A stretch of 57,232 nucleotides of DNA, from positions 1-57,232 of the forward strand of contig CAUDNR010004191.1 of the NCBI GenBank assembly GCA_958430865.1, written 5' to 3'. The notes under the pieces were generated by a model, which was given only the letters and a program-made list of their open reading frames with translations, was not told the DNA's origin and did not search any database. Below, piece after piece: positions 1-57,232 of this stretch. Every line of letters begins with the position of its first letter. The stretch's first letter is position 1. The translations under genes and the position numbers were made by a program. Source of the stretch: Entrophospora sp. SA101. Taxonomy: Eukaryota > Glomeromycota > Glomeromycetes > Entrophosporales > Entrophosporaceae.

Positions 1-309
1 AGACTTTAATTTTGAGAAAGCATGTGAATATTGGGAAAATAAAAAAAATAGGAGGATTAATTCATAAAATTTTTTTTTGTAATTTTTATTTATAATTTTT
101 ATTTATATAATTTAAATAAATTTTTTTGTTGATCACAATTATTTGCGCAAATATTTTTTTGCAGATCATAAGATCGTCGAATTTCCAACACTGAGCGTGT
201 GACAAACAATCATAAATCTTGAAAAAATTATAAAAATCGTTTACAACTTGTTCTGGCATATTTCGGTAATGCAGGTAGATGTGCAATGGGTGTTTGCTTG
301 GCATAGTGT

Positions 310-690
310 TGGCACTTCATGCAAGTGGGTCCATTTGCCTTTGGCCACCATCAAGTTGTAGAAGGCCTTACACATTTATTTCTTTTTAAAAAAGGGGACA
401 AATTTGAAGGCAAGGTTGTGGTTTTTGATAGATTATTGCATTTTTGATGGCCAGTATCTGGTTTTAGTTTTGAAAATTTCATCTTTTCTTAAGTATCGAT
501 GTGGCTAGTACCAACACAAACAGAACCTAGCTATCTATTGAAGGTGGTATTTTATAATGTACCATAGTGTCCCTTTCTATTGGGGAAAACATCAAAGATT
601 CCAGGTCAGTGTTTCCAATATGATCAGAAGTTTGACATTGTTTGATTCAACAAAACTCACAATCAGTATACTGTAGTTTGTGCCAGTTGA
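310..690 (+). pseudogene. Decayed protein-coding remnant, family not recognised
   Basis: Read on the plus strand from the ATG near 320, one frame gives protein-like sequence (MQVGPFAFGHHQVVEGL, then KKGDKFEGKVVVFD) interrupted by stops at about 446 and 485. After the second stop it continues as WLVPTQTEPSYLLKVVFYNVP, a stop, GKTSKIPGQCFQYDQKFD, a stop, FNKTHNQYTVVCAS. The stops are single codons in otherwise biased, coding-like sequence, which suggests a decayed gene or transposon rather than an active one. I cannot name the family. The 72-codon minus-strand frame over 86-304 has no support and is not annotated. Confidence 0.35.
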
Positions 691-1062
691 CTTTTTATTT
701 GATATGATAATTTAGGTATAATTTTTATTATATTTAAATTATTCAGATTCATGTATTAAATTTTAAGATTTTTAATATTAATAAATTATTTATATATTAT
801 ATAAATTATATGATATATTGATAATTCAATTTGTCAATACTATAAAAAATGAAACCATTGATTTGAAAAGGTAAGAAACAAACAATACTGCAATTATGTT
901 TATTTTTTTCAAAAATCATTATTTTAGTGTGCATATTTGACATCAAATGAAAAAAAATTCCAAATAATTTAAATATTTATATCCATTAGATGAGAAACTA
1001 TAAGTATGATAATAATGTTAATGTTAATATCAATACTAAATTTTAAATTAATAATTGAATGA

Positions 1063-3096
1063 TTAATGATAATTACCATTATTATTACTAATAATTGTTA
1101 CTTTATTGGAATTTGCAGGTTGGGGAAGGTTTGTAAAATTTAATAATCTGCTAGTATAAATTGCATTTGGATGAATTATTGTGGTGATTGTTGTAGGATC
1201 AAATTTTATTTCATCCATTTTCTCAAATTCTTTTCTAGTTGATTTTAATTCATCATGCTGTTCTATTGAATATTCATTAACATCAGGAATATCTATTAGA
1301 TAATCTTCAAATGAATCATACCAATAATCAATAATCTTATAAATTTCTTTAGCAGTTGGACGTTTATCTGGATTAGCATCCATGCATTTGAATGCTAGCT
1401 CAATATAGAATTTTGGTGTATTGTTTGAGAATCCAGGTCTTGCACCTTTACATATATTCATTGCAAGATATTCATCATGTGCCAAATTATTAAATGGTTG
1501 TTGGCCAGTTGATACAACAGACATCAGAACTCCAAAACTGTATACATCTGATGCTTTTGTATATGGTCCCCTTTTTAAAACTTCTGGTGCAATATATGGT
1601 AGTACTCCACATATATCATTTTTGTCTGATGATGATGTTTGACCAGCTGGGTGTGATAATCCTAAGTCTGTAATATATGGATATTTTTTACTATTTTGAA
1701 GGATATTACCACTATGAAAATCATGATGAATAATTTCTTTTCTATGAATATCTTTTAAACCTCCAATAATATAATAAAGAATGAGAATTTTGTTTATCCA
1801 TTTTAAATTTTTAAAATCTTTAGTTAAATGATTTTGAAGACTTCCATTTTTCATATATGGCATTACAAATATATATTCTTTTGTAATTGGATCTTGTGTT
1901 AATCCATAAATATGAATTATTGCCATGTTATCAAAAAACTTTGTATAATTTTTGAACTAAATAATAGATAAAATATTTAATTACAACAATAATAATTGAT
2001 AATATCTAAAAAATCTGAAAATAAATAGAAAAATAAATAATAATAATTTACCTCATTAAGAAATTCATCAGAAATATTCTGTGAATTATGTAGTTTTTTT
2101 AGTGCTACAGCCCTATCTTTTCTAGTTCTTTTATTTTCATAAGCAGTTTTCTTACCATTTAACCAAGTAGCTTTGGATATAGTTGCAAACCCACCTTCAC
2201 CTATCTTTTCAATATTTGTTAAATCATTATAAGAAATCCATTGAAGATAATAATCATTATAATAATCAGTTGCTTTAAGTTGTGTACTTTTAATCAACTC
2301 ATCTAATGTTTCATTGCCACTAGTCCATCCTTCAGTTAATAACTTTGGATTACATGATTGACACCATGAATAATAAGTATTATATCTATTGCATGCTGGA
2401 CATTCCCCATATTCTTCTTTTCTAATATATGGACCTTCATAATCTTGAAGACTTCCATCTTCCATGTATTTCATTACAAAGATATATTCTTTTGTAGCTG
2501 GGTCTTGTGTTAATCCATAAATTTTATTTATAAATGATTCACCATGAAATGTAACATAATTTCTAAACTATATTAAAAAAATATATTGAATTTCAGAACA
2601 ACATTTAAAAATCTGAAATTAATAGAAAAATAAAATAATATACCTCATTAAGAAATTCATCAGAAATATTCTGTGAATTATATAGTTTTTTTAGTGCTAC
2701 AGTCCTATCTTTTATAGTTCTTTCTTTATTTTCATAATTTACACCTTTCTTACCATTTAACCAAGTAGCTTTGGATATAGTTACAAAACCACCTTCACCT
2801 ATCTTTTCAATATTAGTTAAATCATTATAAGGAATCCATTGAAGATAATTAACATTATCATATGTTGTTGCTTCAAGTTGTGTACTTTTAATCAAATCAT
2901 CTAATGTTTCATTGCCACTAGTCCATCCTTCAGTTAATAACTTTGGATCACATGATTGACACCATGAATAATAAGTATTATATCTATTGCATGTTGGACA
3001 TTCCCTATAATATTTCTTTCTTTCCTCTGAATATTCATCATTTTTATCAGTAGAAGTATCATCATGATGTTTATTTTCATCCAAAATGTTTTCCAT
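1063..3096 (-). CDS. Protein kinase with zinc ribbon and duplicated N-lobe
   Basis: Gene model complement(1063..1956, 2052..2567, 2644..3096): three exons, both introns GT-AG (76 and 95 nt) and phase 0, giving 620 residues. The start is the ATG at 3096. Residues 33-49 form a zinc ribbon (CPTC...CQSC). A kinase N-lobe follows with glycine loop IGEGGFVTISKATW and lysine motif VALKKL. Exon 2 continues the lobe (YGLTQDPATKEYIFVMKYM), then runs in frame into a second zinc ribbon (CPAC...CQSC, 207-223) and a second N-lobe (IGEGGFATISKATW, VALKKLHNS). Exon 3 holds the single C-lobe: HHDFHSGN at about 400 (HRD arginine replaced by His), DLG at about 420 instead of DFG, IAPEV at about 446. Tandem zinc-ribbon/TKL-like kinases are a large family in Rhizophagus. 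The doubled front half could be an in-frame internal duplication or two adjacent genes fused after loss of one C-lobe. Substrate unknown. Confidence 0.8.
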
Positions 3097-3366
3097 TGTG
3101 GTTTTTGTATATTAGTAAAAAAAAATTTTTTTTTAAAGAACTTTTTTTTTCAGCCACAAATATGTATCACAAAAAATATATTAATTAATATTAAATATAT
3201 TTAGATTTATCTAAAAAAAAATTAAAATTTTACCTGAACTACAACAATTCAGCATTGACACCTTAAAGTTGTAAAAATGTAATAAATATTGCAGGCATGC
3301 AATCAGTTATTGGAGTCACCAAATCTGGAAACTAAATTAAAATCACTACATACAACTATACTGCTT
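3097..3366. other. Upstream region of the kinase gene
   Basis: This stretch separates the kinase start codon from the minisatellite to its right. It is AT-rich with runs of A and T. It presumably includes the kinase promoter, but I see no specific element that I can name. Confidence 0.3.
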
Positions 3367-4052
3367 GATTAAAGTTTCTATTCGAATAATTCAAATATTT
3401 TGAATAAAATGAATAAACAAATAGTTCAAATAAACAAATGACAACAATTCGAATAATAAAACAAATAAACTAAATAAAATGAATAATTCAAGCAAAATGA
3501 ATGATACAATTTGAATAATAAACAAATGATACAATTAGAATGATAAACAAATGATGTCAATTCGAATAATAAACAAATGATGATGTCAATTCAAATGATA
3601 AACAAATGATGATGTCAATTCAAATGATAAACAAATGATGTCAATTCGAATAATAACAATAATGATAACAAATGATGTCAATTCAAATAATACAATAATA
3701 ATAAATGAATGATGTCAATTCAAATAATAATAATAAATGAGTGATGTCAATTCAAATAATAACGAATGGTACAAGTTTGAATGATAAAGAATGATAACAA
3801 TTCGAATAATAAACAAATGATAACAATTCAAATAATAAACAAATGATAGATAACAATTCAAATAATAAATGAATGATAACTATTTCAAATAATAAACAAA
3901 TGATACACAATTCAAATAATAAACAAATGATAACAATTCAAATAATAAAGAATGATAACAATTCAAATAATAAACAAATGATGTCAATTCGAATGATAAA
4001 CGAATGATTTGAATAATTCAAACAAAAATTTGTATTACGAATAGAAACTCTG
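3367..4052. repeat. Imperfect minisatellite flanked by short inverted repeats
   Basis: The region consists of about 25 degenerate units built on AATTCAAATAATAAACAAATGA, many with an added TGTC or TAAC, in a row from about 3400 to 4030. The left edge reads GTTTCTATTCGAATAATTC. The right edge is its imperfect inverse (TTACGAATAGAAACT). The matching edges suggest a non-autonomous element whose inside is the repeat, but I could not identify a target-site duplication. No coding potential. Confidence 0.7.
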
Positions 4053-4499
4053 CTCTATTGCAGAGTCATCAAATCTAGCACAACTACAATACTTGAGACG
4101 TCCCTACAAGCAATATAGTAAAACCAATAAAAGGGGTTCCTAACTAATAATTAAATGTTGACCAGACCATTAATCATCAGAAAGGGTTATGAATCAATTA
4201 ATGAAAGTGTCATTATTGAAAAATCAATTGTTTTTAAATTTTTTTTTCACTGAAGGAGATTTCAAGCATATTTATACTTCTTGAAGTATTACAAATAACA
4301 TGATTTTGTCCAATAAAATAAAATAAATAAAATAGAATGATAAATGATGACTAATTGACAATTACTAAGTTAAATGTCAAAAATGTGTCATTGATGATGT
4401 CATGATTAAATGATACCTGATGAAATGTTTTTGTCATAATTATATAACAAGATTAAAATTTCGGATGCAAAGTGAGCATGTGATACATCAAAAAAAAAT

Positions 4500-5190
4500 T
4501 TTTTTTTAATATTTTTTTTAGACAGTTTTAGTAAAAGATTTAATCTTCTGTATTCAGTTACAACATCTTTATTCACCTTCAGGCAATCAAAATCAAATGA
4601 AAGGATATCCAACTGGTCCCAAAAAGGTGCCCTGCTCATCACCACATATTTTCATCAATTGTTAGAGTCACATGTGGCAATGTCATGCCTAAGGTTTCTG
4701 GTCCAAACTGTTTTCTCAAAGCCCCAAACTAGTTTGGGCAATTTGGGCTTCTCGACATTTTTTATAAGCATGAACATTAAAAACTATATGAATCAACTTG
4801 TTTTAACTTAAACAGCTTTAAAATAATTCCGCCCAATTTTGGCTAATAACAAAAAGTAGTTTGGGCTTATAAAAAAATAAATTTTGCCCAAAGTACTTGG
4901 GCAATTTTGGCTACTAATAAAAGCAGTTTCGGCCAAAAACCTTAGTCATGCCTTGGGTCTTGGCAAATGCATTCTGCAATTGGAATTGGCACTTCAAGGC
5001 ATGTGTACCATTTATTTCAAAATTTATAGTGATTTTTTGGACATTCATTTAATAATGTTACCATTAGTTGGAAAAGTAATTTCTACATTATCACCATCTA
5101 TAACTTTGGTGATCACACCTATTGTTCCATTGCAGATGCCATTTTCAAACAGCTTACCAACAAACTCACACTTTAACACTTTAACACTTT
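4500..5190 (-). pseudogene. Pif1/Helitron-like helicase C-terminal remnant, interrupted by a MITE
   Basis: On the minus strand, pieces of a Pif1-type helicase C-terminus can be read in order. They are KLFENGICNGTIGVITKV, then DGDNVEITFPTNG, then a frameshift at a stop and NVQKITINFEINGTHALKCQ, then NAFAKTQGMT, then LPHVTLTIDEN. After another frameshift comes VVMSRAPFWDQLDILSFDFD, then LKVNKDVVTEYRRLN. The QGMT-LPHVTLTID and MSRAP segments match the helicase motifs in which a QG step is followed by an (A/M)SR motif. The reading frame is split between QGMT and LPHV by the 255-bp element at 4690-4944, and removing that element plus one target copy restores the frame. There is no complete gene here. 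The match to Pif1/Helitron helicases is from family knowledge. Confidence 0.6.
4690..4944. mobile_element. hAT-like MITE with an 8-bp target-site duplication
   Basis: A 255-bp non-autonomous element. It starts TAAGGTTTCTGGTCCAAACTG and ends with the imperfect inverse, whose reverse complement reads TAAGGTTTTTGGCCGAAACTG. The inner arms also pair (CCCAAACTAGTTTGGGC region against CCCAAAGTACTTGGGC). It is flanked by the direct repeat GTCATGCC at 4682-4689 and 4945-4952. An 8-bp duplication is typical of hAT transposition. It has no ORF. A related right end (CTGGACCAGAAATTTTAGT) occurs alone near 21200 and in the other copies of the block. Confidence 0.8.
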
Positions 5191-5217
5191 AATAGTAACT
5201 TCTTGTTACCATATAAC

Positions 5218-5394
5218 CAGACCTGGACACTTTACCAACACCCACTTTACCAACAAGACATTTTACCAACAACACACAATGTGATATTTTAGCATTTGTT
5301 AGTTTGTTTGATTGTGTAGAGATTAAATGTAACCCCGTGTGTTGTCAGTAAAGTGTCTTGTTGGTAAAGTGGGTGTCAGTAAAGTGTCCCAGAC
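5218..5394. mobile_element. Small TIR element (MITE), 177 bp
   Basis: Nearly the whole element is an inverted repeat. The left arm starts at TGGACACTTTACCAACACCC and the right arm, reverse complemented, reads TGGGACACTTTACTGACACC. Both arms carry further CACTTTACC-like steps for about 55 bp. It is flanked by CCATATAAC on both sides (5209-5217 and 5395-5403), a direct repeat of 8-9 bp. The superfamily is open between hAT and Mutator-like. It lies just upstream of the helicase remnant and has no coding content. Confidence 0.75.
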
Positions 5395-5403
5395 CCATAT
5401 AAC

Positions 5404-5708
5404 ATTATCTGTATCAAAAAAAAATTATTAATCATAAATTTTAGCCATAATTTAAAAGATATTGTTTATTGTTTAAAAAAATAGATTCTGTTTGATAATT
5501 ATAAATAAAATAGTAATTATATCTAATATGGAGGTACAACTGGATATGAATTAATTTTTTTAACTTTTCATCTTTCATCTTGCTTATTTTATCCCTAAAT
5601 TAAAATTATAATAATATTTGAAATAATAAATTAACCAACTGGTTATTATAAATAAAGAAAAATAAACTTCAGAGAAACTTTTTTTATAAAGCACGTGACC
5701 CTAATATG
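5404..5708. other. AT-rich spacer before copy 1
   Basis: No ORF or RNA gene is seen. The stretch ends where homology with copy 3 begins. It is unrelated to what precedes copy 3 at 38897. Confidence 0.4.
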
Positions 5709-5719
5709 CATCCTGATGA

Positions 5720-8700
5720 TCCAATTGCCTAATAAAGTCTGTGTAGTATTTTTAATGATAATTTAGAATACCTGATTTTGTAAATTCATTTGATTAAATG
5801 TTAAAATTTGAATTTAAAATTAAACAATATGATTGGTTCAGCAAATGACTGTGTCATTTAAAATTGACATTCAAATGACCAACCTTCCGAGCATTTTTTT
5901 TTTTTTTATGGCAAGAAAACATGATTTTGCATTGGTTTTTAATGAAAAGACCAATGAATGGTTTTAAAATGTGATGATCATCTATTGATCACCAAAAAAA
6001 TCCGCATTTATATAATGTGCGATTTTTTGGTATGATAAATGATAGAACTTTAGCTTTCAAATGAGTCTAAGATCATCAACTTATCCCAAGAATTGGCAGA
6101 ATTGAAAATATTAATTTATCAATTATAAGTGTAAATTGGTTGATATTTTAAAATCAACAAACATCAAAACCTTCGTAACAACAATATGCGATTTTTTAAT
6201 ATAATGGATGATAGAATTGTAGCTTCAAAATGAACCTAAGATCGTTGAGATATTCCCAAAATTGATTTAATGAGGATTTTTTCACAACATAATAAAGTTT
6301 GCAAAATTTGAAATTTTGTTTCTAATTGAAATATTAATATTTTGTTTTTAAACTGTTATGAAGTCATTTAAAGGCTTAATTTTCTTTTTCCTCCCCTTAC
6401 CTCCCCAACCCACAGGCAACATAATGGACATTTGATTTCACACAGAAATTAAATTTTACTGGCTTAAAGATCATTGTGCAACTTGATAATTATTATTAGA
6501 AACTTACGGAACGCAGAGATTAAAGTTGTATGAGGTCAAAATATTATTTCCTACAATCATCACCATCACCATCACAACCACAACCACAACCATCATCGTA
6601 ATAATAATATTCAAATAACTTTAGTTGTGCAGTTGTAGGACAGTACATAACAATTTAAAACCCTTTTTGACATATTTTACCCAATAATAATAATAATAAT
6701 AAGTGATAATTTTGGTTGTGCAGCTATGTAAACAATTGAAAAAACGTTTTTTCGGATTTTGACATAATAATTTTGGTGTAACAATTGAAAAATGTTTTTC
6801 GGATTTTGTTTGACGCAAATCAGGCTTATCAGTCTCGTATTTTGTTTTATTTTACATAATAAAAAGTAATAATTTTTAAATTTGTTCCAATTATATATTC
6901 CTCAAAAATTAAACAATTGGAATAATCAAAATCTTATTTATTATCAGTCAGACAAGATTTCACGTTTACTGATTTTACTATATCAGTCAGACGACATTTA
7001 ATATATGATCGACATGACACGTTTTCTGTACAACGGACTTTGATGAATGAATTGAACGTAACTCATTACTAAACAATTTTCGTGCCTCTAAGTAAAAACA
7101 ATCACTTACTTTTGACCTTTAAAGTGCGAGCTTTATGCGTCTTTAGCTCTTCCAGTTATGGAGTAATAGCCTCTCAAAGAAACCTATGGTTTTTGACTCC
7201 GGAAGCTTAATTCTTTTCGGAAATTAGCTCTATTGAGATGATAAGACAGAGTACATCGAGAGCTTTTAGAAAATATATGTTTTGTATGGCTTTCTTGGGG
7301 AAGGAAGAAATTAAAAGCAAAAATCGGTTTTATAAGTTATTTATTATTATAAGAACTCTTCAAAAAAAATTTTTTGCATTAACTTTTGTTATATTAATAA
7401 TGATTTAGACAATATATGAAAACATAATATTACTCTTAATTATTATTTAATAAATAAATTAATGATTATTATAGATGATAATAATCTTTAAATTCAAAGC
7501 TTTTGTTTATTGTGAAGAATTTTTAAGATAGTATGAATTAAATAAGAAAGACACAAGACAATCTCAAAATTAAATGAAGAGATAATAAAAAAAAAAACTA
7601 TTTACTATTAGTACTAGGTATCAAAGATTATATTAAATGAATTTAATTAATATATTCAATATTAAATTTTTTTTTTTTGTCAATATTTAATTGATTATTT
7701 GTTTACATGTTAAAAATTATATAAATATGAAAATTTTGTTTTAAATGATGATTATATGGCCGAACAATGTACCACTAAAGAAAAGAAGAAAAATTTTGTA
7801 ATCTCACTGAGTTCTATGTTAATATTATCATTTATTTTTTTTTTTTTTCATGTTGTAATCTCCTAATTTTACTAGATGTTCATTAATCATGTAATTTAAA
7901 TAGATTTTTAGATAATCTTTCTATATATAATAAATTTTTATTAACAAATGTAAATTTAATTGAATTATATCATTTTGTAACTTCTGTCCTCATAATTTTT
8001 CCATATTAATATGTCATAACCGTGAAGAATATTGGGTCAGGTTACACGATCAAATCATAGTGGGCCGTTGCACGATAATTGTTTGTTACAAGTATTTAAA
8101 AAAAATATCCATCCTTGTTCCCTCGCACACTTCTGCAGAGAAAGCCTTGCTCCCATAGATTAATTGACTGAGTTGAACATTAAAACATGATTTTAAATGA
8201 AAACATACTGTGTTTCCCTATATACATGAGTTACACAAAAAAGAAAATGACTGCCCCCTAGTAAACTAATAAGTTCACCATGAAACCAACCTTTCACCAT
8301 TACCCACTAAATCAGACCCAGTAAAGGTATTAAGATTTAGCACCTGACATTCAAACGTAGATAGTTCCCTATATAAATTTGTTATTAATGTTGATATAAC
8401 AGTTAAACTGATTTGATACCTCCAAATTTAAATATGATTTTCGTAACTATTCTAAATTTAGTAATGATACTCGAGGCCAAATTCCTCAAAAACACATACA
8501 TCTACTAAAAAAAGAATAGTATATATTAATATATAGAATTCTACAAATTTTACAATAAACAATTTTGAGAAAATCTGTTGTCATATTAAAGTTACGAGAA
8601 ACCTATTCTATCAACTAAAACTAACAGAACTATTTTTTAAAAGGTGAGACAGAAAGTAGCTTCTATATTTTAAAATTTTAGAAGGTCTTTAGACCGCGCG

Positions 8701-8752
8701 CACTATATTTTTTTTGTCTGTGATCTCAAAATATTTAGTCATTCTTGTTGTC
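5720..8752. other. 3 kb without a recognisable gene
   Basis: AT-rich with scattered long A and T runs. It holds an imperfect direct repeat of about 80 bp (6025-6105 and 6190-6270, starting TGCGATTTTTT and ending AATTG), a CAC/CAA trinucleotide stretch at 6555-6595, and two related stretches near 6710-6815 sharing AACAATTGAAAAA and TTTTCGGATTTTG. A 65-codon minus-strand frame at 6621-6818 lies over these and looks accidental. The last few hundred bases should contain the CKS1 promoter, but no element stands out. Confidence 0.4.
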
Positions 8753-9687
8753 ATGCAAGTCGAAAACCCTCAGCAACCACAACAACAGCAACAACCACAA
8801 CAAAGAGATTGGTTAGTTAGCCTTAACAAATCTACTATTGCTATGCTTATTATTCTATTATTATTTATTACTACTATTGTTTTTACTGTTACTATTAAAA
8901 TATTATGATAATCAAAAACTAAATTGTTTGTAAAAAACAATCAACCAAATTTTTATTATTATGACATTATCAGGAGTCAACCTGATAAACAAATTCAACA
9001 TCAATTTACTACATATGAAGAGTTAAGAAAATACACAATTGAACAGTATGAAGATAACATCAGCTATTCTCACACATATTATGGTTTGTTCATTAATATT
9101 TACGTGTATTTATGTGTGTATGTGTATATATATGTTGCATCAATTTTATATTTATTAAAAAAAAATTTTTTTTAGATGAATATTCTGAATACAGGTATAT
9201 TTTTATTTTTATTTCCATTATTTAGATTATAATGCTAATCATAATAATAATAATATTTATTATTATTATGTAATTTTAAAAGATCATAAAATGACTTTTC
9301 ACTAATAAATATATCATGTTATAAATATAGACATGTTACTTTACCTAGACAAATTGCTCAATATATGCCACATAATAGGCTCTTGACAGATGATGAATGG
9401 CGAAGTCTTGGTATAAAACAATCAAAAGGATGGGAACATTATTTGATTCATGGTAATAATACCAATCAAATATTAATGGTAGCAATAATAGCATATCATA
9501 AAATATAATATTAATAATATGTTATCATCATATATTATTAGCACCTGAACCACATATTTTACTTTTTAAACGGGAAAAGTTTTACAAACAAAAATATTTA
9601 ACTGAACAAACAACTGAACCTGACAATCCAACTGCCACAACTACCACGTCTACGAATGTTGATGTTGTTGATAACAAGGCATTATGA
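8753..9687 (+). CDS. CKS1: Cyclin-dependent kinase regulatory subunit Cks1/Suc1 (copy 1)
   Basis: Five exons (8753..8811, 8974..9083, 9176..9194, 9331..9452, 9542..9687) with GT-AG introns give 151 residues, total length divisible by three. Cks proteins bind cyclin-dependent kinases and dock phosphorylated substrates at G1/S and mitosis. The core is clear: YSEYRHVTLP, then DDEWRSLGIKQSKGW, then HAPEPHILLFKR, including the HxPEP hinge and the phosphate-pocket residues (R of YRH, S and W of QSKGW, R of FKR). The N-terminus is longer than in animal Cks and glutamine-rich (PQQPQQQQQPQQ). The C-terminus adds a Thr-rich tail. Exon 3 is only 19 nt, yet it encodes part of the conserved DEYSEYR stretch, which confirms the model. 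Start: first ATG in frame; an upstream TTG frame is not needed. Confidence 0.93.
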
Positions 9688-10101
9688 TTGATCAATCACA
9701 TCATATATATATGTAGATATTAAATACAAATGTATAGAAAGAAATTAACATTGTTTTTTTATTTGTTTTTTTTTAGTTATTATTGTTAATCAACCTTTGA
9801 AAAGAATTTTTTTAAAGCATTGATTAAATTAATAAATAAAAAAGAGTTATTTTTGATAGATGTTTTGTTTTTATTTTAAGGAATAATATTATTCTATATT
9901 TAATTTGATGTGATAAAAAATAATATATTAGTAGTGAATAATAAATGAATTGATGAATGAATTTTCAAAAAAAAAAATTTATTATTATTGCTGACCAAAA
10001 AAAAATATACAAAGCAACATTCATACACAGATAAATATATACACATGCTCCCTCTTCACACACACACAAATACACACACACACACACATCTAGATGTTTT
10101 A
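9688..10101. other. Convergent spacer between CKS1 and MED4
   Basis: About 410 bp between two genes that end towards each other. It holds T- and A-runs and a CA dinucleotide microsatellite at about 10056-10088. No gene is seen. Both 3' ends must lie here. Confidence 0.5.
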
Positions 10102-11139
10102 TTATTCAAGATCAGGATTTAGATCCAAATTATATTGTTGTTCAATTTGATTAGTTTGTAAATATGATGATGCTGTTGTTTCGTTGACAATCATTGGGTT
10201 ATTATTACTATTATTGATGTTTTTATGAACATCCATTGAATCAAATTCTTCGACTTCAAGTTGATTCTGATGAATATCTGTTACATTCATAAAATCTTCT
10301 ATATATATATATATATATTATTTTAATTTATATTTTAATAATGAAAGCTTTTTCAAAAAAAAAGAAATAATTCCAAAATCTTTACTTTCACCATCATCAT
10401 ATTGTCTAAATAATAATCCAGCACGCATAAGAGTTTCATCAGGATATGGGGGCTGAAGTGGAATATTAGCATTTTGGTTATTAAAACTTGATGGTGCTGA
10501 TGTATATTTACTAAGTTTGGCTGCATATTTTAAGATTTCATCTGCTGTAACTGGTGCTAATAAAGTAAATTAAATATATTAATTAATTTTTCCTAATAGT
10601 AGTAGTAATGTTATTCCTGTAATAATACATACATTTATTGGCAAAATTAATTGCTTGAATTGTTGTATCAGCATTTTCTAAACTCGACTCAAATTCTTTT
10701 TTTCCTTCTTTCAAAGCATTTACCAATTCCAATATTGCACTATTCTCTAATTCAAGTTCATTTTCTACTTGCAATATTTCATTATGAACTTTCTGATGTT
10801 CTTCAACTTTTATTTTTTTAATAGTTATTTTTTGTCACTAGAAATAATAATAACAATAACAATAATATACACACACACATATACATACAATCACCACACC
10901 TTACTTTGATCAAGACTTTTTTGCATCTTTTTATCTAATTCAACAATATTTTTCATTAATTTTACCGGCGTATGTTCAGTCTGCGATTTTCCTTCAGCAG
11001 TTGACGACGCAATAGATGCAAAAAATTGTTTTATGGTGGCTTCATATTCTATTAAAATTTCTTTTAAATTATCTACCATTGATTTTTCTTTATTGGTTGA
11101 AATTGTAAATGGAGATTTAGAGGACATTATTTTTATCAT
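10102..11139 (-). CDS. MED4: Mediator complex subunit 4 (copy 1)
   Basis: Model complement(10102..10298, 10386..10556, 10633..10806, 10905..11139) gives 258 residues with all phases consistent. MED4 is part of the Mediator middle module, which bridges activators and RNA polymerase II in the nucleus. The N-terminal half is helical, with the stretch NIVELDKKMQKSLDQ, then HQKVHNEILQVENELELE and a coiled coil up to about residue 136. Then comes the family hallmark PVTADEILKYAAKLSKYTSA, followed by PLQPPYPDETLMRAGLL. The tail is Asn/Gln-rich and ends LNPDLE. The first intron is the least certain: donor GTAAGG with acceptor AAAAG gives DQ-I-EEHQ, while a donor three bases further with another acceptor would give DQSK-KVHN. 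A second ATG at 11127 is an equally good start. Named from conserved motifs. Confidence 0.85.
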
Positions 11140-13825
11140 CTATTGTCGTTAATTTTTTTTCAAGATATTATATATTGTGCAACATAATACAAATTACACG
11201 TTCGAATGATAATATATTTTCGAATTGGGTTCTTTTAACAAGAGTCCGGATCACACAGACCCTATTTTTATTCCCAATATTAAAGGCGAGCCAAGGCTGG
11301 TCCTAATTGTACGCCAAACAAGTAATAAATATTAAATATAGAATTTTAAACTTGGTCTTTTGTCAAAAAAAAAAAAATTCTTCGCCAAAGATAATTAATT
11401 ATAATTCCAAACATAATTTAAAAATCAATTAATTACACAATGAAAGAGTATTCGATAGAAATTATGATCCAATAATTTTTTTGGAAAAAGGGCTCTATTG
11501 GTTTGTTGCTTTACCTTTGAACCTTCATTTAATAGAAAGATTTTTAAAACTAAATCACAAGTTCTTGAGTTTTATACTTTTTAGGATATCATTCAAATAT
11601 TTGAAAAATCTTATCCATGTGAATTATCATCATTCTATTGGGGGAACAAATAATTTCTTCTTTCATTATAATTAATCAACAAACTTAACTCCGCTTTAAA
11701 ACTAATAATTTAGAAAATAAATGTTTTGATTTTTCCTTATTATCACCATTTATTGAGTATGCGCTAGTTGCTTCCTCAAGAAAATATTTAGTGTATTAAA
11801 TTAACCATTTAGGTCTCTTGTCTTGAAGAAATATTATTTCTTAGAACATCATTTGGCATTGACAGTGTATGTGCCTGTTTTTATGGAACAACGAATATAC
11901 AATAGTTCGATGTCAACCAGATATTAAGTAAAGAGAAGAAGCATGGCAGAAGAAGACATCTCTGGTAAAGGTAGTAGTATATAGTACCTATCTTTACGGA
12001 ACATTCAACCTAATAACTAAAATAAATGAACCCAACCAATTTATTTGAAAAATTCGGATCTCAAAGCGGACATTTATTAATATGACGAAAATTGACGGGT
12101 TTTAAAAAATGAAGAATCGATAATAGCCAAATTAAAGGTCGCTAATATTCGCAGAAATCAATTGCAATAAATAATGATGGGGTTTTGTAAACGGTATTGC
12201 TACTATACAAAAATGCATATTCAAATAACATTAAATAAACAAAAATTCCTCTTTTTCGGTAATTAGAAATTTAAGGCCACGGCCCTGTATTTACAAACCT
12301 TTTTTGTATAATAATTTTCATATTTTTATTATTATATTATGTGTGAATTTTTTCTTTTTCTTAAACCAAACAAGCGTGTAATATAATAATAATAAATATG
12401 GATAACATCTCAAAATCTCAGGCGATAATTAGAGGAAAAACAACGGAAGAAAATCTCAACGAATAATCACAACCGTCATCAAAAGCATGCAATGTTTCTT
12501 GTGATATTTTTAATTATTTAATGTTGGAAAGAATGATCACGGGAAACATATTTCAAAGTAATAATTTATAATATACAGTATACATAATATGCTGATTGAT
12601 TAATATTGGAGTATTAGTTTAATACTCTTCATATGTTAAGTTATCAGATAAGACATTACTGATATTTGTGATGGAAACCAATCAAAAAAGGCATTTTTTT
12701 ATTCATATATACAATATTCTAATTAACAATAATTCATTTATTCCATTGCAAATAGAATGAGTTGTAAATGATATTTGATGAAACGATAAAATACACTTGT
12801 TCCTCGCTCATTCACTCAAAATAAATTGAAAAACTTTTGAAGAATTAAGATGAATTGTTTTTTGAGAAACTTGACATGGGAATATTTTCTGACCAATTAA
12901 TTAGTAATAGTAATGAATGGGTTGATTATTGGTTAAAAACAAATAGTTATTCTTTCATTTTTGTATCCAAGTTGGAATTTTTGATTTATCGTTTGTTACA
13001 TACAGCTCACTCTCTATAACGAACTTTACTTTTGTCCCGATCATTTTTTTTATAATTAATTTTTCCCTCTATTAATATCGGGCGTACAACTATTATCATT
13101 TTACCATTTTTATCATTATCCTAAATATCCTAAAAACTCTCTAATCAGGAAATTACAATAAGATTTGAATTGATGTTCGTACGACACATATATACTTGTT
13201 TTTTTTGTTTGTTTATTGTTAAACCGTAGCACATTTTTTGTGTAAACGTGATAAACTGAAAGCAAAAAAAAAATCACTTTTTTTTCAAAGAAACAACTTG
13301 TAGAATACAGTAGTAGTGACCTTACCAAAACCTATCTCATTATTATTATTCCACATAACTAGCAGTTTAAGTTGGAATATTTTTTTATTATAAACTTTTT
13401 CCTCGCATTTCTTATTCATACAATTTAGTCTTCGTTTGAATAGATAATTTTCTTTTCATGATAGCAATCTCTATTATTACTATTGCAACAAATATTCGCT
13501 TAAATCAGCCTCTCCATGTTCTTAGTGCTCATTACGTTTTCTTCATTTGCTTTAACATATTCATAAGGTCATTATTAACGTTAACGTTAATATAAAATGA
13601 TTGTTTGCGCAATTATTTTCCGCAATAATCACCATGTAATTTCTTTATCAGGATAGTGACATAACCTTAAAAACCATTTGTTCAATTGTGTAAAAATCGC
13701 ATGTTACAAACAAATATTCTATTATTAGGTCGCAAATACGGTTTCAAGGATAAATAATCTGATTTTTCTCAATCCTTTTATTTTTATCATAAAATTATTG
13801 TTATAACCTGTTTTTTTTTTTCAAA
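11140..13825. other. 2.7 kb without a recognisable gene
   Basis: This separates the divergent MED4 and S1/P1 nuclease genes and so contains both promoters. ORFs of 64-70 codons at 11481-11675 (no ATG start) and 13116-13328 show no family features and are taken as accidental. Positions 13241-13411 are the source of the 171-bp fragment found inserted in copy 2 (35908-36078). Confidence 0.4.
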
Positions 13826-15306
13826 ATGAAAAATTCATCGATTTTTTTGATTTTTCTATTTATTATTATCACCAATTTTACCACCATTCAAATGGTAAAT
13901 GCTTGGGGTGAAGATGGTCACAAGATTGTTGGTAAAATTGCTCAAAATATTTTGAACCCGGAAATAGCTAAAAGAGTTGCCAGCTTGTTTCAAGATCCGT
14001 TTTTTGATGGAAAATTACCTCTCGCTGCCCTTTGGGCTGATATGATTAAACAAATACCAGAATCTCCATACGCCAATTGGAGTTTTCCTTTACATTATAT
14101 GACTACGCATGATAATCCCGGCAGAGTTTGTTCTGTCGATGAGGTAATTAAAAAAAAACCAAAAATTTTTTTTGCGCGTTTATTTGTTTGTGCTTTGTAT
14201 TTTTATTATTTGTTGTTATTTTTTCCCCTCAATAATCAATTCGTTATAACAATTTTTTAGGCGAACGATTGTGCTGGAGGTGCTTGTATAGTTGGTGGTA
14301 GGTTTTCCCCTTTCCTCTAAAAATTATATTTTGTTTTATTTTTTTCCTTAATTATTATTAAACGGTTTATAATATAATATTATTACACGATTAGCAATTG
14401 CCAATTATACAGATCAATTGGATTGTGAAAATGGCCGTGACATCAATACCAGAGATATTGCTCTTAGATTTTTATCACATTTCTTTGGTGATATTACACA
14501 ACGTAATAATTTTATTTTTATTTTTAATGTCTTTAATAATTAATTAATTAGTTAATTAATTAATTGTGTTTTTTAGCACTTCATGTTTGCGGACGTGCTA
14601 GAGGTGGAAATGATATTAAAGTGACATTTGATGGTCGTCCTACAAAGTAAAAAGTTAAACTACACTATATTAATATCCATTATCATCACATTCTAATTTA
14701 ATTAATTTTATATTTTTTAAAAAAGTCTTCACGCAATCTGGGATAGAGATATTGTAAAAAAAAAAAAATCTTTAATAATTTTTTTGATTCTTTAGGAAAG
14801 AAACGCATTAATTGACTTATTGATTGATTGAAAATTTTAGGTTAAAAAAAGATTAAAAGACTACAACGATAATTTTGAAACATACGCAAATCACTTAACT
14901 AATGAAATTACTAACGGAGCTTTCGCAAAAGTGTCACAAAATTGGATTTCATGTAAAGAGACACAACTAAAAGGTCTTAGTCTTAATTTAAGAAAACGTG
15001 CTAAAGCTACTACAAAATGTCCACTTACTTGGGCAATTGATACCAATGGAATTAATTGTCCTTTGGTAAGTTTATATCTCTATTTATCTGTTTATTTACA
15101 CATATATTACACGCGTAAAGACAAACTTGTAAATTTTTTTAATTAATTAGGTTTGGGCAGCTATTGATGATAATCCAAAAGTAGATTTAGGTGGAAGATA
15201 TTATCAAGATGCAGTGCAAGTTATTGATCAACAACTTGCTAAAGGTGGCCTTAGACTTGGAACATTCTTAAATATTATATTAAACAAACCTTGTGAAAAT
15301 AATTAA
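13826..15306 (+). CDS. Secreted S1/P1-type zinc nuclease (copy 1)
   Basis: Seven exons (13826..14143, 14261..14297, 14395..14502, 14577..14646, 14726..14753, 14841..15065, 15151..15306) give 313 residues. S1/P1 nucleases cleave single-stranded DNA and RNA and nucleotide 3'-phosphates with three zinc ions. Residues 1-26 are a signal peptide, and cleavage would expose Trp27 as the new N-terminus, as the fold requires for its first zinc ligand. All nine zinc ligands are visible: W27 and H32 (WGEDGH), D72 (ALWAD), H90 (PLHYM), H147, D151 and H157 (HFFGDITQPLH), H180 and D184 (NLHAIWD). Cysteines in VCSVDE, NDC and GACIV fit the family's disulfides. Exons of 28 and 37 nt are confirmed by motif continuity; the 28-nt exon 5 uses an AAAAG acceptor. 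It ends CENN before TAA. A role in nucleotide scavenging or host interaction would be inference. Confidence 0.93.
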
Positions 15307-15396
15307 ATTGTAAAGTATTAAAAAAAATTATTTTATTTATAAAAAAATAACAACACAGTAAAAAAATATGTACAAAGATTATTATTTATATTATTA

Positions 15397-17598
15397 TTAA
15401 TCAACAAAAAAAGACATCCATAAATCAATTTTTTTTGTTATATATACAAACGTCTCTTGAGAATTGCTTAATAGCGGTATGATCGTTTGATCGATAAAAT
15501 CTTTAAAATCTTCCAGCATAGGAGGAATTTTATCGAAAACTTGATCTAAAATATTATTAAAATAATAATAATAGTATTGATTTTTACTAATAGAAACGCC
15601 ACCACCTTTATAGCTATAAATATTAATATTATTTTTCTCTTCCGCAACCATTTTCTTATCATCGTCGCCATTAACTCCATCAATAACATCCAAGTAAATA
15701 ATTTCATCTTTTGTCAATAACAAATTGAAACCTTTCAGAATATTTCCTTTTCTATCTACAATATCTGCTGATACTCGTATTTGTTTCGGTTGTTTTTCAT
15801 CATTGCGATCATTAAAATCATCGTAATCAATACGGAATAAAAATAAATTTTCATCAGCCATGGCAACTTGTTTCCTTGCTTGCTGATCATTGTAATTATA
15901 GAGAATAACTTGAAATTCATTGTTTTTAATCTTTTTTGTTAATGGTGATTCATTAAGATTAAACAAAAAATCAGTTTCGGATATTTGCCAAAGATCAATA
16001 TATTGAGTTGATCCTTTATACTTTAAAAATTTTATGTCAAGATTAACATAACCTAAATTATTCCCGACGTCGCTATCACTGTTACTATTACTGTTATTGC
16101 TATTGTTAAAGGTTTCTTCAAGTTTAATTCTTAACATATTATTATTATTATTATTAATATCATTACTGATATTACTAGGATTGTAATCACTATGGCTATT
16201 TTTATTAATTAAAAGTAAGTCATATTTAGTCAAGCTTGTCGTAAGATCCAAGAAGAAAAGAATAATTATTACTATGATCGAAATGACTTCTCGTGTCTTC
16301 TTCGCCCATTTATAACCATCTCTACACTCACTATTTTCATCATTATTTTCACTAACATCGTCGTCATAATCATCGTCATCGTCGTCATAATCATCGTCAT
16401 CGTCGTCGTAATAATTATCGCCATCATCGTCATCATCGTCGTCGTCATCGTCGTCATCATCGTCATCATCACTGTGATCATTATTTGTTATTACGTTCCT
16501 AAATTCGTGATTCATTTTGAATTTGAATGCATGATTTTTCAATATTAGAACATCATTGTAAACAAGGTTAGGATCAAAAAATGAAAATTCGTTGGCTGTT
16601 ATTATTTGATTTCTTTTGCTAGCTTGCCAATTAAAACAATTGATTTGATAGTTTTCTAAAATTCGGAAAAGTTGTATTGCTGATCTTTTGTTGTAATTAT
16701 TATTATCGCTTGGCTCTTGATCACAAAGACCAATGATTACTGGAAATAAATTTATATGATTTTGTAGTTCTTTCATTGTTTCGACAAGTAAATTTGAAAG
16801 TCGTGGTGAGTTTGGTGATATTAAGATCACGCACAAGTCAATCCAATTTTGGACGTTGTCGTTGTTTTTTTGATGATTATTGTTATTGATGTTTTTTTTA
16901 ACATTATTGTCGTTGTTTTTAATATCTCCGCCGTCATCATCGCCGTCACCATATTTGTTGGAAGTAGTAATGTCAACTTTTAAATAATTCTTTAACAAGC
17001 AATCTTTAGCATCATTCAACGATTTATCAGTAAGATCTATTTCATAAATTGTTGATCCACTATCATCAATTAAAACATATTCATAAATAAAATGACTATA
17101 ATTTGCTCCATATTTAGTAGATTTCAATTTAAAGCTTTTTCTTTCACTGAAAGCAGTTTGGTTAGGTCTATAATTATGACCGTGATCAGAAATACTTTTA
17201 CATATTTTATTCAAGATTTCAAATTTACAGGATATTGTCATCGTTGATTTTTCACCATCACAATCATCATCATCACCGTTAATATAAGCGACGCGGAAAT
17301 AAATTGGCAATGAAAGCGGTTTTGATGTTGAAGTTTGTTTTTGGTAATATATGTTATTCGTCATCTCAATATCGCTGTTAGCATCATCACCTCTTGTAAA
17401 ACTTTTAAAAATTTCTTCTAAAAAATAAAAGGATTAAATAATAATAATAACAATAGTAATAATAATAAGAAAGACCATGTGAAATTTATAATTATAAAAA
17501 TATATGTATATGTATCATTTTTTTCTCTTACCAGGTGAGATATTATGATTTTCAAAAGAAGTGTAAGAGTTGCTTAAAATTTTGTTTTCGAGAATCAT
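15397..17598 (-). CDS. Membrane protein with septin-like region, function unknown (copy 1)
   Basis: Model complement(15397..17417, 17532..17598): a 67-nt first exon starting at the ATG at 17598, a GT-AG intron, then one long exon, 695 residues. Residues about 60-340 recall a septin GTPase domain in decayed form. A glycine-to-KST stretch (GDDDDCDGEKST, about 70-81) sits where the P-loop would be. WIDLCVILISPNSPR at about 214 followed by NHINLFPVIIG resembles the septin G4 neighbourhood, and DVLILKNHAF at about 311 resembles the segment after it. Canonical Walker A and DxxG motifs are not intact. A long aspartate/tyrosine run (about 340-385) precedes one hydrophobic segment (about 400-413, VISIIVIIILFF). 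The C-terminal 280 residues are Asn-rich at first, then unrecognised. The septin link is a suggestion from residue patterns; the gene itself is well supported by its length and by an uninterrupted frame in copies 1 and 3. Confidence 0.75.
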
Positions 17599-18516
17599 TT
17601 TATTTTGTAAAAGATGTTATTATCAATGGAAACTATATTTTTTTAATAAGGTATATTTTTCGAAAAAAAATTTTTTTTAAGAGAAGAAAAAGAAAAAATT
17701 AGATATTCGTCAGATAACAAAAACGTCACTCTAATTGAAACGTCACTTATTTGACATCACTTTTAGTTAAATTACACAAATCAAAATTGTAATATCAATC
17801 TAAAAGGTAAAAAAGTGTGGGCAAAAAAAATATTCAGTCAAAATGTCGTTTTAATTGAATCTTCTACTAGTACTAGAAATACATGTGTCAATCAAAAGCT
17901 TTTTTTTACTATCTTTTCTTTTTTAAATAGAAATTCACATTAATAAATTCGACATTTGAACCTGTTGTTGTGTTATTATTATTATTTCATCTTAAATTTT
18001 ATAGAAAATTATATGAATGATGCGATCTTCTACTTTTCGGATTCATTAAATTAAAATTATTTCAAATAAAATTTTATTTTATTTTTTGAATAACAATAAT
18101 AATAATAATCACTGATGCATTTTCGAAACCCAAATTTGGCATTGACTATGTCGATCTGACACTAATCAGTAGTAGTAGGTGTAACGAAATTAAGATTAAA
18201 TTGATCAATACAATTTTATGTTATAGACAACCTAACACCTGAAAATGGGACAAGAATTAGAAGGCTTTTTTTATCTTGTCATAAAAAATCGTCAATATTT
18301 GGCTAAACAGCAATAAAAGTAGAAAAGGAAATATGCAAAGGTCGATATAGTTGGTTGTATCACGATTCAATAAATAACTTGTTCTCCAAGTAAATCATAT
18401 AAATTGATATAATGAAAACATGATTTTATTTGATTATTTTTGCCTCCTTATGAATGAATTAGTTTGTTTTAAAAAAAAATTATTAATTAGAAAAAAAAAA
18501 CGGGATTTAATTTTTA
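17599..18516. other. 0.9 kb intergenic
   Basis: This lies between the 5' end of the septin-like gene and the 3' end of the phosphoribosyltransferase gene. It holds long homopolymer runs and short TAA/ATT repeats. No gene is seen. Confidence 0.4.
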
Positions 18517-19441
18517 TTACTTAAAAAGTTGTTTTATCTGTGCATTTGTTAAATGTTCATGGCCGTCTTCATACCAAGATTCTAAAATTGTTAATTAATT
18601 ACAATTAGATTGGGATTTCGATTAATTATAATTATATATGAAATTGATATATTGATACATTACCAACTGAACCAACAATTTGTGGTGCTTTAACGGCAAC
18701 AACATCATCAACTTTTTTCATAAACCTTTTCTGATTTATTAAAAATAAAATCAATAAATCAATAAATCAATAAATCAATAAATCAATAATAACAAATTAA
18801 AAATGAACAACAAACAAAAAAGCAAAAAGTAAAGTACCTGAGCATCAGAACCAATCACACCACCAGATAAAATAATCTTACCATTATAACCTAGACTTTT
18901 TAAAATTGAAATGGTGTTACGAGCATCTTGACCAGTTTTAATACCATCAGTTACTAAAATGATATTTGCATTTTCAGATTTTGGTAAAGGTAAATTTGGT
19001 GGATTGCATTCTTGATGTAAAATTTGAAGTTGAGCACGCTATATATATATTTTTAAGAAACTATCAACAAAGTTGATAATAACCAACAAGTAATCAACCA
19101 TACTATTAATTAATTATGATGTTTACCTGCTCTGCAATTTTGGAATCTATTAATTCTTGTGAAATATCACAACCTCTAAAAAAATTATTTTATTGTATTT
19201 AGTTTGTTTTATTTTATTAATTGTTTGTTTATTAATTAATTAATTTAATTAATTACTGAATAATTTGATCCTTTAATAGAGGCTTGTCTGTTCTGTCAGT
19301 TATAGCTCCAATTGTCATTCCATCCATTATCAAAGAACGAATTAAAAATAAATCTAATGGTACATTTAATTCTTTTGCTATTTCGTGAGCTATAATTGTT
19401 GCTGAAGGTTTAATAGCGAGAACAACTAAAAAATATATATA

Positions 19442-19477
<36 letters not shown>

Positions 19478-19679
19478 GAGAATATGTGAATATAATATAT
19501 ATAATAATTAATTTACTTGTATCTGGTGCATTATGGTAATGTTTCAAAAATCTAGCCAACAATTTTCCAACTTCTTTTCTTGATTCGAATCTATGTTGAT
19601 AGACAGGATTATGAGTAATATTATTATTTGATGAATTTATTGTAAGTGGTGGTAATGGTAAATTTTGTTCTGAAAGCAT
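18517..19679 (-). CDS. Phosphoribosyltransferase-like protein, COG1926 type (copy 1)
   Basis: Model complement(18517..18581, 18664..18730, 18838..19038, 19127..19175, 19257..19425, 19517..19679): six exons, 237 residues, all phases consistent. The protein matches the layout of bacterial-type predicted phosphoribosyltransferases. It has an N-terminal RFESRKEVGKLLARFL helix, IVLAIKPSATIIAHEIAKEL where those proteins have a PRGG pyrophosphate loop, IRSLIMDG, and a PRPP-loop-like ILVTDGIKTGQDA. The C-terminal GSVGESWYEDGHEHLTNAQI matches the family's V(G)xWYxDFxxxxDeEV ending. The loop here has TDG instead of the usual DDG, and the PRGG motif is lost, so catalytic activity is uncertain. Substrate unknown. 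Intron content shows long residence in a eukaryotic genome. Confidence 0.8.
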
Positions 19680-20339
19680 TTTTTATTTGTTTAATACAAT
19701 TATAATTTATTAATTGGCAAAAATGAAGTTTGGGAATTTTTTTAAAAAAGTTAAAATACAAAAAAAAAAATCAAGTTGTTTAAATACAGAAAAAAGATTA
19801 ATTAACCTTATTTCGTAATAATTATGACGATGATGATATAAATTTTACCCACGAATGTTCACCCAAAATAGAAATGAGATTAGATTATGCAGGGTGATTT
19901 TTGATAAGATTGAAGGATTACATAATAAAACAATTAAATAATAAACTATTATTATAATCACAAGAATTGCTTGTCAAATAATACTATTTTCTTTTTTTCA
20001 TTACAATTCTTTCCATAAGGTTATTATAATTTAGGCGAAATCGGTGTGTTAAATATGAACGAACAATGGTTATTATCATCCTCAATTACCAAAATAATTG
20101 ACTAGCCAGCAAGTTATAAAATGCTATATAGTTTTTCCAAATAGTAAGTGCTCATGTCGCAATCCAAAAAAGGAAACAAAGTGGCAAAGGTGTGTTGCAA
20201 TCATTTTTATATGATGCAAAGGTGGCTGCAACTATCATCAAAAAGCTGCAGCTGGTATCATCTTTATTTTCAATCTATTGTTAATAGGATTTGGAGAGAT
20301 TTCCTACCCTCAATTTTTTCCTTGTTATATTTATATATT

Positions 20340-20478
20340 ATTGCCGATTTTACTATTTATGGAATGACTAGAAAATATCACATGACCAATCAATTTTTTT
20401 AATGGAAAAATTTTCTCAAAATTGGCGAAGTGGCATAGAAAGTTATGGGACTAGGTGACTTGCGCTGTGCGTACCCGA
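20340..20478. mobile_element. Solo terminal inverted repeat, facing left
   Basis: Reverse complemented, it begins CAGCGCAAGTCACCTAGTCC and continues for about 60 bp with close similarity to the end at 21972. The CAGTGCAAGTC-type terminus resembles Tc1/mariner ends. The matching partner faces the other way, so the two do not bound one element. Confidence 0.45.
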
Positions 20479-21971
20479 TTCATATGTAAGGAGGGCTTCT
20501 GCTGGGAAATGTGATCGGGATTAAGCAATGTTAGCCTAAATTGCCTCCCTTACATTAATATTAATAAATGATTGTTGCCGAATCCGAAATGCCGAAATAG
20601 TTTTTCATAGCTGATTATGATGGTTTGCCGAAAATTATATCTGAAATTTTTTGAACACTTTAACTCAATAGCCGAGGTTTTTTTATATCTATTGCAGTCC
20701 AGTATTTTACCAAATTTGGAATTTCTAAATATTGTAATCTAATTTTCCGTGTGACACTGGAAAATATGATTTGCTAACTTTTATGCGTTGAAAAATATGA
20801 AAAACCTGGCGAGGGCCTTATAACTTCCAAAATTATACAATATGTGGATTTAACTTATATACAAGGTCGCACAGGATTAAGCAACTTCGAGGATTTTATT
20901 TTTCAATCAATATTGTTATGATGTATAATATATCAATAGTTCAACTTATAATAATTTTTCCCAAACTATTTTTATTAATACCATAAATCTCGAAAGATAA
21001 CACCCTCGAAAGATAGTAAAGATAGTACCCTCTACTTTAAAACAATTGAAAATCATTTGTTACACAGTTGTAAAAAGGAGGTGCTATCTTACAATAACTG
21101 AAATGGGCAAAATTATTTTTAAATTATTTGTTTATTCTTATAAAAAATATTGATAAGCCCAAACTATTGTGAAAGCTACTTTTTTGCAAAAATAGTCTGG
21201 ACCAGAAATTTTAGTTAAACTAATAATAATAATATTTTATAATAAAATGTGAAATCAGATGAATCTAAATATCTAAATTCATTTTTTTGGAATATATAAA
21301 TATGATAGTTTACAATAAAAATAGTTAATGTTGATGTTGAGTTTTAAAATTATAATTAACACACATAAGAGACGACACGAAACTCGTAACACTGTTTCTT
21401 TCCTTATTTGGAATTTATGCGCATGACTTTGGTTTTTAAATAAATGCCTATAGCGATCATCACAGAATAACTAAACAAGAAATAAACTGGTCTAATTTAT
21501 CAAATTAAAATGATATATCAATTAGCAATATAGCGGGCTTTATCTGTGATTTGTAATAAAGCAGTGGTACAAGAATGAAGACATTGTATAGAGAGTAGTC
21601 AAGTTGTAGGAGGGAACTAAACATACGAACGAGCAGTACGGACTAATATTGAGACAAGAAAAAATCAAATTTTATTAAACAGAATTTTTTGAGAAGCGTG
21701 AGATAAAAAAACAAGGTGTTTAATTTTTTTTTTTCCACTAAGTTATCTGAAATGATCGACGTTGTTGTGTTTTTTAATTTTTACTTTTTTATTATCATCG
21801 TTTATTCAATAGATAGATGGTGACAAAAATGAGGATTCAAAAAAAAGAAAAGTTGTACATTTCGATTAATTTTTTTATAACGTGATGATAAAATTCTTCA
21901 AAACCAATTTCAACTTTATTAATCTCTTCTAAATAATGAATTATAAACAACATTATGTAAAAAAAAAAGTA

Positions 21972-22090
21972 CAGTGCAAGTCACTTAGTCCCACAACTTT
22001 CTGTGCCACACCGCCAATTTTTGAGAAATCAAAAATGCAAAAATTTTACAGTCACATGATTGTCGAAGATCGTCAAGTGTTAAATATATA
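21972..22090. mobile_element. Solo terminal inverted repeat, facing right, next to TA
   Basis: It begins CAGTGCAAGTCACTTAGTCC immediately after a TA dinucleotide (21970-21971), as expected for a Tc1/mariner end. It is similar over about 60 bp to the inverse of 20410-20478. No second end was found to its right before the tandem array. Confidence 0.45.
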
Positions 22091-22232
22091 AATTTTTCTT
22101 TTACATTTATTCCTATATACATATGTAAATGATTAGAACAATAAACAACAATAATGATTATAGTGATGTTATTAAATATAAGTTAAAATAAAAGATAAAT
22201 TTATATAAACAATTGAATGATTGATAAAACCT

Positions 22233-23025
22233 TCATTAGTATATTTTGTTCATAGGTCTTGTCCTTAAAGCTTACTTCGATTACTCCTACACAAACTATT
22301 ATAATTGATAACGTTTGTTAGAATATTTTGCAAACTTCATAGATCTTGTCCTTAAAACTTGTGCAAACTATTGAATAATTGATAAAACGTTCGTTAGAAT
22401 ATCTTGCAAGCTTCATAGATCTTGCTTGTCTTTAAAACTTACTTTGATTATTCCTACATAAACTATTGAAATAAAACGTTCGTTAGAATATTTTGCAAAC
22501 TTCATAGATCTTGTCCTTAACATTTGTACAACTATTGAATAATTGATAAAACGTCTGTTAGAATATTTTGTAACCTTCATAGATCTTGTCCTTAACACTT
22601 GCACAAACTATTGAATAATTGATAAAAGGTTCGTTAGAATATTTTGAAAGCTTCATAAATCTTGTCCTTAAAGCTTACTTATACAAACTATTGAATATTC
22701 AATAAAACGTACGTTAGAATATTTCTGTTCATAGATCTTGTCCTTAAAACTTACCTTGATTACTCTTACATAAACTATTGAATAATTTAATAAAACGTTC
22801 GTTAGAATATTTTGTTCATAGATATTGTCCTTAAAACTTGTACAAACTATTGAATAATTGATAAAACGTTCGTTAGAATATTTTGTAAGCTTCATAGATC
22901 TTGTCCTTAACGCTTGTATAAACTATTGAATAATTGATAAAACGTTCGTTAGAATATTTTGAAAGCTTCATACATCTTGTCATTAACGCTTACTTCGATC
23001 ACTCCTATACAAACTGGATCTTATC
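22233..23025 (-). repeat. Tandem array of intron-like units (copy 1)
   Basis: About ten units of 66-90 bp. In minus-strand sense each contains the shared core AAGGACAAGATCTATGAA, then ATTCTAACGAACG, then TTATCAATTATTCAATAGTTTG. Longer units add TGTAGGAGTAATCGAAGTAAGC. The longer units therefore carry a TGTAG acceptor-like step, a GTAAGY donor-like step and a CTAAC branch-like step. The 63- and 75-codon frames over it are by-products of the repeat. The same array recurs inverted at 29242-29975 and directly at 55423-56215. Confidence 0.85.
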
Positions 23026-23180
23026 CTCAACAAACGATAATATTATTGATTGATGGATCTTCGTATATTACAAACGTAACCAATCAAATCAATTAGCAAA
23101 ATTTATCCTTTTTTAATTTCTTAAATGTTTCCTTTTAACTAAATAAAATAAATAATAAAAATTAAAAATAGAAGGGTCAA

Positions 23181-23330
23181 TACACCCAACGTGAGTTCCG
23201 CCTTCCGCCACGCGGGACTTTACAGCCGATCCAAAGTGAGGCATTACACCTAAGGGAGCCGGACACAGAAGACCTTATCTGGTACTTCATCATTGCATGA
23301 CTTTTCCCTGGTCGATGCTATTATACCAAT
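23181..23330. repeat. GC-rich short element between two arrays
   Basis: From GAAGGGTCAATACACCC through GAGTTCCGCCTTCCGCCACG to GGGAGCCGGACACAGAAGACC the composition jumps to roughly 55-60 % GC in otherwise AT-rich DNA. It also occurs in copy 3 (56371-56520) but not in copy 2, which ends before it. It has no ORF. A short self-complementary step (CCGC...GCGG) is present. It could be a SINE-like repeat or a structured RNA; I found no convincing Pol III boxes on either strand. Confidence 0.45.
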
Positions 23331-23454
23331 TCTATGACTTATATATTAACTTTTTTTCAAGTTGTGCAAAATATGGGATACCAACCATTTCATTGGATTA
23401 AATTTATTCCATAATTTTTATTGTGTAATCTAAAAAAAATAAAATTCAACAGAC

Positions 23455-23835
23455 ATACGAAGCTTCCAAAGCAAGTTTGTAAAATATACTGATGAACGTT
23501 TATCAATTATTGAATAGCTTGTATCGAAATAAGCGTTAAAAGTCAAGATTTATGAATCTGTTTGTAAAATATATTTAATGAGCGCTTTATCAATTATTCA
23601 AATAAATATATAGGCGGTCTTGGTAGAAGTAAGTGTTAAAGTCAAGGTTTATTTACAAATCAAGTTTCCAAAATGAACGTTTATTATTATAGGCGGGTTT
23701 GGCCAAAGTAAGTCTTAAAGTCGAGATCTACGAAGCTGTTTGTAAAATATATTTAATTAACGTTTTATTATTATCAATAACTAACTATATAGGCGGTTTG
23801 ATCGGTCAAGATCTATATAATTAGATTGTTAATAT
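23455..23835 (+). repeat. Second, diverged intron-like array in opposite orientation
   Basis: Four to five units of 70-110 bp related to the array at 22233-23025 but on the other strand. Each has AAGTAAGTGTTAAAGTC or a variant, AGATCTATGAAGC or a variant, TTTGTAAAATATATTTAAT, then ATTATATAGGCGG before the next unit. It is homologous to 56640-57232 but differs in unit number and by substitutions. Confidence 0.75.
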
Positions 23836-24842
23836 TTAATAATGGAATTTTATTACATCCAAAAAAAAATTTTTTTGAGTTGTAAATTTTGTTTTATTAA
23901 ATAAATTTGTTTGATTTTCTCATACATCTTTCATGTTTCCTCTTGATCGTATATCTTAAATTGGTCGCGTTTACAATCATTTTGACATTCGTTATATTAA
24001 GGTTATTTTGATTATATCGAGAGATATGGTCAAGAGAAGAGTTAGGAAGAGAGTTATTCTTCAACCAAGTCGAAAACCAACCCTTTAAATACATTTTCGA
24101 GTAGTACGGTTTAATTTATTAGACTATTTCAAATGGTTGCTTCCAACTTCTTAAATTCGAACCATTTGTTAACGAAACAACTGTTGGTGAAGTGATTGTT
24201 GACAAAATGAATCAATGTTTTATATTAACGTTTATTTTTACGTCATCAAATTCACGATTTTGATTGATCGATCAACAATTGCGTGGGTTAAAATTTTGTG
24301 TTTCCAGAACGGTCTCTCCTGTTGGTAATGATATGACGTATCAAATTGATGTCAATCACAAAAACCAATTCTCCATGCACTTATTCTTTGTACATAAATT
24401 TCGTCCTTTTTTTTATTTTTATAGCATTGTTATTATAAGCATTACAGGTCAATTGATTATGGTGGTATATTTTTTTAGTGCAGGATCCCGGAGTGTTCTG
24501 AATCAAAATCAATTTTTATTTTCACGTAAAATTTTTTAAAATTGGCCAACTTTAAATCAAGCATTTTTTCTATTAAAAAACATTCTGTCAGGTCGTTCCT
24601 TAGTTATAAAAAACAAAATTTTGATTCTTTTATCGGAATTACATTTTTATGTCTTTAGATGATTGGCATCATAAACTTTAAAACCCCTGTCGTGCTTAAA
24701 CCCAAGATACTAGAAATAATGACTCCTATCAATTACTTGAGATAATTACAATTTATAAAAATAAATGCGAGCTGCAACTTCTTCTGAAAAAAATAAACAG
24801 TGACGATAGATAATAGTAGCAATAGTAATACCAATATCAATA
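23836..24842. other. Unique 1 kb without a supported gene
   Basis: Frames of 65 codons (23897-24094, minus) and 91 codons (24264-24539, plus; opens without an ATG) show no family features. Nothing else recognised. Confidence 0.35.
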
Positions 24843-24844
24843 TA

Positions 24845-25810
24845 TAGTCAACCCTCTTTTGGAATGAGTGAGAGCGTGCATTTAGGGAATTAAAGCATTT
24901 TATTGGCTGCACGTGACTAACATGACACAAATCAGAAAATTTTTCAATTTATTACTTATCATTAGAAGAAAGAAAGAAAATTCAAGACATGAATCTATCT
25001 ATTGTAAATTGTTTTATTGTATTTATTTTTTTAAATTAATAAATTTTTTCAAGAGAATCAACTAAACAAAATTCATGCCTTTGAGAATCAGATAAAGTTA
25101 CTTTATTTTTTAGAGGCATTTTATTTTAAAAGCAATAAAGAACAAAATATTTTAATGAGAAAAGTGTGAATGCAAAAAATTAAAATGGTTAGATACAGCA
25201 GGTATTATTATTGATTTAATTTCGTGTATGAATTTTTTTTAAAGAAAATTTAATTTTGCATATGAATTTTTTTTAAACAAAAATTTAACACTCCGAAAAT
25301 AAAATAACCATTTACTTCAAAGAAAATAATAACTGTGAGTTAATAATAGAAATTATTTTATTTAATTAATTATAATTACCATTTGAGACCTTTAAAGAGT
25401 ATTATAAAGAAACAATTTAATATTTGTTGAATAGAAGATATAAAATAAAGTATGGCGGAATGAGCAGTTGCAGATGTCTTGTAAAGGAAAACAAAAAAAG
25501 ATCAAATAAGAATACAAATAAAGAATGTATTCCTTGTAACAAAGATCAATGAATGTATTGTAAAAATGAATGTATTGTATAAAAATACAAACTTGAACTT
25601 TCTGAGGATAGATGGTTTGTACAAAATAGTAACTTATGATTTTCATTGCACATATCACGTGAATGTCATGGCGTGCATTTTGGGAGGGTGGTTTTATATA
25701 TATAATTGAGAATGAAAAAAGTGCAGGTGCACTTATCTCTTAAGTCCCGAGCTTGGGAATTAGCGAGAGTGTGCATTTAGAGAGGGTGTGCATTTGGGGG
25801 GGGTTGATTG
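24845..25810. mobile_element. Possible non-autonomous Tc1/mariner-like element, 966 bp
   Basis: The left end reads TAGTCAACCCTC just after TA (24843-24844). The right end, reverse complemented, reads CAATCAACCCCCC just before TA (25811-25812). Both ends also carry related subterminal steps (GTGAGAGCGTGCATTTAGG on the left; GCGAGAGTGTGCATTTAGAG on the right). No transposase can be read inside. Confidence 0.4.
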
Positions 25811-25812
25811 TA

Positions 25813-28200
25813 CCTTTAATTGAGTCCACTATTTCTATATTTTATTGTGAATTACAAGGTGACCTTATATAATGTTCGAAAATTATTATCATTATCATTA
25901 TTATTATTTATCATCAAAACTATCAATTATTTTTTTTTCTTTAATAGGATGAAACAAATTATTGCGAACAACAAATTCCGTTCACTATTTACTTTAGGTT
26001 TTCACCTTAATCAGCATAGTAAACATCACGAAGATTAAATGACACGCACATGCGACTAGATTCAAAAGATATAATAATAAATTTGTGGCATTATATTAAC
26101 GACAAGTTTGTTAAATAGTAAATTTTGTAGCCAATAACTATTGCATATATTAGCAATTAGTGGTCTAAATACTAATGAAAATTTTTACGAGAAAATAATT
26201 CGTTGAGTGAGAATCGCATAATATAATTTATGTATACTTTAATGGTAGGTAGCAGCTGTCTAAAGGGAACAATCTACGATGAGGGATCACGAAATTTCAA
26301 AAGCTTAAACGGTAAGTTTTATTAGAAATAACAACAATATCAAACACTGCTTCTGATACTAGCATTTGACCAACTCTATAAAACTAAATACTTGGGTCTT
26401 ATTTATCTTCCACTATCAAACATTTGTAACGATGGCAATTTTGATAATTGATCTCAACTTCCAGATATTTAGAGTTATTCTAAATGTTATAAAGAAAAGA
26501 AAAGTCGTGGAGAAAGATGATATTTTGTAAAAAGATTCAAGCTCAGTAATGATGCTTTAGAAATCAGTATTGAAAGAATATGCGCCCTTCAAATGAATTA
26601 TCGCCTCAAAAGAAATGGGGATGATATCTTAAAGCAGATGATTCTTTTAATTGAATATTTCGGTTGTTTTATTTGAAAGGAAAATATATTTCCAAATGTA
26701 TTTGAAGTTATCATTTTAACAGTAAGTTTAATAACAATCCATTATCTTTTTTTGTACTGTAATTTTGGCAAGGAGAATATTTCCAAAAACCGGTCTTCAT
26801 GTAACATCAAAGATTATTTTTATTATGTCGCCGATTGATTTTTAGGGAGTGCGAATTTAATTGTCAGGTTGTAAGAATCAAACTGAATAAAGTATTTAAT
26901 AGCAAACAAGTAATAAAATGTTGCAACATACCACAAATTTACATATTACATAAAAACTATACATAATGTTGCAACATAATCACAATGCAGTTGGACCAAT
27001 TTTCTATTTATATTGTCTCACTTTTAAAAACATTCGATACGGTCGGGCATCCATCACAAGATGGTTACCACGTGTAAAATATTCCCAAGTTTGTTTTTGT
27101 TATCAGTAGCAAAATTCATCTTTAATTATAAGAAAAATATAAAATGCATAAAACTCATGGGAGATATAATTAGGAAAGTAAGGATCATGATCTACTTTTT
27201 ATTTGAATGTAACATTATGAATTTGAAATTCACGCGCGTGGAATTCAAATTGCCAATCAGAATTTTGTATTCACAACAATTATATAATAATAAATATTTA
27301 TAACAAATATTTCAACATTGCGGTTAGTTGCACACCGTAAATTCTGACTTTCAACACGAGTTGCAACACTGTAATACCGTAAATTTTTACGGGTGCCAAC
27401 TTTAATAGCAAATAGTTTTGGATATGATTTGATTATTTCTCAAATCGAAACTTCTTTTATTTGAGAAAAGTTATTGTCAAAGTACGTACAGAAAATAAGT
27501 CTTCAAAATTGACCAACATTATGCCGAAATTTTAGTAATTCTGGTAACACTCCCGCATAATGCTGCTCAATTTTGGAACCTACAAAGGTTTACGTAGACG
27601 ACGTTGAAATACAATGTAACAAAATATTAATAAATATTAATATAATAAAATCAAGAGATATCGACATTTCCAGTCTTTTAACAGTTGCCACCCAAAATAT
27701 CAGTCTTTCGGTTCTCTGAAAAAAAAAGATCGGTCTTTGGAACCGAACCTGAACCGAACCAGCAATCCTAAATTTTCAAAAGAATATGTTACGAAGATAT
27801 ATTAATATTAATTAAAACATTAGATTTTTAAATTATAACTGGAAAAGTTATTTTTTGAAAGATGAAGAAGATAATAATACAAAGAAAATTTAAATCTTTT
27901 ATTTTAAGTTTATATGTGTATGGTTTAGACAAATTTTTTAAATCATCACTTTTACGTATATATGTTGAGTTATTTAGTAGCGTCGTCGTGAAAGCACTAA
28001 AAAGGCTATTTTTCCCTTAACATCTTAACATGATAATAATGATACATAATATAGAAAAATTATTAATGTATAAATTTGGTATAAAATTCTTAATTGTAAT
28101 GAAACAAGTTTTTGATGCAAAACAATAGTCTGGGGATGTCATTATTATAATTATTTCTAAAAATAGTAATAATATTAATTAAGATTATCGATTATTAATA
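25813..28200. other. Unique 2.4 kb without a supported gene
   Basis: AT-rich. Small frames (25820-26038, 27061-27303) have no domain features. Local oddities are a pair of ACCGTAAATT steps at 27330-27400 and a GGTTCGGTTCAGG-type repeat (seen inverted) at 27735-27770. No RNA gene found. Confidence 0.35.
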
Positions 28201-28530
28201 TTAATAATAATAATAATTTTTTCTTAATATACAATCGCTATATTGTTTATTATTATTATCATCATCAGAAGAAGAATATGGTGAGGGTGATTGAGAAGAT
28301 CGAAAAATTGAAGATGGGGACAAGGAGGAAAAGAAGAAGGGAAATATAATAAAAAAGTAAATATTGATAACTAATGCTTGTAAGAAGAAAAAATCGATTG
28401 ATGTTAAATTAAGTTCGATCAAGAAATCTTTATTTAGAATTCGATTAGAGTTAAAATAATATAGGCTATATGTATTGTTATGGCAAGTTAGTATATATAG
28501 TAAAAATACATAACACATATAATAATACAA
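28201..28530 (-). CDS. Doubtful 109-codon ORF, hydrophobic
   Basis: An ATG-started frame with two hydrophobic stretches (FLLYILTC region and VINIYFFIIFPFFF) followed by a Ser/Pro/Asp-rich end. No family recognised. AT-rich DNA gives such hydrophobic frames by chance, so this is listed only because it is the longest frame in its neighbourhood. Confidence 0.15.
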   Translation of the reverse strand: MYYYMCYVFLLYILTCHNNTYSLYYFNSNRILNKDFLIELNLTSIDFFFLQALVINIYFFIIFPFFFSSLSPSSIFRSSQSPSPYSSSDDDNNNKQYSDCILRKNYYYY

Positions 28531-28952
28531 AGATTAATTTCTTTTTTAATTAATAATAATAATAATTTATCATGTAACTTTTAAAAATATAAATAAACCA
28601 ATTAATATAAATATAAATAAACTTTCAATTACAATTTTTATTAACTTAATTTGGATCATTTCAGTGAAAAAATTGCAAGTTAAGGTCACAAGTCGTTACA
28701 AACGGTAAGCCACCTTTTCTCTCTTTATATTGTGTACCAAATAATAGTTATGTGATATATTTCATATTTAATATTTCTATAATTACAAACATTTTTAATT
28801 TTTTTTTTACAATTACTCATTTTACAACTTTTTAAAATTATCAGCAAAAAATATCAACAAAAAAACATTATACCGGTGTATATATTTATATAAATATTAA
28901 TATATAAGTATAACTATATTAAGTAAATATCAAGTTTTTAAAAAATAAAAAA

Positions 28953-29275
28953 ATGCCGCATCAAAATCCTTCAGAATTGCCGTCTACAGCAACAAAAGAA
29001 AACTTAAAATCTTGGTGGAAACAATTCACTGCAAAAAAAGGAAAAAGAGAAGATGAGGGCAAAGAAAATGGTAAGAATATATTTTTTTTATATCAAAAAA
29101 AAAAAGTTTAAAATTAAAACCGTATTCATGTATCCATTTTTTTTTCCCAAAATTTTAACTATAAATCTTTATAATTATTTAAAATAAGATCATCGAGGTG
29201 TATTCGGTGTAAGTTTAGCTGAAGGAATACATTATGCAAGTGTTAAGGACAAGATCTATGAAGCTTACAAAATAT
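28953..29275 (+). pseudogene. 5' part of a RhoGAP-like gene, cut by the copy 2 junction
   Basis: Exon 1 (28953-29070) starts at ATG and encodes LKSWWKQFTAKKGKREDEG near its end. A GTAAGA...AATAAG intron follows. Exon 2 starts at 29189 and encodes DHRGVFGVSLAEGIHYASV. A W-rich basic start followed by GVFGVPLxxxIxYAxV is how fungal RhoGAP domains of the Rga type open, just before the arginine-finger region. After ASV the sequence becomes the tandem repeat unit and the frame stops at TAA (about 29277). None of the rest of the domain (arginine finger, KxxxR helix) was found in the window. Either the gene was broken by the rearrangement or the junction is an assembly error. Confidence 0.6.
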
Positions 29276-29975
29276 TCTAACGAACGTTTTATCAATTATT
29301 CAATAGTTTGTACAAGTTTTAAGGACAATATCTATGAACAAAATATTCTAACGAACGTTTTATTAAATTATTCAATAGTTTATGTAAGAGTAATCAAGGT
29401 AAGTTTTAAGGACAAGATCTATGAACAGAAATATTCTAACGTACGTTTTATTGAATATTCAATAGTTTGTATAAGTAAGCTTTAAGGACAAGATTTATGA
29501 AGCTTTCAAAATATTCTAACGAACCTTTTATCAATTATTCAATAGTTTGTGCAAGTGTTAAGGACAAGATCTATGAAGGTTACAAAATATTCTAACAGAC
29601 GTTTTATCAATTATTCAATAGTTGTACAAATGTTAAGGACAAGATCTATGAAGTTTGCAAAATATTCTAACGAACGTTTTATTTCAATAGTTTATGTAGG
29701 AATAATCAAAGTAAGTTTTAAAGACAAGCAAGATCTATGAAGCTTGCAAGATATTCTAACGAACGTTTTATCAATTATTCAATAGTTTGCACAAGTTTTA
29801 AGGACAAGATCTATGAAGTTTGCAAAATATTCTAACAAACGTTATCAATTATAATAGTTTGTGTAGGAGTAATCGAAGTAAGCTTTAAGGACAAGACCTA
29901 TGAACAAAATATACTAATGAAGGTTTTATCAATCATTCAATTGTTTATATAAATTTATCTTTTATTTTAACTTAT
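29242..29975 (+). repeat. Tandem array of intron-like units (copy 2)
   Basis: The array of 22233-22911 seen in its sense orientation, directly after the RhoGAP exon. GTAAGT or GTAAGC occurs near 29400, 29471, 29711 and 29876. CTAACGAACG or a close variant occurs in nearly every unit. Confidence 0.85.
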
Positions 29976-32474
29976 ATTTAATAACATCACTATAATCATT
30001 ATTGTTGTTTATTGTTCTAATCATTTACATATGTATATAGGAATAAATGTAAAAGAAAAATTTATATATTTAACACTTGACGATCTTCGACAATCATGTG
30101 ACTGTAAAATTTTTGCATTTTTGATTTCTCAAAAATTGGCGGTGTGGCACAGAAAGTTGTGGGACTAAGTGACTTGCACTGTACTTTTTTTTTTACATAA
30201 TGTTGTTTATAATTCATTATTTAGAAGAGATTAATAAAGTTGAAATTGGTTTTGAAGAATTTTATCATCACGTTATAAAAAAATTAATCGAAATGTACAA
30301 CTTTTCTTTTTTTTGAATCCTCATTTTTGTCACCATCTATCTATTGAATAAACGATGATAATAAAAAAGTAAAAATTAAAAAACACAACAACGTCGATCA
30401 TTTCAGATAACTTAGTGGAAAAAAAAAAATTAAACACCTTGTTTTTTTATCTCACGCTTCTCAAAAAATTCTGTTTAATAAAATTTGATTTTTTCTTGTC
30501 TCAATATTAGTCCGTACTGCTCGTTCGTATGTTTAGTTCCCTCCTACAACTTGACTACTCTCTATACAATGTCTTCATTCTTGTACCACTGCTTTATTAC
30601 AAATCACAGATAAAGCCCGCTATATTGCTAATTGATATATCATTTTAATTTGATAAATTAGACCAGTTTATTTCTTGTTTAGTTATTCTGTGATGATCGC
30701 TATAGGCATTTATTTAAAAACCAAAGTCATGCGCATAAATTCCAAATAAGGAAAGAAACAGTGTTACGAGTTTCGTGTCGTCTCTTATGTGTGTTAATTA
30801 TAATTTTAAAACTCAACATCAACATTAACTATTTTTATTGTAAACTATCATATTTATATATTCCAAAAAAAATGAATTTAGATATTTAGATTCATCTGAT
30901 TTCACATTTTATTATAAAATATTATTATTATTAGTTTAACTAAAATTTCTGGTCCAGACTATTTTTGCAAAAAAGTAGCTTTCACAATAGTTTGGGCTTA
31001 TCAATATTTTTTATAAGAATAAACAAATAATTTAAAAATAATTTTGCCCATTTCAGTTATTGTAAGATAGCACCTCCTTTTTACAACTGTGTAACAAATG
31101 ATTTTCAATTGTTTTAAAGTAGAGGGTACTATCTTTACTATCTTTCGAGGGTGTTATCTTTCGAGATTTATGGTATTAATAAAAATAGTTTGGGAAAAAT
31201 TATTATAAGTTGAACTATTGATATATTATACATCATAACAATATTGATTGAAAAATAAAATCCTCGAAGTTGCTTAATCCTGTGCGACCTTGTATATAAG
31301 TTAAATCCACATATTGTATAATTTTGGAAGTTATAAGGCCCTCGCCAGGTTTTTCATATTTTTCAACGCATAAAAGTTAGCAAATCATATTTTCCAGTGT
31401 CACACGGAAAATTAGATTACAATATTTAGAAATTCCAAATTTGGTAAAATACTGGACTGCAATAGATATAAAAAAACCTCGGCTATTGAGTTAAAGTGTT
31501 CAAAAAATTTCAGATATAATTTTCGGCAAACCATCATAATCAGCTATGAAAAACTATTTCGGCATTTCGGATTCGGCAACAATCATTTATTAATATTAAT
31601 GTAAGGGAGGCAATTTAGGCTAACATTGCTTAATCCCGATCACATTTCCCAGCAGAAGCCCTCCTTACATATGAATCGGGTACGCACAGCGCAAGTCACC
31701 TAGTCCCATAACTTTCTATGCCACTTCGCCAATTTTGAGAAAATTTTTCCATTAAAAAAATTGATTGGTCATGTGATATTTTCTAGTCATTCCATAAATA
31801 GTAAAATCGGCAATAATATATAAATATAACAAGGAAAAAATTGAGGGTAGGAAATCTCTCCAAATCCTATTAACAATAGATTGAAAATAAAGATGATACC
31901 AGCTGCAGCTTTTTGATGATAGTTGCAGCCACCTTTGCATCATATAAAAATGATTGCAACACACCTTTGCCACTTTGTTTCCTTTTTTGGATTGCGACAT
32001 GAGCACTTACTATTTGGAAAAACTATATAGCATTTTATAACTTGCTGGCTAGTCAATTATTTTGGTAATTGAGGATGATAATAACCATTGTTCGTTCATA
32101 TTTAACACACCGATTTCGCCTAAATTATAATAACCTTATGGAAAGAATTGTAATGAAAAAAAGAAAATAGTATTATTTGACAAGCAATTCTTGTGATTAT
32201 AATAATAGTTTATTATTTAATTGTTTTATTATGTAATCCTTCAATCTTATCAAAAATCACCCTGCATAATCTAATCTCATTTCTATTTTGGGTGAACATT
32301 CGTGGGTAAAATTTATATCATCATCGTCATAATTATTACGAAATAAGGTTAATTAATCTTTTTTCTGTATTTAAACAACTTGATTTTTTTTTTTGTATTT
32401 TAACTTTTTTAAAAAAATTCCCAAACTTCATTTTTGCCAATTAATAAATTATAATTGTATTAAACAAATAAAAA
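29976..32474. other. Inverted copy of the transposon-debris region
   Basis: Equivalent to 19680-22177 of copy 1, with the same solo ends (now about 30064-30182 and 31676-31814) and no intact gene. The only difference noticed is one base in the A-run near 30870. Confidence 0.6.
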
Positions 32475-32676
32475 ATGCTTTCAGAACAAAATTTACCATT
32501 ACCACCACTTACAATAAATTCATCAAATAATAATATTACTCATAATCCTGTCTATCAACATAGATTCGAATCAAGAAAAGAAGTTGGAAAATTGTTGGCT
32601 AGATTTTTGAAACATTACCATAATGCACCAGATACAAGTAAATTAATTATTATATATATTATATTCACATATTCTC

Positions 32677-32712
<36 letters not shown>

Positions 32713-33637
32713 TATATATATTTTTTAGTTGTTCTCGCTATTAAACCTTCAGCAACAATTATAGCTCACGAAATAGCAAAAGAATTAAATGTACCATTAG
32801 ATTTATTTTTAATTCGTTCTTTGATAATGGATGGAATGACAATTGGAGCTATAACTGACAGAACAGACAAGCCTCTATTAAAGGATCAAATTATTCAGTA
32901 ATTAATTAAATTAATTAATTAATAAACAAACAATTAATAAAATAAAACAAACTAAATACAATAAAATAATTTTTTTAGAGGTTGTGATATTTCACAAGAA
33001 TTAATAGATTCCAAAATTGCAGAGCAGGTAAACATCATAATTAATTAATAGTATGGTTGATTACTTGTTGGTTATTATCAACTTTGTTGATAGTTTCTTA
33101 AAAATATATATATAGCGTGCTCAACTTCAAATTTTACATCAAGAATGCAATCCACCAAATTTACCTTTACCAAAATCTGAAAATGCAAATATCATTTTAG
33201 TAACTGATGGTATTAAAACTGGTCAAGATGCTCGTAACACCATTTCAATTTTAAAAAGTCTAGGTTATAATGGTAAGATTATTTTATCTGGTGGTGTGAT
33301 TGGTTCTGATGCTCAGGTACTTTACTTTTTGCTTTTTTGTTTGTTGTTCATTTTTAATTTGTTATTATTGATTTATTGATTTATTGATTTATTGATTTAT
33401 TGATTTTATTTTTAATAAATCAGAAAAGGTTTATGAAAAAAGTTGATGATGTTGTTGCCGTTAAAGCACCACAAATTGTTGGTTCAGTTGGTAATGTATC
33501 AATATATCAATTTCATATATAATTATAATTAATCGAAATCCCAATCTAATTGTAATTAATTAACAATTTTAGAATCTTGGTATGAAGACGGCCATGAACA
33601 TTTAACAAATGCACAGATAAAACAACTTTTTAAGTAA
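32475..33637 (+). CDS. Phosphoribosyltransferase-like protein, COG1926 type (copy 2)
   Basis: Exons 32475..32637, 32729..32897, 32979..33027, 33116..33316, 33424..33490 and 33573..33637 encode the same 237 residues as the copy at 18517-19679. It is intact, so this gene is present three times in the window. The exon structure is easiest to check here because it lies on the plus strand: the ends CAA|GTAAAT, TCA|GTAATT, CAG|GTAAAC, CAG|GTACTT and TTG|GTAATG are all usable donors. Confidence 0.8.
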
Positions 33638-34555
33638 TAAAAATTAAATCCCGTTTTTTTTTTCTAATTAATAATTTTTTTTTAAAACAAACTAATTCAT
33701 TCATAAGGAGGCAAAAATAATCAAATAAAATCATGTTTTCATTATATCAATTTATATGATTTACTTGGAGAACAAGTTATTTATTGAATCGTGATACAAC
33801 CAACTATATCGACCTTTGCATATTTCCTTTTCTACTTTTATTGCTGTTTAGCCAAATATTGACGATTTTTTATGACAAGATAAAAAAAGCCTTCTAATTC
33901 TTGTCCCATTTTCAGGTGTTAGGTTGTCTATAACATAAAATTGTATTGATCAATTTAATCTTAATTTCGTTACACCTACTACTACTGATTAGTGTCAGAT
34001 CGACATAGTCAATGCCAAATTTGGGTTTCGAAAATGCATCAGTGATTATTATTATTATTGTTATTCAAAAAATAAAATAAAATTTTATTTGAAATAATTT
34101 TAATTTAATGAATCCGAAAAGTAGAAGATCGCATCATTCATATAATTTTCTATAAAATTTAAGATGAAATAATAATAATAACACAACAACAGGTTCAAAT
34201 GTCGAATTTATTAATGTGAATTTCTATTTAAAAAAGAAAAGATAGTAAAAAAAAGCTTTTGATTGACACATGTATTTCTAGTACTAGTAGAAGATTCAAT
34301 TAAAACGACATTTTGACTGAATATTTTTTTTGCCCACACTTTTTTACCTTTTAGATTGATATTACAATTTTGATTTGTGTAATTTAACTAAAAGTGATGT
34401 CAAATAAGTGACGTTTCAATTAGAGTGACGTTTTTGTTATCTGACGAATATCTAATTTTTTCTTTTTCTTCTCTTAAAAAAAATTTTTTTTCGAAAAATA
34501 TACCTTATTAAAAAAATATAGTTTCCATTGATAATAACATCTTTTACAAAATAAA

Positions 34556-36368
34556 ATGATTCTCGAAAACAAAATTTTAAGCAACTCTTACACTTCTTTT
34601 GAAAATCATAATATCTCACCTGGTAAGAGAAAAAAATGATACATATACATATATTTTTATAATTATAAATTTCACATGGTCTTTCTTATTATTATTACTA
34701 TTGTTATTATTATTATTTAATCCTTTTATTTTTTAGAAGAAATTTTTAAAAGTTTTACAAGAGGTGATGATGCTAACAGCGATATTGAGATGACGAATAA
34801 CATATATTACCAAAAACAAACTTCAACATCAAAACCGCTTTCATTGCCAATTTATTTCCGCGTCGCTTATATTAACGGTGATGATGATGATTGTGATGGT
34901 GAAAAATCAACGATGACAATATCCTGTAAATTTGAAATCTTGAATAAAATATGTAAAAGTATTTCTGATCACGGTCATAATTATAGACCTAACCAAACTG
35001 CTTTCAGTGAAAGAAAAAGCTTTAAATTGAAATCTACTAAATATGGAGCAAATTATAGTCATTTTATTTATGAATATGTTTTAATTGATGATAGTGGATC
35101 AACAATTTATGAAATAGATCTTACTGATAAATCGTTGAATGATGCTAAAGATTGCTTGTTAAAGAATTATTTAAAAGTTGACATTACTACTTCCAACAAA
35201 TATGGTGACGGCGATGATGACGGCGGAGATATTAAAAACAACGACAATAATGTTAAAAAAAACATCAATAACAATAATCATCAAAAAAACAACGACAACG
35301 TCCAAAATTGGATTGACTTGTGCGTGATCTTAATATCACCAAACTCACCACGACTTTCAAATTTACTTGTCGAAACAATGAAAGAACTACAAAATCATAT
35401 AAATTTATTTCCAGTAATCATTGGTCTTTGTGATCAAGAGCCAAGCGATAATAATAATTACAACAAAAGATCAGCAATACAACTTTTCCGAATTTTAGAA
35501 AACTATCAAATCAATTGTTTTAATTGGCAAGCTAGCAAAAGAAATCAAATAATAACAGCCAACGAATTTTCATTTTTTGATCCTAACCTTGTTTACAATG
35601 ATGTTCTAATATTGAAAAATCATGCATTCAAATTCAAAATGAATCACGAATTTAGGAACGTAATAACAAATAATGATCACAGTGATGATGACGATGATGA
35701 CGACGATGACGACGACGATGATGACGATGATGGCGATAATTATTACGACGACGATGACGATGATTATGACGACGATGACGATGATTATGACGACGATGTT
35801 AGTGAAAATAATGATGAAAATAGTGAGTGTAGAGATGGTTATAAATGGGCGAAGAAGACACGAGAAGTCATTTCGATCATAGTAATAATTATTCTTTTCT
35901 TCTTGGATGTAAACGTGATAAACTGAAAGCAAAAAAAAAATCACTTTTTTTTCAAAGAAACAACTTGTAGAATACAGTAGTAGTGACCTTACCAAAACCT
36001 ATCTCATTATTATTATTCCACATAACTAGCAGTTTAAGTTGGAATATTTTTTTATTATAAACTTTTTCCTCGCATTTCGATCATAGTAATAATTATTCTT
36101 TTCTTCTTGGATCTTACGACAAGCTTGACTAAATATGACTTACTTTTAATTAATAAAAATAGCCATAGTGATTACAATCCTAGTAATATCAGTAATGATA
36201 TTAATAATAATAATAATAATATGTTAAGAATTAAACTTGAAGAAACCTTTAACAATAGCAATAACAGTAATAGTAACAGTGATAGCGACGTCGGGAATAA
36301 TTTAGGTTATGTTAATCTTGACATAAAATTTTTAAAGTATAAAGGATCAACTCAATATATTGATCTTT
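34556..36368 (+). pseudogene. Septin-like membrane protein gene, broken (copy 2)
   Basis: Exon 1 is 34556..34622 and exon 2 starts at 34737. The frame matches the 695-residue protein up to FFLD in the membrane segment, then enters the inserted fragment and stops (VNVIN, stop at 35926). The true continuation resumes after the insertion at 36113, and the gene is then cut by the N gap at 36369. Exact removal of the 204-bp insertion would bring the interrupted frame back in register, since 204 is divisible by three. Confidence 0.8.
35908..36112 (+). other. 171-bp templated insertion with 40-bp duplication
   Basis: 35908-36078 is the same as 13241-13411 (offset 22667), in the orientation opposite to the surrounding inverted copy. 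The 40 bp before the insertion (35869-35908, CATTTCGATCATAG...TTGGAT) are repeated after it (36073-36112). The right junction shares six bases (CATTTC) between donor and target; the left shares one (T). Confidence 0.9.
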
Positions 36369-36378
36369 NNNNNNNNNN
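36369..36378. other. Assembly gap (10 N)
   Basis: Ten undetermined bases at the exact end of copy 2. The true distance and even the linkage between the two sides are unknown. Confidence 0.98.
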
Positions 36379-36975
36379 ATACCATACTGAATGTCCCTAT
36401 ACTCGAGAAATTACAATGGGAAGCCATTTATGAGCATTACTTTTTCTCTGGTCATTCGGGTAGATAAAAGTATCTATACTATTTTTTATTATCATCAATG
36501 GTCATTATCAATCTCAATCTTTTAGCCTGAATTGTTTTGATTGTTTTCTTCCTAGGATTGGTTTTTCTTAGCAAATAGCAACTTCTTCGTAACTTATGGG
36601 TTTCAACTATCATTTTGTTAAATAAAAGCTCGAATTTAGCCCAGCCTTTTTATTAAACGAGTGTTTAAAATCCTTCTATAGACTTTCACCACTTTCTGAA
36701 TAGCGGGAGAAAGATTTATTATTGTATTTTAGTAGAACCTTGATTGAATGTATAATATCAATGAAATTTTCGCTTCAAATAGTTTATTAGGTTATTTTAT
36801 TTCCGTTATATGAAAAGGAAATATCTAGTTTATTCAAGAAAAGCTTTTCTCTATTTTTCTTTTTGAAATATAGGCTAACTACATAAACCAAATTCCTAGC
36901 ACTGTCTGAATTAAGGTTTATCCTTATACTCATCTCGGTAGATGTTCTCTCATTACTGCCATTCTTATTGTTATT
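36379..36975. other. Unique 0.6 kb right of the gap, nothing recognised
   Basis: No frame with family features. It is somewhat less AT-rich than its surroundings and could be the 3' flank of the minus-strand exons to its right. Confidence 0.35.
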
Positions 36976-37506
36976 GCGAGCTAAACACAGAAGAACGACA
37001 GTTTACATCTTCATCGATTGCTCCCCGTGCGTATTCCTCTGCGGTAGCGAACTTGAAACGTCTCAATATTTCGTTAATTCTTTCACATTTTCCGTACGAA
37101 GTCAAGAATATTCCTATGATTTTCGAAAACGGTAAAAGTGCTACGAGAAATCCTGACTTGTATTGAATTTTTCCATTTTCTAGTTTTTTTTTTTTTGGTT
37201 ACATTTAACGGGAATAATTGAACTCATTTTGCTGGGAAGGAAGCAAAAAAAAAAAAAAGTTATTTGTGAAAAGTTGATTAATGAAGGAATGGGTAATTAT
37301 ATACGGAAAAAAACTTTCTACTTTTCGTACAAATATTCAATGTTGACAGTTTCGTAGAAATCCGCTCTATAAGTACTATTACTATTACTATTGAAAGTGC
37401 TCGTACAAATTATTTTTTTTGTGCAGCATCCAATATTTTTGTGACACGTAATTTTTGAACCCATATTATTATAATGTTCACAATCTGCTTTATATATTCT
37501 TATTTT
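36976..37506 (-). CDS. Coding-like exons of an unrecognised minus-strand gene
   Basis: Two open stretches look coding by codon use. The upstream one, about 37322-37506, reads with several cysteines (YKADCEHYNNM, ITCHKNIGCCTKKIICTST) and ends TYRADFYETVNIEYLYEK before TAG. The downstream one, about 36981-37187, reads GFLVALLPFSKIIGIFLTSY, then ERINEILRRFKFATAEEYAR, then AIDEDVNCRSSVFSSQ and TAA, so it has one hydrophobic segment followed by a charged tail. A CTAG acceptor-like step sits near 37187. I could not find a splice solution that joins the two in frame, so they may belong to separate genes or a further exon may be missed. Family unknown. The plus-strand 74-codon frame here is the shadow. 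Confidence 0.4.
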
Positions 37507-38560
37507 TAAATTTAAAAAAATTTATTACGAATTGGTTATTTATTTACTACTAACACAAACTATTTATTTATCATTTTATTTTTTAACATATATGATTCTT
37601 ATTTATATTAATCTTTAAATTATATGTACAATGATCAAACAGCTGTTCATTTAACCCTACAATTGTATGCATTTTTGAAGATTAATTTTCCCAATGCATA
37701 AATATTTGTATTTTCAAAAAATTAAATAAAATAAACATAAGGTTTAAATATTTACATTACTATCAGTAAATTTTGAATTATACAATTCTGTGCCTTTTTA
37801 TTATATGCAATTTATATGTGTGATACTAATTTAATTTATTATACTTATAACATATAAGAACTATATGTATAATACGCAAATCATGACATGGAAGAATATA
37901 TATATGAGAACTATATGTACAATACTGGATTAGTTCACAGATACTATAGGTGTAATTTATTATACTTATAATACATAAGAATTATACATATAATGTGCAA
38001 ATCACGTTATGAAAAAGCCACACATATGTCAATCATATACAAATCATGATATGGTGTTTATATGCTGTTTACATGTAGGATCTATGTATAATTTCAAAAG
38101 CATTTTCCTGATGTACTTTTATCATTGGTCTTCACCCATAATAGAAAATTTCATTTTTAAAAATAATATAAACAATCCTTCATGTACTTATTTTGATCAG
38201 TGGATTAATTACTTTTATCTGGCTTGATTTGGCGCATCATCAATCAGAATTTTGTGTGGATATTCATTATATCAAAAAAAAAGCTTATACTTTCTTTTGA
38301 TATGAAAACATTTAGTCAACTTGATTGTCAAGTAGTTGATTTGGAGATTTAGTAAATAGTGAAGCACCTGAATTGTGAATATTAGCTCTTCACCTGCATG
38401 AAATTTGTATAAATTCTACCTCTATTGAAAGACTCTGATCCAATATGGGTTTTATACATTCAAAAAAAGGGAATTGTCCTTATGTATATAAAAAAAAAAA
38501 TAGTTTTAAGTTTATTATAAAATGATTAATTAATAAAAATTAAAGATCTATTTATTAAAG
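37507..38560. other. Unique AT-rich spacer with a 120-bp direct repeat
   Basis: 37829-37896 and 37950-38015 are similar (TAATTTATTATACTTATAA, then CATAAGAA, then GCAAATCA), with a partial third step near 38036-38055. The 72-codon frame at 38009-38227 is not supported by any feature. Confidence 0.45.
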
Positions 38561-38639
38561 CATGAAAAAGTTCTCGGAATGGAGTGAATTATTTCAAAAG
38601 AAAAAATAGTTGGAAATTAAAAAATATGGAAACCTTTAT

Positions 38640-38925
38640 AAGAGAAATCACATTGCAATTCCCATAATCAAGAATCTATTGGTGATAATAATGAAGCAAA
38701 TGAAGTAACTAATGATATGACACTCAGAGATGATAATATTGAAAATAATGACTGAAAATTAGCATCTTTTGAAGAAGAGGATTTAGATGTCTTTGAAGAA
38801 GGAACCGATAATTCAATTAACAGAACTGAAGATTGGGTAGAACTTATTCGAAATTTATGACCCTTTAGAATTTATATCTGTAGATCATACTATACATCCT
38901 GCTGATGATCCAATTGCCTAATAAA
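38640..38925 (+). pseudogene. Transposase-like C-terminal remnant crossing into copy 3
   Basis: The plus strand reads HNQESIGDNNEANEVTND, a stop, LASFEEEDLDVFEEGTDN, then NRTEDWVELI. After a frameshift it reads EIYDPLEFISVDHTIHPADD, then PIA and a stop. An acidic linker ending in a DxTIHPADD step resembles the end of hAT-type transposases in this group of fungi. The last codons lie inside the sequence shared with copy 1, where the corresponding part is only CATCCTGATGATCC without the preceding frame. Confidence 0.4.
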
Positions 38926-41900
38926 GTCTGTGTAGTATTTTTTAATGATAATTTAGAATACCTGATTTTGTAAATTCATTTGATTAAATGTTAAAATTTG
39001 AATTTAAAATTAAACAATATGATTGGTTCAGCAAATGACTGTGTCATTTAAAATTGACATTCAAATGACCAACCTTCCGAGCATTTTTTTTTTTTTTATG
39101 GCAAGAAAACATGATTTTGCATTGGTTTTTAATGAAAAGACCAATGAATGGTTTTAAAATGTGATGATCATCTATTGATCACCAAAAAAATCCGCATTTA
39201 TATAATGTGCGATTTTTTGGTATGATAAATGATAGAACTTTAGCTTTCAAATGAGTCTAAGATCATCAACTTATCCCAAGAATTGGCAGAATTGAAAATA
39301 TTAATTTATCAATTATAAGTGTAAATTGGTTGATATTTTAAAATCAACAAACATCAAAACCTTCGTAACAACAATATGCGATTTTTTAATATAATGGATG
39401 ATAGAATTGTAGCTTCAAAATGAACCTAAGATCGTTGAGATATTCCCAAAATTGATTTAATGAGGATTTTTTCACAACATAATAAAGTTTGCAAAATTTG
39501 AAATTTTGTTTCTAATTGAAATATTAATATTTTGTTTTTAAACTGTTATGAAGTCATTTAAAGGCTTAATTTTCTTTTTCCTCCCCTTACCTCCCCAACC
39601 CACAGGCAACATAATGGACATTTGATTTCACACAGAAATTAAATTTTACTGGCTTAAAGATCATTGTGCAACTTGATAATTATTATTAGAAACTTACGGA
39701 ACGCAGAGATTAAAGTTGTATGAGGTCAAAATATTATTTCCTACAATCATCACCATCACCATCACAACCACAACCACAACCATCATCGTAATAATAATAT
39801 TCAAATAACTTTAGTTGTGCAGTTGTAGGACAGTACATAACAATTTAAAACCCTTTTTGACATATTTTACCCAATAATAATAATAATAATAAGTGATAAT
39901 TTTGGTTGTGCAGCTATGTAAACAATTGAAAAAACGTTTTTTCGGATTTTGACATAATAATTTTGGTGTAACAATTGAAAAATGTTTTTCGGATTTTGTT
40001 TGACGCAAATCAGGCTTATCAGTCTCGTATTTTGTTTTATTTTACATAATAAAAAGTAATAATTTTTAAATTTGTTCCAATTATATATTCCTCAAAAATT
40101 AAACAATTGGAATAATCAAAATCTTATTTATTATCAGTCAGACAAGATTTCACGTTTACTGATTTTACTATATCAGTCAGACGACATTTAATATATGATC
40201 GACATGACACGTTTTCTGTACAACGGACTTTGATGAATGAATTGAACGTAACTCATTACTAAACAATTTTCGTGCCTCTAAGTAAAAACAATCACTTACT
40301 TTTGACCTTTAAAGTGCGAGCTTTATGCGTCTTTAGCTCTTCCAGTTATGGAGTAATAGCCTCTCAAAGAAACCTATGGTTTTTGACTCCGGAAGCTTAA
40401 TTCTTTTCGGAAATTAGCTCTATTGAGATGATAAGACAGAGTACATCGAGAGCTTTTAGAAAATATATGTTTTGTATGGCTTTCTTGGGGAAGGAAGAAA
40501 TTAAAAGCAAAAATCGGTTTTATAAGTTATTTATTATTATAAGAACTCTTCAAAAAAAATTTTTTGCATTAACTTTTGTTATATTAATAATGATTTAGAC
40601 AATATATGAAAACATAATATTACTCTTAATTATTATTTAATAAATAAATTAATGATTATTATAGATGATAATAATCTTTAAATTCAAAGCTTTTGTTTAT
40701 TGTGAAGAATTTTTAAGATAGTATGAATTAAATAAGAAAGACACAAGACAATCTCAAAATTAAATGAAGAGATAATAAAAAAAAAAACTATTTACTATTA
40801 GTACTAGGTATCAAAGATTATATTAAATGAATTTAATTAATATATTCAATATTAAATTTTTTTTTTTTGTCAATATTTAATTGATTATTTGTTTACATGT
40901 TAAAAATTATATAAATATGAAAATTTTGTTTTAAATGATGATTATATGGCCGAACAATGTACCACTAAAGAAAAGAAGAAAAATTTTGTAATCTCACTGA
41001 GTTCTATGTTAATATTATCATTTATTTTTTTTTTTTTTCATGTTGTAATCTCCTAATTTTACTAGATGTTCATTAATCATGTAATTTAAATAGATTTTTA
41101 GATAATCTTTCTATATATAATAAATTTTTATTAACAAATGTAAATTTAATTGAATTATATCATTTTGTAACTTCTGTCCTCATAATTTTTCCATATTAAT
41201 ATGTCATAACCGTGAAGAATATTGGGTCAGGTTACACGATCAAATCATAGTGGGCCGTTGCACGATAATTGTTTGTTACAAGTATTTAAAAAAAATATCC
41301 ATCCTTGTTCCCTCGCACACTTCTGCAGAGAAAGCCTTGCTCCCATAGATTAATTGACTGAGTTGAACATTAAAACATGATTTTAAATGAAAACATACTG
41401 TGTTTCCCTATATACATGAGTTACACAAAAAAGAAAATGACTGCCCCCTAGTAAACTAATAAGTTCACCATGAAACCAACCTTTCACCATTACCCACTAA
41501 ATCAGACCCAGTAAAGGTATTAAGATTTAGCACCTGACATTCAAACGTAGATAGTTCCCTATATAAATTTGTTATTAATGTTGATATAACAGTTAAACTG
41601 ATTTGATACCTCCAAATTTAAATATGATTTTCGTAACTATTCTAAATTTAGTAATGATACTCGAGGCCAAATTCCTCAAAAACACATACATCTACTAAAA
41701 AAAGAATAGTATATATTAATATATAGAATTCTACAAATTTTACAATAAACAATTTTGAGAAAATCTGTTGTCATATTAAAGTTACGAGAAACCTATTCTA
41801 TCAACTAAAACTAACAGAACTATTTTTTAAAAGGTGAGACAGAAAGTAGCTTCTATATTTTAAAATTTTAGAAGGTCTTTAGACCGCGCGCACTATATTT

Positions 41901-41942
41901 TTTTTGTCTGTGATCTCAAAATATTTAGTCATTCTTGTTGTC
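38926..41942. other. Gene-free stretch, copy of 5736-8752
   Basis: Same content as in copy 1: the 80-bp direct repeat (39215-39295 and 39380-39460), the CAC/CAA stretch, no gene. Confidence 0.4.
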
Positions 41943-42877
41943 ATGCAAGTCGAAAACCCTCAGCAACCACAACAACAGCAACAACCACAACAAAGAGATT
42001 GGTTAGTTAGCCTTAACAAATCTACTATTGCTATGCTTATTATTCTATTATTATTTATTACTACTATTGTTTTTACTGTTACTATTAAAATATTATGATA
42101 ATCAAAAACTAAATTGTTTGTAAAAAACAATCAACCAAATTTTTATTATTATGACATTATCAGGAGTCAACCTGATAAACAAATTCAACATCAATTTACT
42201 ACATATGAAGAGTTAAGAAAATACACAATTGAACAGTATGAAGATAACATCAGCTATTCTCACACATATTATGGTTTGTTCATTAATATTTACGTGTATT
42301 TATGTGTGTATGTGTATATATATGTTGCATCAATTTTATATTTATTAAAAAAAAATTTTTTTTAGATGAATATTCTGAATACAGGTATATTTTTATTTTT
42401 ATTTCCATTATTTAGATTATAATGCTAATCATAATAATAATAATATTTATTATTATTATGTAATTTTAAAAGATCATAAAATGACTTTTCACTAATAAAT
42501 ATATCATGTTATAAATATAGACATGTTACTTTACCTAGACAAATTGCTCAATATATGCCACATAATAGGCTCTTGACAGATGATGAATGGCGAAGTCTTG
42601 GTATAAAACAATCAAAAGGATGGGAACATTATTTGATTCATGGTAATAATACCAATCAAATATTAATGGTAGCAATAATAGCATATCATAAAATATAATA
42701 TTAATAATATGTTATCATCATATATTATTAGCACCTGAACCACATATTTTACTTTTTAAACGGGAAAAGTTTTACAAACAAAAATATTTAACTGAACAAA
42801 CAACTGAACCTGACAATCCAACTGCCACAACTACCACGTCTACGAATGTTGATGTTGTTGATAACAAGGCATTATGA
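41943..42877 (+). CDS. CKS1: Cyclin-dependent kinase regulatory subunit Cks1/Suc1 (copy 3)
   Basis: Exons 41943..42001, 42164..42273, 42366..42384, 42521..42642 and 42732..42877 encode the same 151 residues as the gene at 8753-9687, including the 19-nt exon. No difference was seen, so if the assembly is right the cell carries two intact CKS1 genes within 33 kb, each with the same 3 kb upstream. Confidence 0.93.
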
Positions 42878-43291
42878 TTGATCAATCACATCATATATAT
42901 ATGTAGATATTAAATACAAATGTATAGAAAGAAATTAACATTGTTTTTTTATTTGTTTTTTTTTAGTTATTATTGTTAATCAACCTTTGAAAAGAATTTT
43001 TTTAAAGCATTGATTAAATTAATAAATAAAAAAGAGTTATTTTTGATAGATGTTTTGTTTTTATTTTAAGGAATAATATTATTCTATATTTAATTTGATG
43101 TGATAAAAAATAATATATTAGTAGTGAATAATAAATGAATTGATGAATGAATTTTCAAAAAAAAAAATTTATTATTATTGCTGACCAAAAAAAAATATAC
43201 AAAGCAACATTCATACACAGATAAATATATACACATGCTCCCTCTTCACACACACACAAATACACACACACACACACATCTAGATGTTTTA

Positions 43292-44329
43292 TTATTCAAG
43301 ATCAGGATTTAGATCCAAATTATATTGTTGTTCAATTTGATTAGTTTGTAAATATGATGATGCTGTTGTTTCGTTGACAATCATTGGGTTATTATTACTA
43401 TTATTGATGTTTTTATGAACATCCATTGAATCAAATTCTTCGACTTCAAGTTGATTCTGATGAATATCTGTTACATTCATAAAATCTTCTATATATATAT
43501 ATATATATTATTTTAATTTATATTTTAATAATGAAAGCTTTTTCAAAAAAAAAGAAATAATTCCAAAATCTTTACTTTCACCATCATCATATTGTCTAAA
43601 TAATAATCCAGCACGCATAAGAGTTTCATCAGGATATGGGGGCTGAAGTGGAATATTAGCATTTTGGTTATTAAAACTTGATGGTGCTGATGTATATTTA
43701 CTAAGTTTGGCTGCATATTTTAAGATTTCATCTGCTGTAACTGGTGCTAATAAAGTAAATTAAATATATTAATTAATTTTTCCTAATAGTAGTAGTAATG
43801 TTATTCCTGTAATAATACATACATTTATTGGCAAAATTAATTGCTTGAATTGTTGTATCAGCATTTTCTAAACTCGACTCAAATTCTTTTTTTCCTTCTT
43901 TCAAAGCATTTACCAATTCCAATATTGCACTATTCTCTAATTCAAGTTCATTTTCTACTTGCAATATTTCATTATGAACTTTCTGATGTTCTTCAACTTT
44001 TATTTTTTTAATAGTTATTTTTTGTCACTAGAAATAATAATAACAATAACAATAATATACACACACACATATACATACAATCACCACACCTTACTTTGAT
44101 CAAGACTTTTTTGCATCTTTTTATCTAATTCAACAATATTTTTCATTAATTTTACCGGCGTATGTTCAGTCTGCGATTTTCCTTCAGCAGTTGACGACGC
44201 AATAGATGCAAAAAATTGTTTTATGGTGGCTTCATATTCTATTAAAATTTCTTTTAAATTATCTACCATTGATTTTTCTTTATTGGTTGAAATTGTAAAT
44301 GGAGATTTAGAGGACATTATTTTTATCAT
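43292..44329 (-). CDS. MED4: Mediator complex subunit 4 (copy 3)
   Basis: Model complement(43292..43488, 43576..43746, 43823..43996, 44095..44329), 258 residues, the same as the gene at 10102-11139 and with the same uncertainty at the first intron. A second complete copy of a single-subunit Mediator gene would be unusual, which makes this a useful marker for a depth-of-coverage test. Confidence 0.85.
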
Positions 44330-47015
44330 CTATTGTCGTTAATTTTTTTTCAAGATATTATATATTGTGCAACATAATACAAATTACACGTTCGAATGAT
44401 AATATATTTTCGAATTGGGTTCTTTTAACAAGAGTCCGGATCACACAGACCCTATTTTTATTCCCAATATTAAAGGCGAGCCAAGGCTGGTCCTAATTGT
44501 ACGCCAAACAAGTAATAAATATTAAATATAGAATTTTAAACTTGGTCTTTTGTCAAAAAAAAAAAAATTCTTCGCCAAAGATAATTAATTATAATTCCAA
44601 ACATAATTTAAAAATCAATTAATTACACAATGAAAGAGTATTCGATAGAAATTATGATCCAATAATTTTTTTGGAAAAAGGGCTCTATTGGTTTGTTGCT
44701 TTACCTTTGAACCTTCATTTAATAGAAAGATTTTTAAAACTAAATCACAAGTTCTTGAGTTTTATACTTTTTAGGATATCATTCAAATATTTGAAAAATC
44801 TTATCCATGTGAATTATCATCATTCTATTGGGGGAACAAATAATTTCTTCTTTCATTATAATTAATCAACAAACTTAACTCCGCTTTAAAACTAATAATT
44901 TAGAAAATAAATGTTTTGATTTTTCCTTATTATCACCATTTATTGAGTATGCGCTAGTTGCTTCCTCAAGAAAATATTTAGTGTATTAAATTAACCATTT
45001 AGGTCTCTTGTCTTGAAGAAATATTATTTCTTAGAACATCATTTGGCATTGACAGTGTATGTGCCTGTTTTTATGGAACAACGAATATACAATAGTTCGA
45101 TGTCAACCAGATATTAAGTAAAGAGAAGAAGCATGGCAGAAGAAGACATCTCTGGTAAAGGTAGTAGTATATAGTACCTATCTTTACGGAACATTCAACC
45201 TAATAACTAAAATAAATGAACCCAACCAATTTATTTGAAAAATTCGGATCTCAAAGCGGACATTTATTAATATGACGAAAATTGACGGGTTTTAAAAAAT
45301 GAAGAATCGATAATAGCCAAATTAAAGGTCGCTAATATTCGCAGAAATCAATTGCAATAAATAATGATGGGGTTTTGTAAACGGTATTGCTACTATACAA
45401 AAATGCATATTCAAATAACATTAAATAAACAAAAATTCCTCTTTTTCGGTAATTAGAAATTTAAGGCCACGGCCCTGTATTTACAAACCTTTTTTGTATA
45501 ATAATTTTCATATTTTTATTATTATATTATGTGTGAATTTTTTCTTTTTCTTAAACCAAACAAGCGTGTAATATAATAATAATAAATATGGATAACATCT
45601 CAAAATCTCAGGCGATAATTAGAGGAAAAACAACGGAAGAAAATCTCAACGAATAATCACAACCGTCATCAAAAGCATGCAATGTTTCTTGTGATATTTT
45701 TAATTATTTAATGTTGGAAAGAATGATCACGGGAAACATATTTCAAAGTAATAATTTATAATATACAGTATACATAATATGCTGATTGATTAATATTGGA
45801 GTATTAGTTTAATACTCTTCATATGTTAAGTTATCAGATAAGACATTACTGATATTTGTGATGGAAACCAATCAAAAAAGGCATTTTTTTATTCATATAT
45901 ACAATATTCTAATTAACAATAATTCATTTATTCCATTGCAAATAGAATGAGTTGTAAATGATATTTGATGAAACGATAAAATACACTTGTTCCTCGCTCA
46001 TTCACTCAAAATAAATTGAAAAACTTTTGAAGAATTAAGATGAATTGTTTTTTGAGAAACTTGACATGGGAATATTTTCTGACCAATTAATTAGTAATAG
46101 TAATGAATGGGTTGATTATTGGTTAAAAACAAATAGTTATTCTTTCATTTTTGTATCCAAGTTGGAATTTTTGATTTATCGTTTGTTACATACAGCTCAC
46201 TCTCTATAACGAACTTTACTTTTGTCCCGATCATTTTTTTTATAATTAATTTTTCCCTCTATTAATATCGGGCGTACAACTATTATCATTTTACCATTTT
46301 TATCATTATCCTAAATATCCTAAAAACTCTCTAATCAGGAAATTACAATAAGATTTGAATTGATGTTCGTACGACACATATATACTTGTTTTTTTTGTTT
46401 GTTTATTGTTAAACCGTAGCACATTTTTTGTGTAAACGTGATAAACTGAAAGCAAAAAAAAAATCACTTTTTTTTCAAAGAAACAACTTGTAGAATACAG
46501 TAGTAGTGACCTTACCAAAACCTATCTCATTATTATTATTCCACATAACTAGCAGTTTAAGTTGGAATATTTTTTTATTATAAACTTTTTCCTCGCATTT
46601 CTTATTCATACAATTTAGTCTTCGTTTGAATAGATAATTTTCTTTTCATGATAGCAATCTCTATTATTACTATTGCAACAAATATTCGCTTAAATCAGCC
46701 TCTCCATGTTCTTAGTGCTCATTACGTTTTCTTCATTTGCTTTAACATATTCATAAGGTCATTATTAACGTTAACGTTAATATAAAATGATTGTTTGCGC
46801 AATTATTTTCCGCAATAATCACCATGTAATTTCTTTATCAGGATAGTGACATAACCTTAAAAACCATTTGTTCAATTGTGTAAAAATCGCATGTTACAAA
46901 CAAATATTCTATTATTAGGTCGCAAATACGGTTTCAAGGATAAATAATCTGATTTTTCTCAATCCTTTTATTTTTATCATAAAATTATTGTTATAACCTG
47001 TTTTTTTTTTTCAAA
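44330..47015. other. Gene-free stretch, copy of 11140-13825
   Basis: Divergent promoter region of MED4 and the nuclease. 46431-46601 is an equally good source for the fragment inserted in copy 2, since it does not differ from 13241-13411. Confidence 0.4.
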
Positions 47016-48496
47016 ATGAAAAATTCATCGATTTTTTTGATTTTTCTATTTATTATTATCACCAATTTTACCACCATTCAAATGGTAAATGCTTGGGGTG
47101 AAGATGGTCACAAGATTGTTGGTAAAATTGCTCAAAATATTTTGAACCCGGAAATAGCTAAAAGAGTTGCCAGCTTGTTTCAAGATCCGTTTTTTGATGG
47201 AAAATTACCTCTCGCTGCCCTTTGGGCTGATATGATTAAACAAATACCAGAATCTCCATACGCCAATTGGAGTTTTCCTTTACATTATATGACTACGCAT
47301 GATAATCCCGGCAGAGTTTGTTCTGTCGATGAGGTAATTAAAAAAAAACCAAAAATTTTTTTTGCGCGTTTATTTGTTTGTGCTTTGTATTTTTATTATT
47401 TGTTGTTATTTTTTCCCCTCAATAATCAATTCGTTATAACAATTTTTTAGGCGAACGATTGTGCTGGAGGTGCTTGTATAGTTGGTGGTAGGTTTTCCCC
47501 TTTCCTCTAAAAATTATATTTTGTTTTATTTTTTTCCTTAATTATTATTAAACGGTTTATAATATAATATTATTACACGATTAGCAATTGCCAATTATAC
47601 AGATCAATTGGATTGTGAAAATGGCCGTGACATCAATACCAGAGATATTGCTCTTAGATTTTTATCACATTTCTTTGGTGATATTACACAACGTAATAAT
47701 TTTATTTTTATTTTTAATGTCTTTAATAATTAATTAATTAGTTAATTAATTAATTGTGTTTTTTAGCACTTCATGTTTGCGGACGTGCTAGAGGTGGAAA
47801 TGATATTAAAGTGACATTTGATGGTCGTCCTACAAAGTAAAAAGTTAAACTACACTATATTAATATCCATTATCATCACATTCTAATTTAATTAATTTTA
47901 TATTTTTTAAAAAAGTCTTCACGCAATCTGGGATAGAGATATTGTAAAAAAAAAAAAATCTTTAATAATTTTTTTGATTCTTTAGGAAAGAAACGCATTA
48001 ATTGACTTATTGATTGATTGAAAATTTTAGGTTAAAAAAAGATTAAAAGACTACAACGATAATTTTGAAACATACGCAAATCACTTAACTAATGAAATTA
48101 CTAACGGAGCTTTCGCAAAAGTGTCACAAAATTGGATTTCATGTAAAGAGACACAACTAAAAGGTCTTAGTCTTAATTTAAGAAAACGTGCTAAAGCTAC
48201 TACAAAATGTCCACTTACTTGGGCAATTGATACCAATGGAATTAATTGTCCTTTGGTAAGTTTATATCTCTATTTATCTGTTTATTTACACATATATTAC
48301 ACGCGTAAAGACAAACTTGTAAATTTTTTTAATTAATTAGGTTTGGGCAGCTATTGATGATAATCCAAAAGTAGATTTAGGTGGAAGATATTATCAAGAT
48401 GCAGTGCAAGTTATTGATCAACAACTTGCTAAAGGTGGCCTTAGACTTGGAACATTCTTAAATATTATATTAAACAAACCTTGTGAAAATAATTAA
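47016..48496 (+). CDS. Secreted S1/P1-type zinc nuclease (copy 3)
   Basis: Exons 47016..47333, 47451..47487, 47585..47692, 47767..47836, 47916..47943, 48031..48255 and 48341..48496 encode the same 313-residue secreted zinc nuclease as 13826-15306, with signal peptide and all nine zinc ligands retained. Introns are unchanged too. Confidence 0.93.
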
Positions 48497-48586
48497 ATTG
48501 TAAAGTATTAAAAAAAATTATTTTATTTATAAAAAAATAACAACACAGTAAAAAAATATGTACAAAGATTATTATTTATATTATTA

Positions 48587-50788
48587 TTAATCAACAAAAA
48601 AAGACATCCATAAATCAATTTTTTTTGTTATATATACAAACGTCTCTTGAGAATTGCTTAATAGCGGTATGATCGTTTGATCGATAAAATCTTTAAAATC
48701 TTCCAGCATAGGAGGAATTTTATCGAAAACTTGATCTAAAATATTATTAAAATAATAATAATAGTATTGATTTTTACTAATAGAAACGCCACCACCTTTA
48801 TAGCTATAAATATTAATATTATTTTTCTCTTCCGCAACCATTTTCTTATCATCGTCGCCATTAACTCCATCAATAACATCCAAGTAAATAATTTCATCTT
48901 TTGTCAATAACAAATTGAAACCTTTCAGAATATTTCCTTTTCTATCTACAATATCTGCTGATACTCGTATTTGTTTCGGTTGTTTTTCATCATTGCGATC
49001 ATTAAAATCATCGTAATCAATACGGAATAAAAATAAATTTTCATCAGCCATGGCAACTTGTTTCCTTGCTTGCTGATCATTGTAATTATAGAGAATAACT
49101 TGAAATTCATTGTTTTTAATCTTTTTTGTTAATGGTGATTCATTAAGATTAAACAAAAAATCAGTTTCGGATATTTGCCAAAGATCAATATATTGAGTTG
49201 ATCCTTTATACTTTAAAAATTTTATGTCAAGATTAACATAACCTAAATTATTCCCGACGTCGCTATCACTGTTACTATTACTGTTATTGCTATTGTTAAA
49301 GGTTTCTTCAAGTTTAATTCTTAACATATTATTATTATTATTATTAATATCATTACTGATATTACTAGGATTGTAATCACTATGGCTATTTTTATTAATT
49401 AAAAGTAAGTCATATTTAGTCAAGCTTGTCGTAAGATCCAAGAAGAAAAGAATAATTATTACTATGATCGAAATGACTTCTCGTGTCTTCTTCGCCCATT
49501 TATAACCATCTCTACACTCACTATTTTCATCATTATTTTCACTAACATCGTCGTCATAATCATCGTCATCGTCGTCATAATCATCGTCATCGTCGTCGTA
49601 ATAATTATCGCCATCATCGTCATCATCGTCGTCGTCATCGTCGTCATCATCGTCATCATCACTGTGATCATTATTTGTTATTACGTTCCTAAATTCGTGA
49701 TTCATTTTGAATTTGAATGCATGATTTTTCAATATTAGAACATCATTGTAAACAAGGTTAGGATCAAAAAATGAAAATTCGTTGGCTGTTATTATTTGAT
49801 TTCTTTTGCTAGCTTGCCAATTAAAACAATTGATTTGATAGTTTTCTAAAATTCGGAAAAGTTGTATTGCTGATCTTTTGTTGTAATTATTATTATCGCT
49901 TGGCTCTTGATCACAAAGACCAATGATTACTGGAAATAAATTTATATGATTTTGTAGTTCTTTCATTGTTTCGACAAGTAAATTTGAAAGTCGTGGTGAG
50001 TTTGGTGATATTAAGATCACGCACAAGTCAATCCAATTTTGGACGTTGTCGTTGTTTTTTTGATGATTATTGTTATTGATGTTTTTTTTAACATTATTGT
50101 CGTTGTTTTTAATATCTCCGCCGTCATCATCGCCGTCACCATATTTGTTGGAAGTAGTAATGTCAACTTTTAAATAATTCTTTAACAAGCAATCTTTAGC
50201 ATCATTCAACGATTTATCAGTAAGATCTATTTCATAAATTGTTGATCCACTATCATCAATTAAAACATATTCATAAATAAAATGACTATAATTTGCTCCA
50301 TATTTAGTAGATTTCAATTTAAAGCTTTTTCTTTCACTGAAAGCAGTTTGGTTAGGTCTATAATTATGACCGTGATCAGAAATACTTTTACATATTTTAT
50401 TCAAGATTTCAAATTTACAGGATATTGTCATCGTTGATTTTTCACCATCACAATCATCATCATCACCGTTAATATAAGCGACGCGGAAATAAATTGGCAA
50501 TGAAAGCGGTTTTGATGTTGAAGTTTGTTTTTGGTAATATATGTTATTCGTCATCTCAATATCGCTGTTAGCATCATCACCTCTTGTAAAACTTTTAAAA
50601 ATTTCTTCTAAAAAATAAAAGGATTAAATAATAATAATAACAATAGTAATAATAATAAGAAAGACCATGTGAAATTTATAATTATAAAAATATATGTATA
50701 TGTATCATTTTTTTCTCTTACCAGGTGAGATATTATGATTTTCAAAAGAAGTGTAAGAGTTGCTTAAAATTTTGTTTTCGAGAATCAT
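48587..50788 (-). CDS. Membrane protein with septin-like region (copy 3)
   Basis: Model complement(48587..50607, 50722..50788), the intact 695-residue form as in copy 1. The Asp-run microsatellite (49562-49670) has the same length as in copy 1. Such runs normally drift fast, so equal length argues for a very recent duplication or an assembly duplicate. Confidence 0.75.
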
Positions 50789-51706
50789 TTTATTTTGTAA
50801 AAGATGTTATTATCAATGGAAACTATATTTTTTTAATAAGGTATATTTTTCGAAAAAAAATTTTTTTTAAGAGAAGAAAAAGAAAAAATTAGATATTCGT
50901 CAGATAACAAAAACGTCACTCTAATTGAAACGTCACTTATTTGACATCACTTTTAGTTAAATTACACAAATCAAAATTGTAATATCAATCTAAAAGGTAA
51001 AAAAGTGTGGGCAAAAAAAATATTCAGTCAAAATGTCGTTTTAATTGAATCTTCTACTAGTACTAGAAATACATGTGTCAATCAAAAGCTTTTTTTTACT
51101 ATCTTTTCTTTTTTAAATAGAAATTCACATTAATAAATTCGACATTTGAACCTGTTGTTGTGTTATTATTATTATTTCATCTTAAATTTTATAGAAAATT
51201 ATATGAATGATGCGATCTTCTACTTTTCGGATTCATTAAATTAAAATTATTTCAAATAAAATTTTATTTTATTTTTTGAATAACAATAATAATAATAATC
51301 ACTGATGCATTTTCGAAACCCAAATTTGGCATTGACTATGTCGATCTGACACTAATCAGTAGTAGTAGGTGTAACGAAATTAAGATTAAATTGATCAATA
51401 CAATTTTATGTTATAGACAACCTAACACCTGAAAATGGGACAAGAATTAGAAGGCTTTTTTTATCTTGTCATAAAAAATCGTCAATATTTGGCTAAACAG
51501 CAATAAAAGTAGAAAAGGAAATATGCAAAGGTCGATATAGTTGGTTGTATCACGATTCAATAAATAACTTGTTCTCCAAGTAAATCATATAAATTGATAT
51601 AATGAAAACATGATTTTATTTGATTATTTTTGCCTCCTTATGAATGAATTAGTTTGTTTTAAAAAAAAATTATTAATTAGAAAAAAAAAACGGGATTTAA
51701 TTTTTA
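50789..51706. other. 0.9 kb intergenic, copy of 17599-18516
   Basis: No gene seen; homopolymer runs as in copy 1. Confidence 0.4.
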
Positions 51707-52631
51707 TTACTTAAAAAGTTGTTTTATCTGTGCATTTGTTAAATGTTCATGGCCGTCTTCATACCAAGATTCTAAAATTGTTAATTAATTACAATTAGAT
51801 TGGGATTTCGATTAATTATAATTATATATGAAATTGATATATTGATACATTACCAACTGAACCAACAATTTGTGGTGCTTTAACGGCAACAACATCATCA
51901 ACTTTTTTCATAAACCTTTTCTGATTTATTAAAAATAAAATCAATAAATCAATAAATCAATAAATCAATAAATCAATAATAACAAATTAAAAATGAACAA
52001 CAAACAAAAAAGCAAAAAGTAAAGTACCTGAGCATCAGAACCAATCACACCACCAGATAAAATAATCTTACCATTATAACCTAGACTTTTTAAAATTGAA
52101 ATGGTGTTACGAGCATCTTGACCAGTTTTAATACCATCAGTTACTAAAATGATATTTGCATTTTCAGATTTTGGTAAAGGTAAATTTGGTGGATTGCATT
52201 CTTGATGTAAAATTTGAAGTTGAGCACGCTATATATATATTTTTAAGAAACTATCAACAAAGTTGATAATAACCAACAAGTAATCAACCATACTATTAAT
52301 TAATTATGATGTTTACCTGCTCTGCAATTTTGGAATCTATTAATTCTTGTGAAATATCACAACCTCTAAAAAAATTATTTTATTGTATTTAGTTTGTTTT
52401 ATTTTATTAATTGTTTGTTTATTAATTAATTAATTTAATTAATTACTGAATAATTTGATCCTTTAATAGAGGCTTGTCTGTTCTGTCAGTTATAGCTCCA
52501 ATTGTCATTCCATCCATTATCAAAGAACGAATTAAAAATAAATCTAATGGTACATTTAATTCTTTTGCTATTTCGTGAGCTATAATTGTTGCTGAAGGTT
52601 TAATAGCGAGAACAACTAAAAAATATATATA

Positions 52632-52667
<36 letters not shown>

Positions 52668-52869
52668 GAGAATATGTGAATATAATATATATAATAATTA
52701 ATTTACTTGTATCTGGTGCATTATGGTAATGTTTCAAAAATCTAGCCAACAATTTTCCAACTTCTTTTCTTGATTCGAATCTATGTTGATAGACAGGATT
52801 ATGAGTAATATTATTATTTGATGAATTTATTGTAAGTGGTGGTAATGGTAAATTTTGTTCTGAAAGCAT
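51707..52869 (-). CDS. Phosphoribosyltransferase-like protein, COG1926 type (copy 3)
   Basis: Model complement(51707..51771, 51854..51920, 52028..52228, 52317..52365, 52447..52615, 52707..52869), 237 residues, the same as the copies at 18517-19679 and 32475-33637. The TA microsatellite in the first intron has the same appearance as in copy 1. Confidence 0.8.
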
Positions 52870-55422
52870 TTTTTATTTGTTTAATACAATTATAATTTAT
52901 TAATTGGCAAAAATGAAGTTTGGGAATTTTTTTAAAAAAGTTAAAATACAAAAAAAAAAATCAAGTTGTTTAAATACAGAAAAAAGATTAATTAACCTTA
53001 TTTCGTAATAATTATGACGATGATGATATAAATTTTACCCACGAATGTTCACCCAAAATAGAAATGAGATTAGATTATGCAGGGTGATTTTTGATAAGAT
53101 TGAAGGATTACATAATAAAACAATTAAATAATAAACTATTATTATAATCACAAGAATTGCTTGTCAAATAATACTATTTTCTTTTTTTCATTACAATTCT
53201 TTCCATAAGGTTATTATAATTTAGGCGAAATCGGTGTGTTAAATATGAACGAACAATGGTTATTATCATCCTCAATTACCAAAATAATTGACTAGCCAGC
53301 AAGTTATAAAATGCTATATAGTTTTTCCAAATAGTAAGTGCTCATGTCGCAATCCAAAAAAGGAAACAAAGTGGCAAAGGTGTGTTGCAATCATTTTTAT
53401 ATGATGCAAAGGTGGCTGCAACTATCATCAAAAAGCTGCAGCTGGTATCATCTTTATTTTCAATCTATTGTTAATAGGATTTGGAGAGATTTCCTACCCT
53501 CAATTTTTTCCTTGTTATATTTATATATTATTGCCGATTTTACTATTTATGGAATGACTAGAAAATATCACATGACCAATCAATTTTTTTAATGGAAAAA
53601 TTTTCTCAAAATTGGCGAAGTGGCATAGAAAGTTATGGGACTAGGTGACTTGCGCTGTGCGTACCCGATTCATATGTAAGGAGGGCTTCTGCTGGGAAAT
53701 GTGATCGGGATTAAGCAATGTTAGCCTAAATTGCCTCCCTTACATTAATATTAATAAATGATTGTTGCCGAATCCGAAATGCCGAAATAGTTTTTCATAG
53801 CTGATTATGATGGTTTGCCGAAAATTATATCTGAAATTTTTTGAACACTTTAACTCAATAGCCGAGGTTTTTTTATATCTATTGCAGTCCAGTATTTTAC
53901 CAAATTTGGAATTTCTAAATATTGTAATCTAATTTTCCGTGTGACACTGGAAAATATGATTTGCTAACTTTTATGCGTTGAAAAATATGAAAAACCTGGC
54001 GAGGGCCTTATAACTTCCAAAATTATACAATATGTGGATTTAACTTATATACAAGGTCGCACAGGATTAAGCAACTTCGAGGATTTTATTTTTCAATCAA
54101 TATTGTTATGATGTATAATATATCAATAGTTCAACTTATAATAATTTTTCCCAAACTATTTTTATTAATACCATAAATCTCGAAAGATAACACCCTCGAA
54201 AGATAGTAAAGATAGTACCCTCTACTTTAAAACAATTGAAAATCATTTGTTACACAGTTGTAAAAAGGAGGTGCTATCTTACAATAACTGAAATGGGCAA
54301 AATTATTTTTAAATTATTTGTTTATTCTTATAAAAAATATTGATAAGCCCAAACTATTGTGAAAGCTACTTTTTTGCAAAAATAGTCTGGACCAGAAATT
54401 TTAGTTAAACTAATAATAATAATATTTTATAATAAAATGTGAAATCAGATGAATCTAAATATCTAAATTCATTTTTTTGGAATATATAAATATGATAGTT
54501 TACAATAAAAATAGTTAATGTTGATGTTGAGTTTTAAAATTATAATTAACACACATAAGAGACGACACGAAACTCGTAACACTGTTTCTTTCCTTATTTG
54601 GAATTTATGCGCATGACTTTGGTTTTTAAATAAATGCCTATAGCGATCATCACAGAATAACTAAACAAGAAATAAACTGGTCTAATTTATCAAATTAAAA
54701 TGATATATCAATTAGCAATATAGCGGGCTTTATCTGTGATTTGTAATAAAGCAGTGGTACAAGAATGAAGACATTGTATAGAGAGTAGTCAAGTTGTAGG
54801 AGGGAACTAAACATACGAACGAGCAGTACGGACTAATATTGAGACAAGAAAAAATCAAATTTTATTAAACAGAATTTTTTGAGAAGCGTGAGATAAAAAA
54901 ACAAGGTGTTTAATTTTTTTTTTTCCACTAAGTTATCTGAAATGATCGACGTTGTTGTGTTTTTTAATTTTTACTTTTTTATTATCATCGTTTATTCAAT
55001 AGATAGATGGTGACAAAAATGAGGATTCAAAAAAAAGAAAAGTTGTACATTTCGATTAATTTTTTTATAACGTGATGATAAAATTCTTCAAAACCAATTT
55101 CAACTTTATTAATCTCTTCTAAATAATGAATTATAAACAACATTATGTAAAAAAAAAAGTACAGTGCAAGTCACTTAGTCCCACAACTTTCTGTGCCACA
55201 CCGCCAATTTTTGAGAAATCAAAAATGCAAAAATTTTACAGTCACATGATTGTCGAAGATCGTCAAGTGTTAAATATATAAATTTTTCTTTTACATTTAT
55301 TCCTATATACATATGTAAATGATTAGAACAATAAACAACAATAATGATTATAGTGATGTTATTAAATATAAGTTAAAATAAAAGATAAATTTATATAAAC
55401 AATTGAATGATTGATAAAACCT
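52870..55422. other. Transposon debris, copy of 19680-22232
   Basis: Same solo terminal repeats (53530-53668 and 55162-55280), hairpin-capable stretch and solitary hAT-like end as in copy 1. No intact gene. Confidence 0.45.
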
Positions 55423-56215
55423 TCATTAGTATATTTTGTTCATAGGTCTTGTCCTTAAAGCTTACTTCGATTACTCCTACACAAACTATTATAATTGATA
55501 ACGTTTGTTAGAATATTTTGCAAACTTCATAGATCTTGTCCTTAAAACTTGTGCAAACTATTGAATAATTGATAAAACGTTCGTTAGAATATCTTGCAAG
55601 CTTCATAGATCTTGCTTGTCTTTAAAACTTACTTTGATTATTCCTACATAAACTATTGAAATAAAACGTTCGTTAGAATATTTTGCAAACTTCATAGATC
55701 TTGTCCTTAACATTTGTACAACTATTGAATAATTGATAAAACGTCTGTTAGAATATTTTGTAACCTTCATAGATCTTGTCCTTAACACTTGCACAAACTA
55801 TTGAATAATTGATAAAAGGTTCGTTAGAATATTTTGAAAGCTTCATAAATCTTGTCCTTAAAGCTTACTTATACAAACTATTGAATATTCAATAAAACGT
55901 ACGTTAGAATATTTCTGTTCATAGATCTTGTCCTTAAAACTTACCTTGATTACTCTTACATAAACTATTGAATAATTTAATAAAACGTTCGTTAGAATAT
56001 TTTGTTCATAGATATTGTCCTTAAAACTTGTACAAACTATTGAATAATTGATAAAACGTTCGTTAGAATATTTTGTAAGCTTCATAGATCTTGTCCTTAA
56101 CGCTTGTATAAACTATTGAATAATTGATAAAACGTTCGTTAGAATATTTTGAAAGCTTCATACATCTTGTCATTAACGCTTACTTCGATCACTCCTATAC
56201 AAACTGGATCTTATC
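55423..56215 (-). repeat. Tandem array of intron-like units (copy 3)
   Basis: Same array as 22233-23025 at offset 33190, with the same unit order. The unchanged order in a tandem array indicates no unequal exchange since duplication. Confidence 0.85.
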
Positions 56216-56370
56216 CTCAACAAACGATAATATTATTGATTGATGGATCTTCGTATATTACAAACGTAACCAATCAAATCAATTAGCAAAATTTATCCTT
56301 TTTTAATTTCTTAAATGTTTCCTTTTAACTAAATAAAATAAATAATAAAAATTAAAAATAGAAGGGTCAA

Positions 56371-56520
56371 TACACCCAACGTGAGTTCCGCCTTCCGCCA
56401 CGCGGGACTTTACAGCCGATCCAAAGTGAGGCATTACACCTAAGGGAGCCGGACACAGAAGACCTTATCTGGTACTTCATCATTGCATGACTTTTCCCTG
56501 GTCGATGCTATTATACCAAT
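56371..56520. repeat. GC-rich short element (copy 3)
   Basis: Copy of 23181-23330. No difference seen. Confidence 0.45.
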
Positions 56521-56639
56521 TCTATGACTTATATATTAACTTTTTTTCAAGTTGTGCAAAATATGGGATACCAACCATTTCATTGGATTAAATTTATTCC
56601 ATAATTTTTATTGTGTAATTTAAAAAAAATAAAATTCAA

Positions 56640-57232
56640 CAGAAAAAGTAGAGTGTTAAATACAAGATGTATGACGACATACGAAGCTTCCAAAGCAAGT
56701 TTGTAAAATATACTGATGAACGTTTATCAATTATTGAACAGCTTGTATCGAAATAAGTGTTAAAAGTCAAGATCTATGAATCTATTTGTAAAATAGATTT
56801 AATGAGCGCGTTATCAATTATTCAAATAATTATATAGGCGGGCTTGGTTGAAGTAAGTGTTAAAGTCAAGATCTACTTGCAAATCAAGTTTCCAAAACGA
56901 ATGTTTATTATTATAGGCGGGTTTGATCAAAGTAAGTCTTAAAGTCGAGATCTATGAAGCTGTTTGTAAAATGTATTTAATTAACGTTTTATTATTATCA
57001 ATTATTCAATAATTATATAGGTGGGTTTGATCGAAGTAAGTATTAAAGTAGTCGAGATATATGAAGCTATTTGTAAAATATATTTATCAACGTTTTATTA
57101 TTATCAATTATTCAAATAATTATATAGGCGGGTTTGATCGAGGCAAGTGTCAAAGTCAAGATCTATGAAGTTTGCAAAACGAATGTTTATCAATTATTCA
57201 ATAATTATATAGGCGGGTTTGATCAAAGTAAG
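56640..57232 (+). repeat. Second intron-like array, right flank, open at the window end
   Basis: At least six units related to 23455-23835, more regular and more numerous. Repeating steps are TATATAGGCGGGTTTGATCG, then AAGTAAGTGTTAAAGTC, then AGATCTATGAAGC, then TTTGTAAAATATATTTAAT, then ACGTTTTATTATTATCAAT. It starts with about 34 bases absent from copy 1 and differs from it by many substitutions. It continues past the end of the window. Confidence 0.75.

Follow-up and report, generated by a model that had tools for sequence, protein, structure and literature searches.

Results

The 17.7 kb block that is present three times in the DNA stretch analysed here (the window; 57,232 nucleotides) is very probably an assembly artefact, and in the living genome it would most likely occur once. 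Its threefold presence is not to be taken as a sign that genes were truly duplicated. The original prediction had left open whether one locus had been reused in a misassembly or whether a recent rearrangement had raised gene dosage. The former is supported by the anatomy of the junctions, by pieces of other loci that precede copy 3 and by other contigs in which the pattern recurs. The window is composed as follows.

1–5748 (no strand): left flank of copy 1, mostly dispersed repeat with protein-kinase ORFs (genome search, kinase Pfam)
5749–23429 (+): block copy 1, 17,681 bp, with CKS, MED4, S1/P1-type nuclease and a septin-like ORF (exact offset; Pfam)
5749–5868 (+): first 120 bp of the block, exact match to contig C1417; in copy 3 this stretch forms the link to the other locus
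22290–22995 (+): minisatellite with 76/315-bp units, inside which the inverted copy starts
23430–29241 (+): right flank of copy 1, with a dispersed repeat at 23452–24323
29242–35908 (−): copy 2, piece 1, reverse complement of 22911–16246 with one 1-bp homopolymer difference
35908–36078 (+): copy 2, piece 2, direct copy of 13241–13411, 1-bp overlap at the switch
36073–36368 (−): copy 2, piece 3, reverse complement of 16285–15990, 6-bp overlap at the switch
36369–36378 (no strand): 10-N gap directly behind the zig-zag tail
36379–37510 (−): 100% copy of another locus (twice on C196; 931 bp also on C1269)
37494–38938 (+): piece of the C1417 locus, which continues over the initial 120 bp of copy 3
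38939–56619 (+): block copy 3, same as copy 1 (exact offset)
56620–57232 (+): contig end, member of the dispersed repeat family found at 23452–24323

Copies 1 and 3 are identical

Self-comparison of the window revealed that 5749–23429 and 38939–56619 are the same over 17,681 bp, without a single mismatch or indel and without any difference in the microsatellites. Chance is ruled out because of the length and the identity of the copies. The constant offset of 33190 described in the original prediction is thereby borne out, as is the threefold presence of the block in the deposited sequence, with 29242–36368 as an inverted partial copy. The predicted start at 5709 lies approximately 40 bp too far to the left, since exact identity begins at 5749 and the segments 5702–5748 and 38888–38938 are only about 90% alike. 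When bases 6000–9000 were used as a query against the fungus's own genome, the two window copies alone appeared at 100% among the matches listed. An absence carries little weight in these genome searches: in one of them, with 38 of 1337 candidates scored, copies 1 and 3 of the window were themselves not among the matches listed, and another did not list C1792, though direct comparison shows this contig to be identical.

Pfam confirmed a CKS exon (PF01111), MED4 exons (PF10018) and an S1/P1-type nuclease (PF02265) in the block, all of them confined to copies 1 and 3. The phosphoribosyltransferase gene that had been named along with them was not recovered: the PF00156 profile gave five matches genome-wide and none in this contig, and the 20 ORFs scanned of the 50 listed contained no match either. 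The septin-like ORF, 678 aa long in both full copies, is contained only in part in copy 2 and is broken there (401 aa); its only relative among those listed, with 7987 candidates scored, is an Entrophospora candida sequence (72% across 40% of the query). ARAGORN, run with the bacterial code, indicated no tRNA. Nothing found backs a raised dosage of CKS1 or MED4.

With 33 of 1975 candidates scored, the left flank gave at least 142 matches in the fungus's own genome; it has a kinase Pfam match at 1063–1956. Those kinase relatives that bear a name, among the 120 listed out of 1575, belong to Rhizophagus and Glomus (44–46%). Together with the relative of the septin-like ORF, they allow the source to be called no more than Glomeromycotina-like. 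Outside 23452–24323, the right flank of copy 1 gave no further match among those listed (40 of 1246 candidates scored). The repeat at the contig end differs from that in the right flank by 24 mismatches and from five other full-length copies of the family by 21–30, and because these values overlap they do not tell its nearest relative.

Copy 2 is a composite zig-zag tail

The inverted copy of the original prediction is real, although it is not one piece: a direct segment is interposed between two inverted ones. After 29241 the sequence switches strand and reads backward over 22911–16246, then forward over 13241–13411 and backward once more over 16285–15990, where the N gap follows. The sole difference of the first piece from its source is a homopolymer of 7 or 8 T at 21282–21288. 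All three joins are inverted, and they connect segments 6330, 3005 and 2874 bp apart, in each case less than 10 kb. The overlap at the join 29241/22911 is not measurable, as it sits in the minisatellite; the other two are the 1 bp and 6 bp given above. The 1-bp overlap at 35908 falls below the 2–21 nt of the complementary class in the available text of a study on multiple displacement amplification (MDA; PMC1855051), which speaks against MDA at this join.

Copy 3 is entered from another locus

Between copies 2 and 3, the piece of C1417 differs from its source from 37532 on by one SNP and one 4-bp indel, and 38114–38938 also has diverged copies elsewhere in the genome. The match with C1417 continues into copy 3 as an exact overlap of 120 bp (38939–39058), after which C1417 diverges. 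Copy 3 is joined in sequence that is exactly common to a second locus, as expected for a repeat-induced misjoin, and the join may be false. Against an artefact, 97 bp between the C196 and C1417 pieces exactly match neither. In true inverted triplications (DUP-TRP/INV-DUP, ODIRA) the copies are joined without pieces of unrelated loci, read depth is raised over the block and reads run across the junctions. Here, in contrast, 36369–38938 holds an N gap and pieces of the C196 and C1417 loci.

The same anatomy and widespread duplication in the draft assembly

Similar tails were observed in other contigs. In C1470, exact overlaps of 3 and 9 bp precede an end directly at a 10-N gap, and the tail of C1269, with an exact overlap of 8 bp, likewise ends directly at such a gap. 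The end of C196 consists of an inverted and then a direct local piece, and 35 bp at its join match neither side, which counts against an artefact. Three of these four joins are inverted (the second of C1470, C1269 and C196); the first of C1470 is direct, which argues against MDA. The segments joined lie about 0.9–8.3 kb apart. Together with copy 2, exact overlaps are thus available for five joins (1, 6, 3, 9 and 8 bp), a sixth, that of C196, having none. The C196 locus occurs in four arrangements (first and second copy on C196, C1269 and this window), which are mutually incompatible in one genome copy and therefore count for an artefact. Six distinct 10-N gaps were seen, three of which adjoin such a tail; at the other three (L004, L014, L058) none came to light in self-comparison, a method that overlooks the tails of L036 and L037 as well.

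The draft assembly comprises 101.3 Mb in 2123 contigs. Two random samples of 19 stretches (6 all N) and 20 stretches (5 all N) left 28 readable ones; the 20th contig drawn in the first sample, C1339, was left out and another stretch was substituted. One 80-mer or 70-mer per readable stretch was picked for complexity and GC, so that the sample leans to complex sequence. At a threshold of at least 99%, by which C1147 with its 95% copy counts as single, a further copy lies in the same contig for 8 of the 28 loci and anywhere in the assembly for 16; both counts are lower bounds, as 40 candidates were scored each time, of 138 and 340. Some of the 16, for instance C750, C512 and C614, may be transposable elements.

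Chaperonin-domain genes are normally single-copy in fungi. Profile searches placed seven of eight groups of such genes at more than one locus, five of the eight with equal profile scores, as expected of a redundant (uncollapsed) assembly. The groups are our own arrangement of 75 matches: C1455 twice; C399, C1438 and C1942; C1902 and C1572; C483 with an inverted part and C1409; C1626 alone; C514 and C636 twice; C1569 and C2110; and C1162, C1222 and C653, a last group that may be a Fab1-type kinase. The scores of C1902 and C1572 are close and unequal, C483 and C1409 comprise parts that are not equal, and one exon distinguishes the two copies on C636. Moreover, C1792, C1470 and C1272 are identical across the 4491 bp compared. 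Slight differences were observed between the duplicates within C1827 (99.7%), C2021 (99.89%) and C1295 (99.975%); these contigs, like C1337 and C196, do not form a random sample, having been selected because they came up twice in searches. Given the random loci and the chaperonin groups, the pattern is assembly-wide. Other contigs and both random samples display the same, which led to the rejection of a duplication confined to this locus.

Discussion

Overall, the window most likely combines one real block with chimeras from amplification, contigs that are redundant and joins induced by repeats. In a strand-displacing amplification of the whole genome, probably by phi29 MDA, a 3′ end may have detached and primed again on the other strand, no more than a few kb away. 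Several such events in a row would have made copy 2 the chimeric tail of one contig, behind which the scaffolder would have put the 10-N gap. Copy 3 would be the block assembled a second time, entered from the other locus via shared repeat sequence. MDA is a reasonably probable cause of copy 2. An error of assembler or scaffolder without amplification, by a reused repeat edge or by missed hairpin adapters that yield palindromic reads, is rather unlikely, its probability being the part of that for an artefact which does not fall to MDA. A reused graph edge gives exact copies and would suit the 120-bp exact overlap at copy 3, whereas the alternating-strand chains of short pieces with short overlaps fit template switching better, and a missed adapter would be expected to yield a single clean fold-back.

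That a genuine and very recent inverted-duplication rearrangement, by template switching at the replication fork or by exchange between repeats, produced the three copies in these 51 kb appears very unlikely. Repeat-bounded duplications arise in vivo too, which weighs against an artefact, and the block edges in repeats, the direct-inverted-direct order and the short overlaps could all have this origin. Such an event alone accounts neither for the pieces of C196/C1269 and C1417 that separate copies 2 and 3, nor for the tail at the N gap, as in two other scaffolds, nor for the same-contig copies of 8 of 28 random loci; the lack of any difference over 17.7 kb, microsatellites included, also speaks against it. 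The dosage-raising rearrangement has no support of its own: each junction open to study coincides with a switch of the chimera type, with shared repeats or with an N gap, and exact duplicates are frequent throughout the assembly. We consider it extremely unlikely that repeated template switching in the nuclei of the fungus has left very young local duplications, in direct and inverted orientation, throughout its genome; if true, more than a quarter of loci would be matched by a second, exact copy no further than tens of kb away. Likewise extremely unlikely are two nuclear genotypes (a dikaryon) or haplotypes placed end to end in one scaffold. The slight differences within C1827, C2021 and C1295 would agree with haplotypes, yet for the block this origin was rejected on the ground that nothing distinguishes copy 1 from copy 3, and it leaves the inverted zig-zag and the foreign-locus pieces unexplained.

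The probable assembly artefact is mainly a warning: claims on copy number, gene families or rearrangements drawn from this draft genome would come out inflated. Inverted tails that adjoin 10-N gaps may be usable as a flag for such joins.

Comparison with known systems

Chimeras formed by phi29 MDA were reportedly studied by Lasken and Stockwell in 2007. According to the available text of PMC1855051, 406 of 475 chimeras were inverted, 337 of those 406 spanned less than 10 kb, and overlaps reached 21 nt. The likeness lies in mostly inverted joins, distances below 10 kb and short complementary overlaps at the switch; here, in contrast, the joins are known from an assembly instead of reads, amplification of the sample is presumed, one C1470 join is direct and one overlap is only 1 bp (PMC1855051). 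For arbuscular mycorrhizal (AM) fungi, assemblies from amplified single nuclei comprise 68–130 Mb with 27–28% GC and nanopore scaffolding, and one workflow gave an excess of duplicated single-copy genes, for which chimeras are not named as the cause in the text available (PMC6987183). Against an artefact, the term 'chimer' is absent from the available portions of two papers on MDA-based AM-fungal assemblies, and one such paper, as far as its text is accessible, gives a mean similarity of BUSCO genes to the reference of 99.7%. Inverted amplification by fork template switching (ODIRA), as outlined in the accessible part of PMC10766183, resembles the window in an inverted copy beside direct copies, whereas here foreign-locus pieces and an N gap lie between the copies and the pattern is common across the assembly. 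The Pacasus paper, on artificial inverted duplications that arise when amplified DNA is assembled, deals with PacBio data of Arabidopsis and the gorilla Y, whereas this window is known from its assembly alone; the window shares with those cases inverted duplications in scaffolds, which in the available text of the paper were judged to be artefacts of whole-genome amplification (PMC6218980).

Results

The window, 57,232 bp long, is the complete contig C1685. The genome assembly comprises 101,348,593 bases in 2123 contigs, and the window has a G+C content of 26.5% as calculated from base counts. Self-comparison of the window bore out the original prediction that copies 1 and 3 of the block are the same (5749-23429 = 38939-56619, 17,681 bp identical), tandem arrays included, and that an inverted partial copy, copy 2, sits between them. 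The latter is composed of three pieces and terminates at a 10-N gap:

29242-35908, inverted, piece 1, source 22911-16246
35908-36078, direct copy, piece 2, source 13241-13411
36073-36368, inverted, piece 3, source 16285-15990

The path runs rightwards through the block and its right flank U2 to 29241, where it reverses and starts again at 22911, 6.3 kb back. From there it continues in the reverse direction as far as 16246, then switches to 13241 for a 171-bp stretch and finally reverses once more to 16285. Piece 1 differs from its source solely in the length of one T homopolymer (7 or 8 residues). The last two switches show overlaps of 1 and 6 bp, and the first falls inside a minisatellite (22290-22995; 76/315-bp units), where overlap is not measurable. 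A further minisatellite (107-bp units) is located at 56907-57208.

The gene content of the block was annotated as follows:

9317-9475, CKS exon
10321-10834, minus strand, MED4 exons
about 13793-15303, S1/P1-type nuclease
15400-17433, minus strand, septin-like ORF of 678 aa (weak septin match, long Asp-rich run)

Among the matches listed, a genome search for MED4 returned only both block copies, and that for CKS both block copies and one on contig C1909 (17290-17439), a region whose DNA is 84% alike to that of the CKS region of the block. The inverted copy contains neither CKS, MED4 nor the nuclease, and it covers only part of the septin-like ORF, which is broken there. The raised gene dosage proposed earlier would thus, even if all copies were real, amount to a doubling of these three genes and not to a tripling. 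The phosphoribosyltransferase gene likewise proposed was not found in the block by a PF00156 search of the genome and scans of 20 of the 50 ORFs. For the septin-like ORF, the one relative among the matches listed is from the glomeromycete Entrophospora candida (72% over 40%). The left flank of copy 1 harbors protein-kinase ORFs (1063-3111) inside a dispersed repeat with many genome copies; among 120 proteins listed for the kinase ORF, the named relatives are from Rhizophagus and Glomus at just 44-46% identity, and the best-scoring proteins are unnamed entries.

Upstream of copy 3, positions 36379-37510 are a 100% copy of a locus present twice on contig C196 and partly on C1269. From 37532 onward, the window tracks contig C1417 across the boundary at 38939 up to 39058, differing from it by a single SNP and a 4-bp indel; past 39058 C1417 diverges. 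As this match crosses the boundary, two loci have the block's initial 120 bp exactly in common. A dispersed repeat, copies of which are 71-89% alike, extends to the left block boundary, past which the comparison is with C1417 alone. At the right edge, copies 1 and 3 both exit into a repeat family with dozens of members among the matches listed. Identity of the contig end (U4) is 91-93% with seven other members and 86% with U2. Indels account for this gap; U2 shows 24 mismatches, and the five members covering the same 444 bp show 21-30. Given these similar counts, the right edge is compatible with a wrong join or with the same locus.

Similar tails were revealed on C1470 and C1269 only through comparison with other contigs. 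C1470 shares 8806 bp at 100% (rounded) with C1272, followed by local pieces of 326 bp and 189 bp, the second on the opposite strand, and a 10-N gap. C1269 shares at least 3097 bp at 100% with C196, then switches to 696 bp of local sequence in inverted orientation and reaches a 10-N gap. On C196, the second copy consists of local sequence, first an inverted piece and then a direct one reaching the contig end. The anatomy of these three ends is the same as that of copy 2. Such a tail adjoins three of the six distinct 10-N gaps encountered; the other three showed none by self-comparison, a test that is also blind to the C1470 and C1269 tails.

Two random samples yielded 28 readable loci, 11 of 39 sampled stretches being all N, through either gaps or perhaps masking of withheld sequence. 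Eight of the 28 have a second copy (≥99%) within their own contig, inverted in four (C1511, C71, C128, C117):

Random loci duplicated on the same contig
C1511, C1371, C71, C128
C1198, C596, C117, C1592

A copy at ≥99% anywhere in the genome was observed for 16 of 28, and none for 12. Positions 5562-8112 of the C128 stretch contain three near-identical tandem copies of an about 890-bp unit. A chaperonin-domain search of the genome gave more than one locus in seven of eight groups, with equal scores in five; two groups are doubled inside one contig (C1455, offset 30,382; C636, offset 4164). The chaperonin gene at C483:16273-20429 is accompanied on its contig, about 1 kb away, by a partial copy in inverted orientation, which might be a pseudogene or a further chimera-like piece. 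Contigs C1792, C1470 and C1272 are exact over the 4491 bp compared. Non-random examples are C1337 (offset 33,154; 6000/6000 bp identical), C1295 (99.975% over 4000 bp), C2021 (99.89% over 3715 of 5000 bp) and the 42.9-kb C1827, which carries two copies about 21.85 kb apart in offset, 99.7% alike over 5862 and 3497 bp; this pair may reflect a redundant join, haplotypes or a tandem that is real.

Discussion

Taken together, the threefold block is very probably an assembly artefact, by far the best account of the data. Of the two origins originally envisaged, a recent inverted-duplication rearrangement and a misassembly, the latter is favoured by the zig-zag of copy 2, the spliced pieces of other loci and the same pattern on other contigs; a real rearrangement is unlikely, and not needed, as the origin of the block copies. 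Copy 3 would result from redundant contigs and a repeat-induced join. The right edge and the number of chaperonin copies with equal scores are weaker arguments, and the verdict rests on neither.

Within the artefact reading, copy 2 is probably best accounted for by amplification chimeras, and we infer that the switches stem from MDA, the strand-displacing whole-genome amplification by phi29. Single nuclei amplified by MDA have yielded assemblies of glomeromycete-type genomes (PMC6987183; see also PMC10512289), and one single-nucleus workflow yielded many duplicated single-copy genes (PMC6987183). The word 'chimer' is absent from the text of both papers, and PMC10512289 describes its own assembly as agreeing highly with a reference. 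The authors of PMC6218980 judge inverted duplications that occur in an assembly of amplified DNA to be artefacts. Among the MDA chimeras reported in PMC1855051, 406 of 475 were inverted, 337 of those less than 10 kb apart, with overlaps of at most 21 nt; the form described there resembles the construction of copy 2.
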